Part shown: piece by piece, positions 1-64,000 of the stretch
Position numbering within the stretch: position 1 is the stretch's first letter
Layout of the letters: each line of letters begins with the position of its first letter
NCBI RefSeq assembly: GCF_025244705.1
Contig: NZ_CP104207.1
Coordinates: forward strand, 1,736,001-1,800,000
Direction: 5' to 3'
DNA length: 64,000 bases
DNA from: Sphingopyxis sp. PET50
GTDB lineage: Bacteria; Pseudomonadota; Alphaproteobacteria; Sphingomonadales; Sphingomonadaceae
Translations under genes and position numbers: made by a program
The notes under the pieces: model-generated
Databases searched by the model: none
What the model was told of the DNA's origin: nothing
What the model saw: only the letters and a program-made list of their open reading frames with translations

Positions 1-897
1 GCCGAGCACGCCCACCGGCGGCGGCGCGGGTGCCGCGCTGTAGAGGCAGGATTCGAGCGCCTCCCTGAGCGCCTTGCCCGATCCGGCGAGCGAAATCTGT
101 TCGCGCCCCATGGTGCCGAAATCGACCGTGATCGACGGCTGGTCCGCGAGAAAACCGATCACCGCGCTGCTGGCCGGACCGATCCAGACATCGTCCGCCG
201 CATTATAGTCCAGCGTCAGTTGCGGCTGCGCGCCATAGGAGTCGCGAAAGGCCACGGCGGTGCGCGTCCCGCGCGCCTTTGCATTGATCATCGCAAAGAA
301 GGTCGCGCGTCCATTTTCCGCGCAGGTCAGCGCGATCGACTTGACGAAGCCGGAGCCGTTGTAGAGCGCCACCTTGCCCGAAGCGGTCGTCGCGCTGCGC
401 CACGGGGTCGCGGAGGCGGCCGCGGTGCCCGGCGACGACGCCGTCGCCAGCGCGGGGGCGAATCGGCGGACGGCGGCCTGCATCTTGGGCGACAGCGCGG
501 CGAAGTCGCAGCGCACGATGGTGTCGTCCATGACATCGAAGCTCGCACGCGACGGCGCGCCGATGCGGAAAATCGCGCGGTCGCCGCCGAGCGATTTCAC
601 CCGGAAATAGCCGAGCCCCCCCGAATCGGGGAACTTCATGTCGGTGAAGCCGTCCTTCAGCGCCGCCGTCTTGACGATCCGCTGCATGTCGCCGTCCGGA
701 CCCAGCGTGCCGCCTTCGCCATAATAATAGATGTTCCCCCAATTGGCGCCGTCAAAGGCATTGCCGCTGGTCGCCGTCGCGCAGCGGTCGGTCGACAGGA
801 TCCAGAAACCCTTGGCGATCGGCATATTGACCTGCGCCGCGGCGGGCACCGCCATCGCCATCATCGCCGCCACGAGCAGCAGTCGCAAAATTCGCAT
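1..897 (-). CDS. Secreted hypothetical protein, C-terminus cut by window edge
   Basis: The reading frame is open from ATG at 897 to the window edge, 299 codons with no stop, so the gene continues beyond the window. The start is preceded by a purine-rich ribosome site (GGAGGGAAGGGG). Residues 1-22 form a clear signal peptide (MRILRLLLVAAMMAMAVPAAAQ, cut after Ala-Ala-Ala), so the product is exported. Residues 23-280 have no motif I recognise; three cysteines near residues 39, 130 and 217 could form disulfides. I cannot assign a function. It lies in the same orientation as prfC, but on the far side of that gene's 3' end. Confidence 0.75.
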   Translation of the reverse strand, partial: MRILRLLLVAAMMAMAVPAAAQVNMPIAKGFWILSTDRCATATSGNAFDGANWGNIYYYGEGGTLGPDGDMQRIVKTAALKDGFTDMKFPDSGGLGYFRVKSLGGDRAIFRIGAPSRASFDVMDDTIVRCDFAALSPKMQAAVRRFAPALATASSPGTAAASATPWRSATTASGKVALYNGSGFVKSIALTCAENGRATFFAMINAKARGTRTAVAFRDSYGAQPQLTLDYNAADDVWIGPASSAVIGFLADQPSITVDFGTMGREQISLAGSGKALREALESCLYSAAPAPPPVGVLG

Positions 898-968
898 GAA
901 CACCCCTTCCCTCCGCAAATCCCGCGCATGTTGGCCGAATTGCGAAAGAGGATCAAGCCGTTAGCAGA

Positions 969-2564
969 TTAACCCGCTGGCGCGAGCACGCGTTCCTTGG
1001 TCGCGGTGAAGCGGATGTCGGGATTGCGCTGGGTGATATAGCCGACTTCCCAGCCGTCCTTCGCCATGAACACCGGCGCGCCATCGCGGTCGGTGGCGCT
1101 CGCGCCGCGATGTTCGGACTGGAAGGCCTTCAGCTTCGCGGGATCGTCCGACGCGATCCAGCGCGCGGTTTCCCATGGCGATTGTTCGAGTTTCGCCTCA
1201 ACCTTGTACTCGGCGTCGAGGCGGCTGATCAGCACTTCCAGTTGCAGCTGGCCGACGACACCGACGATCATGTTCGACCCGATCTCGGGATAGAAGACCT
1301 GGATGATCCCCTCCTCGGCCATATCGTCGAGCGCCTTGCGGAGCTGCTTGGTCTTGGTGGGATCGACGAGCGCGACGCGGCGCAGCAGTTCGGGGGCGAA
1401 ATTGGGCAGGCCGGTGATGGTGATATCGGTGCGTTCGGACAAAGTATCGCCAACGCGCAGCGTGCCATGGTTCGGAATGCCGATGATGTCGCCGGGGAAA
1501 GCCTCCTCGGCCATTTCGCGGTCCTGCGCGAGGAAGAGCATCGGCCGGCTGATCGCAATCGCCTTGCCCGTGCCGCCCTGCATCAGCCGCATCCCGCGCT
1601 CGAATTTGCCCGAGCAGAGCCGCATGAAGGCGATGCGGTCGCGGTGCGCGGGGTTCATGTTCGCCTGCACCTTGAAGACGAAGCCGGTGACGGCATCGTC
1701 GGTCGGCTCGACGGGCGCGGGCTCGGCGGGCTGTGGCTGCGGCCCCGGCGCGTGCGCGGCGAGTGCGGCAAGCAGATCGGTGACGCCGAATTCCTTCAGC
1801 GCCGACCCGAAATAGACCGGCGTCAGATCGCCGTTCCGATAGGCGGCCGCGTCGAAGGGCGCGTAGCAGGCCGACGCGAGTTCGGTTTCTTCCTTCAGGT
1901 GCGCGAGCGCCCCGGCCGACAGTTCGGCGGCCAGCGCGGGATCGTCGAGCCCGGCAACCTCGACGCGGTGCCCCTCATACATGCGCGACGCATCGCCGCC
2001 CGGCTTCATGATCGCGGGGTCGACGAGATCGTAGATGCCCTCGAAGGTCCCGCCCATGCCCGCGGGCCAGTTCATCGGGCAGACATCGAGCGCCAGCCGG
2101 TCGGCGACCTCGTCGAGCAGTTCGAAGGGCGGCAGGCCCTCGCGGTCGACCTTGTTGACGAAGGTGATGATCGGCACCGAGCGCAAACGGCACACCTCGA
2201 ACAGCTTCAGCGTCTGCGGCTCGATGCCCTTGGCGGCGTCGATCACCATCACCGCGCTGTCGACCGCGGTCAGCGTGCGATAGGTATCCTCGGAGAAATC
2301 CTCGTGCCCCGGCGTGTCGAGCAGGTTGAAGATCAGCCCTTCATGTTCGAAGGTCATCACCGACGAAGTCACCGAAATCCCGCGCTGCTGCTCGATCTTC
2401 ATCCAGTCGGAGCGCGCGCGCCGCGCGGCCCCGCGCGCCTTGACCTCGCCCGCGATATGGATCGCGCCGTCGGCAACGAGCAATTTCTCGGTCAGCGTCG
2501 TCTTGCCCGCGTCGGGGTGCGAGATGATGGCGAAGGTGCGGCGTTCGGGATGCGGAGCGATCAT
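969..2564 (-). CDS. prfC: Peptide chain release factor 3 (RF3)
   Basis: This 531-residue translational GTPase recycles RF1 and RF2 from the ribosome after peptide release. The G1 motif SHPDAGKTT is at about residues 15-23, the switch region contains QQRGISVTSS, G3 is DTPGHED near residue 82 and G4 is NKVD near residue 136. The order is GTPase domain, EF-Tu-like domain 2, then the RF3 C-terminal domain. Length and motifs match family RF3 rather than EF-G, which is longer. It starts at MIAPHPERR and is transcribed alone, divergently from the Cys-rich gene at 2676. Confidence 0.97.
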   Translation of the reverse strand: MIAPHPERRTFAIISHPDAGKTTLTEKLLVADGAIHIAGEVKARGAARRARSDWMKIEQQRGISVTSSVMTFEHEGLIFNLLDTPGHEDFSEDTYRTLTAVDSAVMVIDAAKGIEPQTLKLFEVCRLRSVPIITFVNKVDREGLPPFELLDEVADRLALDVCPMNWPAGMGGTFEGIYDLVDPAIMKPGGDASRMYEGHRVEVAGLDDPALAAELSAGALAHLKEETELASACYAPFDAAAYRNGDLTPVYFGSALKEFGVTDLLAALAAHAPGPQPQPAEPAPVEPTDDAVTGFVFKVQANMNPAHRDRIAFMRLCSGKFERGMRLMQGGTGKAIAISRPMLFLAQDREMAEEAFPGDIIGIPNHGTLRVGDTLSERTDITITGLPNFAPELLRRVALVDPTKTKQLRKALDDMAEEGIIQVFYPEIGSNMIVGVVGQLQLEVLISRLDAEYKVEAKLEQSPWETARWIASDDPAKLKAFQSEHRGASATDRDGAPVFMAKDGWEVGYITQRNPDIRFTATKERVLAPAG

Positions 2565-2675
2565 CGCGCGCGCCTAGCAGCGGCGCGGCGGCGTGGGAAG
2601 GGGCTCGGCTTTGGCGATTGCCCGCAGCGGCCATCTCTGTCATCTTCGCAAGCCGGAGAGAGATGGAGGCGCCGC

Positions 2676-3239
2676 ATGTCCCTGTTCCCCAGGATTCAAA
2701 GCCCCTGCCCCTACAAGGGCAAGCTCAGCGACATCATGGACGGCGATGTCTGCCGCCTCTGCCATCGCGAGGTGCATGACATCAGCGACATGCCGGTGGC
2801 GGAACGCCGGGCGCTGGTCGCGGGATGCAGCGGCGAAATCTGCGTCAGCTACAAGGTGTCGGCCAGGTCGGCACTCGCCGCGATGGCGCTGGGCGCGAGC
2901 ATGGCGACCCCGGCCCATGCCCAGATCGACGAGGTGCTCGCGGTCGACAGCGAGCCCGCCGACGGCTCCTATTGCCTGGAGGATCAATATATCATCGTCG
3001 GCGGCCTGAAGAAGCCGGGCGAGGTCGAGTGGCTGACCGCCGACCTCGACAACAAGCTGCCTGATATGCCCGTCATCTATGACGAGGAGCCCGCCGCGAC
3101 CGCTCCCGAAGACAAAGCGCAACAGGCTTCGATGCCGCGGGGCGACGGGGATCGCGATCCGCCGCCGCTGGTCAGGGATCGGCTAGGCCGCTTCCTGACC
3201 TCGGCAATGCCGCGCCAGTCCAGCAGCGCGGCGACCTGA
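2676..3239 (+). CDS. Cys-rich N-terminus plus internal signal-like segment, hypothetical protein
   Basis: The 187-residue product starts at MSLFPRIQS behind a GGAGG site. The first 55 residues hold a Cys/His cluster (CPYKG, CRLCHREVHD, then two Cys in GCSGEICVSY) that could bind zinc or another metal. It is followed by a hydrophobic stretch (ALAAMALGASMATPAHAQ, about residues 65-85) that looks like a signal peptide with an Ala-His-Ala cleavage site, then an acidic, low-complexity tail. I recognise it as a conserved hypothetical seen in sphingomonads but know no function. The last 163 bp overlap the convergent transglutaminase-like gene. Confidence 0.75.
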   Translation: MSLFPRIQSPCPYKGKLSDIMDGDVCRLCHREVHDISDMPVAERRALVAGCSGEICVSYKVSARSALAAMALGASMATPAHAQIDEVLAVDSEPADGSYCLEDQYIIVGGLKKPGEVEWLTADLDNKLPDMPVIYDEEPAATAPEDKAQQASMPRGDGDRDPPPLVRDRLGRFLTSAMPRQSSSAAT

Positions 3240-4643
3240 TTGGCCTCGACCATCGCTTCGGGTTCGCCGTCGCCGAGGCTGAGCGCGATATGCGTCGCAT
3301 CGAAGCCGTTCAGCGAGATATCATAGCTTTTCCAATGCCCGTCGGCGAAGGCGATCACCCAGCTGTGCGGCATGAAGGCATTGCTCGCGCCGTGATAGCG
3401 TCCGGGCGAAAAGACGAGGCCGTGCACGACGCGGACCGGGATGCCCGCGGCGCGGCCCAGTGCCGCGAGCACCAGCGCGTCCTCGGTGCAGTCGCCGGCG
3501 CGGCGCCGCCACGCGGTGCGGGCCGAGACATAACCGTCGAAGTCGATACGCGGCAGGCGCGCCCGCGCCGCGGCGGCGAGCCGCGCCATCACCGCATCGT
3601 CGCTTTTCATGCCGCGCCGCGCCTGCGCCGCCTTGTCCCTGAAGGCGGCATCGTCGCTCTGTATCCACTGGCTCGGTCGCGTCCAGCGCCGGCGCTCGTC
3701 GTCGGTCGGTACCGGCACCGATCCACAGCCGGCGCAGATATCGACCTGCCAGCCGCCGCCCTCGCGCCGCACGCGCTGTTCGCCGGTTTCGGGCAGATGA
3801 ATCGCGACGTCTGCCGGAAGGCCGAAGGCATATCGCATCTGCCCGAGCGCGGCGCGCTGCGTCATATGGACACCCGGCCGATATTGTTCGTGCGCGACGA
3901 TGCGGCCGCGCGAGAGCAGATCCTCTTTCGTCAGCAGGCCATCGTCGCGCCGCCACGACCGCGCGCTGCCGAGGAGCGGCTGGCGCGCCGCGACCAGCCT
4001 GCCTTCGGCATAATCGAGCCAGCGAACCGATTGCAGCCGCCCGCCGCGCGACAGCGTCAGGACAAAGCCGTGGTCGGCACCCGTCCGTTTCGCGAGGGCG
4101 AGTTGTACCGGGCGGAATCGCAGCAATACGGGATCGAATTCGGCAATCGACCAGCTCCGCTCCGCCACCGGCTCGGTCAGAAACGGGGTCAGCGCCTCGG
4201 GATCGCCGATCGGCAACGCGGGCAAGGCGGCGCTGACCGCATGTCGCTCCCCCTCGCCCGCCGCCTGCCCTTTCAGCATCGCGCCCGATCGTTCCAGGTC
4301 GACGCTAAGCAGCGCGGCCGTTGGCGCTCCGCCGCCACTGCCAGCGGATCGGCGCGCCGTCGGCATCGGTCGCGATTCGCAAGGTTTCGCTCAACTCGGT
4401 CGGACCATGTCCCGAAACCATGTAGGCGGACTCGCTCCGGCGGACGCTCTCCAGGCCGCCGCCCGCGATCGTCGAGGTCTGCTCGCTTTGGCGGCCGATC
4501 AACTGCTCGCTGTCGGCGCGCAGGGCGATCGTCACCTCCTCGCGCGGCGCCGGGGGCGCCTCGCCCCGGGCAACCGCCCCGAGGCCGCCAAGCGCCGCAA
4601 CGCCGAGGGCCAGCCGCCCCGCCATCGCCGCCCCGGCCCTCAT
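3077..4643 (-). pseudogene. Exported transglutaminase-like protein, frameshifted
   Basis: The repaired product is 521 residues: a signal peptide (MAGRLALGVAALGGLGAVARGE), a DUF3857-like beta-rich N-terminal region, then a transglutaminase-like core with the catalytic Cys in RRRAGDCTEDALV, a His in the FMPHSWV segment and an Asp in YDIS. Such proteins are envelope-associated papain-fold enzymes of unknown substrate. The N-terminal frame reaches TAG at about 4305, while the rest lies in the +1 frame; removing one base near 4318 joins them and makes the length divisible by three. Its 3' end overlaps the gene at 2676-3239, so the last 50 residues may not be conserved. Start at 4643; 4625 is also possible. 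Confidence 0.7.
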
Positions 4644-4771
4644 CGGTCGTTTGTCATCGCGCAGATCGGCTCCGTCTCCGCATCCTAGGTCGCGGCGGCG
4701 GCCATGCGTGTCAAAGGAAATATAACCGAAGCGGCTGGATTCGCGCGGCGAAGGCGCGCAGACTGCCGGCC

Positions 4772-5435
4772 ATGCGCATTTTCCCGACCGCGCGGCGCTC
4801 TCGCCGCCCTTCTGACCCCCGCTGTCGTCGCACAGGCCCCCGCTCTCAACGGCGAATATCGGCTCGCCGAAGGTCCCGACGTCGGCGGCGGGCTGGTCGT
4901 CGCGCCCGACGGACGATTTCTTTACGTGCTCTATGCCGGGGCGCTTGACGAGCGCGCCGAGGGGCGCTGGGAACGGCAGGGCGAGGCGGTCTGCCTGTTC
5001 ACCGAGCCGAAGCCCGTGCCGCCCGCTTTCGAGAAGATCGCGCCGGTCGATGTCGAGGGCGCGCGGCCGACGATCCTCGTCACCTGGCCGAGCGGCGAAG
5101 GCGTCGGGGGGGTCACCTTCATCATCGGGTTCGACCGCGGCGATCCGATCGAGAATTATACGCAATATGACGGCTGGACGATGCCCGAAGGCGACCGCCG
5201 CACGCCGCGCTGGGTCGAGGTGCGCGAGCCGATCTACGATATTGCTGCGCCGCGGTACGAACTGGGTGCCGAGGATGGCGGGCGGCTGCATCTGCGGCTC
5301 GTCCCGAACGATATCGGCGTGGTCGATTTCAATGGCGCCTGCGTCGAGGCGAGGGAGGACGGCGCCGTGGTCCTGCGGCGCAAGGAAGGCGAAATGCGAT
5401 TCGTGCGGTCCGAGACGGAGGCGGGCGACGAATGA
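4772..5435 (+). pseudogene. Small secreted hypothetical protein, frameshifted in the signal peptide
   Basis: The frame starting at ATG 4772 needs one base removed at about 4793 (GCGCGGC to GCGGGC). It then reads a perfect signal peptide (MRIFPTAGALAALLTPAVVAQA) followed by about 200 residues ending ETEAGDE. The repaired length is 220 residues. The mature part is rich in Gly, Glu and aromatic residues, with no family that I recognise. Without the repair the body of the protein is open but has no signal sequence, which argues that the extra base is either an error or a recent mutation. It is divergent from the transglutaminase-like gene. Confidence 0.6.
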
Positions 5436-5570
5436 CGGAAATGCGGGGCCGTCCCCCCAAGCTGCCTCCTCTGTCCGGATGCCCCCAAAGAAGATGCGAT
5501 TATATCCTTTGCAAACACAAGCGGCCTGTCGGGATCGGGGTGGGGAGCGGACGTTCCGCCATAATCCGTT

Positions 5571-5650
5571 CCCCGGCGAAGGCCGGGGTCCAGAGCGTAA
5601 CAACGCAACAGCCGGCGTTCTACTGCCCTGGACCCCGGCCTTCGCCGGGG
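5571..5650. repeat. Intergenic inverted repeat
   Basis: Two 23-base arms at 5571-5593 and 5628-5650 are exact reverse complements, built on CCCCGGCGAAGGCCGGGG followed by TCCAG, and are separated by about 34 bases. Elements of this type are scattered between genes in many sphingomonad genomes. It lies between the 3' ends of a convergent gene pair, where the remaining bases (5436-5793) show no gene. Confidence 0.8.
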
Positions 5651-5724
5651 ATCAGGTCGGGTATGTCCGCAACCGCCCGAAAGCGTCCATTCCGTCCCGC
5701 GTTCGCAAAAGACATCATCGCCAA

Positions 5725-5760
5725 AGAAAATGCCGCCGCGTTTAGGGGCGCGGCGGCATC
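5725..5760 (-). terminator. Rho-independent terminator of the ydbH-ynbE-ydbL operon
   Basis: An 11-bp perfect stem (ATGCCGCCGCG at 5730-5740 with CGCGGCGGCAT at 5749-5759) is followed on the minus strand by TTTTCTTTGG. It sits about 35 bases beyond the ydbL stop codon. Confidence 0.75.
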
Positions 5761-5793
5761 TGGCGCCCGCGGGCGCCCTTTGGTTCCGTCAAA

Positions 5794-6198
5794 TCAGGGG
5801 CAGCGCAGATCGCGCACCGGGGCGCTGGCGTCGCGCGTCTTCCAGCTGCCGTCGGGCGCCTTGTATTTCTCGCCCGGCTTGGTCTTGGCGATCAGGTTGC
5901 AGCCGGTGACGAAGGCGAATTGTTCGACCGTGCTGCCCGCCGGGGCGCCCTTGGTATAGGCATCCTTGCGCTTGATATTGATGTCGTCGACGATCGCGCG
6001 CACCGCGGGCGTCGGGGTCGAGGCATAGCCGAGATAGCCGTCGGGCTGCTCGCCGACCTGCCCCGCCGCGCGGGCGGCCTCATAGGCGGGATCGCGCTGC
6101 GCCATCGCCGAGGGCACCAGCAGCGCGACCGCGGCGGTCGCGGCCACGGCGGCCATCGCAATTCCGGTCGGTTTCCACATCTTCATCATCATTTTCAT
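5794..6198 (-). CDS. ydbL: YdbL family protein (DUF1318)
   Basis: The 134-residue exported protein has a signal peptide ending SAMAQ and the DUF1318/YdbL body, including VRAIVDDINIKRKDAYTKGA (about residues 67-86) and one cysteine near residue 101. In enterobacteria YdbL is the periplasmic partner of the YdbH-YnbE bridge that carries phospholipids from inner to outer membrane. Here it is the last gene of ydbH-ynbE-ydbL, 6 bp after ynbE, ahead of a strong terminator. The N-terminus has a Met-rich run (MKMMMKMW), so the exact start is uncertain by a few codons. Confidence 0.88.
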   Translation of the reverse strand: MKMMMKMWKPTGIAMAAVAATAAVALLVPSAMAQRDPAYEAARAAGQVGEQPDGYLGYASTPTPAVRAIVDDINIKRKDAYTKGAPAGSTVEQFAFVTGCNLIAKTKPGEKYKAPDGSWKTRDASAPVRDLRCP

Positions 6199-6204
6199 TC
6201 CCTG

Positions 6205-6420
6205 TCAGAATATCGAGCTATTCTGTTCGATCAGCTTCTTGGCATCGCCATCAAGCCGGTACACGATTTCCTGCTTGATGTTGATATTGAGGTTGATCTC
6301 GATCGGTTTGTCCGGCGTTTCGATCTGCACGCAGCCCGTCAGGGCCGCCGCGCCGATCGTCATCGCAAGACCGCGACCGATCACGGCCCGCCTCCTCGCT
6401 TCATGTCTTGTCGTCTTCAT
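6205..6420 (-). CDS. ynbE: YnbE family outer-membrane lipoprotein
   Basis: The 71-residue product has a signal sequence with a lipobox (AALTGC, Cys near residue 30) and then the short YnbE body with PIEINLNINIKQEIVYRLD. In E. coli YnbE is the outer-membrane lipoprotein that polymerises onto the C-terminus of YdbH to complete an intermembrane lipid bridge. It overlaps the ydbH stop codon by 4 bp, which points to translational coupling, and is followed at 6 bp by ydbL. Confidence 0.88.
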   Translation of the reverse strand: MKTTRHEARRRAVIGRGLAMTIGAAALTGCVQIETPDKPIEINLNINIKQEIVYRLDGDAKKLIEQNSSIF

Positions 6421-9400
6421 TGCACGGGCTCGCTTGCTGAAGGCTGAACGATGGTATTTGCCGCCGCGGCTTCGGCGTCCTGCTGCGCCTGCATCAGCGC
6501 GGGCAGATTCTGTTCGATATAGACGGTGGGATCATAAAAGCCCTTGGCCGATGTGATCAACTGGCGGAACGGCGCCTGGATCTTGATGTTGAAGACGAAG
6601 GGGAGTTTCGCGACCTGGCGCGTGATGAAATTCTGCGTCGCGCCCTCGCCCTGACCGATGCCGCCGAAGCGGATGTCGGTGACCATCTCGCCGTCGAGGT
6701 CGCCGTTGAGGACGATCGTCAGGTCGTCATATTTGAGGCTGCGCAGCGCACCGAAGGCGAAATTGGCCATGGCGCCGAGGTCGTGGTTGGTGAGTTCGCC
6801 GACGTAGGCGAGCGTGCCGCCGCCGTCGCGCGCATCGATGCGGCCGCCGACGATGCGGCCGCCGAGGCCGTCGAACTCGACCGGCAGGGTACCGTCGAAC
6901 TTGCCGCTGGCGTTGATATTCTCGAAGCCGAAATTCTGCAGGAACACCGCGGCATCGACCCCGACGAGGTCGAAGGTCGAGCTGGCGCGGCTGGTCGGCA
7001 TTGAAGTCGAGCGTCGTCGGGTGGAGCTCGAGCTTGCCGCCCGCGAAGGGCCAGCTGCCGCCCTGGATACGCACGCGGTTGTCGCCGAGCAGCTGATATT
7101 CGATCTCGCCGTCGAGCACCGGAATGCCGGGGTTGACCTCGGCGAGGCTGACCTTCTGGCCCGGCGCCGAGCGCAGCCCGATCAGGTCATCGAAGGTCAG
7201 CGTCGTCGTCGCTCCCGCGACGGGGCCGAAGGCGGCCGCCAGATCGGTGTTCGCGGTCGCAAAGGTGCCGCGGCTCGTCACCCCGTCGGGCGACCAGTCG
7301 ATGCGCCCGTCGCCGACCACCGAACCCCGCACATTGGCGATCACGCCGAGCGCGAGGCGGGTCAACTGGTCGGGCTGGAACGTCTCGCCGAAGCGGAGTT
7401 CGGGGACCTTGAGGTCGGCGTGGCCGGTCCCGCTGCCGAGGTCGTGCGCGATCGCCGTGTCGAGGACATGCGTACCGCTTCGCCGTTCGCCAAAGGCCGC
7501 CGTCGCCTCGATCCGGCCATCGACAAGGCGCAGCGACGCATTGGTGCTGACCAGCGGGAAGAAGCGCGCTTCAGGCTCGGCGTCGGTCAACAGCAGCGAC
7601 CCGTCGAGCGCCAGCACACCGGATGCAAAGGTCCAGCGCCCGTCGATCCCGCTCATCTCCAGCGGCACCGCGCCGATCTTGCCCGCCGCGTCGGCCAGTT
7701 GGCCCGCAAAGCCCCTGGGCGCCGGGGCACCGGTGATCCGATCGGCGCTGAACCGCGTGATGCTCTCGCTCTGCCCCAGCCGCACATCGGCGCGCGCCAG
7801 CGACCAGCGCATCGTTGCAAGGTCGATATCCCCGGCGCCCGAAGCGAAGGCGAAGGGGGAGGAACCGCTCGTGCCGCGAAGCGCGATGCCGGGAATGCGG
7901 ATCTGCCCGCTGAGGCCTCCCGGCCCCGCGGCGAGCAGCGGCTGTCCGGCGCGGCTGCACAGGTCGATCGCCGGCCCGGCCAGCCGGAAGCCGCCAACCT
8001 CGATCCGCTGGGCCGCGACGCGGCGGCATCCGCCGTCGAGCGCCAGCGCCCCGGTCGGCGCCAGCGCACCACTCACCGGCACGCGCAACCGCTCGACGCG
8101 CCCGCCCGCGAGCGGCCCCGTCAGCTCGGCGACGGTGTCGAAGCGCAGCGGTCCGCCGAGCCGCGCCCGAAAAGCGCACCGGCTGCAGCGCCAGTTGCGA
8201 CCCTTCGGCGGCATAGGGTTCGATCCGCGCAAGGCCGGTCAGCGCCCCGTCGGCGCGGCGCTCGATATCGAGCGTGGCTTCGGGCAACCCGCCGCCACCG
8301 AACGCCCATCGCCCCTGAATCACGACGCCGGGCCGGGCCGCGCCGAAGGCGTAACCGATGCGGCTCCCGCCGGTCCCCGACAGCCGCGCGCCGCTCTCGC
8401 TGACCAGATCGGGAGCAATCAGGTCGATCCGCGCCGCCTGCCCCTCGCCCGCCAGCGCGAAGCCGGTCTTGCCAGATATGTCGCCTAGCATCCGCGCGAC
8501 GGCGCCGGTCGCCCTGGCCGCCAGGGGACCGATAGGACTGCCGTCCAGCCCCTTCGCGCTCGCCGCGATCCGTTGCCTCAACCCGGCGCTCGCCGCGGCG
8601 CCCGCGAAGCTGAGCGTCCCCGTCAGAGCGGGCGCCGCCGTCCCGACCGCACCCGTGGCATCGAGATCGACGCGGTTTGCCGCGAAATCCGGGCCGGCGA
8701 GCCGCACCGCTTCGCCATCGAAAGTCAGCGCGGTCTTGCCGGCATCGCCCTTGAACCCCGCGAGCAACGCCACCCGCCCGGCGCGCACCGGCCCCACCGC
8801 CAGCGACGCCAGCACCGCGTCGGCCTTGCCATCCCAGTTCGTCAGTTGCTCCCCCAGCGTCACGTCGAGCGCGACTTGCGGCGAGGCGGCGACCACGCCC
8901 GCGTCGGCACAACGCAATTCCTTCCCCCGCAGCGCGCCCTGCAACCGCGGCTTCAGGTTCCGCACCGTCACGGGCCCATAAAAGCTGATCGCGTGCCCCG
9001 CACATCCGGCTGCGGTCAGGGTAAGCGCCACCATCGCCAGCGTTCCGGAAAAATTGCGCTGCAAATGCCCGCGTCCGTTCAGCGCCGCGCCGATATTGCC
9101 CCATGGCGTCTCGACCCGCGCCCGCGCGTCGGTCAGCACCGCCGACAGGTCGGGCAAGGCGAAGGGATCGGTGCTTGCCGGATCGCGGAACTTGTCGAGC
9201 GCGCCGAGCGACAGCCGGCCGTCGACGAACCGCCCATGGAGCCGCACGCCGTCGGCGCTGACCGACGATATATAGGGGCCGCGCAATCCGTAACCGAGCG
9301 AGATCTCGACCACGCGCGCCGTGAGGTCGGGCCGCTTCGGATCGCCGATGACGACGTTCGATATCCGCTCGGTCCGGAACCCGATGCTTTCGATCGTGTA

Positions 9401-9574
9401 GCTTGCGGGAACGCCGTAGGATTCAAGCTGCTCGCGCACGAATTTGTCCGCGATCGGCTCACGCGCCAGCCACAGCACGCCGACAAGCACGATCAGCGCA
9501 CCGCCCGTCAGCCAGCGTTTCTTGATGCGGCGGCGGCGCTTGACCGGCGTTTCGGAGTCGGCGGGGTCGGTCAT
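6417..9574 (-). pseudogene. ydbH: YdbH family intermembrane phospholipid transport protein, two frameshifts
   Basis: YdbH is an inner-membrane-anchored AsmA-like bridge protein that works with YnbE and YdbL in phospholipid transport. Three overlapping frames cover it: 9574 to about 8160, about 8160 to 6985, and 6985 to 6417. Each junction is a +1 shift. Removing one base at each gives 1051 codons with no stop. The N-terminus has a basic stretch then a single membrane anchor (residues 23-38, GGALIVLVGVLWLAR). The C-terminus carries the usual LTFDLVGVDAAVFLQ and KFDGTLPVEFDG repeats. The neighbouring ynbE and ydbL support the assignment. As written the protein would stop early. Confidence 0.8.
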
Positions 9575-9731
9575 GGCGCTTGTGTTCGATCCTCGTGCGC
9601 CCCGGCGGGTCCGCCCTTTGCCGTCAGATAACGCCGAAATGGCGCAATTGGCTGCAAAAGACAGAAGGTTGCCATAGACGCCAAACCTTATGGCCGTTGA
9701 GTGCGCCTCACAAGCTGCTATTCCCCGGCCG

Positions 9732-10412
9732 ATGGGGGATGAACCGGATCATAAGGGCCATCGCGCCCGGCTGCGCGCGCGGCTGCTCGACAGCGGCGGC
9801 GACGCGCTCGCCGATTACGAGCTGGTCGAATATCTGCTCGCGCTCGCGATCCCGCGCCGCGACACCAAGCCGCTCGCCAAGGCGCTGCTGCGCGAATTCG
9901 GCTCGCTGGCGAAGCTGATCGGCGCCGAGCCGGAGGCCTTGCGCCGCATCGACGGCCTCGGCGACGGGGCTATTGCGGCGCTCAAGATCGTGCAGGCGGC
10001 CAATCTGCGGATGCTGAAGGGCGAAATCGCCGGCCGGTCCCTGCTGTCGAGTTGGGACGCATTGCTCGACTATCTGCGCGCCGACATGGGAGCGCTCGAC
10101 ATCGAGCGCGTCCGCGTCCTCTATCTCAACAGCCGCAACATGCTGCTGCGCGACGAAATCGCCAGCGAGGGGTCGGTCGACCAGTCGGCGATCTACGCTC
10201 GCGAGGTCATCAAGCGCGCGCTCGAACTCGGTGCCGCTGCGATTATCCTCGTCCACAACCACCCCAGCGGTATCCCCGAACCCAGCCGTCAGGACATCGC
10301 GATCACGCGCGAGATCGCCGCCGCGGCGGCCAAGCTGGGCATCCAGCTCCACGACCATATCATCGTCGGCGACGGCGATTATCGCAGTATGCGCGGGATG
10401 GGGCTGATTTAA
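9732..10412 (+). CDS. radC: RadC family JAB-domain protein
   Basis: The 226-residue product begins MGDEPDHKGHRARLRARLL, the usual RadC start. An HhH-like N-terminal helix bundle (residues 10-85, with DGLGDGAIAAL) precedes a JAB/MPN domain with the metal site HNHPSG and downstream SxxD-type residues (DHIIVGDG). RadC was named from a DNA-repair phenotype that was later reassigned; its biochemical role is not settled. An in-frame ATG at 9690 would add 14 residues, but neither start has a convincing ribosome site. Confidence 0.9.
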   Translation: MGDEPDHKGHRARLRARLLDSGGDALADYELVEYLLALAIPRRDTKPLAKALLREFGSLAKLIGAEPEALRRIDGLGDGAIAALKIVQAANLRMLKGEIAGRSLLSSWDALLDYLRADMGALDIERVRVLYLNSRNMLLRDEIASEGSVDQSAIYAREVIKRALELGAAAIILVHNHPSGIPEPSRQDIAITREIAAAAAKLGIQLHDHIIVGDGDYRSMRGMGLI

Positions 10413-10492
10413 GGGACCGCTGCGCCGCGGCGGGATGCCCTGTCTGGAGCGGATGGCAAGCGTTGCTCCCAGCCGCCGCGCCAGTGAATGTG

Positions 10493-10510
10493 GAGACCGC
10501 TACCGGTCTC
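10493..10510. repeat. Small hairpin GAGACCG/CGGTCTC
   Basis: A perfect 7-bp inverted repeat with a CTAC loop lies in the 263-bp gap between radC and the enoyl-CoA hydratase gene. A nearly identical GAGACC/GGTCTC hairpin sits inside the intergenic repeat near 48.72 kb, with similar GCGCCAG bases upstream of both. Nothing else recognisable is in this gap. Confidence 0.4.
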
Positions 10511-10675
10511 TTCGGGAGCCGATGGCGGCGCCCACCTTCGCGCCGCCGCAGCCTCGCATTTCGTCCAGATGCCCCTCCTCCCGTCCCCCCTTGCACTGGC
10601 CGCTCAAATCGGTCACAACTTTACGTGAACGTAAAGGTAAAGCCCGACGTCACCCCGCGAGAGGAGTTCTTCCCC

Positions 10676-11476
10676 ATGACGACCCCGACCTATGAGACGA
10701 TCAAGCTCGACATCGCCGACCATGTCGCGACGATCACGCTGAACCGCCCCGAACGCCTCAACTCGATGCCGCCCGCGATGGCCGACGAGATTCGCGATGC
10801 GCTCGATCACCTGCCCCTCCTCGGGGCGCGCGCGCTGCTCATTACCGGCGAGGGGCGCGGCTTCTGCTCGGGGGCCGACCTTGGCGGCGACCGCGCGGCA
10901 TCGGCGGTCGGGGGCGGCGCAAACAGCCGCAAGGCGCTGCGCACCAGCTACAACCCGATGCTGCTGGCGCTCGCCAATCTCGACATTCCCGTCGTCACCG
11001 CGGTGAACGGCCCCGCGGCGGGCATCGGCTGCAGCCTCGGGCTGTCGGGCGACTTCACCTTCGTCGGCAAATCGGGCTATTTCCTCCAGGCCTTCGTCAA
11101 CATCGGGCTCGTTCCCGACGGCGGCTCGTCGTGGCTGCTGCCACGCCTCGTCGGCCTGCCGCGCGCGGCGCAGATGATGATGCTCGGCGAAAAGATCGGC
11201 GGCGAACAGGCGGCCGAATGGGGGCTGGTCTACAAGTGCGTCGAGGACGCCGACCTGCTGACCGAGGCCCGCGCGCTCGCGACGCGCCTTGCGAACGGCC
11301 CGACGGTGTCGCTGGGCACGATGCGCCAGATTCTGCGCGCCGGCCTGTCGCAAAGCTATGCCGAAACGCTCGACGCCGAGGCGAAGGGCCAGTTCGTCGC
11401 CGGCAACAGCGAGGATGCGGTCGAGGGCGTGCTGGCGTTCCAGGAAAAGCGCAAGACGGCGTTCAAGGGGAAGTAA
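10676..11476 (+). CDS. Enoyl-CoA hydratase/isomerase family protein
   Basis: A complete crotonase-fold protein of 266 residues that hydrates or isomerises an enoyl-CoA. It has the CoA/oxyanion-hole segments GRGFCSGADLGG (about residues 59-70) and NGPAAGIGCSLGLSGD (about 107-122), and LVPDGGSSWLLPRLVG, where an Asp stands at the usual catalytic Glu region (xPDGG, typical of PaaG/FadB1-like members). The ATG is chosen because AGAGGAG lies 9 bases upstream; the open frame extends far upstream without a start signal. It stands alone, far from the main catabolic island. Confidence 0.9.
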   Translation: MTTPTYETIKLDIADHVATITLNRPERLNSMPPAMADEIRDALDHLPLLGARALLITGEGRGFCSGADLGGDRAASAVGGGANSRKALRTSYNPMLLALANLDIPVVTAVNGPAAGIGCSLGLSGDFTFVGKSGYFLQAFVNIGLVPDGGSSWLLPRLVGLPRAAQMMMLGEKIGGEQAAEWGLVYKCVEDADLLTEARALATRLANGPTVSLGTMRQILRAGLSQSYAETLDAEAKGQFVAGNSEDAVEGVLAFQEKRKTAFKGK

Positions 11477-11482
11477 GCAAAA

Positions 11483-11646
11483 AGCCCCTCCCCTTCAGGA
11501 GTGTCAGGTAAACCGTCCGGGGGACGGTTTACCTGACACTGGGTTGGGGTGGGGGCCCGAAACCTTGTGCGAGGCCGCTGCCCCCCACCCGCTGCGACTA
11601 ACGAACAAGTTCGTAAGTCTCGCTGCCCTCCCCTGAAGGAGAGGGC
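11483..11646. repeat. Intergenic composite repeat, first of three
   Basis: The outer arms are CCCCTCCCCTTCAGG and CCCTCCCCTGAAGGAGAGGG, with the internal GGTTGGGGTGGGGG and CCCCCCACCC blocks that also occur at 48.67 kb and 60.92 kb. It also holds an imperfect hairpin (ACTAACGAAC/GTTCGTAAGT near 11598-11620). It fills the convergent gap between the enoyl-CoA hydratase and HD-domain genes. Confidence 0.7.
11500..11540. repeat. 19-bp perfect palindrome nested in the composite repeat
   Basis: AGTGTCAGGTAAACCGTCC at 11500-11518 is followed by GGG and then its exact reverse complement at 11522-11540. It interrupts the head of the composite repeat, where the other two copies have a simple short hairpin. 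It has no T tract, so it does not look like a classical terminator. Confidence 0.85.
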
Positions 11647-11661
11647 TTTCCATCTGTCGCC

Positions 11662-12265
11662 CTACTCCGCCGCTTCCTCGACCATCGCCTTCTTGTAGAT
11701 GCTCGTGCGCGGATAGGAGCAGAGGCGCATCACCATCGGCTCGAAGAACTCCAGCGGCTCGCTGTCATAGTCGGGGTCGAACAGCCGGCGCGTCATATTT
11801 CTCGCAGAATTCCGCGCAGGCCGCGTAATGAGGATGATCCCTGAACTGGTCGCGCATGTCGCGGTCGAGGCCCAGATAGTGGAAGAAATAATGGCCCTGG
11901 AAAATCCCGTGATGCTGGACGATCCACAGATTCTCCTCTGACAGAAAGGGTTTCAGGATCGCCGCCGCGACGTCGGGATGATTGAACGCGCCGAGCGTAT
12001 CGCCGATATCGTGGAGCAGCGCCATCACGACATATTCCTCGTCGCGGCCGTCACGGTGGGCCCGCGTCGCAGTCTGCAGGCAATGTTCGAGGCGGTCGAC
12101 CGGAAAACCCCCGTAATCGCCGCCGAGCAGTTTCAGATGGTCGAGGATGCGTTTGCCGTTCTGCGGCGCGAACGCCTTCTGCTCGCGCGCGATGATATCC
12201 CAATCTTCCTGCGTCCCGTCGATCATCGAACGGAAGGACGCGTGATCGTGCGTCATATCGGTCAT
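11662..12265 (-). pseudogene. HD-domain protein, PhnZ/inositol-oxygenase-like, frameshifted near the C-terminus
   Basis: The HD metal site is in VMALLHDIGDTLGAF (about residues 82-96), with further ligands in HCLQTATRAHRDG and WIVQHHGIFQGHYF, the pattern of HD-family proteins related to mixed-valence diiron oxygenases. The exact reaction is unknown. As written the frame ends at 11765 with DAPAVRPRL. Removing one C at about 11785 (AGCCGGC to AGCGGC) continues it as DAPLFDPDYDSEPL to TAG at 11662, which matches the usual end of this family, for 200 residues. Start at 12265, after a GGAGAGG site. Confidence 0.75.
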
Positions 12266-12298
12266 GGCAGCCTCTCCTCTGGTTGGAGAGAGCCTAAA

Positions 12299-12946
12299 TT
12301 ATTCGTTCCAATTTGCAACGTTATAGCTGTGCAGCTCATCGCCGGTCAGGCACTGGCGCGGCGCGGCCGCCGGCAAAGCCGCGTCGCGATCGAGCGTCCC
12401 GGTCAGCAACCGCCGCGAAACGCCCATGCGGATCAGATAGCCGGAAACAGCCAGGCTCTGCCGCGCGACATCGGCCTCGCTCGTCGATCCCCCCGGCGGA
12501 TCATAAAAATGTCCAAGGTCGAACACCGCCGACGGATCGACCGATCGGACATGCCCGCTGAGGAACAGCAGGGCGCATGCGCCGGTGCATTCGGCTCCGG
12601 CGGGAACATGCGTCACGAAGCCGCCGATCGACCGGATGATCGCTCCGGCCTCCATCGCGCTGGTCCCGTCGCCACCCGCCGAATTGAAGTGGACGGCCCC
12701 GATATCGGGATGCTCGGCAAGCATGGCCTTGAGCCGCACCGGCAGATCGCGGTCGATTTTACCTTCGATCAACAGCGTCTCGCCACGCCCTTCGCGCTGT
12801 ATGCTCAGGCGCGCCTCGGGAAGATCCCAACCGGCGCGTGCCGGTTCGCACTTGCCGCCCGGCGCGCCCGGCGTCGCGGCAAGGAGCGGTAGCGCCAGCA
12901 ATGGCGCGAGCAGAAGACGCCTACCCGTCATCATTGTTCGCGACAT
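12299..12946 (-). CDS. Exported ClpP-like (COG3904-type) protein, paralog B
   Basis: The 215-residue product has a signal peptide (LLLAPLLALPLLAATPG) and a core related to the ClpP/SppA fold: strand-turn FNSAGGDGTSAM (about residues 88-99), ECTGACALLFLSGHVRSVDP, and a C-terminal YLIRMGVSRRLLTG. The ClpP catalytic Ser position, normally in GxSAS/ACxSA, is replaced by CTGACALLF, so activity is doubtful. It is a tandem paralog of the next gene. The start is supported by a strong AAGGAGGTGA site 9 bases upstream, which lies inside the end of its neighbour; the two genes overlap by 26 bp. Confidence 0.8.
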   Translation of the reverse strand: MSRTMMTGRRLLLAPLLALPLLAATPGAPGGKCEPARAGWDLPEARLSIQREGRGETLLIEGKIDRDLPVRLKAMLAEHPDIGAVHFNSAGGDGTSAMEAGAIIRSIGGFVTHVPAGAECTGACALLFLSGHVRSVDPSAVFDLGHFYDPPGGSTSEADVARQSLAVSGYLIRMGVSRRLLTGTLDRDAALPAAAPRQCLTGDELHSYNVANWNE

Positions 12947-13637
12947 TATAGGCTTTCACCTCCTTCTGCGTCAGGCAGCGGCGGGTCGACTTGTCGTCAT
13001 CGGTCGCGATGGCCTTCTGGCGGTACATGACGTCGGTCAGCAATTTCCGCGACACGCCCATCCGGATCAGGAAGTCATTGTCCTCGCTGGCCAGCAGGGC
13101 GGCATCCTGTTCGATGTCGCCGATCAGGTCGCGCGTCGCGTCGGTGCCCATCGCGACGCTCATGTCGATCGCACTGCGGTCGCCCGTGCGGGTGAACATA
13201 TGGACGATAAAAAGGCCGCCGGGATCGACGAGGCGCGGCTGGCCGCCCATGAAGACGAAATTGCACGCGCTGAAACAGGCCCATCCGCTGGGAATGCGCG
13301 TGATGATCCCCAGGTTGGAGCGCACGACCCGCCCGGCCGCATTCCCCGCCCGCGCGTCGCCGCCGGGCGAGCGCAGCCAGATTTCCTCGACATCGGGATT
13401 CGCCGCCAGCGCCTTGGTCAGGCGGTCGGGAAGCCCGGCGTCGATACGCCCTTCGGCCAGAAGAACCTTCATGCCGCCACGCACGACAGGCGTCAGCGTC
13501 ATCGTCGGATTCGCCGACCAGTTCGGATTGAGCGGGCACGTCGGGTTCGCCGGGTCCATCGGCGTCGCCGCCGTCAGGGACATCAAAGCGGCGAGCGCGG
13601 CGATCGGCCGCACGACCTTAGGCAGCCGCAATGACAT
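12921..13637 (-). CDS. Exported ClpP-like (COG3904-type) protein, paralog A
   Basis: The 238-residue product has a signal peptide (PIAALAALMSLTAATP) and the same ClpP-like core as the downstream gene: WLRSPGGDARAGNAAGR, then WACFSACNFVFMGGQPRLVDPGG, and C-terminal FLIRMGVSRKLLTD...RRCLTQKEVKAYNVAN. The conserved Cys pair in ACFSAC also occurs as CTGAC in the paralog. ATG 13637 is chosen because GGGTGAG lies 7 bases upstream; a GTG at 13649 would add four residues. It overlaps the upstream gene's end, so the three genes from 14186 to 12299 look like one operon. Confidence 0.8.
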   Translation of the reverse strand: MSLRLPKVVRPIAALAALMSLTAATPMDPANPTCPLNPNWSANPTMTLTPVVRGGMKVLLAEGRIDAGLPDRLTKALAANPDVEEIWLRSPGGDARAGNAAGRVVRSNLGIITRIPSGWACFSACNFVFMGGQPRLVDPGGLFIVHMFTRTGDRSAIDMSVAMGTDATRDLIGDIEQDAALLASEDNDFLIRMGVSRKLLTDVMYRQKAIATDDDKSTRRCLTQKEVKAYNVANNDDG

Positions 13638-14186
13638 AACGCGGCTCACCCGGCCCCTTGCACATGCGTTTCGACACGCGCGTTTCCTCGCCCTCGACGA
13701 TCACGACGTCGGTCACGTTCATGCACTTGCGGCCGCCGCTCTCGGTATTGATCGACGCCACCGTCGATGATCCGCTGACATTTTCGCGCGTCTCGCTGGT
13801 CCAGCTCTCGGTCGCCCCCACTTCCTCGCCGCGCGTGACGGCTTCGGTCGCCGCCGCGGCCTGCACCTGTTCGCCCGGATCGAGGCGGCAGGCGATCGCG
13901 TCGGTCAGCGTGCCGCTCACCGCCGAAATCGGCACATAGGAATATACGCCGGCCTTGCTCGCCGCGCTGCCGACCGCGCTGCGGATCACCCCGCCCAAAA
14001 TGGCGCGCCCAGCGCCGCTTCCCTTCTTGCCCTTGGGACAGCCGCCATTGTCATTGTCGCTGGAACTCGGCGCCGGACTTGGCGTCACCTTGCTCAGCAA
14101 TCCACCAAACTGCGCCTCGGCTTAGCGCTACCACCAGCAGGCATGCGGCCAGAGCCGTCGGCTGCCGCCAACAAAATCTTCCGCAT
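13618..14186 (-). pseudogene. Exported hypothetical protein, two frameshifts in the signal peptide
   Basis: From ATG 14186 the frame reads MRKILLAA and is then lost. Removing one base near 14160 and one near 14123 (GCTAAGC to GCTAGC) gives a signal peptide with ALAACLLVVALAEA followed by QFGGLLSKVTPSPAP, joining the long frame that ends at 13618. The repaired length is 188 residues. The mature part has a Gly/Ala-rich glycine-zipper-like segment (AGRAILGGVIRSAVGSAASKAG) and two Cys near the end; no function is known. It is the first gene of a set with the two ClpP-like genes. Confidence 0.6.
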
Positions 14187-14336
14187 TATTTTGCTCCACG
14201 CATGCACACCCGGACCGGGCAATATGCGATCCCCATAGCGCCCCTTCATGCCACCGGCAGTGATTTTCATCAACTCCCGCCGCAATGTCACCTAGACAGG
14301 TTGAATTAAGGGTGAATATGCATCACTAGCGATATC

Positions 14337-14783
14337 ATGCTGTCGCAAAAGACCCGCTATACGATCCGCGCCTTTCAGCATCTTGCCGACCATTGGGGCA
14401 AGGGCCAGGTGCAGCTTGCGGATATTGCGGAGGCACAGAATATCCCGCCCAAATTCCTGACCGTGATCCTGTCCGAAATGGCGCGCGAGGGCCTGCTCAT
14501 CTCGCAGCGCGGACGCGACGGCGGCTATCAGCTCGCGCTGCCGCCGATCGACATCAGCTATGGCGACCTCGTCCGGCTGACGCGCGGCTCGCTGGCGCTT
14601 GTCCCCTGCGCGGCGCGCAACGCGCACGAGCATTGCAAGAATTGCCTGCCCGAGGCCGATTGCCGGATGCGCAGCCTGATGCTGAAGGTCCGTGACGACA
14701 CGGCGGCGATCCTCGACCGCATCAGCCTCGCCGACCCGATCGAGATGCAGCCCCTGTTCGAAAAGGAAGAGGCGGCGGAATAA
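14337..14783 (+). CDS. Rrf2 family transcriptional regulator
   Basis: The 148-residue protein has an N-terminal winged helix (residues 1-75, with IAEAQNIPPKFLTVILSEMAREGLLISQRGRDGGYQL broken here into its HTH and wing) typical of Rrf2. Four cysteines follow with spacing C-x8-C-x2-C-x5-C (in PCAARNAHEHCKNCLPEADC), suitable for binding an iron-sulfur cluster, though the spacing differs from IscR. It may sense redox or iron state. It has its own upstream region, divergent from the exported-protein operon, and is followed by a strong terminator. No isc or suf genes lie nearby. Confidence 0.9.
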   Translation: MLSQKTRYTIRAFQHLADHWGKGQVQLADIAEAQNIPPKFLTVILSEMAREGLLISQRGRDGGYQLALPPIDISYGDLVRLTRGSLALVPCAARNAHEHCKNCLPEADCRMRSLMLKVRDDTAAILDRISLADPIEMQPLFEKEEAAE

Positions 14784-14802
14784 GCCGCTGCGGCGCGCAA
14801 CA

Positions 14803-14830
14803 AAAAAGGCCCGCGCAAGCGGGCCTTTTT
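14803..14830. terminator. Bidirectional Rho-independent terminator
   Basis: The stem AAGGCCCGC/GCGGGCCTT with a GCAA loop is flanked by an A run on the left and TTTTT on the right. It would stop transcription of the Rrf2 gene on the plus strand and of tRNA-Ala on the minus strand. Confidence 0.9.
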
Positions 14831-14838
14831 GTCTGAAA

Positions 14839-14914
14839 TGGTGGAGCCTAGCGGGATCGAACCGCTGACCTCCTGCATGCCATGCAGGCGCTCTCCCAGC
14901 TGAGCTAAGGCCCC
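14839..14914 (-). tRNA. tRNA-Ala (anticodon GGC)
   Basis: Reading the minus strand, the acceptor GGGGCCT pairs with AGGCTCC and is followed by an encoded CCA. The D arm is AGCTCAGCTGGGAGAGC, the anticodon stem CCTGC/GCAGG has loop ATGGCAT (anticodon GGC), and the T arm is GGTTCGATCC. It is 76 nt long. Confidence 0.97.
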
Positions 14915-15085
14915 GTGCCATTTCGATATGATCGCAATCGGGTGTCTGCGATCGGGTGGCCGCCTTTAGCAGCGCGGACGACCGATGCAAGGGGCCAATT
15001 GGCCCTTTGCGCAAAAAATCAGGTTTCGACGTCCTCGTCGTCGCCGGTCGCGACGCCCAGATCGTCGTCGCCGCCGAGATCGACG

Positions 15086-15343
15086 TCATTGTCGGGCGAG
15101 ATCGCTGTCGTCGTCGACATCGACGTCCAGATCCAGATCGTCATCGGCCTCCGGCTCCTTGACGACCTTGCCGGGCTTTTCGACTTCCTCGAACGGCATC
15201 GGCTGCTTCGATTTCAGCACCGATTCCGGGATCCAGGCATAGCCGCAATTGATGCAGCTGACCGGGTCATCCTTGGTCAGATCATAGAATCGGGTGGCAC
15301 ATTTCGGGCAGCTACGCTTCGTGCCCCATTCAGCCTTCACCAT
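15086..15343 (-). CDS. TIGR02300 family zinc-ribbon protein, possible C-terminal frameshift
   Basis: The product starts MVKAEWGTKRSCPKC and has a zinc ribbon made of CPKC and CINC (residues 12-33), then a Lys/Glu-rich linker and an Asp-rich tail. TIGR02300 proteins are small alphaproteobacterial proteins of unknown function. As written it ends DSDLARQ at 15086 (85 residues). If one extra base near 15094 is removed, or two lost bases are restored, the Asp-rich tail continues to a TGA at 15019 (107 residues), which is more like the acidic ends of the family. ATG 15343 is preferred over the long upstream extension because homology begins there. Confidence 0.8.
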   Translation of the reverse strand: MVKAEWGTKRSCPKCATRFYDLTKDDPVSCINCGYAWIPESVLKSKQPMPFEEVEKPGKVVKEPEADDDLDLDVDVDDDSDLARQ

Positions 15344-15468
15344 AAACGCCTCATAACCTTTTGGAAACAGGATAAAATATCGGAAAGAGAGACAGCAACT
15401 GGATGGCCGTCCGTCAAATCGGCGTGCGCCTTGCCAGATTGCAACGCCGCTGTCAAAAGCCGCACGCC

Positions 15469-16797
15469 ATGACCGATCAAAGTCCCAGCCCGCGCAGCTT
15501 TTCCGCCGCCGCTCCGCTCCAAGGTAGGATCGCGATCCCCGGGGACAAGAGCATCTCGCACCGCGCGCTGATGCTGTCGGCGCTGGCGGTCGGGACAAGC
15601 CGCGTCACCGGGCTGCTCGAAGGCCATGACGTGCTCGCCACCGCGGCGGCGATGCGCGCGATGGGGGCCGGCATCGAACGGCGCGACGGCGGCGAGTGGG
15701 TGATCGACGGCGTCGGGGTCGGCGGACTGCTGCAACCCCGCGCCGCGCTCGACATGGGCAACAGCGGCACCTCGACCCGCCTGCTGATGGGGCTCGTCGC
15801 CAGCCATCCGATCACCGCCACGTTCGTCGGCGACGCCAGCCTGTCGGGGCGCCCGATGGGCCGCGTCATCGACCCGCTGTCGGCGATGGGCGCCGATATA
15901 ACGGCCTCGCCCGGAGGGCGGCTGCCGCTGATGGTGCGCGGCCTCGCGCCCGCCATCCCCCTGTCCTACCGCCTGCCCGTCGCCTCGGCGCAGGTGAAGA
16001 GCGCCGTGCTGCTCGCGGGGCTCAACACGCCGGGCATCACCGAGGTGATCGAGCCGGTGCCGACGCGCGACCACAGCGAGCGGATGCTGAAAGGCTTCGG
16101 CGCCGACCTGAGCGTCGAAGCGGACGCCGGCGGCACCCGCCATATCCGCATCCGGGGCGAAGCCGAACTCGCGCCGCAAACGATCGTCGTTCCCGGCGAC
16201 CCCTCGTCGGCCGCCTTCTTCATCGTCGCGGCGCTGATCGTGCCGGGATCGGAGGTCACCATCGCCAATGTCGGCCTCAACCCGACGCGCGCGGGGCTGG
16301 TCGAGGTGCTGAAGGCGATGGGCGGCGACATCGAGCTTATCGACGCCCGCACTGTCGGCGGCGAACCGGTCGCCGACCTGCGCGTGCGCCACAGCGCGCT
16401 GAAGGGCATCGACGTCGATCCGGCCGTCGCGCCGAGCATGATCGACGAATTTCCGATCCTCTTCGTCGCCGCTGCGCTCGCCGAGGGGCGCACGACGACG
16501 ACCGGGCTCGACGAGCTGCGCGTCAAGGAAAGCGACCGCCTGGCGGTGATGGCGACCGGCCTGAAGGCGATCGGTGCGCGCGTCGCGGAGAGCGAGGACG
16601 GGCTCGTCATCGACGGCACCGGCGGCAACCTGCTGCCCGGCGGCGCGGGCATAGCCGACCATCTCGACCACCGCATCTGCATGAGCTTCGCCATCGCGGG
16701 CCTCGCCAGCAAGGCGCCGGTGACGATCGACGACATGGCGCCGGTGGCGACGAGCTTTCCGGGTTTCGAGGCTTTGCTCGAAAGTCTCCGGCGATGA
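15469..16797 (+). CDS. aroA: 3-phosphoshikimate 1-carboxyvinyltransferase (EPSP synthase)
   Basis: This enzyme joins phosphoenolpyruvate and shikimate 3-phosphate in the sixth step of the shikimate pathway. The 442-residue product has PGDKSISHRALML (about residues 25-37), the PEP-site LDMGNSGTSTRLLMG (about 92-106), SGRPMGRVIDPL, and RVKESDRLAVM near residue 350. The start MTDQSPSPRSF is chosen because the family's N-terminus begins soon after it; the frame extends upstream without need. It overlaps the next gene by 4 bp (ATGA), heading a three-gene unit with cmk. Confidence 0.97.
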   Translation: MTDQSPSPRSFSAAAPLQGRIAIPGDKSISHRALMLSALAVGTSRVTGLLEGHDVLATAAAMRAMGAGIERRDGGEWVIDGVGVGGLLQPRAALDMGNSGTSTRLLMGLVASHPITATFVGDASLSGRPMGRVIDPLSAMGADITASPGGRLPLMVRGLAPAIPLSYRLPVASAQVKSAVLLAGLNTPGITEVIEPVPTRDHSERMLKGFGADLSVEADAGGTRHIRIRGEAELAPQTIVVPGDPSSAAFFIVAALIVPGSEVTIANVGLNPTRAGLVEVLKAMGGDIELIDARTVGGEPVADLRVRHSALKGIDVDPAVAPSMIDEFPILFVAAALAEGRTTTTGLDELRVKESDRLAVMATGLKAIGARVAESEDGLVIDGTGGNLLPGGAGIADHLDHRICMSFAIAGLASKAPVTIDDMAPVATSFPGFEALLESLRR

Positions 16798-17060
16798 CGG
16801 CCTATGTCTCCGCGACCGCCGCAACGGTCATCGGCCTGTTCGGCAGCGCCATTTTCCTCGGCGCCTTCGTTTATGCCAATGCGGCGCGGACCATGGATCC
16901 GCTGCTGTTCAACGCGCTCAACCTGGTCGGCGCGATCTGCCTGCTCGTATCGCTGTCGGTCCATTTCAATCTCGCCGCCTTCGTCCTCGAAGCCTGTTGG
17001 GCGCTGATCGCGATCTGGGGCCTCGCCCGCGCGCTGCGCCGCCGGAACGCCGCGCCATGA
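16794..17060 (+). CDS. Small membrane protein, CBU_0592-like family
   Basis: The 88-residue product has three predicted membrane segments (VSATAATVIGLFGSAIFLGAF, LFNALNLVGAICLLVSLSV and AFVLEACWALIAIWGLAR) and a basic C-terminus. The NALNLVGA and CWALIA pattern matches small CBU_0592-type membrane proteins of unknown function. It overlaps aroA and cmk by 4 bp at each end, so it is translated as part of that operon. Confidence 0.85.
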   Translation: MTAYVSATAATVIGLFGSAIFLGAFVYANAARTMDPLLFNALNLVGAICLLVSLSVHFNLAAFVLEACWALIAIWGLARALRRRNAAP

Positions 17061-17686
17061 TCATCGCCGTCGACGGCCCCACCGCCTCGGGCAAGGGAAC
17101 CATCGCCAAGGCGCTCGCCGACCGTTTCGGGCTGCCGATGCTCGACACCGGGCTGCTCTACCGCGCGGTCGGCTACCAGACGCAGCTCAACCATGGCGAC
17201 GCCGACAAGGCCGACGACGCGCTGGCCGCCTGCAGCTTCCCCGACAGCCTGCTCGACGACCCGGCGCTGCGCTACGAGACCACCGGCGGCCTCGCGAGCC
17301 GCGTGTCGATCCACCCCGCAGTGCGCGCGGCGCTGTTTCAGCGCCAGGTCGATTTTGCGGGCCAGCCCGGTGGCGCGGTCCTCGACGGACGCGACATCGG
17401 CACCGTGATCGCCCCGCACGCCGATGCGAAGCTGTTCGTCACCGCGACCGCTGCCGAACGGGCGCATCGCCGCCATGCCGAAATGCGCGCGCGCGGCGTC
17501 GACGTGACCTATGAAGCCGTGCTCGCCGATATCCATGCCCGCGATGCCCGCGACACCGGCCGCGCCGAAGCGCCCTTGCTCCGCGCCGACGACGCGATGC
17601 TGCTCGACACGACGGCGATGGACCGCGAGGCCGCGATCGCCGCCGCCATCGCCTTCGTCGAGGGAAAGGTCAGGCGACCCAGTTGA
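17057..17686 (+). CDS. cmk: Cytidylate kinase
   Basis: The enzyme phosphorylates CMP and dCMP with ATP. The 209-residue product starts MIIAVDGPTASGKGT with the P-loop at residues 7-15; LDTGLLYRAVG follows, as does the substrate-binding GRDIGTVIAP (about residues 114-123) and RARGVDVTYEAVLADIHARDARD. The GPTASGKGT form is frequent in alphaproteobacterial Cmk. aroA-cmk-rpsA is a common order in this class; here the link to rpsA is broken by a cyclase gene on the opposite strand, whose end overlaps cmk by 17 bp. Confidence 0.96.
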   Translation: MIIAVDGPTASGKGTIAKALADRFGLPMLDTGLLYRAVGYQTQLNHGDADKADDALAACSFPDSLLDDPALRYETTGGLASRVSIHPAVRAALFQRQVDFAGQPGGAVLDGRDIGTVIAPHADAKLFVTATAAERAHRRHAEMRARGVDVTYEAVLADIHARDARDTGRAEAPLLRADDAMLLDTTAMDREAAIAAAIAFVEGKVRRPS

Positions 17687-18959
17687 TCTCGGGCAGCGTC
17701 TCCGGCGCCGGGGCCGCCGGCGCCGCGTGATAGACGCTGGTTTCGCCCACGCCCTTCAGCATCTCGACATGCTGCGGACCGAATTCGCCGCGATTCTTCG
17801 CGCGCAGCCAGGTGCTTTCCGAGATGGCGATGCCGCCCACCGGCGCCGTGCCCTCCAGCCGCGCCGCCATGTTCACCGTCTCGCCCCAATAGTCATAGGC
17901 CATGCGCGTCGCGCCGATCACCCCGCCGACGACGGGGCCGCTGTGGATGCCGACGCGCAGCCCGACCTCGGTTCCCGCCACCGCCTTCAGTTCGCTCACG
18001 CCCGCCAGCACCGCGCGCGCAAAGGCGATCGCGGTGTCGGCGCTGTTGCCGCTGGTGATGTTGCCGCCGGCGATCGCCAGATAGGCGTCGCCGATCGTCT
18101 TGACCTTCTCCACCCCATGTTCGGCGGCACAGCGGTCGGCGTGGTTGAAGAAGGCGTTGAGCAGTTCGACCAGATGGCCCGGCGACACGCGCTGCGCGAG
18201 CTTGGTGAAACCGACCATGTCGATGAAGATCACGCTCGCGTCGGCATAGCTGTCGGCGACCATCCGCCCGTCGCGGATCCGCTCGACCGCCGCGGGCGGC
18301 AGCATGTTGTAGACCAACTCCTCGCTTTTCGCGCGCTCGGCCTCGAGCGCCTCCGACAGGGCGAAGGCGCCGCGGCTCGACCGGTCGATCGCGAAATTGA
18401 TCGCGATCATCACCAGCGCGCCGCTGACATAGCTGAGGATCGCATACCAGAAGCCGGCGCCATGGTCCTGCAGCGGCATCACCGTGGCGAGAAACACGCT
18501 GCATTCGAGCGCGACCCACAGCAGGAACAGCCGCGGCCGCCCCGCGAGCGCCACCGCCGCGAAGGCGCTGATCGCCAGCCGGTTGATCGCGCCGACCGCA
18601 TGCAGGTCGTCGTCGAGTTCGATGAGTTCTTCGGTCAGGATCACGTTGACCAGCCCGACGAGCAGCGAAATGCCCAGCAAAGCCGCGAAATCGAGCGCGG
18701 GCTGCTCGATATAGCGCGGCCAGAAGGTCACCGCGACATAGGCCCCCGCCAGCAGCAGTGTCGCGCCGAGCAGCACCGCGATATGCGCCGAATCGCGCGC
18801 CTGGAGGAACACCGGATTGGCGATCGAATAGGCGAGCGCGACCAGCATGAAGAGCACGCCATAGATGCGGACGAAAGGCAGCCGCAGCGTGCGCGCAGTT
18901 TCCTGGAAACGCGCCTCGACCGCCGGATCGGCGAACCTGCCGTGCTGCGCCGCCTGCAT
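17670..18959 (-). CDS. Membrane-bound class III adenylate/guanylate cyclase
   Basis: The 429-residue product has about six transmembrane helices in residues 30-225, a short coiled linker (ALSEALEAERAKSEELVYNMLP) and a class III cyclase domain from about residue 245. Visible residues include the metal-binding Asp in VIFIDMVGFT, KTIGDAYLAIAGG with the second metal Asp, and the substrate and transition-state region YDYWGETVNMAARLEG with Asn and Arg. The product would be cAMP or cGMP; the sequence alone does not settle which. GAGAGGGG precedes the ATG. It is inserted between cmk and rpsA on the opposite strand. Confidence 0.92.
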   Translation of the reverse strand: MQAAQHGRFADPAVEARFQETARTLRLPFVRIYGVLFMLVALAYSIANPVFLQARDSAHIAVLLGATLLLAGAYVAVTFWPRYIEQPALDFAALLGISLLVGLVNVILTEELIELDDDLHAVGAINRLAISAFAAVALAGRPRLFLLWVALECSVFLATVMPLQDHGAGFWYAILSYVSGALVMIAINFAIDRSSRGAFALSEALEAERAKSEELVYNMLPPAAVERIRDGRMVADSYADASVIFIDMVGFTKLAQRVSPGHLVELLNAFFNHADRCAAEHGVEKVKTIGDAYLAIAGGNITSGNSADTAIAFARAVLAGVSELKAVAGTEVGLRVGIHSGPVVGGVIGATRMAYDYWGETVNMAARLEGTAPVGGIAISESTWLRAKNRGEFGPQHVEMLKGVGETSVYHAAPAAPAPETLPEINWVA

Positions 18960-19040
18960 GGAGACCCCTCTCGATTGCCGAGGGTAGCATAGAATCGAGG
19001 TCTTACGATGAAGTTTATCGGAAAAGCCCCCATTGCCGCG

Positions 19041-19204
19041 GCCCGCACGGCAGCGGTGCGGGCTCGACCTTTCGCCTTGCCAATCGGGGCTTTCGCACCT
19101 ATATGCCCGCCGTCCGACGGGCGTTTTCGCCGGTCGAGGCACGGACAACCGCCGCTCATAGGAGAGCGTCGGGCGTGGCGGGGCATCCTCGTCGCGCCCT
19201 TTTT
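19041..19204 (+). promoter_or_regulatory. rpsA 5' leader with hairpins, candidate attenuator
   Basis: The 376-bp gap upstream of rpsA holds no gene. It has three hairpins: GCCCGCAC/GTGCGGGC (19041-19063), GCCCG/CGGGC followed by GTTTTC (19105-19126), and GGGCGTG/CGCGCCC followed by TTTTT (19171-19204). The last two resemble intrinsic terminators ahead of rpsA. Ribosomal protein S1 represses its own synthesis in E. coli; whether this leader does so by attenuation is an inference. Confidence 0.4.
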
Positions 19205-19335
19205 GCTTTGTCCGTACCTCGCCGATGAGCGTGTGAAGGATGCCGCGTCCGCATCCGGCGGGCATGGCAGTTCGGCCACAAGACCAGCGGATCCAACCGC
19301 TTGGCCGGAAACAAACGAAGTAAGGAAGAACATCC

Positions 19336-21051
19336 ATGGCCTCTACGGCATTCCCGACGCGCGACGATTTCGCCGCGTTGCTCGATGAATCGCTGGGCGG
19401 CGCCGACGGCGGCTTTGAGGGCCGCGTCGTCAAGGGCACCGTGACCGCGATCGAAAACGACCTGGCAGTGATCGACATCGGCCTGAAGAGCGAAGGCCGC
19501 GTGCCGCTTCGCGAATTCGCGATGCCGGGCCAGAAGGCCGACCTCAACGTCGGCGACGAAGTCGAAGTCTATGTCGACCGCGTCGAAAACGCCAATGGCG
19601 AAACCATGCTGTCCCGCGACCGCGCCCGCCGCGAAGCCGCCTGGGACCGCCTCGAAGAAGAATTCAACAAGGAAGCCCGCGTCGAAGGCGTCATCTTCGG
19701 CCGCGTCAAGGGCGGCTTCACCGTCGACCTCGGCGGCGCCGTGGCGTTCCTTCCGGGTTCGCAGGTCGATATCCGCCCGGTGCGCGACGTCGGCCCGCTC
19801 ATGGACCTGCCCCAGCCCTTCCAGATCCTCAAGATGGATCGCCGCCGCGGCAACATCGTCGTGTCGCGCCGCGCCATCCTCGAGGAAACGCGCGCCGAAC
19901 AGCGCTCGGGCCTGATCCTCAACCTCGAGGAAGGCCAGATCATCGAAGGCGCGGTCAAGAACATCACCGACTATGGTGCGTTCGTCGACCTCGGCGGCAT
20001 CGACGGCCTGCTCCATGTCACCGACATGAGCTACAAGCGCGTCAACCACCCGAGCGAAGTCATCAACATCGGTGACACCGTCCGCGTCCAGATCATCCGC
20101 ATCAACCGCGACACGCAGCGCATCAGCCTCGGCATGAAGCAGCTCGAAAGCGATCCCTGGGAAGGCGTCGCCGCCAAGTACCCGGTCGGTGCGAAGCTGT
20201 CGGGCGTCGTCACGAACATCACCGATTATGGCGCGTTCGTCGAGCTCGAACCCGGCATCGAAGGCCTGGTCCATGTCAGCGAAATGTCGTGGGTCAAGAA
20301 GAACGTCCACCCCGGCAAGATCGTTTCGACCAGCCAGGAAGTCGACGTCATCGTCCTCGAAGTCGACAGCGACAAGCGCCGCATCTCGCTCGGCCTCAAA
20401 CAGGCCCAGTCGAACCCCTGGGGTGCCTTTGCGGAGGCCCACCCGGTCGGTTCGGTCGTCGAGGGCGAAGTCAAGAACGCCACCGAATTCGGCCTGTTCG
20501 TCGGCCTGCCCGGCGACGTCGACGGCATGGTCCACATGTCGGATATCGCCTGGGGCATCTCGGGCGAGGAAGCGCTGCACCTCCACCGCAAGGGCGAGGC
20601 CGTGCAGGTCGTCGTTCTCGACGTCGATGTCGAGAAGGAACGCATCAGCCTCGGCATCAAGCAGCTTGAAAAGGGCGCCCCGGCCGTCGGCGGCGGCACC
20701 GCAGCCGCTGCGGGTTCGGTGAAGAAGAACGACGTCGTCACCGTCACCGTCCTCGAAGTCCGCGACAACGGCCTCGAAGTGCAGGCCGGCGAAGATGGCG
20801 CCACCGGCTTCATCAAGCGCGCCGACCTCGGTCGCGACCGCGACGAACAGCGCGCCGAACGCTATCAGGTCGGCCAGAAGTTCGACGCGATGGTCATCGG
20901 CTTCGACCGTTCGAAAAAGCCCAGCTTCTCGGTCAAGGCGATGCAGATCGCCGAAGAGAAGGAAGCCGTCGCGCAGTACGGCTCGTCGGACTCGGGTGCG
21001 TCGCTCGGCGACATCCTCGGCGAAGCGCTGAAGGCCGGCAAGAAGGGCTGA
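19336..21051 (+). CDS. rpsA: 30S ribosomal protein S1
   Basis: S1 binds mRNA on the 30S subunit and helps initiation on structured messages. The 571-residue protein contains a series of S1/OB repeats; four near-identical ones are easy to see by their VxNITDYGAFVxL and GLxHVxxMSW lines (about residues 195-450). A Gly/Ala linker (VGGGTAAAAGSVKKND) precedes the last repeat. The length matches alphaproteobacterial S1. It starts MASTAFPTRDDF after AAGGAAGAAC and is followed by a terminator and ihfB, the usual S1-IHF neighbourhood. No frameshift is seen in its 1.7 kb. Confidence 0.98.
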   Translation: MASTAFPTRDDFAALLDESLGGADGGFEGRVVKGTVTAIENDLAVIDIGLKSEGRVPLREFAMPGQKADLNVGDEVEVYVDRVENANGETMLSRDRARREAAWDRLEEEFNKEARVEGVIFGRVKGGFTVDLGGAVAFLPGSQVDIRPVRDVGPLMDLPQPFQILKMDRRRGNIVVSRRAILEETRAEQRSGLILNLEEGQIIEGAVKNITDYGAFVDLGGIDGLLHVTDMSYKRVNHPSEVINIGDTVRVQIIRINRDTQRISLGMKQLESDPWEGVAAKYPVGAKLSGVVTNITDYGAFVELEPGIEGLVHVSEMSWVKKNVHPGKIVSTSQEVDVIVLEVDSDKRRISLGLKQAQSNPWGAFAEAHPVGSVVEGEVKNATEFGLFVGLPGDVDGMVHMSDIAWGISGEEALHLHRKGEAVQVVVLDVDVEKERISLGIKQLEKGAPAVGGGTAAAAGSVKKNDVVTVTVLEVRDNGLEVQAGEDGATGFIKRADLGRDRDEQRAERYQVGQKFDAMVIGFDRSKKPSFSVKAMQIAEEKEAVAQYGSSDSGASLGDILGEALKAGKKG

Positions 21052-21081
21052 TCGGGCCCGTCCTTTCCGAAATGAGACAGA

Positions 21082-21113
21082 AGGCCCGCCGGATGCGTCC
21101 GGCGGGCCTTTTG
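21082..21113 (+). terminator. Rho-independent terminator of rpsA
   Basis: The perfect stem AAGGCCCGCCGGA/TCCGGCGGGCCTT with loop TGCG is followed by TTTGAT, 30 bases after the rpsA stop. Confidence 0.92.
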
Positions 21114-21249
21114 ATCTCGGCGATATATTTTGCGCCCCTGTTGATTCATGTTAGTCTCACGCCCGCGTTGGGAGGGGTCTCACGCACGGAGCTTAAGCAA
21201 CGACCGGTAGCCAGCATCGCAAAGATGCGCGTCAACGATAGGGGAAGCT

Positions 21250-21528
21250 ATGATCCGGTCAGAACTGGTTCAAAAGATCGCTAGTGAAAACAGCGACCTA
21301 CGCCTCGAAGAGGTGGAAAGGATCGTCGATGTTTTCTTCGATTCCATTGTGGACCAGTTGGCGTCCGGGGGCCGCGTCGAGCTGCGCGGTTTCGGCGCCT
21401 TCTCGACCCGCAGCCGCGAGTCGCGGACCGGGCGCAACCCGCGCACCGGCGCGGCGGTCGATGTGCAGGCGAAAAGCGTGCCTTATTTCAAACCGGGCAA
21501 GGAGATGCGCGAGCGGCTCAACAACTGA
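21250..21528 (+). CDS. ihfB: Integration host factor subunit beta
   Basis: The 92-residue HU/IHF-type DNA-bending protein starts [14 protein letters not shown] and carries the DNA-binding arm signature [15 protein letters not shown] (about residues 45-59) and [10 protein letters not shown] with the DNA-intercalating Pro, then [15 protein letters not shown]. This is the beta-type IHF sequence and it sits downstream of rpsA as in many proteobacteria. An upstream GGGGAAGC serves as ribosome site. Confidence 0.96.
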
Positions 21529-21549
21529 CGCCGCCGCGTCGCTACCGGC

Positions 21550-22317
21550 TCAATTCTTGAGCCGGTAGCCGGTCCGGAACACCCAGAAGATCACGCCGAG
21601 GCACAGCGTCAGGAAGAGCGCAACCGCGCCCATGCTGACCCCGATGCCGACGTCGCCCTGCCCGAAGAAGGTCCAGCGGAACCCGCTGATCAGATAGACC
21701 ACGGGGTTGAACAGGGTGATCGTCCGCCACGCCGCGGGCAGCATGTCGAGCGAGTAGAAGGCACCGCCCAAAAAGGTCAGCGGATAGACGACGAGCAGCG
21801 GGATCACCTGCAATTGCTCGAAACTCTGCGCCCACACGCCGATGATGAAGCCGAACAGGCAGAAGGTCACCGCCATCAATATCATGAACGCGGCCATCCA
21901 GATCGGATGCGCGACCTGCACGTCGACGAACAGATGCGCGGTGGCAAAGATGATCGCGCCGATGATCACCGACTTGGTCGCGGCGGCGCCGACATAGGCG
22001 ATCACCGTTTCGAGCGGCGACAGCGGCGCCGACAGCATCTCGTAGATCGTGCCCGTCCATTTGGGCATATAGATGCCGAAACTCGCATTGCTGATGCTCT
22101 CGGTGAACATCGTCAGCATCATCAGTCCCGGCACGATGAACGCGCCATAGGGCACGTTGCCGACCTCGCTCATCCGGCTGCCGATCGCCGAACCGAAGAC
22201 GACGAAATAGAGCGCGGTGGTGATCACCGGCAGCATCAGGCTGGTCCACACGGTGCGCCCGAAGCGCGCCAGTTCGAACAGATAGATCGCGCGCACGCCG
22301 CGCCAGTTCGCGGTCAT
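21550..22317 (-). CDS. ABC-2 type transporter permease
   Basis: The 255-residue integral membrane protein has six predicted helices, with the ABC-2 pattern in [21 protein letters not shown] and [17 protein letters not shown]. Proteins of this type export lipids, polysaccharides or drugs. It overlaps the ATPase gene by 4 bp (ATGA), so the two form one exporter. The substrate cannot be read from the sequence; it belongs to the group annotated as multidrug or YadH-like permeases. Confidence 0.92.
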
Positions 22318-23261
22318 GCGGCCTCTCCCTTCACGCCATTCGATTCATGAACCAGCCCGACGAAAATATCCTCGAGCGAGCTTTGCCGCGTGTGCAGATC
22401 CTTGAACTGGACCCCTATGTCGGTCATCCGCCGCAGCAGCGAGGGTACCCCGGTCGCCTCGGCGCGGCTGTCGAATTCATAGACGAGTTCGTTCCCCTCG
22501 CCCGCCAGCTCCAGCTTCCACTGCGCCAGTTCGGCGGGGATCGCCGCCAGCGGCTCGACGAGGTTGAGCGTCAGCGTCTTGCGCCCCAGCTTCTTGATCA
22601 GTTCGTCCTTCCGCTCGACCAGGATCAGCCGCCCGCCGGTGATCACTCCGACGCGGTCGGCCATTTCCTCGGCCTCCTCGATATAATGGGTGGTCAGGAT
22701 GATCGTCACCCCGCGTTCGCGCAGCGAGCGCACCATGTTCCACATATCGCGGCGCAGTTCGACGTCGACCCCCGCGGTCGGCTCGTCGAGGAACAATATT
22801 TCGGGCTCGTGCGACAGCGCCTTGGCGATCATCACGCGGCGCTTCATCCCGCCCGACAATTCCATGATCTTCGAATCGCGCTTGTCCCACAGCGTCAGGT
22901 CGCGCAGCAGCTGCTCGATATAGCGGGGGTCACGCTTCTTGCCGAACAGCCCGCGCGAAAAGCTGACCGTCGCCATCACCGTCTCGAACGCGTCGGTGTG
23001 CAATTCCTGCGGCACGAGCCCGATCAGCGAACGCGCGGCCCGATAGTCGCGCGCATGGTCGTGCCCCGCGACGGTCACCGTGCCCGCACTGGGGGTGACG
23101 ATGCCGCAAACGATGCTGATGAGCGTGGTCTTGCCCGCGCCGTTCGGCCCGAGCAGCGCGAAAATCTCGCCCTTGTTGATGGTGAGGTCGACCGACGACA
23201 GCGCGGTGTGGCCGCCCTTGTAGGTCTTGCCGAGCCCGGCGATGGTGAGGACAGCTTCCAT
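22314..23261 (-). CDS. ABC transporter ATP-binding protein
   Basis: The 315-residue ATPase partners the downstream permease. It has Walker [10 protein letters not shown] (about residues 39-47), the Q-loop PQELH, signature LSGGMKRR (about 139-146), Walker [11 protein letters not shown] and the H-loop THYIEEAEE. The C-terminal 100 residues form the extension usual for YadG/DrrA-like ATPases. ATG 23261 is chosen because the family N-terminus begins there. No ribosome site stands out. Confidence 0.94.
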
Positions 23262-23351
23262 TGCTGCCCCTCTAGCGGCTCCGCCCCGGCCGGTGAAGCG
23301 GCAAACAGCGCTTGACCTCACCGGGGCCATCGGCTTGACCGGCTGCGGCGT

Positions 23352-23437
23352 GCGGACGTGGCGAAATCGGTATACGCAGCAGACTTAAAATCTGCCGTCC
23401 TCGTGACATGCGGGTTCAAGTCCCGCCGTCCGCACCA
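23352..23437 (+). tRNA. tRNA-Leu (anticodon TAA)
   Basis: The acceptor GCGGACG pairs with CGTCCGC, followed by an encoded ACCA end. The anticodon stem GCAGA/TCTGC has loop CTTAAAA (anticodon TAA). A long variable arm (CGTCCTCGTGACATGCG region) marks a class II tRNA, and the T arm is GGGTTCAAGTCCC. Length is 86 nt. No integrase or repeated attachment site is visible next to it. Confidence 0.97.
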
Positions 23438-23518
23438 GCTCTAGCAACGAAACCGGACGCGCCGCCCCACGTTTAGGACTCTTCCGGTTTCGAACCGCAC
23501 GGCTATGATGGTCAAGCA

Positions 23519-25033
23519 ATGCCACCGCCTAACGCCACCCCGGGAATCGGATCAGGGATCAAACGCATCGCCGCCGCGGCCCTGATCGCGGCGCTGTTGA
23601 CCAGTTGCGGCCTGTTCGGCGCGCGCGGGCCGGTGCGGATCGCCGCGATCGGGCCGCTCGACGCCGCGGCGAGCCCCATTGGCGGCGAATTGTCGGCGGC
23701 CGACGCCGCGTTGCTCAACGTCACCTCGCAAGGACTGGTGGGCTATGACGGCGACGGCCAGATCGACGTCGGTCTCGCCGAGCGCTGGACGGTCACTGCC
23801 GACGGGCGCAGCTATGTCTTTCGCATCCGCGAGGCGAAATGGTCGAACGGACGCAGGGTCACCGCGGCCGACGTCGCCGCCATCCTCCGCTCCTATCTCG
23901 GCCCGCGCAGCAGGCATGTGCTCAAGGACGACTTTCCGGAGATCGAGACGATCAAGGCGATGACCGACAGCGTCATCGAAATCCGCCTGTCGGTGCCGCA
24001 GCCGGGCATGCTGGAACTGCTCGCCCAGCCGTCGATGGCGATCGTCAACCGCGGTCTCGGCTGGGGGCCGATGCGCGCGAAAAAGGCCGGCGGCGCGATC
24101 CGCCTGACGCCGGTGCCGGATCCGCTCGCCGAGGACGCCGAAGCGGCCGAGGCCGCGGCGGACGATCCCGCAGCGTCGATCGAACTCGTCGGCACCTCAC
24201 CAGCGGGGGCACTCGCGCGCTTCAAGAACGGCTATGCCGACGGGGTCATCGGCGGGCGCTTTTCCACCCTCCCCTATTTCGCCGCCTCGAACATTGGCCG
24301 CTCGCGGCTCGTCGTCGACCCCGTACCGGGGCTGTTCGGATTCAGCTTCGTCGGCACCGGCAATTTCCTCGCGGTCCAGGCCAATCGCGAAGCGCTGTCG
24401 CGCGCGGTCCGCCGCGAGCGGCTGATCGGCGCCTTCGGGCTTCAGGAATGGGAACCGCAACTGACGCTACGCCCCGATCTCTACTCGCGCGCGGCCGGCC
24501 CCGCGCCGCTGCTCCCCGCCTGGGCCGATTTCGACGAACAGTCGCGCTTCGTGCAGGCAAAGCGCGTCGTCGATGCCTGGCGCGCCGACGGGCGCGAGAT
24601 CGAGACGTTGCGGATCGCCGTCCCCGACACACCCGGCGGCCGCATTCTCTACGCCTATATCGCCGCCGACTTTACCCGGCTCGGCGTGCCCAGCCGGCGC
24701 GTCCCCGCCGGAGCGGCGGCCGATCTGCGGCTGATCGACGAGGTCATGCCCAACGACGACGCGCTGTGGGGCCTGCGCCGCCTGTCGTGCCGCCCCGATA
24801 CCTTCTGCCATCGCGATGCGCAGGAGCGGATCGACGAGGCGGGCGCCGCGACGACCGCCGCCGACCGTGCGCGCCTGATCGGCGAGGCCGAGGAACTGCT
24901 CGCGAACCATTCGCCCTTCATCCCGCTCGCGACGCCGCTGCGCTGGTCGGTCGCGTCGCAGCGGCTGACCGGGCTGCGCGCCAACGGCCGCGGCCAGCAC
25001 CCCTTGAATCGCCTGATTGCCCTACCCAACTAA
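23519..25033 (+). CDS. Peptide/nickel-type ABC transporter substrate-binding lipoprotein
   Basis: The 504-residue product has a signal sequence with lipobox LLTSC (Cys30), so it is a lipoprotein. The mature part follows the SBP family 5 plan: LNVTSQGLVGYDGDGQIDVGLAERWTV early, YVFRIREAKWSNGRRVTAADV, and later NREALSRAVRRERLIG. No permease or ATPase genes of a dipeptide transporter lie next to it, and several ligand-pocket regions look degenerate, so its ligand and partners are unknown. It starts after the tRNA and stands alone. Confidence 0.85.
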   Translation: MPPPNATPGIGSGIKRIAAAALIAALLTSCGLFGARGPVRIAAIGPLDAAASPIGGELSAADAALLNVTSQGLVGYDGDGQIDVGLAERWTVTADGRSYVFRIREAKWSNGRRVTAADVAAILRSYLGPRSRHVLKDDFPEIETIKAMTDSVIEIRLSVPQPGMLELLAQPSMAIVNRGLGWGPMRAKKAGGAIRLTPVPDPLAEDAEAAEAAADDPAASIELVGTSPAGALARFKNGYADGVIGGRFSTLPYFAASNIGRSRLVVDPVPGLFGFSFVGTGNFLAVQANREALSRAVRRERLIGAFGLQEWEPQLTLRPDLYSRAAGPAPLLPAWADFDEQSRFVQAKRVVDAWRADGREIETLRIAVPDTPGGRILYAYIAADFTRLGVPSRRVPAGAAADLRLIDEVMPNDDALWGLRRLSCRPDTFCHRDAQERIDEAGAATTAADRARLIGEAEELLANHSPFIPLATPLRWSVASQRLTGLRANGRGQHPLNRLIALPN

Positions 25034-25087
25034 CACACCGTATAGTTTTGGGGCGCCCAAGTCCGGGCGCCGCATGAAAGGACCCCG

Positions 25088-25510
25088 ATGGCCCCTTCGA
25101 CTCCCGACACCGACGCGATGTTCGATGCGTTGATCCCCAATCGCCGCGACCCCGCCGCGCTGCGCAAGCGCGTCGAGACGCTGGAGATCATCCTCGAACG
25201 CAGCTTCGTCATCCCCGGCATCAACCGCCCCGTGGGCCTCGACGCGATCGTCGGCCTGGTTCCGGTGGTCGGCGACGTGATCACCGCGGCGATGGGCGCC
25301 TACCTGATCTGGGAAGCCCGCAACCTCGGCATGCCGAAATGGAAGATCTGGCGCATGATCGGCAATCTGGGCTTCGACACGGCGGTGGGCGCGATCCCGA
25401 TCGCGGGCGACGCCTTCGACTTCCTGTTCCGCTCGAACAGCCGGAACCTCAGGATCATCAAGAAGCACCTCGACAAGCACCACCCCGGCACGATGATCAT
25501 CGATCAATAA
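25088..25510 (+). CDS. DUF4112 domain-containing protein
   Basis: The 140-residue protein has the DUF4112 features: LIPGxNRPVGLDAIVGLVPVVGDVITAAMGAYLIWEA in a hydrophobic hairpin, then NLGFDTAVGAIPIAGDAFDFLFRSNSRN and a C-terminal KKHLDKHH. It is likely a small membrane-associated protein. No molecular function is known. Confidence 0.9.
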   Translation: MAPSTPDTDAMFDALIPNRRDPAALRKRVETLEIILERSFVIPGINRPVGLDAIVGLVPVVGDVITAAMGAYLIWEARNLGMPKWKIWRMIGNLGFDTAVGAIPIAGDAFDFLFRSNSRNLRIIKKHLDKHHPGTMIIDQ

Positions 25511-25578
25511 CCCGGTCTTCCATCGGGCTGTGTGATGGTGCTAGCACAGCGCCATCCATCCCGTTTCCGGAGACCAAG

Positions 25579-27684
25579 ATGTTTCGCGCCCCGCTTGCCG
25601 CGCTCGCCCTCAGCTGTTCCGTCGCCGCGCTCGCCGCGCCGGAGGCCGACGATCCCTATCTGTGGCTCGAGGATATCGAGGGCACGAAGGCGCTCGACTG
25701 GGTCAGGGCCGAAAATGCCGAAACCGACCGGCTGATCCTCACCCGCCCCGGCTTCGAGGCCGACCGCCGGCGCGCGCGCGCAATCCTCGACGACGATCGC
25801 CAGATCGCGATGCCCGGCGAGGTGATGGGGGACATGGTCACCGGTTTCTGGCGCGACGCCGCCAATCCGCGCGGTCTGTGGCGGCAAAGCCCGCTGGACG
25901 CCTATCTGGCCGGAAAGCCGGTGTGGACAGTGCTGATCGACGTCGATGCGCTCGGCAAGGCGGAGAAGCAGAGCTGGGTTTGGCACGGTGCCGACTGCCT
26001 CGCCCCCGCATACACCCGCTGCCTCGTCTCGCTCAGCCCCGGCGGCACCGACGCCGATATCGTGCGCGAATGGGACCGCACGACCAAAAGCTTCGTCGAT
26101 GGCGGCTTCACCGTGCCGCTCGCCAAGAGCGCGGTGACGTGGGAAAGCGCCGACGCGCTGCTCGTCGCGACCGACTATGGGCCGGGCAGCATGACGACCT
26201 CGGGCTATCCGCGCATCGTCAAGCGCTGGAAACGCGGCACCCCGCTCGCCAGTGCCGAGACATTGGTCGAGGGCGAGACGGATGATGTCGGCGTCGGCGT
26301 CGGCGCCGAAATGGACGGCGGCAAGCGCTGGCCGGTCATCACGCGCAACAAGAGCTTCTACACCAGCACCTATTATCTGCCGAAGCCCGGCGGCGACGGC
26401 TATACGAGCACCGTCATTCCCGAGACCGCCGATCTGCGCGCGGTGATCGACGGTCAGGCGATCATTTTCCTCAACGAGGATTACGCCGATTTTGCCGCCG
26501 GCTCCCTGCTCGCGCTGCCGCTCGACACGATGGCGCGCGGCGATCAGGTGCCGTTCGTTCCGGTGATGACGCCGACCAAGGCGCAGGCGATCGAAAATGT
26601 CGCCGCCACCGACGATGTGCTGTGGGTCAAGGCGCTCGACGATGTCGAGGGCAAACTCTTCGCGCTGCGCCGCGACCAGCCGAACGGACGCTGGAGCCAG
26701 AAGGAGGTGCCGCTCGCCACCAACGCGACGGTGCAGATCGGGGGCACCATCGGGGCGCGGAACCAGGTCTTCGCGACCACGGAGACGATGCTCCAGCCGC
26801 CGACGCTCTATGCCGTCGGCGAGACCGGCGCGCCGCAAGCGGTCCAGAGCCTGCCCGCCGTGTTCGACGCCAGGGAGATGAGCGTCGAAAAACGCTTTGC
26901 GACGTCGAAGGACGGCACCCAGGTGCCCTATTTCCTCGTCCGCAAGAAGGGCGCGAAAGGACCTGTCCCCGCGCTCGTCCACGCCTATGGCGGATTCCGC
27001 ACCGCGCAGACGCCGGGCTACCTCACCGGCCAGCCCTACCGCGCCGGCCCGCTCGGGCTCTTCTGGGTCGAGGACGGCAATGCCTATGTGCTCGCCAATA
27101 TCCGGGGCGGCGGCGAATATGGCCCCGCGTGGCACCAGGCGGCGCTGTTCGAGAAGCGCCAGAACAGCTTCGACGACCTCCATGCGGTCGCCGAGGATCT
27201 GGTGAAGACCGGGGTCAGCGCGAAAGAAAAGATCGCCATCTCGGGCCGCTCGAACGGCGGCGTGCTCGTCGGCGCCGCGATGGAGCAGCGCCCCGACCTG
27301 TACGGCGCCGTGATCTCAGGTTCGCCGCTCAAGGACATGAAACGCTATAATAAATTGCTCGCGGGCGCGTCGTGGATGGACGAATATGGCGACCCCGACA
27401 AGGCGGAGGACTGGGCCTATATCTCGAAATATTCGCCCTATCAGAACATCAAAAAGGGCGTGAAATATCCGCCGATCTTCCTCTATCTCTCGACCAAGGA
27501 CGACCGCGTTCACCCCGGCCACGCCCGCAAATTCGCCGCGCGGCTGAAGGACTATGGCAACACGGTCTATTATCACGAATATATCGAGGGCGGTCATTCG
27601 GTCGGCGCCGACCATGCCGAGGACGCGATCCGCGCCGCGATGCTTCACGCCTTCCTGCTGCGCGAACTGACCGAAAAGAAATAA
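25579..27684 (+). CDS. Prolyl oligopeptidase family serine peptidase (S9)
   Basis: The 701-residue product has a signal peptide (MFRAPLAALALSCSVAALAA), an N-terminal beta-propeller and a C-terminal alpha/beta hydrolase domain. The catalytic triad is visible as Ser558 in GRSNGG, Asp642 in TKDDRVHP and His673 in GGHSVG. Such enzymes cut short proline-containing or related peptides; this one would work in the periplasm. The N-terminal DDPYLWLEDIEG is the standard opening of the family. ATG 25579 is chosen because the signal peptide starts there; the frame is open further upstream without a start signal. Confidence 0.95.
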   Translation: MFRAPLAALALSCSVAALAAPEADDPYLWLEDIEGTKALDWVRAENAETDRLILTRPGFEADRRRARAILDDDRQIAMPGEVMGDMVTGFWRDAANPRGLWRQSPLDAYLAGKPVWTVLIDVDALGKAEKQSWVWHGADCLAPAYTRCLVSLSPGGTDADIVREWDRTTKSFVDGGFTVPLAKSAVTWESADALLVATDYGPGSMTTSGYPRIVKRWKRGTPLASAETLVEGETDDVGVGVGAEMDGGKRWPVITRNKSFYTSTYYLPKPGGDGYTSTVIPETADLRAVIDGQAIIFLNEDYADFAAGSLLALPLDTMARGDQVPFVPVMTPTKAQAIENVAATDDVLWVKALDDVEGKLFALRRDQPNGRWSQKEVPLATNATVQIGGTIGARNQVFATTETMLQPPTLYAVGETGAPQAVQSLPAVFDAREMSVEKRFATSKDGTQVPYFLVRKKGAKGPVPALVHAYGGFRTAQTPGYLTGQPYRAGPLGLFWVEDGNAYVLANIRGGGEYGPAWHQAALFEKRQNSFDDLHAVAEDLVKTGVSAKEKIAISGRSNGGVLVGAAMEQRPDLYGAVISGSPLKDMKRYNKLLAGASWMDEYGDPDKAEDWAYISKYSPYQNIKKGVKYPPIFLYLSTKDDRVHPGHARKFAARLKDYGNTVYYHEYIEGGHSVGADHAEDAIRAAMLHAFLLRELTEKK

Positions 27685-27696
27685 CCGCCGATGGGC

Positions 27697-28707
27697 TCAG
27701 TCGGCGGGGGCGTCCAGCGCCCGATCGACGAGCCGCGCGACATCGGCGAAGGCCGGCGCCTCGCACGCCGCGACATATTCGGCGCGCAGCCGGACGACAA
27801 GGTCGGCGATCGCGGGAATATCGTCGATCAGGTCGATGCCCTGCCCCGCCGACCACAGATTCTTCCACGGTTTGACGCCTTCAGGCAAATGGTCATAACC
27901 CCGGCCGTGCGCCACCGTCGGCTGCGGCAGGTTTTTCGGGTCGAGCCCGAGCCGCTCCATCGACGGCCGCAGCCAGTTGGCGGCGACGCCCGCGATCTTC
28001 GGCGTGAACATCAGGTCTTCGGAGTGGTTTCCGACCAGCATCGCCGCATAGGCCGGATCGATCGCCGCCTCCTGCGTGGCGATGAAGCGCGTGCCCATAT
28101 AGGCCAGGTCGGCGCCCAATATCTCCGCGGCGCGGATCGCCGCGCCGGTCGAGATCGACCCCGCCATCAGCAAGGTGCCGTCGAAGATGCGCCGGATGCG
28201 CGGTACGAGCACCAGATGCCCGATATTGCCCGAATGGCCGCCGCCGCCTGCCCCGACGCAGGTCATTCCGTCGACCCCCGCCGCGATCGCCTTTTCGGCG
28301 AAGCGCATCGAGACGACATCGTGGAAAATCTTCAGGCCCGCATCGTGGACGCGTGCGGTCAGGTCGGCGGGATTGCCGATCGCGCTGATGATGATGTCGA
28401 CGCCGTAACGCTTGCAGGCATCGAGATGCTGCGCCGCCTCGGTGGGTTCCATCTTCGTTGCCAGATTGATCGCCAGCGGGCCGATACGCGCGCCGGGATT
28501 TTTCTCGGCATGAAGGTCGAGTGCGGCGCGAATGTCCTGTAGCCACGCCTCGAACTGCTCGAAACTGCGTGTATTCTGCCGCGGCAGCGCGCCCATGATG
28601 CCCGCCTGGCATGCGGCGATCACCATCGCCGGATTGCTGACCAGAAACATCGGTGCACAGACGGCGGGAAGCACCAAGCGGTCGCGCAGCGCGGGATCGA
28701 GAGCCAT
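27697..28707 (-). CDS. Nitronate monooxygenase / 2-nitropropane dioxygenase family protein
   Basis: The 336-residue FMN-dependent TIM barrel has PAVCAPMFLVSNP at the N-terminus, the FMN-binding CVGAGGGGHSGNIG (about residues 153-166, with the catalytic-region His) and AGSISTGAAIRAAEILGADLAYMGTRF (about 185-211). Members oxidise nitronates, and some reduce other substrates. GGAGGA lies 7 bases before the ATG. Its end almost touches the peptidase gene (12 bp), and it is divergent from nothing; the AraC-type gene follows upstream in the same direction. Confidence 0.92.
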   Translation of the reverse strand: MALDPALRDRLVLPAVCAPMFLVSNPAMVIAACQAGIMGALPRQNTRSFEQFEAWLQDIRAALDLHAEKNPGARIGPLAINLATKMEPTEAAQHLDACKRYGVDIIISAIGNPADLTARVHDAGLKIFHDVVSMRFAEKAIAAGVDGMTCVGAGGGGHSGNIGHLVLVPRIRRIFDGTLLMAGSISTGAAIRAAEILGADLAYMGTRFIATQEAAIDPAYAAMLVGNHSEDLMFTPKIAGVAANWLRPSMERLGLDPKNLPQPTVAHGRGYDHLPEGVKPWKNLWSAGQGIDLIDDIPAIADLVVRLRAEYVAACEAPAFADVARLVDRALDAPAD

Positions 28708-28783
28708 GACATTCCTCCTCCGCGCGCTCCGGCGCATTCCCCTTAATCATTTATATGTTTTCTCGATGCCCGCATCGCGATTG

Positions 28784-29768
28784 TCAAGAGTGCGTGCGCG
28801 GGGATGTCCGGCGTTCGCGCCGCCAGGCGCTGGGCGATACGCCCGTCGCGGCGGTGAAGACGCGGCGGAACGAGGGAACATCGGCATAGCCGACGAGCTG
28901 CGCGATCTCGGTCACCGAGCGGCTGGTTTCGGCGAGCATCGACATGGCGGCATCGACGCGCGTCCGCTGGACGAACTCGCGCGGGCTCGCCGACCCCGCC
29001 GCGCGGAACCGGCGGATCAGCGACTGGTGACTGACGCCGAGGTCGCGCGCGAGATCGGAAATCCGAAAGCGCCGGGTGAAGCGGTCGCGGATCCAAAGCT
29101 GCGCGCGCGCGACGAAGGGATCGGTCGCGGCCGCCAGCGGCCCGGCGAGCGGGCCCGGCGGCTCGCGCGCGGCAAGGCTGCGTCCGAGCGTGAGCGAGAA
29201 GGCCTCCGCGAACAGGCGCGCGACCAGCGCCGCGCTGTCGATATCGCGGCTGCAGGTCCAAAGGTTGCCCGCGCGGCGGATGACATTGTCGGTATCGGCC
29301 TGCACGCGCGGAAACAGCCGCCGCAGTGCTCCGACCAACCGCGGGCTCGCCGCGCAGCCGGCCCCGTCGAGCAGACCCGCCGCGGCAAGGTGCAGCACGC
29401 TCGCCCCACAGGCCCCAATCTGAATGCCCTCCGCCGACCGTTCGTGCAGCCAGCGGTGAAGCGGCGCAAAGGCGGGCAGCCGCTGCTCGAACGCATCGGG
29501 ATCGGGCAGCTGGAAGGAGGGAAGGAAAATCATACGCGGCGCGGTCGCCTCGGCCAGCTTGGCCGTCGGCCGGAAAGCCGCGCCCGCCGACCAGTTCGAT
29601 CCGGTCGCCCTCCGCCGCCAGCAGCCGCAGCCCCGTCTGCATCCGCGCATAGTCGCCGAGCGCGGGGTTGGTCGCGAACACCTCGCCGAGCCGCGCATGA
29701 GCGTCGACCATCGCGCCGAGGGGGGCGACATAGCCGGGCGAAGTGACGACGGCGACGAGAAAGGACAT
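28784..29768 (-). pseudogene. GlxA-like AraC family regulator, frameshifted
   Basis: A DJ-1/PfpI-like N-terminal domain (FLPSFQLPDP, IGACGASVLHLAAAGLLDG) and a C-terminal AraC double HTH (ISDLARDLGVSHQSLIRRF and VTEIAQLVGYADVPSFRRVFTAATG) can be read. The first 62 codons lie in one frame and the rest in the +1 frame. Removing one base near 29580 (GCGCGGC to GCGGGC) joins them into 327 residues (LVGGRAFRPTAKL). It probably regulates neighbouring catabolic genes, being divergent from the phytanoyl-CoA dioxygenase gene. Confidence 0.75.
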
Positions 29769-29902
29769 AGGGACGATCCGGAATTTTGCCCCTCTATAAT
29801 GTCAATATCGCCCCTTGTTGTCGAGAGCACCGGCGGCGCACAATCACCGCAACGACGGCCCGCGACAGGGATTGCGGGCGGAGAGGAGCGAAAGGACAGG
29901 CC

Positions 29903-30886
29903 ATGGCGACCCAGCCGCTTTACATGCCCGACGCAAAGGATCTCGACGTGATGAGCGTCAAGCCGGTGCGCGAGCTCGAATCCTGCAACCATCTGCTCGA
30001 CGCTCACGATGCACTGATGCGCTTCCACGACGAGGAAGGCTACATCCTGCTGCGCGGCGTACTCGATCCCGCCTCGGTCGAGGAAGCACGTCAGGCGATG
30101 TTCGCCGTGATGGAGCGCCACGGGCTGATCGCGCCCGGCGCGACCGAGCCCGTGTGGACCGGCACCCCCTCGCCCGGCGGCATGGAGGAAAGCCCCGAAT
30201 TTTCGGGCATCGCGCGGCGGCTGATCGAAAATCCGGCGAATATGAAACTGATGGAGAAGATTCTCGGCGAGCCCGCCTGCATCCTCCCGATCGTCCAGTA
30301 TCGCGCCTATCCGCCTGGCGGGTCGATCACCGGCGTCCACCAGGACGGCTTCTTCAGCCCCGGCATCCGGAATTACAAGCCGGTGTGGACCCCCCTCACC
30401 AATTGCGAGCGCGAGGTCGGCGGGCTGATGCTCGCGGTGCGCCAGTGCAACCGCGGTTTCTTCCACAATGTGGCGAAGACGCCGAGTTCGATTCCGGAGG
30501 GCGTGATCCCCGCCGACAGCTGGGCGACGACCGACTATTTTCCCGGCGACGTGCTGATCCTCAATCCCTGCACCCCGCACGCCAGCATGCCCAACACCTC
30601 GAACCGCTGCCGGGTGACGATCGACACGCGGGTGCAGTCGGCCGCCGACCCGCGCGTCCTGCTCGCCGACATCGTCGCGGCCGACGAGGACAGCATCCGC
30701 GTCCGCACCGCCGACGGCGCCGAGCGCCGCTTCACGGTCGACGACGACACCTTCATCCGCATCGAGCATCCGGGCGTGCGCCAGAAGCGCGCCGACTATG
30801 TGCCGAGCGCGGCACCGGGCAAGCGCATCGTCGTCGTCTTCGACGGCGACCACGCCGAAACGCTGCGCCGGGCGTCGGAGAACTGA
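29903..30886 (+). CDS. Phytanoyl-CoA dioxygenase family protein
   Basis: The 327-residue Fe(II)/2-oxoglutarate-dependent oxygenase has the metal triad in HQDGFFSPG (HxD) with a distal His in NPCTPHASMPN, and a following Arg in SNRCRVTIDTR that would bind 2-oxoglutarate. Family members hydroxylate acyl-CoAs or small natural products. The C-terminal 75 residues (from about residue 245) form an extra beta-rich region. AAAGGACAGG precedes the ATG. The catabolic setting suggests hydroxylation of a branched or cyclic acid, but the substrate is unknown. Confidence 0.88.
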   Translation: MATQPLYMPDAKDLDVMSVKPVRELESCNHLLDAHDALMRFHDEEGYILLRGVLDPASVEEARQAMFAVMERHGLIAPGATEPVWTGTPSPGGMEESPEFSGIARRLIENPANMKLMEKILGEPACILPIVQYRAYPPGGSITGVHQDGFFSPGIRNYKPVWTPLTNCEREVGGLMLAVRQCNRGFFHNVAKTPSSIPEGVIPADSWATTDYFPGDVLILNPCTPHASMPNTSNRCRVTIDTRVQSAADPRVLLADIVAADEDSIRVRTADGAERRFTVDDDTFIRIEHPGVRQKRADYVPSAAPGKRIVVVFDGDHAETLRRASEN

Positions 30887-30932
30887 CTTCCGATGGGAGG
30901 GCGATGTTACCTGAACCGCGATCAACTCAACA

Positions 30933-31019
30933 CCGTTCGTGCTGAGCTTGTCGAAGCACTGTTCTTCTCTTTCGTTGTCAGAAGAAAGAACGGCCCTTCG
31001 ACAGGCTCAGGGCGAACGG
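30933..31019. repeat. Intergenic inverted repeat, GAGCTTGTCGAAG type
   Basis: The arms CCGTTCGTGCTGAGCTTG... and ...CAGGCTCAGGGCGAACGG form an imperfect inverted repeat of about 34 bp per arm. It lies between the 3' ends of a convergent pair. Elements built on the same CTGAGCTTGTCGAAG/CTTCGACAGGCTCAG core are widespread between genes in sphingomonads. A degenerate half copy (CGTTCGTGTCGAGCTCTTCGAC) occurs near 48.83 kb. Confidence 0.8.
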
Positions 31020-31020
31020 C

Positions 31021-31983
31021 TCATATTTGATGCACATCTCTCTTGCGGTGCGAAACCCCCTCGGCCGCGTTCGAACCCAGCGTGCAGAGCGGCAGCGCCG
31101 ACCCGCCGGCGGCGTTGCTGCTGACCTCCAGGTTCGACATGCCGACGCGCGTCCCCAGGCGCGCGGTGCCGATCGTCTCGACCGCGGTATAGCCGCGCAC
31201 ATGCATCACGATCGCGTCGCTGCGGTCGCAGGCGATTTGCAACGTCTCGCCATTGGCGAGGTGCAGCACGCCGCGCCCGGCGCGCGGGGTGAGCGCGTCG
31301 GATTCGAGCTCGACGACGACGTCGCTGTCGACGATCGCGATCGTCCCGCCGTCGCGCCAGACATAGCCGACCTTCAGCACCCGCCCCTCCTGCACCAGAT
31401 GGATGACGTGCGTCGTCAGGTCCGGCCCGAAGACGCAGGGCCACCAGCGCGTGCCCCGGCTCGTCGACCAGTCGCGCCGCGCCCACGACCGGTCGCGATA
31501 GCCGAGCGCGTCGATCGCCACCTCGCGGTCGCCGATGCGGATCGTGCCCCTCATACGGCCCGACACCTCGAAATGATGCGCGGCGCCCGCCAGCTGCCGA
31601 CCGGGCATGGCGATCGCATGATAGTCGAAGCGCGGGTGGAAATCGGCGAAGCGCAGATCGGCCTCGCAATCGGGAAAGTCGGCGGCGATATGCGCATCGC
31701 CGTCGAACAGCACGCGCAGATGCGGCCCCCATCCCATATGCGCCTCGCCCCGGTCGCCCGCGCCGAGCGGCGCGCCGGTGACGTTCGAGCGGAAGCGCAG
31801 GCCGTCGTGCGTGAAGACGCCGAAGCAGCTGTTCACGGCCCCGGCGACCGGTTCCTGCCCCAGCCGCCAGAAGCCGCCGACGCCCGCCTGGCGGTCGTGC
31901 CAGACGAACAGGCTGCTTTCCTGCCACAGCGGATCGTCGGTCGGGACATGCGGGCGATCGTCGGCTTCGGAGAAGATGTGCAT
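31021..31983 (-). CDS. DUF7064/DUF7065-type protein
   Basis: The 320-residue protein starts MHIFSEADDRPHVPTDDPLWQES behind GGGAGG. It has the tandem beta-sandwich plan of DUF7064/7065 proteins that accompany fatty-acid, steroid and hydroxylated-compound catabolic genes in sphingomonads and mycobacteria: WHDRQAGVGGFWRLGQEP, RYDYHAIAMPGRQ-like FDYHAIAMPG, and YRDRSWARRDW. The function is unknown; a hydroxysteroid- or lipid-binding role is only a guess. It is divergent from the APH-like kinase at 32022. Confidence 0.8.
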   Translation of the reverse strand: MHIFSEADDRPHVPTDDPLWQESSLFVWHDRQAGVGGFWRLGQEPVAGAVNSCFGVFTHDGLRFRSNVTGAPLGAGDRGEAHMGWGPHLRVLFDGDAHIAADFPDCEADLRFADFHPRFDYHAIAMPGRQLAGAAHHFEVSGRMRGTIRIGDREVAIDALGYRDRSWARRDWSTSRGTRWWPCVFGPDLTTHVIHLVQEGRVLKVGYVWRDGGTIAIVDSDVVVELESDALTPRAGRGVLHLANGETLQIACDRSDAIVMHVRGYTAVETIGTARLGTRVGMSNLEVSSNAAGGSALPLCTLGSNAAEGVSHRKRDVHQI

Positions 31984-32021
31984 CAGGGCCTCCCGTGGGC
32001 GATGGCGGCAAGAGGACGGGC

Positions 32022-33051
32022 ATGACGCGCAGCAGCGACGATCTTCGTGACATATTGAACGATTGGGCGCGCGGAGCGCTCGCGCATCTGGGGGTCGTCA
32101 CGTTCGGCTCGATCGTCGCGGCCGAAGGCGGCGCGTCGAGCGAGACCTGGCTCGTCGACGCGCGCGTCGGCACCGAAAATCGCCGCTGGGTGCTGCGGAT
32201 CGAACCGCGCGGGCATCAGGTCTATCAGGACCCGTCGGTCGAGCGGCAATATCGGGTGATCGAGGTACTCGCGGCGCAGCCGGGCCTGCCGGTGCCGGCG
32301 CCCGTCGCCTGCGAAACCGGCGCGACGCTGCTCGGCGCGCCCTTCTTCCTGATGGAGCGCGCCGAGGGTGCGGCGCCCCCGAACGGCTATCACCGCGAAG
32401 GACTGCTCGCCGAGGCCGCGCCCGCGATGCGCGAGGCGATGTGGGCGGAGGGCGTCGCGCTGATGGCGCGGCTGCACCGGCTCGGCCCCGCGCCCTTCGC
32501 CTTCCTCGCCGCGCCTGGCATGGCGCCGGAGGCCGACGGCATCGCGCAGGAACTGGCGCGCTGGGACGCCTACCGGCGCTGGGCCGACATTCCGCAATTG
32601 CCGCTCTACGACCAGGCGCGGCAGTGGCTGGACGACCGTCGCCCCGCCCCCATCGCGCCCGGCTTCGCCTGGGGCGACGCGCGGCCGTGCAACATGCTGT
32701 TCGCAGGGGGCCGCTGTACCGCGCTGCTCGACTGGGAAACCGCGTCGCTCGGCGGCGGCGAAAGCGATCTGGGCTGGTGGCTGTTCTACGACCGCATGGT
32801 GAGCGAAACGGAGGGCATCGCACGGCTCGACGGACTGCCTGGCGCCGCCGCGACCGTCGCGCTGTGGGAGGCCGAGGCGGGACGCAAGGCGCAGGCGATG
32901 GACTGGCACCTCGTCTTCGCTCGGCTATCGCTTCGCCTTGATCAGCGAACGCGCGCGCAGCCTGGCGATCCGGGCCGGACGCCTGCCCGCCGACGCGTGG
33001 GGCGAGGCGAACCCCGCGGTGCGGCTGCTCCGCGACCTGCTGACCGGTTGA
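32022..33051 (+). pseudogene. APH/ACAD10-type phosphotransferase, frameshifted near the C-terminus
   Basis: A protein-kinase-like phosphotransferase with EGGASSETWLVD in the nucleotide loop, the catalytic loop FAWGDARPCNMLF (HGD-type, here WGD) and the metal-binding DWETASLGGGESDLGWW. The frame breaks at 32922 (TTCGCTCGGCTAT). Removing one base restores AGYRFALISERARSLAIRAGR to TGA at 33051, giving 342 residues. In acyl-CoA dehydrogenase clusters such kinases can phosphorylate 4-hydroxyacyl-CoAs (ACAD10/11, LvaA), so a hydroxyacyl-CoA kinase is more likely than drug resistance. ATG 32022 is preceded by AAGAGGA. Confidence 0.75.
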
Positions 33052-33062
33052 CCGCGCGGCGG

Positions 33063-33866
33063 TCAGACCGCGATATCCTTGTTCCTGTGGTGGAGATAGG
33101 TCAGCAGCCCGACCGGGATGCGGCTGCCGCCGTTGACCGGAACGACTGTGCCCGACACCCACGCGCTTTCGTCCGACAGGAAATAGACCGCGAGCGGTCC
33201 GACATCGTCGACGGTGCCGAGCCGTTGCAGCGGCACGGTCTCGACCTGCCGCTTGCGCCGCGCGGGGTCGGCCATCGTCTGCGAATTTTCGGTGAGCACC
33301 ACCCCGGGCGCGATCGCGTTGACGCGAATGCCGAGATGCCCCCATTCAACCGCGGCCGTCGCGGTCAGGCTGTCCACCCCCGCCTTCGCCGCGCCATAAT
33401 GGGCGGTCGGCGGACAGGGCTGCGACCCGCTGCGCGACGACAGGTTGACGATGCTGCCGCCGCGCGCCGCCATCGCCTTCGCCGCCGCCTGCATCGCGAA
33501 GAAGGTCCATTTGAGGTTGAGGTCGACCACCCGGTCCCACTGCCCCTCGTCGATGCGGAGCATCGGTCCGACGTCGGCGGCATTCGCGCTGCCGGCATTG
33601 TTCACCCAGCCGTCGATCGGGCCGAACCGGCCGACGGTCTTCGCAACGATCTCGTCGAGCGCGGCCTGCGACATGATATCGCCCGGAACCAACAGATGAT
33701 CGGCGCCGAGATCGGCGAGTTCCGCCGCCGTTTCCTCGAGCGGCTCCTGCGTCCGCCCGGTGATGACCAGATTCGCCCCGGCCTTGGCGCAGGCGCGCGC
33801 GATACCGCGACCGATGCCGCGCCCACCGCCGGTGATGACGATCGTCTTGCCCGCGAGTGAGAACAT
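33063..33866 (-). CDS. SDR family NAD(P)-dependent oxidoreductase
   Basis: A classical short-chain dehydrogenase of 267 residues with the cofactor motif GGGRGIGRG (about residues 13-21), NNAG in VNNAGSANAAD, the catalytic Ser in VNLSSRSGS and Tyr/Lys in HYGAAKAG, where the Tyr is present (Y-x3-K). The substrate is unknown. It is the last gene of the minus-strand run that begins at 39249. It is separated by 14 bp from the upstream gene, and its end lies 11 bp from the convergent kinase. Confidence 0.92.
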   Translation of the reverse strand: MFSLAGKTIVITGGGRGIGRGIARACAKAGANLVITGRTQEPLEETAAELADLGADHLLVPGDIMSQAALDEIVAKTVGRFGPIDGWVNNAGSANAADVGPMLRIDEGQWDRVVDLNLKWTFFAMQAAAKAMAARGGSIVNLSSRSGSQPCPPTAHYGAAKAGVDSLTATAAVEWGHLGIRVNAIAPGVVLTENSQTMADPARRKRQVETVPLQRLGTVDDVGPLAVYFLSDESAWVSGTVVPVNGGSRIPVGLLTYLHHRNKDIAV

Positions 33867-33880
33867 GCTTCTTCCCTCTT

Positions 33881-34621
33881 TCAGGTGCCCGCCGCGCCGT
33901 CGACCAGGACGATCGACCCGTTGACGAAGCTGGCCGCGTCGCTCGCCAGAAAGACGATCATTGCGGCGATCTCGTCGGGCTGGGCGATGCGGCCCTGCGG
34001 GATCATCGCGACGATCTGATCCAGATGCGCCTTCGGCAGCCCGTCGAGGATCGCCGTATCGGTGACTCCGGGCGCCACCGCGTTGCAGCGGATGCCGTCG
34101 GCGGCATATTCCTTCGCCGTCTGCTTGGTGAGCATGATCATGCCGGCCTTGGAGATGCTGTAGGGGCCGACGCGCGGAACCGCGTGCATGCCCGCGGGTG
34201 AGGCAAGGTTGACGATCGCGCCGCCGCCCGCTGCGATCATCCGCGGCAGCACAGCCTGCGTCAGCGCCAGCGGCGCGCGCAGGTTCGCGGCCATCACCGC
34301 GTCATATTCCTCCAGATCGAGCTCATGCAGCCGCTTGACGCGCGGCCCGCCGATCCCCGCATTGTTCACCAATATGTCGATGCGGCCGAACGCGTCATCC
34401 ATCGCCGCGAACAGCGCCGTCACGCCATCGGCGGCGGTGATGTCGGCGGTGCAGGTCCGCACGCCGGGCACTTCCGCCGCGAGCCGGCCCAGCCCTGCCG
34501 CGTCGAGATCGGCGGCCAGCACCTCGGCCCCCTCGGCGACGAAGCGGCGCACGACCGCGCCGCCGATACCGCCGGCCGCGCCAGTGACCAGCGCGACCTT
34601 GCCGCCGAGCGATGCGGTCAC
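33881..34621 (-). CDS. SDR family oxidoreductase
   Basis: A 246-residue short-chain dehydrogenase with GAAGGIGGA, NNAGIG, Ser in VNLASPAG and YSISKAG (Y-x3-K). It starts at GTG 34621, which overlaps the upstream stop by 4 bp (GTGA). The longer upstream frame is a read-through shadow. Hydroxyacyl-CoA or alcohol oxidation is likely given the ACAD and thioesterase genes in the operon. Confidence 0.9.
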   Translation of the reverse strand: MTASLGGKVALVTGAAGGIGGAVVRRFVAEGAEVLAADLDAAGLGRLAAEVPGVRTCTADITAADGVTALFAAMDDAFGRIDILVNNAGIGGPRVKRLHELDLEEYDAVMAANLRAPLALTQAVLPRMIAAGGGAIVNLASPAGMHAVPRVGPYSISKAGMIMLTKQTAKEYAADGIRCNAVAPGVTDTAILDGLPKAHLDQIVAMIPQGRIAQPDEIAAMIVFLASDAASFVNGSIVLVDGAAGT

Positions 34622-35403
34622 AGACGCAATGCCATCGCGTAGCTCGACATGTCGGGCAGCATGTGGCCGCCATCGACGACCAGTGCCTGACCGGTGACGA
34701 ACTGCGAGGTCGGCGAACAGAAGAACATCACCGCATTGGCGATGTCGCTCGGCAGGCCGGCGCGCTGCAGCGGGATGTTGGGAACGATCTTGTCGCGTGT
34801 CGCATCGTCCATCTTCGGGCTGCGGTCGTCGATGACCAGCCCGGGCTCGATGATGTTCACCGTCGCGCCATGCTTGGCGAATTCGAGCGCCATGTTGCGC
34901 GCGAGGCCGTTCATGCCGCCCTTCGAGGCGGCATAGCTGTCGAGCCCCGCAAGCCAGGCGTGGTTGCCGATCAGCGACGAAATGCCGACGACGCGGCCGT
35001 TGCCGCATTTCTTCACATGCGGCAGCGCGGCGCGGCCGAGCCACAGGAAGCTGTAGAGATTGGTGCGGAGCACGGCGTCGAACTCTTCGTCGCTGATCTG
35101 CTCGAAGGGCGTGAAGGGAAAGATCGCGCTGTTGTGGACCACGATATCGAGGCCGCCGAAGGCATCGACCGCCGCCCGCACCGCCGCGTCGCACGCTTCG
35201 CGCGTCGACAGGTCGAGCGCCACCAGCTCGACGTCGCCGCCCGCCGCGCGCAGTTCGCCGGTCACCTCGCGCCCGCTCGCCTCGGTGCGGGTGGCGATCA
35301 GCACCTTGGCGCCATTTTGCACCAGTTGCGTCGCGATGACGCGGCCGATGCCGCGCCCGCCGCCGGTGACCAGCGCCACCTTGCCTTCCAGATCGACCTT
35401 CAT
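34618..35403 (-). CDS. SDR family oxidoreductase
   Basis: A 261-residue short-chain dehydrogenase with GGGRGIGRV, HNSAI replacing the usual NNAG, Ser in VGISSLIGN and YAASKGG (Y-x3-K). The ATG overlaps the previous stop by 4 bp (ATGA) and the stop overlaps the next start, so translation is coupled through three consecutive SDR genes. Confidence 0.9.
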   Translation of the reverse strand: MKVDLEGKVALVTGGGRGIGRVIATQLVQNGAKVLIATRTEASGREVTGELRAAGGDVELVALDLSTREACDAAVRAAVDAFGGLDIVVHNSAIFPFTPFEQISDEEFDAVLRTNLYSFLWLGRAALPHVKKCGNGRVVGISSLIGNHAWLAGLDSYAASKGGMNGLARNMALEFAKHGATVNIIEPGLVIDDRSPKMDDATRDKIVPNIPLQRAGLPSDIANAVMFFCSPTSQFVTGQALVVDGGHMLPDMSSYAMALRL

Positions 35404-36356
35404 TGCCCGTCCCTTCCTTTGGTGGCCGCGATCGCGGCCTCGGTCCATGTCCAGAGCCGCGCCGCGGCCTCGGGATCGCGCGCCCAGTCCTTGACCCCGT
35501 CGCGCCGCCCCTCCCGGTTCGGCAACGCCTCCTGGCAGTCTTCGAGATAGAGGCCGCCGGCGCCGTCGAGCTCGCGGCCGAGCGCCGCCCAGACCGTCGT
35601 CGCGGCGCCCTGCTCGACCGTCTTCCATTTATACTGGCTCGCCTGCGCCGGATCGACGCCGAGCCGCTGGCGGATCTCGTCGGTCATATGGCGGCCGAGC
35701 GAGGTGTGGATGCCGCCGGGCATCAGCGAAAAGGCGCGGATGCCGTCGTCCTTGTACCGACGGTCGAGTTCGAGCGCGAACAGCGCGTTGGCGGTCTTCG
35801 ACCGCCCATAGGCGGCGAGCGGGTCGTAATCGGTGCGCTCGAAATTGGGGTCGTCGAAATCGAAGCCGCTCCACAGATGTCCGCTCGACGCGACCGCGAC
35901 GACGCGCGCGCCCTTCGCCGCTTTCAGCGCCGGGAGAAGCAGATTGGCGAGATGGAAATGGCCGATATGGTTGACGCCGAGCTGCATCTCGAACCCCTGC
36001 GCGGTGCGCATCAGCGGACACGCCATGATCCCGGCATTGTTGATCAGCAAGTGCAGCGGCGCGCCGCTGTCCGCGGCGGCAAAGGCCTCGACCGAGCGCA
36101 GGTCGGCGAGATCGAGCGCGGCGATGCGCGCCTTGCCGCCGGCCGCGGCAATCTCCGCAGCGAGCGGTTCCGCGGCGGCGGTGTCGCGCACCGCGAGCAC
36201 GACCTCCGCGCCCTGCCTCGCGAGCACCCGCGCGGTTTCGACGCCGAGCCCGGCGGTCGCCCCTGTGACGATGACGCGCTTGCCCGACAGGTCGTGCCCG
36301 GTGGCAACCTCGGCGGCGGTCGATGCCCAGCCGAAGGGCGACGTGATTCGGTTCAT
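35400..36356 (-). CDS. SDR family oxidoreductase, retinol-dehydrogenase-like
   Basis: A 318-residue SDR with GATAGLGVE, NNAGIM, Ser in VAVASSGH, and YGRSKTAN (Y-x3-K). The longer length and the LGVNHIGHFHLANLLLP segment are typical of the retinol-dehydrogenase-like or WW-domain-oxidoreductase-like group. These often act on bulky lipids such as steroids or terpenoids, which fits the locus, but this is an inference. It overlaps both neighbours by 4 bp. Confidence 0.9.
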   Translation of the reverse strand: MNRITSPFGWASTAAEVATGHDLSGKRVIVTGATAGLGVETARVLARQGAEVVLAVRDTAAAEPLAAEIAAAGGKARIAALDLADLRSVEAFAAADSGAPLHLLINNAGIMACPLMRTAQGFEMQLGVNHIGHFHLANLLLPALKAAKGARVVAVASSGHLWSGFDFDDPNFERTDYDPLAAYGRSKTANALFALELDRRYKDDGIRAFSLMPGGIHTSLGRHMTDEIRQRLGVDPAQASQYKWKTVEQGAATTVWAALGRELDGAGGLYLEDCQEALPNREGRRDGVKDWARDPEAAARLWTWTEAAIAATKGRDGQ

Positions 36357-37144
36357 TCGCTTTTCCTCTTGTCGAGAAACAGGGTCTGGTGGGCATGCCC
36401 CAGTTCGCCCCACTCGTCGGCGAGGAGCGAATGGACGACCGCGAGGCCATTGCCCGCGCTTCGGGTTTCGGCGGCGACCCGCACCCATTCGCCCTGCGGC
36501 ATGCGGGTCAGGTGCAGGCTGATATCGACATTGGCGAAGCTCCACGCGCGCCAGTCGACGAAACTCGACGTGCCGCTGCCGAAATCGGCCGCCATCGCGA
36601 GCTGGACGAAGGGCGAAATCGCGACGCCGGGCAGGATTTCGCCCGACAGGCGCGCCCAGACGACGCCCGGACCGGGCACTTCGAGCCCGCCCGATTCGAG
36701 CCGCGTCTCGCTGACATGCCCGAGCGGCGAGCGGTCGCCGTTGAGGCTCGGCAGGCCGGCGGGCGGCAGCATGTGCCGCACGGCTTCGGTGCCCGGCGAC
36801 TCCGACATCCGGATCCGCAGCGCCGAGGCGCGCGCCGTGGTCACGCCCTCCTGCACCAGCGCGACGTCGAGCAACTGCAGCCGCTTGCCCTCGCGTACCA
36901 CGGCGACGCGCGCCTCGACCGGCGCCATCGTCGTCGGCTTCATCATGTCGAGCAGCAACCGGCTCGTCACCATCGGCACCGGGCTCGGCGCCCGTTCGAT
37001 CACGTGCGCGATCAGCGCATTCAGCACCACCCCGCTTTGCAGGCGGCGATCCCACGGGCCGGTCGCAAGCCGCGTCGGCACATAGGCGCCATCGACGACG
37101 TCATAGATATGCCGCACCAGCGGCGGCGCGGCCCCGGCATTCAT
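36353..37144 (-). CDS. Thioesterase family protein (double-hotdog, TesB/ACOT-like)
   Basis: The 263-residue protein is a double-hotdog acyl-CoA thioesterase-like protein: GPWDRRLQSGVVLNALIAHVIER near the start, then AISPFVQLAMAADFGSG and SFANVDISLHLTRMPQGEW in the second repeat. Such proteins hydrolyse acyl-CoA to free acid and CoA. The start ATGAATGCC overlaps the upstream stop (TGATG). It lies between SDR and acyl-CoA dehydrogenase genes of one operon. Confidence 0.85.
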   Translation of the reverse strand: MNAGAAPPLVRHIYDVVDGAYVPTRLATGPWDRRLQSGVVLNALIAHVIERAPSPVPMVTSRLLLDMMKPTTMAPVEARVAVVREGKRLQLLDVALVQEGVTTARASALRIRMSESPGTEAVRHMLPPAGLPSLNGDRSPLGHVSETRLESGGLEVPGPGVVWARLSGEILPGVAISPFVQLAMAADFGSGTSSFVDWRAWSFANVDISLHLTRMPQGEWVRVAAETRSAGNGLAVVHSLLADEWGELGHAHQTLFLDKRKSE

Positions 37145-38100
37145 CAGCCCGCCTTCCGGGGCGCTGCCGACCATGCGAGATCGACGATGTCGGCCACATG
37201 CGTGCGGAAGCCGCCCATCTCGCCAACCAGCCAGCGCAGGCGAAAGGTCCACAGATGCAGCGCATGTTCCAGCGTCATGCCGAGCGCGCCGTTGAACTGG
37301 TGGACATCGTAATTGACCTGCGCGATCGCGCGCTGCGCGTGCAGCGCGGCGAGCGCCGCGTCGAGTCCGCTGCCGCTCCACGCCGCCTTCATCGCCAGCC
37401 AATAAGTACCGCGGCACTTCTCGGCGTCGGCGGCGAGGCGGTGCTGCACCGCCTGGAACGACCCGACCGGCCGGCCGAACACATGCCGCTGCTTGACATA
37501 TTCGGTGGTGAAATCGGTCGCCGCCTGCATCGCCGCCGCGATTTCGAGCGCCAGCGCGAGCCGCCATAGCCGCCGCAGCTCGCCGGCCTTGTCCGCACCC
37601 AGCCGCCGCGCCGCCGAGAGATCGGGTGCCTCGGCGAACTTGCCCAGCGGATAGGCATAGACGCCGTCCAGCGGCACGACCTCCCTCCCGGCCATATCGA
37701 CCACCGCGACATCGTCGCCCAGATCGACAATCAGCGTCCGCGCCTCGGCGAGGAAGCGCACGCCGCGCGGCAGGTCGGCGAGCCGGGCGATCGCGATCGG
37801 CCGCGGCAGCGCCTCGCCGATCAGCAGCGGCACGATCAGCACCGACGCGCCCGTCTCCAGCACCAGCGGCGACAGCCCCGCCTCGTAAACGAGGATCGCG
37901 GCCTCGACCGCACCGCATCCATCCGCCAGCGCGACTTCGAAGAAGCCGCCGCCCGCGAGCGCCGCTTCCAGTCCGGTCGCGGGGTGAAAGGCGCGCGGCT
38001 CGACCACATTGCCGGTGCGCGGCACCTCGCGATGATCGGCGACAATGCGCTGGATCGCCCCGGCGAGCGCGCGCTGGTCGGCGGAAAAATCAAAATCCAT
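37144..38100 (-). CDS. Acyl-CoA dehydrogenase, short subunit (pair 1)
   Basis: The 318-residue protein has an acyl-CoA dehydrogenase C-terminal fold (KQRHVFGRPVGSFQAVQHRLA) and GALGMTLEHALHLW, which holds the Glu at the usual catalytic position (G-x4-TxE). It is shorter than a standard ACAD and has a degenerate N-terminal half. Together with the next gene it resembles heteromeric ACAD pairs such as FadE28-FadE29 of steroid catabolism, which form alpha2beta2 complexes. It is separated by 3 bp from its partner. Confidence 0.9.
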   Translation of the reverse strand: MDFDFSADQRALAGAIQRIVADHREVPRTGNVVEPRAFHPATGLEAALAGGGFFEVALADGCGAVEAAILVYEAGLSPLVLETGASVLIVPLLIGEALPRPIAIARLADLPRGVRFLAEARTLIVDLGDDVAVVDMAGREVVPLDGVYAYPLGKFAEAPDLSAARRLGADKAGELRRLWRLALALEIAAAMQAATDFTTEYVKQRHVFGRPVGSFQAVQHRLAADAEKCRGTYWLAMKAAWSGSGLDAALAALHAQRAIAQVNYDVHQFNGALGMTLEHALHLWTFRLRWLVGEMGGFRTHVADIVDLAWSAAPRKAG

Positions 38101-38103
38101 CGC

Positions 38104-39249
38104 TCAATTTCCCCGCGGCAGCCCGAGATGGCGGCCCGAAATCATGTTGAGCTGCACCTCCGCTGCGCCCGCCGCGATGCCGGCGGTGATCGCCGAATTG
38201 AACTGCGCGCGCAGATGGCCGTCGGCGCCGTCGACGAGCAGGTCGGGCAGATAGGTCGAGGTCAGGTTCGCGACCGCATGATCGGCCTGGATCATCGCCC
38301 AGCGCGCGAGATAGGTTTCGGAGCCCGGCTCCTTGTCCTTCGCGCGGCCGTCGATGACCAGATAGGTCTGAAGCCGCGCCGCCTCGACCATCGCGAGCGC
38401 GGCGGCGCAATCGGCACGCACCACCGGATCGTCGAAATCGCCGCGCGCCTTCAGCAGCTCGACGATATGCGCAAGGGCGCGCGCCGCCTTTTCATAGCGC
38501 CCCGCCCCGATCCGCTCATAATGGATGATCGTCTGAACGATCGTCCAGCCATTGCCTTCCTCGCCGAGCAGCGCGTCGGCGGGGACGCGGGCGTCGGTGA
38601 AGAAAATCTCGTGGAAATCGTGGCGCGAATGGACGCCCGGGATCGGCCGTATCTCGATGCCCGGGGTGTCCATCGGCACCAGGAAACAGCTGACCCCGCC
38701 CTTGCCCTTGCCGCCGACGCGCGCGAGCAGGAACATGATGTCGGCGCGGGCGGCGTAGCTGGTCCAGATCTTTGAGCCGTTGACTACATAGTCGATGCCG
38801 TCGGGTTCGGCGCGGGTCTGCATATTGCCGAGGTCGGTGCCCGCCTCGGGCTCCGAAAAGCCCTGGCACCACAGCAGCTCGCCCGCCGCGATCGCCCGCA
38901 GATAGCGCTGCTTCTGCGTTTCGGTGCCGAATTTCATGATCGCGGGTCCGGCCCAGTTGGTGCCGAGATAGAGCGAGGATCGCGGCTCGCCGATCGACCA
39001 CATCTCTTCGCTGATGATGATCTGCTGCCACGCGCTGGCGTCGGCGCCGCCATAGGATTTCGGCCAGTGCCGCACGATCAGGTCGCGTTCGGCAAGCCGC
39101 GCGTTGAACAGCCGGGCATGATCCATCAGCTTCGGACTCGACGGCCCGTGCGGGGCATATTCGTCCCACCAATCGTCCGGAAGCGTCGCCAGCACCTCAT
39201 GAAGCTCGGCGCGATACGCCTCCTCCGAATCGCTCCAGGCGAACTCCAT
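38104..39249 (-). CDS. Acyl-CoA dehydrogenase, long subunit (pair 1)
   Basis: A 381-residue acyl-CoA dehydrogenase with WCQGFSEPEAGTDLGNMQTRA in the FAD/substrate region (about residues 124-144), VVNGSKIWTSYA and FLVPMDTPGIEIRPI. The C-terminus LNMISGRHLGLPRGN is typical of the long subunit of heteromeric pairs, which supplies most of the FAD site. It starts at 39249 behind GGAGAG and heads a seven-gene minus-strand operon (39249 to 33063). A GTATAC operator-like site lies 18 bp upstream. Confidence 0.92.
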   Translation of the reverse strand: MEFAWSDSEEAYRAELHEVLATLPDDWWDEYAPHGPSSPKLMDHARLFNARLAERDLIVRHWPKSYGGADASAWQQIIISEEMWSIGEPRSSLYLGTNWAGPAIMKFGTETQKQRYLRAIAAGELLWCQGFSEPEAGTDLGNMQTRAEPDGIDYVVNGSKIWTSYAARADIMFLLARVGGKGKGGVSCFLVPMDTPGIEIRPIPGVHSRHDFHEIFFTDARVPADALLGEEGNGWTIVQTIIHYERIGAGRYEKAARALAHIVELLKARGDFDDPVVRADCAAALAMVEAARLQTYLVIDGRAKDKEPGSETYLARWAMIQADHAVANLTSTYLPDLLVDGADGHLRAQFNSAITAGIAAGAAEVQLNMISGRHLGLPRGN

Positions 39250-39266
39250 CTTTGCTCTCCTCTCTT

Positions 39267-39283
39267 AATTGGTATACTTATTC
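39267..39283. promoter_or_regulatory. GTATAC-centred operator-like site
   Basis: AATTGGTATACTTATT lies between the divergent acyl-CoA dehydrogenase operon and the GntR gene. A GTATAC core also occurs at 41284-41296 and 49467-49482, always just upstream of catabolic genes. T-n-GT-n3-AC-n-A is the usual FadR/GntR operator shape. Confidence 0.5.
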
Positions 39284-39323
39284 GCGACATCGCTCGCTTG
39301 TCAAACGGGAGGAAATTCAACAC

Positions 39324-40520
39324 ATGTCGGAGGGCGAGAGGGGCTTCACCCTCCCGGGGGACAGATTGGCCATGGTGGGCGCGAGCAAGCGCAGGAGAAA
39401 ATTGGGAGAGATCGTCGCCGAGCGGATCATCGGCGAGATCATCCGGCGCGGCTGGAACGAGGGCGAGGTGCTGGGCACCGAGGCCGATTTCATGGACATG
39501 TTCCGCGTCTCGCGCGCGACCTTCCGCGAAGCCGTGCGGCAGCTCGAATGGCATGGCGCGGCGGGAATGCGCCGCGGCGTCTATGGCGGGCTCGTGGTCA
39601 AGGCGCCGCCGCGCCACGCGATCGTCTATGGCGCGAAAACCTATTTCGGCCTCGCCTCGGTCGACCGTGCCCTGCTCGACGAAGCCGCCGCGGTCCTTCG
39701 CGCCGCGCCGCGGCTGCGGCCGGGCCAGTCGGAGAACCAGGCGATCGGCCTCTTCCTCGAGGCGCTCGACACGCGGACGATCACCGATCTCGCCAACGAG
39801 CGCATGGTCGCGGGGTCGCTGCCCAAGCTCAGCGAGACGATCGCGCTGAAGCTGGTGCAGGATATCGAACAGGCCGGGGCGAAACGCGGCGCCAACCTCG
39901 GCAACGAAGGCGAACTCCAGCGGCGCTACGGCGTCAGCCGCGCGGTGCTGCGCGAGGCGCTGCGCCCGCTCGAGCTCCACGACATCGTCCGGGTCAAGAC
40001 CGGCGCGCAGGGCGGGGTCATCATCCGCGAATGCGACCCGACCTATACGATCGAACTGACATCGACATATCTCACCTATTCGCGCATCCCGCTGTCGCAT
40101 CTGTGGGAGGCGCAGAGCGCGCTGGAAATCGCCGCGGTCGAAAAATTCGTTCACCGGGCGAATGCGGAATCACTTCAGGCGCTGCGCAAGGCGCTGGCGC
40201 GGCTCGAGAATGCATCGGCGAGCCATTATCTTGCCGCGGCGGGCGAGTTTCACCAGATCGTCGCCGACCGCAGCGGCAATCCCGCCCTCGCCCTGTTCGT
40301 CGGGGTGGCACTGCGCTACGGCCTGATCGTCATGCCGCGACCCGACGAAAACTTCCTGCCCGAACTCAAGGCGCAGCACAGCCGCATGGTCGACGCCATC
40401 GCGGCGGGCGACCGCGACGCCGCGATGGAATCGATGCGCGCGATGTTCGATCATGCCCGCCGCTGGATCCGGCGGATCGAGCGCCGGCAGGACCAGATCG
40501 ACGCCGAATTTTCAGGCTGA
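39324..40520 (+). CDS. GntR family regulator with two winged-helix domains and an FCD domain
   Basis: The 398-residue protein has a first winged-helix domain (about residues 25-95, with GTEADFMDMFRVSRATFREAVRQLE), a second GntR winged helix (about 170-240, GNEGELQRRYGVSRAVLREALRPLE) and a C-terminal FCD-type ligand domain (about 255-395, with EFHQIVADRSGNPAL and HSRMVDAI). Normal FadR/GntR proteins have one HTH and about 240 residues. GGAGG lies 10 bases upstream of ATG 39324; an upstream in-frame ATG has no such site. It is divergent from the acyl-CoA dehydrogenase operon and is the likely regulator of the island. Confidence 0.9.
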   Translation: MSEGERGFTLPGDRLAMVGASKRRRKLGEIVAERIIGEIIRRGWNEGEVLGTEADFMDMFRVSRATFREAVRQLEWHGAAGMRRGVYGGLVVKAPPRHAIVYGAKTYFGLASVDRALLDEAAAVLRAAPRLRPGQSENQAIGLFLEALDTRTITDLANERMVAGSLPKLSETIALKLVQDIEQAGAKRGANLGNEGELQRRYGVSRAVLREALRPLELHDIVRVKTGAQGGVIIRECDPTYTIELTSTYLTYSRIPLSHLWEAQSALEIAAVEKFVHRANAESLQALRKALARLENASASHYLAAAGEFHQIVADRSGNPALALFVGVALRYGLIVMPRPDENFLPELKAQHSRMVDAIAAGDRDAAMESMRAMFDHARRWIRRIERRQDQIDAEFSG

Positions 40521-41204
40521 ACCCGGACAGACGCCCTCGGCCGCGAAGGGCGCGGCCGCGACCCCCGACGTGTCGAGCGTCGGCGACAGCATCATGCGCT
40601 CGGTCCCGGCCCGCGCCGCCAGCTCGGCGAAAGCGGCGTCGGCCTCGCCCGCCGCCACCTCGTACAGCGCCAGATAACGATAGGGATAGGCGCGCAGCGC
40701 CGGATGATCGACCAGCCGAAAGCGTTGCGCGGCGACGAAACCCGGCACCGCGAGCACATCGGGGATATGGGTATTGCTGTACCAGTCGTTGAACTCGTCG
40801 TCGTCGCCGGGGGTTGCGTTGGTGAGCACGATATAGAGCTGGCGATCCTTGCCCTCGGCGTCGGGCGTCACCGCCGAGCGCACGCGTCCGGTCAGCGCCT
40901 CGCCGATCGCCATCATCATCGTTTCGCCGTCGAGCGTGTCGCTCATCACCCAATCGCCGCTGCCCGCGCGGCGGAATATTTCGCCCAGCACTCCCGCAGG
41001 TTCGCCGTCGAGCCAATAGGCCGCGGCATTCGCCCAGCGCGGCGCATCGGCGGCGACGGCGACGCGCAGGAACTCGCCGCGCAGCACGCCCGGCACGCCG
41101 CACACGTCGGGAAGATGGTGCGTGAGATACCAGTCGCGATGCGCCGCATCGCGGCCCGATTTGGCGTTCTGCATGACGAGCAGGATCGCGTTTGCCCCGG
41201 CCAT
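40512..41204 (-). CDS. DUF4286-like protein with two dabb/EthD-type repeats
   Basis: The 230-residue protein has two similar ferredoxin-like halves, recognisable by RDWYLTHHLPDVCGVPGVLR in the first and NDWYSNTHIPDVLAVPGFVAAQRF in the second. The repeated W-Y-x2-H-x-PDV-x2-PG pattern is typical of DUF4286/EthD-like proteins found with degradation genes. The role is unknown; some relatives are auxiliary to P450 or aromatic degradation. GGGAGAG precedes ATG 41204. Its end overlaps the GntR gene end by 9 bp. Confidence 0.8.
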   Translation of the reverse strand: MAGANAILLVMQNAKSGRDAAHRDWYLTHHLPDVCGVPGVLRGEFLRVAVAADAPRWANAAAYWLDGEPAGVLGEIFRRAGSGDWVMSDTLDGETMMMAIGEALTGRVRSAVTPDAEGKDRQLYIVLTNATPGDDDEFNDWYSNTHIPDVLAVPGFVAAQRFRLVDHPALRAYPYRYLALYEVAAGEADAAFAELAARAGTERMMLSPTLDTSGVAAAPFAAEGVCPGSA

Positions 41205-41283
41205 ATTTCTCTCCCTCACTCCCGATGTCGAATGGCGATGTCGAAATGGGGCTTGCCGCGAACCGCGGTTCGATGCAAGAGAT

Positions 41284-41296
41284 ATGGTATACCAGT
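41284..41296. promoter_or_regulatory. GTATAC-centred operator-like site
   Basis: ATGGTATACCAGTT contains the perfect palindrome TGGTATACCA. It lies immediately upstream of the AGGAGG site of the enoyl-CoA hydratase gene, where a bound repressor would block initiation. It shares its core with the sites at 39.27 and 49.47 kb. Confidence 0.55.
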
Positions 41297-41310
41297 TAGG
41301 AGGATTGAGG

Positions 41311-42114
41311 GTGCCAGCGCGTTACGCGAATTATTCGGCCATCAGGGTCGGGCAGGACGGTCTTGTCCTGACGATCACGCTCGACAACCCGCCGCTCAAC
41401 GGCATGACGCCCGAGGCGCATGAGGAACTGACGCGAATCTGGGCCGATGCTCGGCGCCGACCCCGGCGTGCGGGTGATCGTCTTCACCGGCGCGGGCGAG
41501 CGCGGTTTCTGCGCTGCAGCGGCGATCCGAAGAAGATGATCGACAATTGGGGCAACCGCGAACGCTGGCACGTCGGCATCTTCGAGGCGCGGGCGATCAT
41601 CGTCGCCATGCTCGAATGCCCGAAGCCCGTGATCGCGCGGATCAACGGCCATGCAATGGGCATGGGGGCGAGCCTCGCGCTCGCCGCCGACATCACCATC
41701 GCGGTCGAGGATGCGCTGATCGGCGATCCGCACGTCAGCGTCGGCCTGGCGGCGGGCGACGGCGGCGCGCTGTTGTGGCCCCAACTCGTCGGGCTCGTCG
41801 AGGCGCGCCGCCATTTGCTGAGCGGCGATCCGCTGCGCGGCAAGGAAGCGGCGGCCAAGGGGCTGGTCACCGACGCGGTGACGCGCGAGGAACTCGACGG
41901 CGCGGTGAAGAAATGGGTCGATATCTTCCTGTCCAAGTCGCCGAGCGCGCTCCAGACGACCAAGCAGGCGCTCAACCTCGACATCCTCGACAAGGCGCGC
42001 CGCCACATGGGCGAGATGCTGCGGCTCGAAACCCGGTCGTGGGAATCGCCCAATCACCGCGAAGCGGTGCAGGCGATGATCGACAAGCGCCCGCCCGATT
42101 TCGTCGACGAATAA
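41311..42114 (+). CDS. Enoyl-CoA hydratase family protein with a compensated frameshift
   Basis: A crotonase-fold protein of 267 residues. It starts at GTG 41311, behind AGGAGG at spacing 7; the in-frame ATG at 41284 lies in the operator-like site. The stretch from 41452 to about 41518 reads nonsense (DARRRPRRAGDRLHRRGRAR), but the +1 frame there gives ADPGVRVIVFTGAGERGFCA, the expected crotonase sequence. A one-base insertion at 41452 and a one-base loss near 41515 therefore cancel each other. Downstream INGHAMGMGASLALAADITIA and GDGGALLWPQLVG are intact. It heads an operon running to 48635. Confidence 0.88.
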   Translation: MPARYANYSAIRVGQDGLVLTITLDNPPLNGMTPEAHEELTRIWADARRRPRRAGDRLHRRGRARFLRCSGDPKKMIDNWGNRERWHVGIFEARAIIVAMLECPKPVIARINGHAMGMGASLALAADITIAVEDALIGDPHVSVGLAAGDGGALLWPQLVGLVEARRHLLSGDPLRGKEAAAKGLVTDAVTREELDGAVKKWVDIFLSKSPSALQTTKQALNLDILDKARRHMGEMLRLETRSWESPNHREAVQAMIDKRPPDFVDE

Positions 42115-42132
42115 GCGGGGCCGCCACGCATC

Positions 42133-43207
42133 ATGTCCGATGATATCGACCTCGGCGTTCTCGCCGAAAGCTTCGCCGAAATGCTCGGCGCCGAATGGCC
42201 GCGCGAACGGGCGGTCGCCTTTTCGCGCGCGCCCGCCCCGTTCGCCGGCGCCTTGTGGAACCAGATGGCGGCGCTCGGCTGGACCGCGCTGACGGTGCCC
42301 GAAAGCCACGGCGGCCTCGGCCTCGGCACCGAAGCCGCCGCCGCGCTCCATGCCGCGCTCGGAGCGGCCGCAGCGCCGGTGCCGATGCTCGGAACGACGC
42401 TCGCGACCACGCTGCTTGTGGCGGCTGGCAGCGAAGCGCAGCAGGCCGATCTCCTGCCGGGGCTCGCCGACGGTTCGCTCCGCGCCGCGGTGGCGCAGCT
42501 CGGCCGACGGAGCCGTGACCATCGAGGACGGCTGCGCGAGCGGGACGATCGCGACCATGATCGACGCCCCGTCGGCGACCATGCTGTTCCTGCGCGCCCA
42601 CAGGGACGGACAGTCCTGCTGGATCGCGGTCCCGACCGATGCCGAGGGCGTATCCGTCGCCCCGGCCGCGCTCAGCGACGCGACGCATACGCTGGCCACG
42701 GTCACGCTCGACCGCGTCGGCATCGGCGACGACGCCCTGATCCGGCCCGCCGATCCCTCGGCGCTCGACGACCGGCTGCTGCGCGAGGCGGCGGTGGCGA
42801 TCGCGGCCGACGCGATCGGCGGCGGCGAAGCGGCACTTGCCGGAACCATCGACTATATGAAGGTCCGCGAACAGTTCGGCCGCGTCATCGGCTCCTTCCA
42901 GGCGCTCAAGCACCGCGTCGCCGACCATCAGGCGGCGCTGGTCGCGGGCCGCGGCCTGATCGAACATGCGGGCAGCCTTTCGGCCGATCACCCCGACGCG
43001 CTGCTCGCGGCGCTATCGGCCAAACAGCATGTGACGCGCGTCGTCGCGGAAATCGCGCGCGACTGCATCCAGCTGCATGGCGGGGTCGGCTTCACCGCCG
43101 AATTCTTCCCGCACATCTATCTGAAGCGCGGCAAGCTCAACGAGGCGCTGTGGGGCACGCGCAACCGGCTGCTCGACCGCATCGCCGACCTGCTGGAGGC
43201 CGCATGA
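42133..43207 (+). pseudogene. Acyl-CoA dehydrogenase, short subunit (pair 2), frameshifted
   Basis: The N-terminal frame (to about 42500) and the +1 frame after it join into 357 residues if the C at 42501 is removed (GCAGCTCGGCC to GCAGCTGGCC). The product then has VPESHGGLGLGTEAAAALHAALG, a central beta domain, REQFGRVIGSFQALKHRVADHQA and the catalytic region HGGVGFTAEFFPHIYLKR, with Glu in place. It is the shorter member of an ACAD pair, overlapping its partner by 4 bp. As written the second half is lost after VAQL. Confidence 0.8.
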
Positions 43208-44409
43208 TGGGCCGGACGTTCGACATCCTGTCCAAGGTCGGCGACGAGCCCGCCTTTCGCCAGGAAATCCGCGACTGGCTCGCCGCGACCGTTCCCGCCG
43301 ACTGGCGCACGCGCTGGCAGGCGGTGCGCGAATCCGAACTGAAGGCAATCGTCGTCGAATGGCTCGAGGAACGGCGCAAGGTCGGCCTCGCGACCCCGCA
43401 CTGGCCGCGCGAATGGGGCGGCCCGGGCATTCCCTTCGCCTATCAGATCATCGTCTATGAAGAATTCGCCCGCGCCGACGCGCCCGAGCTCGACATGTTC
43501 ACCATCTCGCTGTTCCACACCCCCGCGACCCTGTTCGAGCACGGCACGCAGGAACAGAAGGACCGCTATATCGGCGGCGTCGCCCACGGCACCGACATCT
43601 GGTGCCAGGGTTTTTCGGAACCCGGCGCCGGCTCCGACCTCGCCTCGCTGCGCACCGCGGCGCGGCGCGAGGGCGATCATTATGTCGTCAACGGCCAGAA
43701 GATCTGGTCCTCGGCGGCGATGCACGCCGATTACTGCCTGCTGCTCGCGCGCACCGATCCCAATGGGCCGCGCAAGCATGACGGCATCTCCTATTTCATC
43801 ATGGACATGAAGACGCCCGGCGTCGAGGTCCGCCCGATCCTGCAGATCACCGGCGAGTCCGAATTCGCCGAAATCTTCCTCGACGACGTCAGGATTCCGG
43901 CCGAAAATCTGATCGGCGCCGAAGGCAACGGCTGGAACATCGCCCAGTCGACGCTGTCGACCGAACGTGGCCTGCTGATCTTCGGCGCGGTCGAGCGGCT
44001 GGCCCGCTCGTTCGAACTCGACGCGAAGGAAGCGAAGGATAGCTGGATGCGGGACGTCCAGCTGCGCCGCGAATATGCCGCCTTTCACGCCGAGCTCCAG
44101 TCGCTGCGCCTGATGATCCGCAAGCTGCTGATCGAACTCGAGGCCAATCCGGACAAGGCGTCGCCGACGCTGCCGACCTATATCAAGCTGGTCTGGGGTC
44201 CGTTCCTGCAACGCTACACCGAATTCCTGCTGCGCGCCGAAGGCATCGAGGCGCTGAAATGGCAGCCGTCGATTCCCGGGACCGGGCACAGCAGCCGCCT
44301 GCGCATGAACGATTTCCTGAAAAGCTATGGCTGGACGATCGCGGGCGGATCGAACGAGGTCATGCGCAACATCGTTTCGGAAAGAATCCTCGGCCTGCCG
44401 CGGGGCTGA
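43204..44409 (+). CDS. Acyl-CoA dehydrogenase, long subunit (pair 2)
   Basis: A 401-residue acyl-CoA dehydrogenase with WCQGFSEPGAGSDLASLRTAA, VVNGQKIWSSAAMHADYCLLLART and FIMDMKTPGVEVRPI, ending in AGGSNEVMRNIVSERILGLPRG. The last segment is the FAD-binding C-terminal motif of the long subunit type. Two adjacent ATG codons (43204 and 43207) are possible; the overlap with the previous stop is 4 bp. It pairs with 42133-43207. Confidence 0.93.
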   Translation: MMGRTFDILSKVGDEPAFRQEIRDWLAATVPADWRTRWQAVRESELKAIVVEWLEERRKVGLATPHWPREWGGPGIPFAYQIIVYEEFARADAPELDMFTISLFHTPATLFEHGTQEQKDRYIGGVAHGTDIWCQGFSEPGAGSDLASLRTAARREGDHYVVNGQKIWSSAAMHADYCLLLARTDPNGPRKHDGISYFIMDMKTPGVEVRPILQITGESEFAEIFLDDVRIPAENLIGAEGNGWNIAQSTLSTERGLLIFGAVERLARSFELDAKEAKDSWMRDVQLRREYAAFHAELQSLRLMIRKLLIELEANPDKASPTLPTYIKLVWGPFLQRYTEFLLRAEGIEALKWQPSIPGTGHSSRLRMNDFLKSYGWTIAGGSNEVMRNIVSERILGLPRG

Positions 44410-44449
44410 CCGCGGCGAACGACAAGGTCGAATGACGGGAGAGAGTGAC

Positions 44450-45874
44450 GTGACCGAAGCATCGCCCGCGCCGCCGGGTCCGACGATCTTCTATCGTCTC
44501 GTCATCCCGCTGATGATCGCCGAGATCGTCGCCGCGCTCGAACTGACGATGATCTATGCGGCGATGCGCAGCCTGGTCGCCGATTTCGGCGGCACATCGG
44601 CGGCGGGCTGGCTCGTCACCTCCTTCATGCTCTCTTCGGCGGCGGGCGCGGCGCTGTTCGGGCGCCTCGGCGACCTGATGGGACGGCGGCGCATCCTGCT
44701 GTGGGTGCTCGCGCTGTCGACGACCGGATCGCTGATCAGCAGCCTCACCGGCGACCTCGGCTGGCTCATCACCGGGCGCGCGATGCAGGGACTGGCGGGG
44801 GCGATCATCCCGCTCTGTTTCGGCCTGATCCGCGAACGGGTCGCGGCAGAGCGCGTCCCGCTCGGCATCAGCCTCATCTCCTCTTCGGCCAGCATCGCGG
44901 CGGCCTCGGGGCTCGTGATCGGCGGGCTCATCATCGACTATTCGGACTGGTCGATGATCTTCAAGGTTTCGGCGGCGATGGGCGCGATCGCTTTCCTCGT
45001 TGTGACCTTCTGCGTCGCCGCGGATGAAAGGTCGGACCTTGGCGGGGTGCGCGACGATCTGCTCGGCGGCCTGCTGTTCATTCCGGCGGCGCTCGGCCTG
45101 CTGCTCGCGATCGACAACGCGGGACATGCCGGCTTCACCGACCGGATGACGCTCGTCTATGGCGTCATCTCGGCGGTATCCCTCGTCGCCTGGATCGGCC
45201 GCGAACGCAGCGTCGCCAATCCGCTCATCAACGTGCGCCTGCTGGGGGAACCTCGGATCGCCTGGGCCAATATCCTGATGGTGACCATCGCGCTCGGCGT
45301 GTTCCAGGGCGGGCAGATCATGGCGCTGTTCGGGCAGCAATCGCCCGAAACGGGCGTCGGGCTGGGATTGAGCGCCACGCTCGCCGGCTTCCTGCTGCTG
45401 CCCGCCAATATCCTGACCGGCCTCATCTATCCGCTCGTCGCCCGCGCCAACCAGCACTTCGGCCCGCGTCCCGTCGCAACGACCGGCTGCCTGATGGTCG
45501 TCGCCGCCTTCCTCGCGCTCATCGTCTGGCACGACGACATCGTCACCGTGATGCTGCTGCTCGTTGTCCAGTCGATCGGGCTCGGCATCGTCTATGTCAC
45601 CGTGCCGATCGTCATTGTCGGCGCCGCGCCGATGGACCGGGTCAGCGAGGTCACCGGCATGATGGGCGTCATCCGCGCGACCGCGATGGCGATCGGCGCG
45701 CAGACCGTCGCCACCCTGTTGTCGACCGGCGGCGGCCATCACGGCTCTCCCACCGGCGCCTTCCCGTCCGAAGCCGCCTATGAGGGCGTCTTCCTGTTCG
45801 TCGCCGCAACCGCGCTGATCGGCGCGCTCGTGGCGCAGAAGCTGCCGGGGCGCCTGACCGGGCGGCCCGGCTGA
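44450..45874 (+). CDS. MFS transporter, DHA2-like
   Basis: The protein has about 14 predicted membrane helices in roughly 475 residues, with motif A between helices 2 and 3 (GRLGDLMGRRRILLW) and RAMQGLAGAIIPLCFGLIRE, as in the 14-helix DHA2 drug/H+ antiporter group. It may export a toxic intermediate or take up the substrate of the island. GTG 44450 has GGGAGAG at suitable spacing, the ribosome-site style used by nearby genes; ATG 44432 would add six residues. It lies 40 bp after the acyl-CoA dehydrogenase gene. Confidence 0.88.
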   Translation: MTEASPAPPGPTIFYRLVIPLMIAEIVAALELTMIYAAMRSLVADFGGTSAAGWLVTSFMLSSAAGAALFGRLGDLMGRRRILLWVLALSTTGSLISSLTGDLGWLITGRAMQGLAGAIIPLCFGLIRERVAAERVPLGISLISSSASIAAASGLVIGGLIIDYSDWSMIFKVSAAMGAIAFLVVTFCVAADERSDLGGVRDDLLGGLLFIPAALGLLLAIDNAGHAGFTDRMTLVYGVISAVSLVAWIGRERSVANPLINVRLLGEPRIAWANILMVTIALGVFQGGQIMALFGQQSPETGVGLGLSATLAGFLLLPANILTGLIYPLVARANQHFGPRPVATTGCLMVVAAFLALIVWHDDIVTVMLLLVVQSIGLGIVYVTVPIVIVGAAPMDRVSEVTGMMGVIRATAMAIGAQTVATLLSTGGGHHGSPTGAFPSEAAYEGVFLFVAATALIGALVAQKLPGRLTGRPG

Positions 45875-45896
45875 CCATTTCCCGAAAGGATCGCCG

Positions 45897-47054
45897 ATGG
45901 ACGGCCCGCTCGCTCCGCTCTTCTCGCCCTTCGCGCTTCGCTCGCTCAGCCTTGCGAACCGTATCGTCATGGCGCCGATGACGCGCGGTTTCTCGCCGCA
46001 AGGCGTCCCCGGGGCCGATGTCGCGGCCTATTATGCGCGCCGCGCCGACACCGGGCTGATCATCACCGAAGGGGTCGGCGTCGATCATCCGGCGGCGCTC
46101 GGCGGCAGCGGTGTCGATGGCGACAATGCGCCGCATATGTACGGCAAGGCGGCGCTCGAAGGCTGGCGCGGCGTGGTCGATGCGGTGCACGCGGCGGGCG
46201 GGGTGATCATGCCGCAGCTCTGGCATCAGGGCGTGATGCGCGAGATGGGCACCGGCCCCCATCCCGACGTCGAATCGGTGCGTCCGTCGGGCATCTGGGG
46301 TCCGCTGGACCGGACCGCGATGGTGTCGCCCGCCTATAGGGAGGCGGTGGCGGCAAAGCCCGGCCGGCCGATGACCGACAGCGAGGTCGGCGACGTGATC
46401 GAAGGGTTTGCGCGCAGCGCGCGCTGGGCGATGGAAACCGGCTTCGACGGCATCGCGATCCACGGCGCGCACGGCTATATGGTCGACAATTTCCTGTGGG
46501 ACGGCACCAACCGGCGCACCGACCGCTGGGGCGGCGATCACCGGGGACGCACCGCCTTCGCCGCCGAACTGGTGCGCGCGGTGCGCCGCGCGATCGGCCC
46601 CGAACCGGTGATCAACTTCCGCTTCTCGCAATGGAAGCAACAGGACGTCCGCGCGCGGCTCGCCGACACGCCGGGGCAGCTCGAAGAGGTGCTGGGGCCG
46701 ATTGCGGATGCCGGGGTCGATATCTTCGACGGCAGCCAGCGCTATTTCGACCGGCCCGAATATGAAGGATCACCGCTCAACCTCGCCGGCTGGGCGAAGA
46801 AGCTGACCGGCAAGGCATCGCAGACGGTCGGCGGCGTCGGTCTGTCGTCGGGCGTCTATGATTCGAAAAGGACCGGCGGATCGGATGCGGCGCGCGAGAA
46901 TGTCGAACGGGCGGCCGCGCGGCTCGACCGCGGCGAGTTCGATCTTGTCGGGGTCGGCCGTGCGCTCCTGCACGACCCGCAATGGACGCGCCGCATCCGC
47001 GAGGGCGCAGATTTGCTGCCCTTCGACGAAAATTCGCGGTTCGTCCTGACCTGA
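45897..47054 (+). CDS. NADH:flavin oxidoreductase, old yellow enzyme family
   Basis: A 385-residue FMN TIM barrel: NRIVMAPMTRGF at the N-terminus, GVIMPQLWHQG, FDGIAIHGAHGYMVDNFLW with the substrate-binding His pair (HGAHG), and RTDRWGG followed by RVVGVGRA-like LVGVGRALLHDPQW at the phosphate end. Members reduce activated C=C bonds such as enones. It lies between the MFS and SDR genes of one operon and is intact, unlike its paralog at 49516. Confidence 0.93.
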   Translation: MDGPLAPLFSPFALRSLSLANRIVMAPMTRGFSPQGVPGADVAAYYARRADTGLIITEGVGVDHPAALGGSGVDGDNAPHMYGKAALEGWRGVVDAVHAAGGVIMPQLWHQGVMREMGTGPHPDVESVRPSGIWGPLDRTAMVSPAYREAVAAKPGRPMTDSEVGDVIEGFARSARWAMETGFDGIAIHGAHGYMVDNFLWDGTNRRTDRWGGDHRGRTAFAAELVRAVRRAIGPEPVINFRFSQWKQQDVRARLADTPGQLEEVLGPIADAGVDIFDGSQRYFDRPEYEGSPLNLAGWAKKLTGKASQTVGGVGLSSGVYDSKRTGGSDAARENVERAAARLDRGEFDLVGVGRALLHDPQWTRRIREGADLLPFDENSRFVLT

Positions 47055-47079
47055 CGGTCCTATCGGGAAGGGAGAGATT

Positions 47080-47871
47080 ATGGCAGGGCCATTGGAGGGC
47101 CGCACCGCGATCGTCACCGGCGCCGGACGCGGCATCGGGCGCGGCATCGCGGTCGAGCTGGCGCGCGAGGGCGCGCAGGTCGTCGTCGCCTCGCGCTCGC
47201 AGGGCAGCATCGACGAGACGCTGGCCGAGATCGCCGCCGACGGCGGCATCGGGGTCGGGCAGGTCTGCGACGTCGGCGACCGCGACCATATCGAAAGGGC
47301 GGTCGCGGGCGCGGTGGACCGCTTCGGCGGCCTCGAAATCCTGGTCAACAACGCGCAGAGCTTCGGCACCGCCGAACAGCCCGCGCCGACCCCCGTCATC
47401 ACCCCGCTCGAGGATTTCAACGACGGCGAATGGGACCGCACCTTCGCCACGGGCCCGACCGCGACCTATCATTTCATGAAGGCCGCCTTTCCCCATCTCA
47501 AGGCGTCGGGTGCCGGACGCATCATCAACTTCGGCTCCTATTGGGGACAAGTCGGTTATGAAGGCTCGGCGGCCTACAATGCCGCCAAGGAAGCGATCCG
47601 CGGCCTGACCCGCACCGCCGCGCGCGAATGGGGCCGATACGGCATCACCGCGAACGTCATCAATCCGGCGATCGCCTCGGATGCGCTCAAGAGCTTCGTC
47701 GCCAACCAGCCCGAGCAGGCGCAGAGAGCGGTCGAGACGATCCCGATGCGCCGCTACGGCGACATCTATGCCGACGGCGGACGCCTCGCGGTGTTCCTCG
47801 CAAGCGACGACGCCGGTTTCCTGACCGGCATGACCTTCCAGGCCGACGGCGGCCTGTTCATGGCACCATGA
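47080..47871 (+). CDS. SDR family oxidoreductase
   Basis: A 263-residue SDR with GAGRGIGRG (about residues 13-21), NNAQSF in the NNAG position, Ser in NFGSYWGQVG and YNAAKEA (Y-x3-K). GGGAGAG precedes the ATG. The following gene's ATG overlaps its stop by 4 bp. Confidence 0.92.
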   Translation: MAGPLEGRTAIVTGAGRGIGRGIAVELAREGAQVVVASRSQGSIDETLAEIAADGGIGVGQVCDVGDRDHIERAVAGAVDRFGGLEILVNNAQSFGTAEQPAPTPVITPLEDFNDGEWDRTFATGPTATYHFMKAAFPHLKASGAGRIINFGSYWGQVGYEGSAAYNAAKEAIRGLTRTAAREWGRYGITANVINPAIASDALKSFVANQPEQAQRAVETIPMRRYGDIYADGGRLAVFLASDDAGFLTGMTFQADGGLFMAP

Positions 47872-48635
47872 CGGCCGGTACCTTCTCGGGCCAGGTGGCA
47901 CTCGTCACCGGCGGCGCCTCCGGGATCGGCGAAGCGATCGTCCGGCGTCTCGCCGCCGACGGCGCGCGCGTCCTGTTCACCGACATCGACGAAGCGGCGG
48001 GCGAGCGGGTCGCTGGCGCGGCGCCCGAGACGACCCGCTTCCTGCACGCCGATGCGACCAGCGAGGCGGATGCCGAACGCAGCGTCGCCACCGCCCTCGC
48101 CGTCCTCGGCCGGCTCGACATCGCGGTCAACAATGTCGGCAATTTCGGCGCCGGCGACACGGCCGGCGCGGGACTCGAGGACACAGCGGTCGAAGCGTGG
48201 GACAACACGCTGCGCCAATGCCTGACGAGTTGCATGCTCGGCATGAAATATGCGCTGCCGCCGATGCTCGCGGCGGGATCGGGCAGCATCGTCAACATCG
48301 CCTCGCTCGCGGGCATCCGTGTGACGCGCTACGCCTCCTATGCCTATCACGCCGCCAAGGCGGGCGTGGTGCACCTCAGCGAGGCCGCGGCGGTGCTCTA
48401 TGCGACACGCGGCATCCGCGTGAACGTCGTCGCGCCGGGGCTGACGCTGACGCCCAATGTCGCGGGCGCCATGCCCGAAGAGCTACGGGCATCGCTGGTC
48501 CGCGAATTCCATCCGTCGCAGCGCATGGTCGCGCCCGAGGAAATCGCCGACGCTGTCGCCTGGGCGGCGGCCCCCGGCGGCGCCGGGGCAACGGGCCTCG
48601 TCATCCCCGTCGATGGCGGCTGGTCGGCGCGATAG
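47868..48635 (+). CDS. SDR family oxidoreductase
   Basis: A 255-residue SDR with GGASGIGEA, NNVGNF in the NNAG position, Ser in VNIASLAG and YHAAKAG (Y-x3-K). It ends VIPVDGGWSAR, the typical SDR C-terminus. It is the last gene of the operon that starts at 41311, followed by an intergenic repeat. Confidence 0.92.
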   Translation: MTAGTFSGQVALVTGGASGIGEAIVRRLAADGARVLFTDIDEAAGERVAGAAPETTRFLHADATSEADAERSVATALAVLGRLDIAVNNVGNFGAGDTAGAGLEDTAVEAWDNTLRQCLTSCMLGMKYALPPMLAAGSGSIVNIASLAGIRVTRYASYAYHAAKAGVVHLSEAAAVLYATRGIRVNVVAPGLTLTPNVAGAMPEELRASLVREFHPSQRMVAPEEIADAVAWAAAPGGAGATGLVIPVDGGWSAR

Positions 48636-48666
48636 GGTTTTTCTGTGCGGGGTTCCGACACGAAAA

Positions 48667-48776
48667 GCCCCTCCCCCCTTGAGGGGGAGGCCGGGTGGGG
48701 GTGCTCCGGCGCCAGCGTGGACGCGAGACCTGCCGGTCTCGCTCCCCTCCCCAACCCCTCCCCGCCGGGGAGGGGC
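48667..48776. repeat. Intergenic composite repeat, second of three
   Basis: It contains CCCTCCCCCCTTGAGGGGGAGG, GGGTGGGGGTGCTCC, a GAGACC/GGTCTC hairpin and CCCAACCCCTCCCC with a final CCGCCGGGGAGGGG hairpin. The layout (hairpin, G-rich block, spacer, C-rich block, hairpin) is that of the elements at 11.48 and 60.92 kb. Confidence 0.7.
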
Positions 48777-48871
48777 GATTATGCTAACTAGAGCGGCGTG
48801 CGTTTAATCTGCAACGCCCCTTGCCCGTTCGTGTCGAGCTCTTCGACTGCCTTGCAAGGGCTTGGGATCGG

Positions 48872-49441
48872 TCAAGGCAGGCTCGTCACCCTGCCCCGCG
48901 CGTCGGCGTGCTGCGCCCAATAATCGCCCCAGCTTTCGTCCGATTGCGGCAGTTCGCAGGTAAAGCGATCCTCGCGCCCCGGCCATGTGTTGAAATCGAG
49001 CGACCGCGGCGCCTCGCGCGGGTCGCCGACGAACAGGAAGCGCGGTCGGCGGCCGAGGAAATGCCAGCCCCCCTCCACCCGCACATAACGGTCGAAATAG
49101 ACCATCAGATTGACGATCCAATGGTCGCCATCCTCATGCTCCGCCCGGCAATAGACGGTACCGCGCGCGCTGTCGGGCTCGATGTCGGTGATCACATGGC
49201 CGACGATCTGGTGAAAGCTGCGATAGAAGCCCGCAAGCACCGGACCATAGAAAGCGCGCGCACCCTCCGCCCCGGCGCCATGATCGCCGAAGCGCGTCTG
49301 CGGCGCGAACAATTCGCCCAGGTCGGCAAGGTTGCGGCTGTCGACGGCGCGCGCATAACGCGACGCAAGTTGCTGGATGGCCAGCTGCGCCTCGACCTTT
49401 TCCAGCCGCCGCACCCATTGTTCCGTTGTCCCGTCCACCAC
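48872..49441 (-). CDS. SnoaL-like / nuclear transport factor 2-like protein
   Basis: The 189-residue protein has the NTF2-like cone fold of SnoaL_4 proteins: LAIQQLASRYARAVDSRNLADLGELFA at the start, then GHVITDIEPDSARGTVYC and WHFLGRRPRFLFVGD. Members are small isomerases, hydratases or unknown auxiliary proteins of degradation clusters. It is divergent from the old-yellow-enzyme gene, with a GTATAC site between them. Confidence 0.85.
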   Translation of the reverse strand: MVDGTTEQWVRRLEKVEAQLAIQQLASRYARAVDSRNLADLGELFAPQTRFGDHGAGAEGARAFYGPVLAGFYRSFHQIVGHVITDIEPDSARGTVYCRAEHEDGDHWIVNLMVYFDRYVRVEGGWHFLGRRPRFLFVGDPREAPRSLDFNTWPGREDRFTCELPQSDESWGDYWAQHADARGRVTSLP

Positions 49442-49466
49442 CGACTCCCTCTTGCCACCAGATTAT

Positions 49467-49482
49467 ATCAGTATACTATTTA
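49467..49482. promoter_or_regulatory. GTATAC-centred operator-like site
   Basis: ATCAGTATACTATTTA lies between the divergent SnoaL-like gene (start 49441) and the old-yellow-enzyme gene (start 49516). It is the third GTATAC-cored site upstream of island genes. Confidence 0.45.
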
Positions 49483-49515
49483 AACGAGGTAAGACGAACA
49501 AGGGGAGAGTCCGAT

Positions 49516-50829
49516 ATGCTGCAGACCGCGACCATCCGCACCGCCGACGACGCCGGGCCGCGCGGAAACCGGGGGCGCGAAAGCCGGCGGCCCGGCGAAC
49601 GGCAGCGCCGCGCGGCCGCTGGACGTGTCCCCGCTGTTCACGCCGCTCCAGATCGGCCGCCTGACGCTGGGCAACCGTTTCGTGATGGCGCCGATGGGGC
49701 GCGGCTCGGCAAGCGATGGCGTGCTGTCGCCCGCCTATGCCCCCTATTATGCGCGCCGCGCCGCGGGCGGCGCCGGGCTGGTGATCGGCGAGGCGACCGC
49801 GATCGACCATCCGACCGCGATGCACATGCGGACGAGTTCGACCATATACGGCCAGGGTGCGGAGGCCTGGGCAAAGGTCGCCGACGCGGTGCATGCCGCG
49901 GGCGGCGCCTTCATGCCGCAGATCTGGCACGCCGCGCTGATGCGCTCGCCCTATCCGGCCGAAGACCCGAAGCTCGAGATGGTCAACCGCCATCTCAAAT
50001 CCATGGGGCCGTCGGGACTTTATATGCCGGGCCTGATCGATCCGTCGCTGACCCCGCCCGATCCGGTGCAGGTCGAGGAGCCGATGACGGCCGCCGAGAT
50101 CGACGAATGCATCGCCTCCTATGCTCGCGCCGCCGCGACCGCGATGGCGATCGGCTGTGACGGCGTGAACATCCACGGCGCGCACGGCTATCTGATCGAC
50201 GAATTCCTGTGGTCGCGCTTCAACCGCCGCACCGACAAATATGGGGGGAGCATCGCCAACCGGGTGCGCTTCGCGGTCGAGGTCGTCGCCGCGTGCCGCG
50301 CCGCGACCGCCCCCGACTTTCCGATCATGCTGCGCCTGTCGCAATGGAAGCAGCAGGATTATCGCGCCCGCATCGCCGAGTCCGCGGGCGAACTCGCCGA
50401 TATCGTGGTGCCGCTGGCGGAGGCGGGCGCCGACCTGTTCGATTGTTCGACCCGCCGCTTCTGGGAGCCCGAATTCGCGGGATCGGACCTCAGCCTGTCG
50501 GGCTGGATGAAGCAGCTGACGGGCAAGCCGACGATGATGGTCGGATCGCTGGGCATCGCCAGGGAGGTGCTCGAAAAGGACGCGATGGCCGCGCTGCGCG
50601 CCGTCGCCGCGGGCGGCAAGGCGGCCGCGCTCGGCCGAAGTCGCGACGATCGACGGCCCGCCGCACATGCTCGAAGAGGCGCTGCGGCGTTTCAACCGCG
50701 GCGATTTCGACCTGCTGGGCGTGGGCCGGATGATGATCGCCAACCCCGATTTCGCGAACCGCGTCCGCACCGGCGACTATCGCCGGCATGCAGGTCTATC
50801 GCACCGAGCATCTGATGACGCTCGAATGA
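49516..50829 (+). pseudogene. Old yellow enzyme family oxidoreductase, three frameshifts
   Basis: ATG 49516 has GGGGAGAG upstream, but its frame must shift near 49600 to reach SPLFTPLQIGRLTLGNRFVMAPMGRG. Two more shifts occur at 50632 (GCGCTCGGCC) and near 50784 (TATCGCCGGC). Removing one base at each gives 436 codons ending VYRTEHLMTLE at 50829. The core has HGAHGYLIDEFLWSRFNRRTDKYGGS with the His pair and ends LLGVGRMMIANPDF. It is a paralog of 45897-47054, so it probably reduces a related enone. As written it is broken at both ends. Confidence 0.75.
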
Positions 50830-50896
50830 TCCGGCGCCTCTAGCCCTCACTCACCGGCGGCGCGAAAGGCGCGGTGACGGGCGCGAAACGCGCCGG

Positions 50897-51658
50897 CTAG
50901 CCCTCGCGCTTCGCCGCCAGCGCCTCGGCGAAATCGGGGCCGTGCAGCGTCTCGCGCGTCAGCGCCGCCGCCTTCGCCCGCGCCGCCTCGAACGTCTCGC
51001 CGTCCGCATCGCGGAGCTGGCGCTTGATCAGCGCGAAACTCGACGGCGCGCCCTCCGCCAGTTCGGCGGCATAGCCAAGGGCGGCATCGCGAAAGCCTTC
51101 GCGCGGCAACAGGCGCGAAACAAGGCCCTTGGCAAAGGCTTCCTCGGCGGCGACGCGCCGCGCCGACATCAGCATTTCGGCGGCATGGCCGGGACCCACC
51201 AGCCGCGACAGCGACCAGGCGAGCCCGCCCTCGGCGCACAGCCCCAGATTCGCGAAGGGCGCGACGAACACCGCATCGTCGGCGGCGATCCGGATGTCGG
51301 CGGCGCAGGCGAGCGCGAGGCCGATCCCGGCGCACGCCCCGTGGATGGCCGCGATCACCGGCTTGGGGAGCAGCATCAGCCCGTCGTAGCGCAGCCCGCC
51401 CGACCCCGAATTGGGGGCGGACGGATCGTCGGACAATTCTCCGAGCACCTGCATGTCGGCCCCGGCGCAAAAGGCGCGGCCCGCGCCCGCCAGCAGGACG
51501 ACCCGCACCTCGGGATCGGCCCCCGCCCGCGTGAACGCCGCGGTCAGCCCGCGCGACAGGCCGCCGTTCGACGCATTGAGCCGTTCGGGGCGGTTGAGCG
51601 TGATCCGCGCAACGCCGCCTTCGACCGCATAGAGGACGACATCCCGCTCCTGCCCCAT
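50897..51658 (-). CDS. Enoyl-CoA hydratase/isomerase family protein
   Basis: A crotonase-fold protein of 253 residues with GRAFCAGADMQVLG (about residues 59-72), HGACAGIGLALACAADIRIA and CAEGGLAWSLSRLVG. It ends EALAAKREG at a TAG (50897-50899). The frame beyond the TAG remains open to a second TAG at 50842, reading PARFAPVTAPFAPPVSEG, which resembles the usual xRPxRF tail of the family, so the first stop may be secondary. The ATG directly follows the stop of the acyl-CoA dehydrogenase gene. Confidence 0.88.
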   Translation of the reverse strand: MGQERDVVLYAVEGGVARITLNRPERLNASNGGLSRGLTAAFTRAGADPEVRVVLLAGAGRAFCAGADMQVLGELSDDPSAPNSGSGGLRYDGLMLLPKPVIAAIHGACAGIGLALACAADIRIAADDAVFVAPFANLGLCAEGGLAWSLSRLVGPGHAAEMLMSARRVAAEEAFAKGLVSRLLPREGFRDAALGYAAELAEGAPSSFALIKRQLRDADGETFEAARAKAAALTRETLHGPDFAEALAAKREG

Positions 51659-52736
51659 CTACCAGCCCGCAAAATCGGCCGCGCGCAGCCGGTGACGGCT
51701 CGGCGACCCCATCCATGTCCAGTCGAGCATCGCCCGCTTCATATAGATATGCGTGTCATGCTCCCAGGTGAAGCCGATGCCGCCGTGCGCCTCGACCGTG
51801 TCGCGCGTGACCTGAAGATAGGTGTCGGTCAGATGCGCCTTGGCCTGCGCCGCGGCATGCGCGGCCTTGTCGGGCAGCTTGTCCCAGGCATGCGCCGCAT
51901 ACCAGTACAGCCCGCGCGCCGGTTCGGTCGCCAGCGCCATTTCGACGAGCTGGTATCGCAGGCCCTGAAAGCCCGCGATCGGCTGGCCATATTGTTCGCG
52001 CACGCGGGCGTAATCGACCGACATCGTGACGCAATGCTCGGCCCCGCCAAAGGCATCGGCGGCGAGCAACACCGCCGCGGCATCGACCAGCCGGTCGCGC
52101 GCCGGCAGCCCGCCGGCGAGCAGTTCGGCCGCCGCGCCGTCGAACGTCACGGTATCGACCGGACGCGTGCGGTCGCCGCTGTCGATCCGCCGCGCCGTAT
52201 AGGCCGCGCCCTTCTCGACCAGCGCCAGCCCTTCGGCGACGCCGACGACGATCAGGTCGGCCTCGGCGGCATTGGGCACCAGCGTCTTGGTGCCGCTGAT
52301 CCCGCCCGCCGCCGTCAGCCGCCAGTCGTCGGGGAACCAGACGCCCTGCCCTTCGCCGAACGCCACCGTCGCCAATATCTCGCCGCTCGCCAGCCTAGGC
52401 AGCCAGGCGGCCTTTTGCGTGTCGCTGCTTAGCCAGCGTGATCGCAACGATCGCCAGCGTATGCCCCAGCCAGGGGACCGGCGCCGCATAAGCGCCGAGC
52501 CGTTCGGCGACGATCGCCAGATCGACCATGTCGAGGCCAAGCCCGCCATAAGCCTCGGGCACGAAGATCGCGGGCAGGCCGAGTTCGACCAGCCCCGCCC
52601 ACAGATCGGCGTCGAACTGCGCGTCGCCCTCGACGTCGAAGATCCTGTGGACGCGCTGCGGGTCGCAGCGGTCGCGCAGCAGATCCCCGGTCGCCGACAG
52701 AAAGGCGAGTTGGTCGTCCGAAAGCAGGAAGTTCAT
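51659..52736 (-). pseudogene. Acyl-CoA dehydrogenase, short subunit (pair 3), frameshifted
   Basis: It starts MNFLLSDDQLAFLSATGDLL and has VPEAYGGLGLDMVDLAIVAERLGAYA in the first frame. From about 52430 the +1 frame carries QKAAWLPRLASGEI, VREQYGQPIAGFQGLRYQLVEMALATE and the catalytic HGGIGFTWEHDTHIYMKRA. One removed base (GCTAAGC to GCTAGC) gives 358 residues. It overlaps its partner by 4 bp and abuts the enoyl-CoA hydratase gene. The Glu of GFTWEHD is present. Confidence 0.8.
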
Positions 52737-53904
52737 GCGCCCGCTCCCTGCGCCTTGTCGCGCGGCAGGCCGAGGCTGCGCTCGGCGATGATGTTGCGCT
52801 GGATGTTCGACGTGCCGCCGGCGATCGACATCGACAGCGAGATCATGAAGCGTTCGATCCATTTGAGCCGCGCCCCGCCCATGTCGGTGAAATCATCCTC
52901 GATGATGTCGCGCGCGAGCTTGGAAATCCGTCCCGCAAGCTCGGTCATGTACAGCTTCGGCATCGTCTGGAACGGACCGATGTCGCGGCCGTGCATGTCG
53001 TGCGACGTCGCGCGATAGGTCGAGTAAGTGAGCGACATCAGCTGCCCCTCGATCGCGGCGAGTTCCTCGCGGATGCGCGGGTCCCTGATCGCTCGGCCGC
53101 CCGTCGCGCTCGACCTCCTTCGCCATCTTCACCAGGTCGCGGAACATCGACAGGCTCCAGGTCATCGACGAGATACCCGACCGTTCGTGCTTCAGCGTCG
53201 AGCGCGTGACGGTCCACCCCTGTCCGCGCTCGCCGACCAGCATGTCCGTCGGCGTCTCGGCGTTGTCGAAGAAGACCTCGTTGAATTCCTTCTGCCGCGT
53301 CATCTGGACCAGCGGGCGCACGGTCACCCCCGGCTGGCGGATATCGACCAGCAGATAGGAGATGCCGGCATGTTTCGGTGCCTCGGGCTCGGTCCGCACC
53401 AGGCAGAACATGTGCGTCGCCTTGTGCGCATGGGTGGTCCAGATCTTCTGGCCGTTGATGATCCATTTGTCGCCGACCAGCTCGCCCCTGGTGCGCAGCG
53501 AGGCGAGGTCGGACCCGGCGTTGGGTTCCGAAAAACCCTGCGCCCAGACGATGTCGCCGCGCAGCGTCGGCGCGATAAAGCGCGCCTTCTGCTCCTCGGT
53601 GCCCCATTCGAGCAGGGTCGGGACGACCAGGCCGTTGCCGGGAATGCGCCCGGCCGGCGCCCGCGCCCTGGTCAGCTCCTCGCGGATGATCTCCGCCTTG
53701 CCGATGTCGGGTGCCTGTTCGCTGCCGCCGAAACGTTTGGGAATCGAGCGATGGAGATAGCCGCGCTCGGTCGCCGCGATCACGAACGCCCGCTCATTCT
53801 CGCGCGACTTCGCATCGCCGTCGGCGGGCGGCCAATGTCGAGCCGATGAAATCGCGCACCTCCTGACGAAAGGCGTCATATTCCGCCCCGAAGCCCAGTT
53901 CCAT
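52733..53904 (-). pseudogene. Acyl-CoA dehydrogenase, long subunit (pair 3), two frameshifts
   Basis: ATG 53904 begins MELGFGAEYDAFRQEVRDFIGSTLAA. A +1 shift near 53827 leads into the main frame, with WAQGFSEPNAGSDLASLRTRG, INGQKIWTTHAHKATHMFCLVRT and LVDIRQPGVTVRPL. A second shift at 53094 (ATCGCTCGGCC on the plus strand) leads to the C-terminus IAGGTSNIQRNIIAERSLGLPRD. Two removed bases give 389 residues. It pairs with 51659-52736. A 9-bp GGATTGAGG acts as ribosome site. Confidence 0.8.
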
Positions 53905-54344
53905 CCTCAATCCTCTATATCATTAGCGCCTTTCCTCTCAAATCTTCCCGCCCGAAAGAGTCAATCGAAAAGGTGATAATCAGATAACTAAGTCACTTGA
54001 TTATACGCCTGCAAGCGCGCACCCTCCGGCAAACGGAATCTGGAAGAGCGATGGATGAGCGGGCCTTTCGAACGCCGTGCGGCGGCCGCGGCCAATCCGA
54101 TGCCCGCGCTGTTCGAACGTGGCGGAGTATTACGCATTGACAAATTATGTCCGGACGTCAGAAATGCGGCGAATCCGCCGCCTGGCGCGCGGTTTGCGGT
54201 CGGGGCCACCGGCACGGGCAACGGGCCTGTTTCCGCCCGGTTCGGCGGGATCGGCATTTCCGGTTTCGGCCGCGACGGCGGGCTCGAAGGCAAAAGAGAA
54301 TTCACAGGCACGATAACGGTGCCGATGGGCTGAGGAGAGAAACA
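53905..54344. other. 440-bp intergenic region upstream of the P450 operon
   Basis: No convincing gene is seen. An inverted repeat ATAATCA...TGATTAT (53976-53982 and 53998-54004, 15-base spacer) lies in an AT-rich stretch and could be a promoter or operator shared by the divergent ACAD and P450 units. A 92-residue frame at 54055-54333 is open but has compositional bias only. Confidence 0.4.
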
Positions 54345-55551
54345 ATGCCGCAGATGGTGGCGGTGCCGGACAATGTTCCGCCCGAACTGGTGGTCGATTT
54401 CGACTTCTACGCGCTGGTCGAGCAAGGCCGAAGATATCCAGCTCGCCTGGGCCGAACTGCACAAGGGGCCCGATATCGTCTGGACGCCGCACTATGGCGG
54501 CTACTGGATCGCGACGCGCGCCGAAGACATCAAGGTGATGCAGATCGACCACGAACATTTCAGCCACAATGAATTCGACATCCCGCTGAACCCCGACCGG
54601 GTGAAGTCGATCCCGCTGTCGCTCGATCCGCCCCAGCACACCCCCTATCGCAAGCTGCTGATGACCGGCTTCACGCCCGCCAAGGTCAGGCAATATTCCG
54701 AAGTCGCGCGCGACACCGCGCGGGACCTCGTCGCGAAGCTCAAGCCGCGCGGCGAATGCGAATTCATCGACGAGTTCGCGAAGGTGCTGCCGATCAACGT
54801 CTTCCTGACGATGATGGGCCTGCCGCTCGAGGACCGCGATTTCCTGCTCCCCCGCGCCGAGATCGCGGTGCGCAGCAACGACGTCGACCTCAAGACGCGG
54901 ACCCAGATGGAGCTTGCCGGCTATCTGATGGGCCATATCGAAAGCCGCAAGGCGGAGCCGCGGGACGACCTGCTCGGCATGATCGTGAACGGCGAGGTCG
55001 AGGATCGGCCGCTGACCCCGCAGGAGATCATGGCGATGTCGCTGCTGGTGCTGGTCGGCGGACTCGACACGGTCGCGTCGCAGCTCGGTTTCGTCGCGCA
55101 TTTCCTCGCGAAGAGCCCCGGGCATCGCCGCGAACTGGTCGACAATCCGAAGCTGATCCAGACCGCCTGCGAGGAATTCCTGCGCCGTTACGGCCTTCCC
55201 AACACCGCGCGCCAGCTCACCAGCGATTATGAGTATAAGGGGCTGCAATTCAAGAAGGGCGACATGATCCAGATGCCGAAGTGCCTCTATGGCCTCGACG
55301 ACCGGATCAATGCGGACCCGGCGGTGGTCGATTTCCATCGCAAGCCGTCGGAGATCAAGCACGCGGCCTTCGGCGCCGGGCCGCACGTCTGCCCTGGCAA
55401 TGTGCTGGCGCGGCGCGAACTGATCGTCTTCCTCGAGGAATGGCTGCCCGAAATCCCCGATTTCGCGATCGACCCCGACCGGCCGCCGGTCTTCGCCGCG
55501 GGGAGCGTCAACGGCGTCGACAAGCTCTATCTGAAATGGGCGGTGCAGTGA
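54345..55551 (+). pseudogene. Cytochrome P450, P450cam (CYP101)-like, frameshifted near the N-terminus
   Basis: The start MPQMVAVPDNVPPELVVDFDFYALVEQ follows TGAGGAGAG. At about 54424 the frame must shift by one (GAGCAAGGCC), after which it reads EDIQLAWAELHKGPDIVWTP to the end, 401 residues. The I-helix motif LVLVGGLDTVASQL is almost that of P450cam (GGLDTV), DPPQHTPYRKL is in the C-helix region, and the heme loop is FGAGPHVCPGN with the ligand Cys. P450cam relatives hydroxylate monoterpenoids. No ferredoxin gene is adjacent; a rubredoxin lies three genes downstream. Confidence 0.82.
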
Positions 55552-56692
55552 GCGCGATCGACGACAGCGGTGTCCGCACGGCGATCCGCGCCGCGATCGA
55601 CGCGGGCCACGAACAGGCGGTGCATGTCGTCGCCTATCACGACGGGAAAAAGCTCCTCGACGTGTGGGACGGCCTCGCCGACCCGGCATCGGGACGCAAG
55701 GCCGACGCCGACACGCTCTACAACGTCTATTCGGTGACCAAGGCGGTCGCGGCCACCGCGCTGCATATCCAGGCCGAGCGCGGCCATGTCGATTATGACG
55801 CGCCGATCGCCGACTACTGGCCCGCCTTCGCCGCGAACGGCAAGGCGGCGGCGACGGTGCGCCACGCGCTCACCCACCGCAGCCGGCGTGCCGCTGATGC
55901 CCGAGGGCGTGACGCCCGAAAAGATGTGCGACTGGGATTATATGACCGGCGCGATCGCGGCGATGGAGCCGCTCGCGCCGCCGGGCGAAAAGACGCTCTA
56001 CCAGTCGATGACCTTCGGCTGGATCGTCGGCGAGATCGTCCGCCGCAGCGACCCGAAGGGCCGCGATTTCCGCCAGTTCGTGCTCGACGAGATCAACGCG
56101 CCGCTGGGCCTCAGGGACCTGTGGATCGGTATCCCCGACGCGGTCGAGGACCGTATCGCCACCCTGTCGAACCGCAACGAGAACGACCCGCCGCCGCCCG
56201 AAGCGACGCTCTACGCGCGCTCGATGCCCGCCGCAGTCGACCTCGTCCCGCCGGTGTTCGAGCGCCCCGACGTGCGCCGCGCCGCCATCGCCGGTGTCGG
56301 CGGCATCTTCAACGCGCGCGACGAGGCGCGCTTCTGGGCGATGCTCGCGGGCGGCGGCGAACTCGATGGCGTGCGCCTGCTGTCCGCCGAGCGCGTCGCC
56401 GGCTTCTCCAGCATCCGCGACAATGGCGACGAGCCCGATCCGGTGATGTTCGGCATCCCGATCCCGATCAGCATCGGCGGCTATTGGCTCGGCGGCCACC
56501 GCGTCAGCGGCCCGCGCGCGATCTGGCACCCCGGTGCCGCGCGGCTCGCTCGGCTGGGCCGACCCCGACCAGAAACTCGCCGTGGCCGTGTGCCACAACC
56601 GCATGTTCAACGCGCGCGATCCCCAGGACGACCCGATCCTGCCGATCTCCAAGGCGGTCGTCGCCGCGCTCGGCCTGGAGTGGAAATCATGA
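55548..56692 (+). pseudogene. Serine hydrolase of the beta-lactamase/esterase (EstB) family, two frameshifts
   Basis: The product starts at GTG 55548, overlapping the P450 stop (GTGA), with an ATG at 55536 as an alternative. The nucleophile motif is YSVTKA (SxxK, Ser-Val-Thr-Lys). The frame shifts at 55884 (AGCCGGC) before GVPLMPEGVTPEKM and again at 56542 (GCGCGGC) before SLGWADPDQKLAVAVCHNRM. Removing one base each gives 380 residues with the conserved THRSGVPL and HPGAAGSLGW. It is most likely an esterase or lactonase acting on a pathway intermediate. It overlaps the next gene by 4 bp. Confidence 0.8.
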
Positions 56693-57939
56693 CCGTCCTG
56701 CCCCGCCTCGAAGACCTCGAGGACAAGAGCTTCGATCCCTTTCTCATCGAGCGGCTGTCGACCGGCAATTGCCCCGACCCCTATCCGCGCATCCACGAGC
56801 TGCGCGAACAGGGGCCCGTCGTCGAGGGCAGCTATCGCATGCAGTTCACCGACGTGCCCGACGCGCAGATGGGCCACCTGCCGCAGGTGATGGTGCTCGG
56901 CTACGACGCGGTGATGAAGGTGCTGACCCAGCCCGAAATCTTCACCAACAAGGAAGCGTTCGAGAATAATCTCGGCAAATCCTTCGGCAACACCATCACC
57001 GTGATGGACGCGCCGATCCACACCAAATACCGCAAGATCTTTCAGAAGGCCTTCCTGCCGCAGATCGTCGCCCAATGGGGGGAAACGGTCGTCGACCCCG
57101 TCGTCAACCGGCTGATGGGCGAATTCATCGATCGCGGCGAGGCCGACCTGATCGAGGAATTCACCCACCATTACCCCTTTCAGGTCATCTATGCGCAGGT
57201 CGAGCTCGACCCGGCGCAGGCGCCGGTGTTCCACAAGCTCGCGATCGCGCAGATATTGTCGTCGATCGGCGCGCCGCAGGGGCCGGAGGCGAGTAGCAAG
57301 CTCGGGAGCTTCTTCGGCGAACTGCTCGCCGAAAAGCGCCGGAACCCCGGCACCGACCTGATCAGCCACCTCGCCACGGTCGAGGCCGACGGCGAGCGCC
57401 TGCCCGACGACGTCCTCGTCTCCTTCCTCCGCCAGCTGATGAACGCGGGCGGTGACACCACCTATCGCGGGACGAGCGTGCTGCTCACCGGCCTGCTCAC
57501 CCACCCCGACCAGCTTGCGGCGGTAACCGCCGACCGCAGCCTGATCCCGCAGGCGATCGACGAGGCGCTGCGCTGGGAGGGGCCGGTCTCCTCGACCTTC
57601 CGCTATGCCGCGCAGGACACCGAGATCGAGGGCGTGCCGATCAAGAAAGGCACTTATATCAACACCGTGCTCGCCTCGGCGAACCGCGATCCGGCGAAGT
57701 TCGAGGACCCCGACAGCTTCGACATCTTCCGCCCGCGCGGCACGCGCCACCTCGCCTTCGCGAGCGGCCCGCACCTCTGCATCGGCCAGCACCTCGCGCG
57801 CGTCGAGATGACGCGCGCGCTGAACGCGATCCTCGACAGGCTGCCGAACCTGCGGCTCGATCCCGACAAGCCGGCGCCCGAGATCAAGGGGCATTTGCTG
57901 CGTGTTCCCTATCACCTGTGGGTGAAGTTCGACCGCTGA
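56689..57939 (+). CDS. Cytochrome P450
   Basis: A complete 416-residue bacterial P450. The I-helix is LMNAGGDTTYRG (AGGDTT), the ExxR pair is in IDEALRWEGP, and the heme loop is FASGPHLCIGQHLAR (FxxGxHxC), with the ligand Cys near residue 363. The PHTKYRKIFQKAF-like THTKYR segment is the C-helix region. It overlaps the esterase stop by 4 bp and is followed after 15 bp by a rubredoxin. It has no frameshift. The subfamily cannot be fixed by eye. Confidence 0.95.
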   Translation: MTVLPRLEDLEDKSFDPFLIERLSTGNCPDPYPRIHELREQGPVVEGSYRMQFTDVPDAQMGHLPQVMVLGYDAVMKVLTQPEIFTNKEAFENNLGKSFGNTITVMDAPIHTKYRKIFQKAFLPQIVAQWGETVVDPVVNRLMGEFIDRGEADLIEEFTHHYPFQVIYAQVELDPAQAPVFHKLAIAQILSSIGAPQGPEASSKLGSFFGELLAEKRRNPGTDLISHLATVEADGERLPDDVLVSFLRQLMNAGGDTTYRGTSVLLTGLLTHPDQLAAVTADRSLIPQAIDEALRWEGPVSSTFRYAAQDTEIEGVPIKKGTYINTVLASANRDPAKFEDPDSFDIFRPRGTRHLAFASGPHLCIGQHLARVEMTRALNAILDRLPNLRLDPDKPAPEIKGHLLRVPYHLWVKFDR

Positions 57940-57954
57940 CCGGGGTTCGATGCG

Positions 57955-58119
57955 ATGAAGAAATGGATGTGCATGAACTGCGGCTGGATTTACGAGCAGG
58001 AACTCGGCGACCCCGAGGGCGGCATCGCGCCCGGGACGGCGTGGGAGGATATCCCCGACGACTGGAAATGCCCCGACTGCGGCGCGCTGAAGGCCGAATT
58101 CGACATGGTCGAGATCTGA
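57955..58119 (+). CDS. Rubredoxin
   Basis: A 54-residue protein, short enough to be missed by ORF length filters. It reads MKKWMCMNCGWIYEQE, with Cys6 and Cys9 in CxxC form, and later DWKCPDCGALKAEF, with Cys39 and Cys42, the classical rubredoxin iron site. The middle PEGGIAPGTAWEDIPDDW is the family signature. It lies between a P450 and a GMC oxidoreductase gene, so it probably passes electrons to one or both P450s, or to an unlinked oxygenase. A rubredoxin reductase gene is not in the window. Confidence 0.95.
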   Translation: MKKWMCMNCGWIYEQELGDPEGGIAPGTAWEDIPDDWKCPDCGALKAEFDMVEI

Positions 58120-58123
58120 CGCG

Positions 58124-59705
58124 ATGGGCCCTTTCGACTATGTCATCGTCGGCGCCGGATCGTCGGGCTGCGTCCTCGCCGAGCGGCTGAGCCGCAGCGC
58201 CAGCCGCAAGATCCTGGTTATCGAAAGCGGCCCCGTCGATTCGAGCCCGCTGATCGACATGCCACGCGGTTTCGGCAGGACGCTGATGGACCCGAAGCTG
58301 ACCCACGCCTATGTCGCGAAGAAGACCGGCGGCCACAACGAACCCGAATATTGGGTGCGCGGCAAGACGCTCGGCGGGTCGAGTTCGCTCAACGGCATGG
58401 TCTATGTCCGCGGCCAGCCGAGCGACTATGACGATTGGGATTGCGACGGCTGGCGCTGGGCGGACCTGAAACCGCATTTCAAGGCGCTGGAGAACCACGA
58501 GCTCGGCGCATCGGACATGCGCGGCAGCCGGCGGTCCGCTGAATATCACCATCCACCCGACCAAGCGGCCGGTGCTGGAGGCGATGATCGCCGCCGCCGC
58601 GCAGATGGGCGTGCCGACGGTCGAAGACCTCAATTCGCTCGACAGTTCGGGCTTCGGCTATCAGCCGCGCAACATCTGGAAGGGCAAGCGCCAGAGCGCC
58701 GCCAAGGTCTTCCTGCGCCCCGCGATGCAGCGCCCGAACGTCACCGTCATCACCGGCACCGACGTGCTGCGCCTGACGCACGCGGGCAAGCGCGTCACCG
58801 GCGTGCGCATCCGCAATGCACAGGGGGAACGCGACGTCGCGGCGCGCGAGGTGATCCTCAGCGCCGGCGCGCTCAACTCGCCCACCCTGCTCCAGCGATC
58901 GGGCATCGGCCCCGCTGCGCATCTCAGGAGCGTCGGGGTCGAGGTGCTGCACGACGCCCCCGGCGTCGGCCACAATATGCGCGAGCACCGCCTGCTCCGC
59001 GCGCAATATCGCCTGCGCAAGGGCAGCGAAAATGCCTCCTTCCAGGGCGCGGGGCTCTATCTCAGCGCACTGCGCTATTTCCTGCTCAAATCGGGCCCGC
59101 TCACCTCGGCGGCGTTCGAGGTGGGCGGCTTCATCCGCACCGAGCCGGGCAGCGGCCGCCCCGACGCGCAGCTCGGCATGGGGCCGATGTCGATCGACAG
59201 CAGCACGCCGGGCCTGTCACTGCACGGCTTCCCCGGCGCGATGTGCGGCGGCTATGTGATGCGGCCCGAAAGCCGGGGCAGCATTCTGATCGGCGGCCCC
59301 GACATCGCGACCCCGGCTATCATCGACCCCAATTATCTCGCCACCGATTACGACCGCCGCGTCTCGGTCGCGCTGTTCCGCTTCATCCGCACGATGTTCG
59401 CCCAGCCCGCGCTCGCGCCCTTCGTCGTCGAGGAGATCGACCCGAGCGCCGGGATCGAGACCGACGACGAGATCATCGACGCCTATCACCGCATCGGCGG
59501 CGCGGGCTATCATGCGGCGGGCACCTGCCGCATGGGCGAGGACGAGGCTTCGGTCGTCGACACGCGGCTGCGCGTGCGCGGGGTCGAGGGGCTGCGCGTC
59601 GTCGACATCTCGGTCATGCCCTCGCTCGTGTCGGGCAACACCAACGCCCCCGCGATGGCGATGGCGTCGCGCGCGGGCGAACTGATCCTCGCCGATGCGG
59701 ATTAG
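58124..59705 (+). pseudogene. GMC family FAD-dependent oxidoreductase (choline/alcohol dehydrogenase type), frameshifted
   Basis: The N-terminal FAD motif GAGSSGCVLAERLS, then WVRGKTLGGSSSLNGMVYVRG and DYDDWDCDGWRW are in one frame; the break is at 58529 (AGCCGGC). The +1 frame continues GGPLNITIHPTKRPVLEA and ends YHAAGTCRMGEDEASVVDTRLRVRGVEGLRVVDISVMPSLVSGNTNAPAMAMA, with the catalytic His region near the C-terminus. One removed base restores the expected SGGPL and 526 residues. The enzyme would oxidise the primary alcohol made by a P450, like AlkJ in alkane degradation. Confidence 0.82.
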
Positions 59706-60745
59706 CGTCCCCGAAACGCTGGAAGGCGTCACCGTGCGGCTGGCTGGGCGAGGCGCTCGCCCCGCGTTTCCCCGGGGTGCGGATCGACCATGCCGAGCCC
59801 GTCGACGTGATCCACGGCGCCTGCACCAAGGTCCGCCTGTCGGTGCGCGGCGACCACCCCGCCCTGCCGCCGACGATGCTGATGAAGGCGGGCTTCGAGC
59901 CGCACAGCCCGGACATGCGCAAGATGCACGTCAACGAATATCACGCCTATCGCGACCTGATGCCGAGCACCGGCCTCAACGTCCCCGATTGCCTGTGCGC
60001 GGCGATGGACGAAGACGGCCGCGCGCTCGTCATTTTGGAGGACCTCTGCCTGCGCGGCGTGCGTTTCCTGTCGCTGCAGCGGCCGATCGGCTTCGACCTC
60101 GCCAAGGGCTTCCTCGCCGGGCTGGCGAAGCTGCACGCGCGCTGGTGGGACGCCCCCGAGCTCGACAGCGACTTCGCCTGGGTGCCCGATACGGGCGAAA
60201 CGGCGCTCGAACATTATTTCACCCTGCTGCTGACGCCCGACCTTTTCGAGACCTACGCCACCTCGCCGCGCGGCGCCGCCATGCCGCGCATGCTGCTCGA
60301 CCCGCCGCGCATCCGCGCCGCGCACGCCGCGATGCGTGAGGCGCACAAGGGGCAGGCGCGCGTGATCAACCATGGCGACATGCACCTCGGCAATCTCTAC
60401 CTCGACGCCGACGGCACGCCGGGCTTTCTCGACGCGCAGCCGAGGCTCGGCGCCTGGTCGATCGACGTCAGCTATTTCCTGATCGCCGGGCTCGACCTCG
60501 TCGACCGGCGCCGCTGGCAGGGCGCGCTGCTCGCCCATTATCTGGGTTGCCTGAAGGCGGAGGGCATCGACCCGCCGTCCTTCGACGACGCCTGGGCCGC
60601 CTTTCGCCGCGATGTGGTCTGGGGCCTGCTGATCTGGATGCTCAACGGCTCGCATTTCCAGACCGAGGCGAACAACACCGCCGCCGCGACGCGCTTCGCG
60701 ATGGCGATGGTCGATCTCGATACATTCGGCGCGCTCGGCGTCTGA
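59695..60745 (+). pseudogene. APH/ACAD10-type phosphotransferase, frameshifted near the start
   Basis: ATG 59695 overlaps the GMC gene by 11 bp. The frame shifts near 59740 (GTGCGGCTGGCTGGG); one base removed gives VRWLGEALAPRFPGVRIDH and 349 residues. The body has VINHGDMHLGNLYLD, the HGD catalytic loop, and FLDAQPRLGAWSIDVSYFL in the metal-binding position. As with the kinase at 32022 it is a candidate hydroxyacyl-CoA kinase rather than a resistance gene. It ends the P450 operon. Confidence 0.78.
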
Positions 60746-60916
60746 ACGATCGCCGGCGCGCCTTCATCGTCCCATCGACGCCGGCGGCCGCTCGCGCATC
60801 CTGTTCGATGGCCCCGGCGGCGCGGTCACCGCGCGCTGACAGAGCGACGGCGCAACGGCGGGATAGCAGCGCCGATACCGAGGAGGCCGGTTTCGGGCGG
60901 GAGCTGACATTCGTTC

Positions 60917-61027
60917 TCCCCTCCCTGCAAGGGAGGGGCTGGGGGTGGGTGGCCGCCGAAGGCGGCGCTCTTCCTCTTGCTCGCTGCGCTCGCTACCCAC
61001 CCCTAACCCCTCCCTAAAAGGGAGGGG
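60917..61027. repeat. Intergenic composite repeat, third of three
   Basis: CCCCTCCCTGCAAGGGAGGGG and GGGGGTGGGTGG open the element, a spacer with CTCGCTGCGCTCGC follows, and CCCACCCCTAACCCCTCCC with TAAAAGGGAGGGG closes it. It fills the convergent gap before the nitroreductase gene. The remainder of that gap (60746-60916) shows nothing convincing. Confidence 0.7.
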
Positions 61028-61066
61028 AATGACTGCTATCCACCCCAAAACAGCCGCGCCCCAACC

Positions 61067-61768
61067 CTACTCCGCGAACCCCACAAAGGTCGCGGCTTCA
61101 TCCACCGCCTTGCGCGTCGACACCACCCCGTTCGCCGGAAAGCTCTCGTCGGGCCAGCCGATCGCGATGCAGATCATGATCGTCTGGTCGTCGGCGATCC
61201 CCGCTTCCTGCCGCACCACTTCCGAATGCATGATCCCCTGGCTGTTGATCACGCAGCCCAGCCCCTTCGACCAGGCGGCGTTGACGATCGCGGTCGCGAC
61301 CGCGCCGCAGTCGAAGGGCGCGATATCGCTGCCGACGAGGACCTTGTCATAGGTGACGACGATGCACGCGGGCGCGTCGAACTGGCGGAAACCGCGCAGC
61401 ACCCAGTCGAGGCGTTTGGGTTTGTCGTCGCGCGCGATCCCCATCGCGGCGAACAATTGCTTGGCGATGCCGACCTGCCGCTCGCGGTGCACGCCCTCGT
61501 AATTTTCCATGCCGCGGAATTCGCGCGTCGAGGGGATGCGCTCGAGGTTGCGGCGCGTGTTCCCTTCGCGGATGCGCGCCAGCGGTTCGCCGGTGACGAC
61601 ATAAAAATTCCACGGCTGGGTGTTGAGCGACGAGGGCGAGCGCATCGCCAGCGCAAGAATGTCGCGGATCAACGCCTTCGGCACCGGATCGTTTTTGTAC
61701 CCGCGGATGCTGCGCCGACCGTTCACCACCGCGGCATAGGCCGCCGCCATCGCCTCCCGCTCGTCCAC
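61067..61768 (-). CDS. Nitroreductase family protein
   Basis: The 233-residue FMN-dependent oxidoreductase has RRSIRGYKNDPVPKALIRDILALAMRSPSSLNTQPWNFYVVTG at the N-terminus, with the FMN-contacting RRS and Ser/Asn residues, and GLGCVINSQGIMHSEVVRQEAGI later. Members reduce nitro groups, quinones or enones with NAD(P)H. It is 4 bp downstream of the lipoyl-domain gene, so it probably belongs to that operon, which is unusual for a 2-oxoacid dehydrogenase. Confidence 0.92.
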   Translation of the reverse strand: MDEREAMAAAYAAVVNGRRSIRGYKNDPVPKALIRDILALAMRSPSSLNTQPWNFYVVTGEPLARIREGNTRRNLERIPSTREFRGMENYEGVHRERQVGIAKQLFAAMGIARDDKPKRLDWVLRGFRQFDAPACIVVTYDKVLVGSDIAPFDCGAVATAIVNAAWSKGLGCVINSQGIMHSEVVRQEAGIADDQTIMICIAIGWPDESFPANGVVSTRKAVDEAATFVGFAE

Positions 61769-61772
61769 GCGC

Positions 61773-62003
61773 TCAGCCGATCTCCGCGATCACGTCGCCG
61801 ACCTCATAGGTCTCGCCGACCTCGCCGATGATCTTCAGCTTGCCACTCGCCGGGCTTTCGACCTCGTTGGTCGATTTGTCGGCCTCCAGCGCATAGAGCG
61901 GCTGGCCCTCGCTCACCTCGGCGCCATCCGCGACCAGCCATTCGGCGAGAATGCCTTCGTTCATCGAAAAGCCGATCTTCGGCACGATCACTTGTACTGC
62001 CAC
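61773..62003 (-). CDS. Stand-alone lipoyl-domain protein
   Basis: The 76-residue protein is a single biotinyl/lipoyl attachment domain: MAVQVIVPKIGFSMNEGILAEWLV, then the lipoylation site LEADKSTNEVESP with the modified Lys in the middle, and GETYEVGDVIAEIG. E2 proteins normally carry this domain fused to an acyltransferase. Here only the lipoyl domain is present, next to the E1 genes, so it would accept the acyl group from E1 and deliver it to an acyltransferase encoded elsewhere. Confidence 0.92.
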   Translation of the reverse strand: MAVQVIVPKIGFSMNEGILAEWLVADGAEVSEGQPLYALEADKSTNEVESPASGKLKIIGEVGETYEVGDVIAEIG

Positions 62004-62014
62004 TCAGGGCCTCC

Positions 62015-63025
62015 TTAACTGGCGATGTCTTTGATGGCCGCGAGGATGCTGTCCCCGTCCGGCGCGTAGGCGTTTTCGAGCGGCCGCGAATAGGGCACCG
62101 CGCTATAGGCGCCGCCCAGCCGCTTGACCGGCTTTTTCAGCGCCCCGAACAATTCCTCGCCGATCACCGCCGCGATTTCCGCACCGGCGCCATGCTGCTT
62201 GACCGCTTCATGGACGATGATGACGCGGCCGGTCTTGCGCGCCGACGCGAGCACCGTGTCACGGTCCCACGGCGCGATCGTGCGCAGGTCGATCACCTCG
62301 ACCGAAATGCCCGCTTCCGCCGCCTGGTCGGCGGCGGCACGGGCGAGCATCGCCATGCGGCCATAGGTGACGATCGTCACGTCGCTGCCCTCGCGCTGCA
62401 CCGCCGCCTGGCCGAGCGGCACGCGGTGGCCGCTCGACGGCAGTTCGAAGGACATGGGCGTGCGATAGGTCGGCATATTCTCGATGAAGATCACCGGATC
62501 GGGATCGTCGATCGCCGCGCGCAGCAGCCCATAGGCATCCTCGGGCGTCGATGGCGTGCAGACCTTGACTCCCGGCGTATGCGCGAACCAGGCCTCCAGA
62601 TAGTCGCAATGCTGGCCGCCCGACCCGAAACCGAGTCCGGTCATGGTGCGGACCACGATCGGCACGCTCGTCTGGCCGCCCGACATGAAGCGCAGCTTCG
62701 CCGCATGGTTGACGATCATGTCCATCGCCACGGTGGTGAAGTTCATCAGCATGATCTCGGCGATTGGTTTGTAGCCCGCAAGGCTCGCGCCGATCGCCGC
62801 GCCCATGATCGCCTGTTCGGAGATCGGCGTCGACCGCACGCGGTCGTCGCCAAAGCTGGTGGAAAGCCCCTTGGTGATCTTGGCGATGCCGCCGCCCTCG
62901 GGGTCGGCGAGATCCTCGCCCAGCGTGATGACCTTGGGGTCCTCGGCGAAGGCATCCTGATAGGCTTTCGAGATCGCCTCGATGATCGTGACCTTGGGCT
63001 TGGCCGCTTTTTCCACCGCGCTCAT
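62015..63025 (-). CDS. 2-oxoacid dehydrogenase E1 component, beta subunit (acetoin-dehydrogenase-like)
   Basis: The 336-residue beta subunit has TLGEDLADPEGGGIAKITKGL near the N-terminus, STPISEQAIMGAAIGASLAG, the TPP-related MNFTTVAMDMIVNHAAKLRFMSGG and the C-terminal VIDLRTIAPWDRDTVLASARKTGRVIIVHEAV. It forms an alpha2beta2 heterotetramer with the alpha subunit. The AcoB/PdhB-like sequence allows acetoin, pyruvate or branched-chain 2-oxoacid as substrate. It overlaps the alpha gene by 4 bp. Confidence 0.93.
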   Translation of the reverse strand: MSAVEKAAKPKVTIIEAISKAYQDAFAEDPKVITLGEDLADPEGGGIAKITKGLSTSFGDDRVRSTPISEQAIMGAAIGASLAGYKPIAEIMLMNFTTVAMDMIVNHAAKLRFMSGGQTSVPIVVRTMTGLGFGSGGQHCDYLEAWFAHTPGVKVCTPSTPEDAYGLLRAAIDDPDPVIFIENMPTYRTPMSFELPSSGHRVPLGQAAVQREGSDVTIVTYGRMAMLARAAADQAAEAGISVEVIDLRTIAPWDRDTVLASARKTGRVIIVHEAVKQHGAGAEIAAVIGEELFGALKKPVKRLGGAYSAVPYSRPLENAYAPDGDSILAAIKDIAS

Positions 63026-63993
63026 GCCGCGATCTCCTGCGCGAAGACGTCGAAGCGCAGATCGTCCGGCTCGGGCCAGGGCGAGGCGAGCGCATGCTCG
63101 ATCGCGCCGTCGATCCGCGTCTCGATCTCCGCCTCGACCGCCGCCAGTTCCTCCTCGGTCGCGATGCGGTCGGCGATCAGGCGCGCGCGCAGCGCCGGGA
63201 CCGGATCGGCCTCCATCGCCGCCGCTTTCTGTTCCTTGGGGATATAGCTGTCGTCGTCGCCGAAATTATGACCGAAGAAGCGGAAGGTCATGCATTCGAG
63301 CAGGGTCGGCCCCTCGCCCGCCCGCGCGCGCGCCACCGCCTCGGCAAAGGCCGAATACATCGCCTCCGGGTCGTTCCCGTCGACACGCACGCCGGGAATG
63401 CCATAGCCCTCGGCGCGGTTTGCGATATTCTTGCCCGCGGTCATCTTCTCGAACGTCGTGTGCTCGGCGAACAGATTGTTCTGGCAGACGAAGATCGTCG
63501 GCAGCTTCCACACCGCGGCGAGATTCATCGCCTCATGGACCGCGCCGATGTTCGACGCGCCGTCGCCGAAGGTGCACACCGACACGCGGTCGCTCCCGTC
63601 GAGCTGCGCCGCCCAGGCCAGGCCGTTGGCGATCGGCGCCGACGATCCGACGATGCCGGTGGTGACCATAATCCCCTTGGGCGGATAGGTCAGGTGCATC
63701 GGTCCGCCCTTGCCCTTGCACGACCCCGTCGTGCGGCCGATGAGTTCGGCCCACAGCTCGTTCAGCGGAAAGCCCTTGCCCAGCATGTCGTGGATGCCGC
63801 GATAGATGGTGCAGATGGTGTCGTCGTCGCGCAGCACCTCGCCCATCACCGACGGGATGATCTCCTGCCCGCGATAGCTGTAATAGACCATCGCGATCTG
63901 GCCCGAGAGAATCACCTTGCGGGCGCGCTCGTCGTTCGCCTTCAGCAGCGCCGCGCGCTCGTAAATCGACCGCAGAACCGCTGAATCCGCCAC
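63022..63993 (-). CDS. 2-oxoacid dehydrogenase E1 component, alpha subunit (acetoin-dehydrogenase-like)
   Basis: The 323-residue alpha subunit has the thiamine diphosphate motif GDGASNIGAVHEAMNLAAVW (GDG...N, about residues 144-163), SCKGKGGPMHLTYPPKGIM and FFGHNFGDDDSYI. It starts at GTG 63993, 7 bp from the window edge, so an earlier start outside the window is possible. With the beta subunit and the lipoyl domain it forms the first half of a 2-oxoacid dehydrogenase complex. Confidence 0.92.
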   Translation of the reverse strand: MADSAVLRSIYERAALLKANDERARKVILSGQIAMVYYSYRGQEIIPSVMGEVLRDDDTICTIYRGIHDMLGKGFPLNELWAELIGRTTGSCKGKGGPMHLTYPPKGIMVTTGIVGSSAPIANGLAWAAQLDGSDRVSVCTFGDGASNIGAVHEAMNLAAVWKLPTIFVCQNNLFAEHTTFEKMTAGKNIANRAEGYGIPGVRVDGNDPEAMYSAFAEAVARARAGEGPTLLECMTFRFFGHNFGDDDSYIPKEQKAAAMEADPVPALRARLIADRIATEEELAAVEAEIETRIDGAIEHALASPWPEPDDLRFDVFAQEIAA

Positions 63994-64000
63994 GAATTGC

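Follow-up and report, generated by a model that had tools for sequence, protein, structure and literature searches.

The window, a 64,000-nucleotide stretch of the Sphingopyxis sp. PET50 genome, holds three pairs of adjacent acyl-CoA dehydrogenase (ACAD) genes in which the catalytic glutamate and a flavin-binding motif fall to different subunits. We think it reasonably probable that each pair makes a single α2β2 enzyme, and that three old ACAD lineages sit together in a ~40-kb island for the oxidation of a bulky compound, probably a polycyclic one.

Probable division of labour within the pairs

A sequence-only reading of this DNA had placed three adjacent ACAD pairs here, with 3- to 4-bp spacing or overlap, and we found them at about the same coordinates. 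Pair 1 lies on the reverse strand and comprises the open frames of a 381-aa long subunit (38104–39249) and a 318-aa short subunit (37144–38100), with the stop of the long gene followed by 3 nt and then the ATG of the short gene. In pair 2, on the forward strand, the short gene (42133–43207), which is frameshifted here at about 42498–42506, shares an ATGA overlap with the 401-aa long gene (43204–44409). The same overlap joins the long gene (52733–53904; split over three frames here) and short gene (51659–52736; frameshifted at about 52413–52426) of pair 3, on the reverse strand. The three broken genes are intact in a congener (G001), and all six intact orthologues there matched ACAD Pfam domains (PF00441 for the pair 1 short subunit; Pfam and NCBIfam models for its long partner). 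In agreement with the earlier description, each long subunit has LGLPR and then G or D at its end. Because the whole genome has 44 PF00441 matches and, as read from their coordinates, 11 same-strand neighbouring pairs (four of them at 943–979 kb), ACAD pairs are not rare in this Sphingopyxis genome.

The catalytic glutamate had been assigned to the short subunit, in a GxxxTxE segment, and this assignment failed: the segment aligns with a T-x-D/E stretch upstream of YEGT in ordinary ACADs, and none of the 103 short-type ORFs carries a Glu at the YEGT position. Instead, residue alignment places a Glu in the column of ChsE4 E247 in all three long subunits (in pair 1, the Glu of IIHYER) and in 118 of 125 long-type ORFs; in the intact congener orthologues of pairs 1–3, only one subunit of each pair carries it. 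All three long subunits also have Pro at the LCAD/ChsE4 cavity position (ChsE4 Pro91). An RxxFG...Q flavin motif was found in 85/103 short-type ORFs versus 4/125 long-type ORFs, so that four long-type ORFs have the motif and 18 short-type ORFs miss it; this distribution would fit a split FAD site. Eight 'canonical' rows of the residue alignment were chosen by a crude rule, of which only L003 served later, as the control in the motif count, and L039 and L065, whose translations contain a stop, were left out of the alignments. The heteromeric plan proposed earlier was supported, with Glu and no RxxFG...Q in one subunit and the reverse in its partner, and the pair 1 models agree.

For each of those models, the counterpart chains in 6wy8/6wy9 and 4x28, which are steroid ACADs, were the best match or among the best. 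The pair 1 short model (pLDDT 93.1) best matched the Tcur3481 and ChsE5 chains, with the small chains of 6wy8 (Z 30.5), 4x28 (Z 30.0) and 6wy9 (Z 29.7) leading the next match at 28.2, and Tcur3483 chains ranked first for the long model. Tcur3481–Tcur3483 (PDB 6wy8/6wy9), first by fold for pair 1, was also the top or near-top solved relative by sequence for five of the six subunits; it ranked fifth for the pair 3 short subunit, where 4l1f and three other ordinary ACADs outscored Tcur3481. ChsE4–ChsE5 (FadE26–FadE27, PDB 4x28) shares with these pairs the side-by-side arrangement of a long catalytic and a short FAD-half subunit, the Glu247 and Pro91 positions of the long subunit and the pair 1 short fold. 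However, the long subunits here belong to clades separate from both systems, and all three have Ala at the flavin position where Tcur3483 has Gly363, as in its G363A variant. Gly363 reportedly matters in Tcur3483, to go by the titles of a paper and of the G363A entry. A further heteromeric ACAD complex near the pair 1 long model, Fic32–Fic33 of Streptomyces ficellus (PDB 8hk0), is biosynthetic rather than steroid-related, and since it shares the architecture, that architecture is not steroid-specific. Fused ACADs of the CasC/FadE34 type place a short-like half before a long-like half in one chain, and in one related locus (L058) a 734-aa ACAD with this domain order adjoins pair-1-type genes. 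By contrast, the relatives of the pairs described here are separate genes. A 758-aa ORF in the window (42133–44409) is an artefactual fusion caused by the frameshift within the short gene of pair 2; we rejected a natural fusion because the two subunits are separate genes in the congener and in a Novosphingobium metagenome-assembled genome (MAG). Within each predicted enzyme, the long subunit would bind acyl-CoA in its pocket, hold the flavin ring and provide the catalytic Glu, and the short subunit, which lost that Glu, would complete the FAD site.

Lineages, island and regulator

The long subunits of the three pairs are 29–37% identical to each other and formed three clades, apart from 4x28_A and 6wy8_B, in a tree drawn without Scd4AB, ScdC1C2, IpdE1 and FadE28/29. 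This divergence led us to reject a recent local triplication and is consistent with three old, separate lineages brought together in the island. The earlier suggestion of a stepwise shortening of a side chain or ring would fit such divergence. Placement of all six proteins with homotetrameric ACADs was not seen. The two genes are adjacent and co-directional in all three pairs, and the long gene lies directly upstream of the short gene in 45/45 pair-1 loci (L050–L094), which were the first 45 of 80 and were chosen for their relationship to the short subunit of pair 1, so that they share ancestry. A second pair occurs in the same ~20 kb locus in 31 of the 45, of pair-2 type in 17 and of a sister type in 14 (the P2L assignment in L059, with a margin of 3, was not counted). 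The island is collinear in the congener, and its left part recurs at 53–88% in the Novosphingobium MAG. The Azospirillum plasmid pAB510b has counterparts, at 47–75%, of the old yellow enzyme (OYE), SnoaL, KstD, lipoyl, E1, Rieske, rubredoxin, EstA, P450 and GMC genes. This gene set is common to Azospirillum and Paraburkholderia plasmids. Searches of the plasmids returned homologues and no named substrate, and a literature search of limited reach found no account of this cluster or its substrate and no mention of Tcur3481 or Tcur3483 by name.

Congener orthologues identify many of the genes around the pairs. On the reverse strand these are four short-chain dehydrogenase/reductase (SDR) genes (33063–36356; by Pfam), an acyl-CoA thioesterase-like gene (4HBT_3; 36353–37174), a SnoaL_4-like gene (48872–49441) and a crotonase (ECH) gene downstream of pair 3 (50897–51658); on the forward strand they are a crotonase (ECH) gene upstream of pair 2 (41311–42114), an MFS transporter (44432–45874) and an OYE family gene (45897–47054). 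Two further SDR genes (47080–48635, forward) have no counterpart in the congener's island. The forward strand also carries a second OYE family gene (49625–50815), two cytochromes P450 (54373–55551 and 56689–57939) flanking a beta-lactamase-fold (EstA-like) esterase (55536–56689; frameshifted here), a rubredoxin-like stretch (57955–58116; 63% to an Azospirillum plasmid rubredoxin) and a GMC oxidoreductase (58124–59705; frameshifted here). Towards the window's end, on the reverse strand, are a free-standing lipoyl-domain protein (61773–61991) and a TPP-dependent E1 beta (62015–63025) and alpha (63022–63999, continuing past the end). A putative Rieske oxygenase gene and a KstD-like gene lie just beyond it. 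No acyl-CoA ligase was found among the island genes scanned.

Pairs 1 and 2 have a putative operator with GTATAC in common. A GntR-family regulator with two GntR helix-turn-helix stretches and an FCD domain (39324–40520, forward; Pfam and NCBIfam on the congener orthologue) is separated from pair 1 by TGGTATACTT (39270–39279), and the same site is found in the congener and in loci L051 and L052. Upstream of the crotonase–pair 2 operon is TGGTATACCA (41285–41294), a site also present in the congener and L052, the latter locus ending before pair 3. A GTATAC in the gap that separates the SnoaL gene from the second OYE gene (49471–49476) is a third possible operator, for which no counterpart was seen in the congener's locus L020. 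L051 and L052, which have orthologues of the regulator, are the only two of the 45 pair-1 loci with a GntR match and the only two with GTATAC upstream of the long gene; we therefore rejected GTATAC as a general mark of such loci. The motif is absent from the intergenic region between pair 3 and the P450 gene, which also led us to reject one operator for all three pairs. The GntR regulator probably controls pairs 1 and 2; judged from the DNA, pair 3 is not under their GTATAC site.

Substrate of the island

The substrate that we favour would be bulky and probably polycyclic, steroid- or terpenoid-like. In this scheme, P450, GMC and esterase steps would functionalise the compound; OYE, SnoaL, SDR and KstD-like enzymes would adjust ketones and double bonds; and the acyl-CoA would be made either by a ligase encoded elsewhere or by the TPP-E1/lipoyl proteins. 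Different rounds of beta-oxidation may then fall to the three ACADs, working with crotonases and SDRs.

A steroid is a possible substrate for the ACAD pairs. That the island truly degrades a steroid (sterol, bile acid or androgen), with the pairs performing the C5, C3 and ring-derived beta-oxidation steps, is in our judgement rather unlikely. Steroid ACADs are the best solved relatives, and SnoaL, OYE and SDR genes, as found here, also occur in bile-acid pathways. The KstD-like gene, 2.5 kb past the window's end and named through an Azospirillum protein to which it is 48% identical and which passes the NCBIfam 3-ketosteroid-delta-1-dehydrogenase cut-off, points the same way. KshA matches occur in two relatives holding parts of the island (four in L052, two in L051), and among chosen genomes, which are not a random sample, KshA exceeded its cut-off in 7/16 pair-1-positive versus 2/16 pair-1-negative family genomes. 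However, of 32 genomes that encode relatives of pair 1, 20 had no KshA match over cut-off. For KshA_C (PF19298), which would mark 9,10-seco cleavage, there were 0 matches in this genome (87% complete) and 0 in the congener; 1 of 11 Sphingopyxis genomes searched had one. The Ala at the Gly363 position and the separate clades of the long subunits also argue against a true steroid island, as does the lack of a MaoC or OB-fold gene in a scan of 30 genes at the congener's island. Against the IpdE2 model (NF050027; cut-off 450 bits), the pair 1, 2 and 3 short subunits scored 57, 125 and 133 bits.

A more specific idea, which we hold to be improbable, is that pair 1 and its pair-2-type or sister partner form a widespread, undescribed tandem module. 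Acting alongside the KstD-like, Rieske and TPP-E1/lipoyl proteins, it would cleave a C–C bond of a polycyclic ketone oxidatively, opening the ketone directly to a CoA thioester and bypassing both KshA and the 9,10-seco route. It is very unlikely that the pairs are PimCD-like (pimeloyl-CoA-dehydrogenase-like) enzymes acting on the CoA esters of dicarboxylic or small alicyclic acids. PimC large (TIGR03204) was the best NCBIfam model for the long subunits of pairs 1–3 (173, 248 and 235 bits) and PimD small (TIGR03203) for the short subunit of pair 2 (135 bits; short subunits 36–135 bits), but every score fell far short of the cut-offs (624 and 653 bits), and the P450, GMC, OYE and KstD-like neighbours are ill-suited to linear diacids.

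Reading frames and wider role

Three of the six ACAD genes are frameshifted in this assembly (pair 2 short, pair 3 long and pair 3 short), a one-contig genome, whereas the congener has open frames in all six orthologues. Frame breaks are genome-wide, because 15/66 compared orthologues from other ACAD regions of the congener are split here, against 6/24 from its island region. Since the congener's six genes are intact and breaks are equally common elsewhere, the ACAD frameshifts are probably assembly noise. Real frameshifts in a decaying island whose three pairs no longer work would account for those 6/24, but are highly improbable given the 15/66 from other regions and the 87% completeness; with the split-gene share alike elsewhere, we rejected a pseudogene island.

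Heteromeric ACADs are often taken as markers of steroid catabolism. The presence of three divergent lineages together in a genome without detectable KshA suggests that this architecture may have a more general role with bulky substrates. The two-pair module, the regulator, its putative operator and the plasmid-shared gene set offer a concrete way to trace which substrate this uncharacterised proteobacterial pathway acts on.

Subunit roles in the three ACAD pairs

The sequence-only reading had described three side-by-side acyl-CoA dehydrogenase (ACAD) pairs, and their coordinates and gene junctions show that these are real. Pairs 1 (37144-39249) and 3 (51659-53904), both on the minus strand, run from long to short subunit gene, with a 3-nt gap and an ATGA overlap, respectively; pair 2 (42133-44409, plus strand) runs from short to long with an ATGA overlap. 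The short gene of pair 2 and both genes of pair 3 are frameshifted in PET50, whose genome is a single 3.80-Mb contig of 87% completeness; the window occupies positions 1736001-1800000 of it. Compared with orthologues in a Sphingopyxis congener (G001), 6 of 24 PET50 genes from the island of roughly 40 kb around the pairs were frameshift-split, as were 15 of 66 from the congener's other ACAD regions. Because so many PET50 genes are split, we used G001 as the main working sequence; this genome is a single contig (completeness 100) in which the island is collinear with the window but inverted and all called island genes are open.

ACAD pairs are common in PET50. PF00441 matched 44 times in this genome and 46 times in G001, compared with 19-29 times in five other congeners searched, and the match coordinates place 11 same-strand neighbouring pairs in PET50. 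Four of these form a second ACAD region at 943-979 kb (L023-L025). In G001, where this region is found at 1968-2022 kb (L130-L132), it also has genes for acyl-CoA ligases and a thiolase, plus one that is wax-ester-synthase-like.

The catalytic Glu had been assigned to the GxxxTxE segment of the short subunits; the alignments reverse this assignment. Glu247 of the steroid ACAD subunit ChsE4 (4x28_A) lies within LNHER, and the corresponding segments of the three long subunits read IIHYER, LSTER and LKHER; Glu occupies this column in 118 of the 125 long-type ORFs collected. GxxxTxE aligns instead with the T-x-D/E stretch upstream of YEGT in ordinary ACADs, and in the column of the YEGT Glu the short subunits have Met (pairs 1 and 3) or Trp (pair 2). 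None of 103 short-type ORFs has Glu in this column, and one has Asp. The pattern R..[FY]G...FQ was found in 85/103 short-type ORFs versus 4/125 long-type ORFs. As outlined in PMC10925408 and PMC8399759, the alpha subunit of heteromeric ACADs has the flavin ring, Glu and substrate site, and the beta subunit the ADP-ribose part; the split of Glu and motif between long and short subunits matches this division of labour. Each of the three long subunits keeps a Pro that is said in PMC10925408 to widen the substrate cavity of LCAD and ChsE4, as do 98/125 long-type ORFs overall.

Relatives and distribution of the pairs

Structure models were restricted to single chains of the two pair 1 subunits. With the short-subunit model (mean pLDDT 93.1), VIA-align placed the small chains of the solved steroid ACADs Tcur3481-Tcur3483 and ChsE4-ChsE5 on top (Z 30.5, 30.0 and 29.7), and ordinary ACADs started at Z 28.2. 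The long-subunit model (pLDDT 78.7) best matched Tcur3483 chains, followed by Fic32-33 (8hk0), a Geobacillus ACAD (2pg0) and ChsE4. By sequence, four ordinary ACADs outscored Tcur3481 for the pair 3 short subunit, and a Tcur or ChsE4 chain ranked first for the other five subunits. In a 48-row tree, several deep forks of which are weak, each of the three long subunits fell into a different clade, and a further clade was made up of the two solved steroid ACADs.

A pair 1 short-subunit match (E<=1e-25) was found in 17 of 298 family genomes searched, PET50 included. In all of the first 45 of at least 80 loci, the pair-1-type long gene lies directly upstream of the short gene. A pair-2-type long gene shares the locus in 17 of these 45, and its sister type in 14 others (31/45 in total); because the loci share ancestry, they are not independent events. 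Judged by the titles of the matches listed, they come from several groups of alphaproteobacteria and from some gammaproteobacteria. The order 2L-1L-1S-2S, in which pair 2 encloses pair 1, occurs in Niveispirillum and a Parvularculaceae MAG (L053 and L055; at about 7.5-12 kb). At another locus (L058, 5801-8002), a 734-aa protein with a short-like and then a long-like ACAD half adjoins pair-1-type genes.

Putative operators

The window holds four copies of GTATAC, the putative GntR operator core: three at 39272, 41287 and 49471, and one at 23370, outside the island (1.0 expected by chance; four reached in 2/100 shuffles). The G001 island (L020) and a Novosphingobium MAG locus (L052) each have only two copies, at the GntR/pair 1 and DUF4286/pair 2 operon intergenic regions (counts reached in 12/200 and 1/100 shuffles, respectively), and N. 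taihuense has AATAAGTATACCA upstream of pair 1. GTATAC was not found in the region between pair 3 and the P450 gene. From its recurrence at the intergenic regions of the other two pairs, we infer that pairs 1 and 2 are probably co-regulated. By eye, the pair 3/P450 region (53906-54372) carries an element, TAATCAGATAACTAAGT, conserved in PET50 and G001, which suggests that pair 3 may be controlled differently. The GntR-family regulator (39324-40520) appears, from its G001 orthologue, to have two tandem GntR HTH stretches and then an FCD domain. In Caulobacter OR37, AACAGTATACCAATTA (L050, 17275) resembles the Sphingopyxis putative operator and lies away from that genome's own pair 1.

The surrounding island and its substrate

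Pfam searches of G001 orthologues and window genes found SDRs, a thioesterase, GntR, DUF4286, crotonases, MFS, OYE, SnoaL_4, two P450s, a beta-lactamase-fold esterase, a GMC oxidoreductase, PhyH, AraC and a nitronate-monooxygenase (NMO)-like gene. An ecdysteroid-kinase-like phosphotransferase (59777-60745) adjoins the GMC gene, and plasmids L144 and L145 have annotated phosphotransferases near ACADs. Past the GMC gene lie genes for a free lipoyl protein and for both TPP-E1 subunits, beta and alpha (61773-63999). Just beyond the window end (1801171-1804037 of the contig) are a Rieske oxygenase gene and a KstD-like gene, the latter with one in-frame stop in PET50. The Novosphingobium MAG, whose locus stops short of pair 3, has counterparts (53-88%) of 18 genes; this stretch starts with the crotonase that follows pair 3 and ends with the NMO-like gene. 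N. taihuense retains pair 1, the thioesterase, two SDRs, NMO and GntR, and Caulobacter OR37 retains pair 1 and NMO. Azospirillum plasmid pAB510b carries counterparts (47-75%) of OYE, SnoaL, KstD, lipoyl, E1 alpha and beta, Rieske, rubredoxin, EstA, P450 and GMC, and a Paraburkholderia plasmid carries both P450s, EstA, GMC, SnoaL and one ACAD pair. Among the first 45 of at least 80 loci, E1 genes (60-67%) occur in eight and KstD-like genes in four; the pAB510b KstD exceeds the NCBIfam cut-off (915 versus 789 bits), and the N. resinovorum KstD-like protein (L077) falls below it (556 versus 789 bits).

A polycyclic or terpenoid compound other than a steroid is at least as likely as a steroid to be the substrate of the three pairs. 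A steroid, which we consider rather unlikely, would fit the nearest solved relatives, which are steroid ACADs, and the KstD-like gene just beyond the window end. KshA is also encoded in the genomes of the Novosphingobium MAG (four matches) and N. taihuense (two matches), but KshA_C was not found in PET50 or G001 and occurred in only one of 11 Sphingopyxis genomes searched (G289). More broadly, KshA exceeded the cut-off in 7/16 pair-1-positive versus 2/16 pair-1-negative family genomes, and in 12/32 genomes of named loci, one marginally. The long subunits also carry Ala at the position of Tcur3483 Gly363, and neither a MaoC nor an OB-fold gene, both part of the usual C3 side-chain set according to PMC8399759, was found among 30 congener genes scanned. 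Sphingobium Chol11 is described there as encoding five KshA homologues, and Sphingobium RC1, from tomato, is presented in PMC10653915 as a degrader of steroid saponins; the term 'acyl-CoA dehydrogenase' is absent from the text of the latter paper. The three pairs are real and probably encode ACADs of a known, heteromeric kind, from lineages without an identified characterised member, and they lie in an uncharacterised catabolic island common to several genera.
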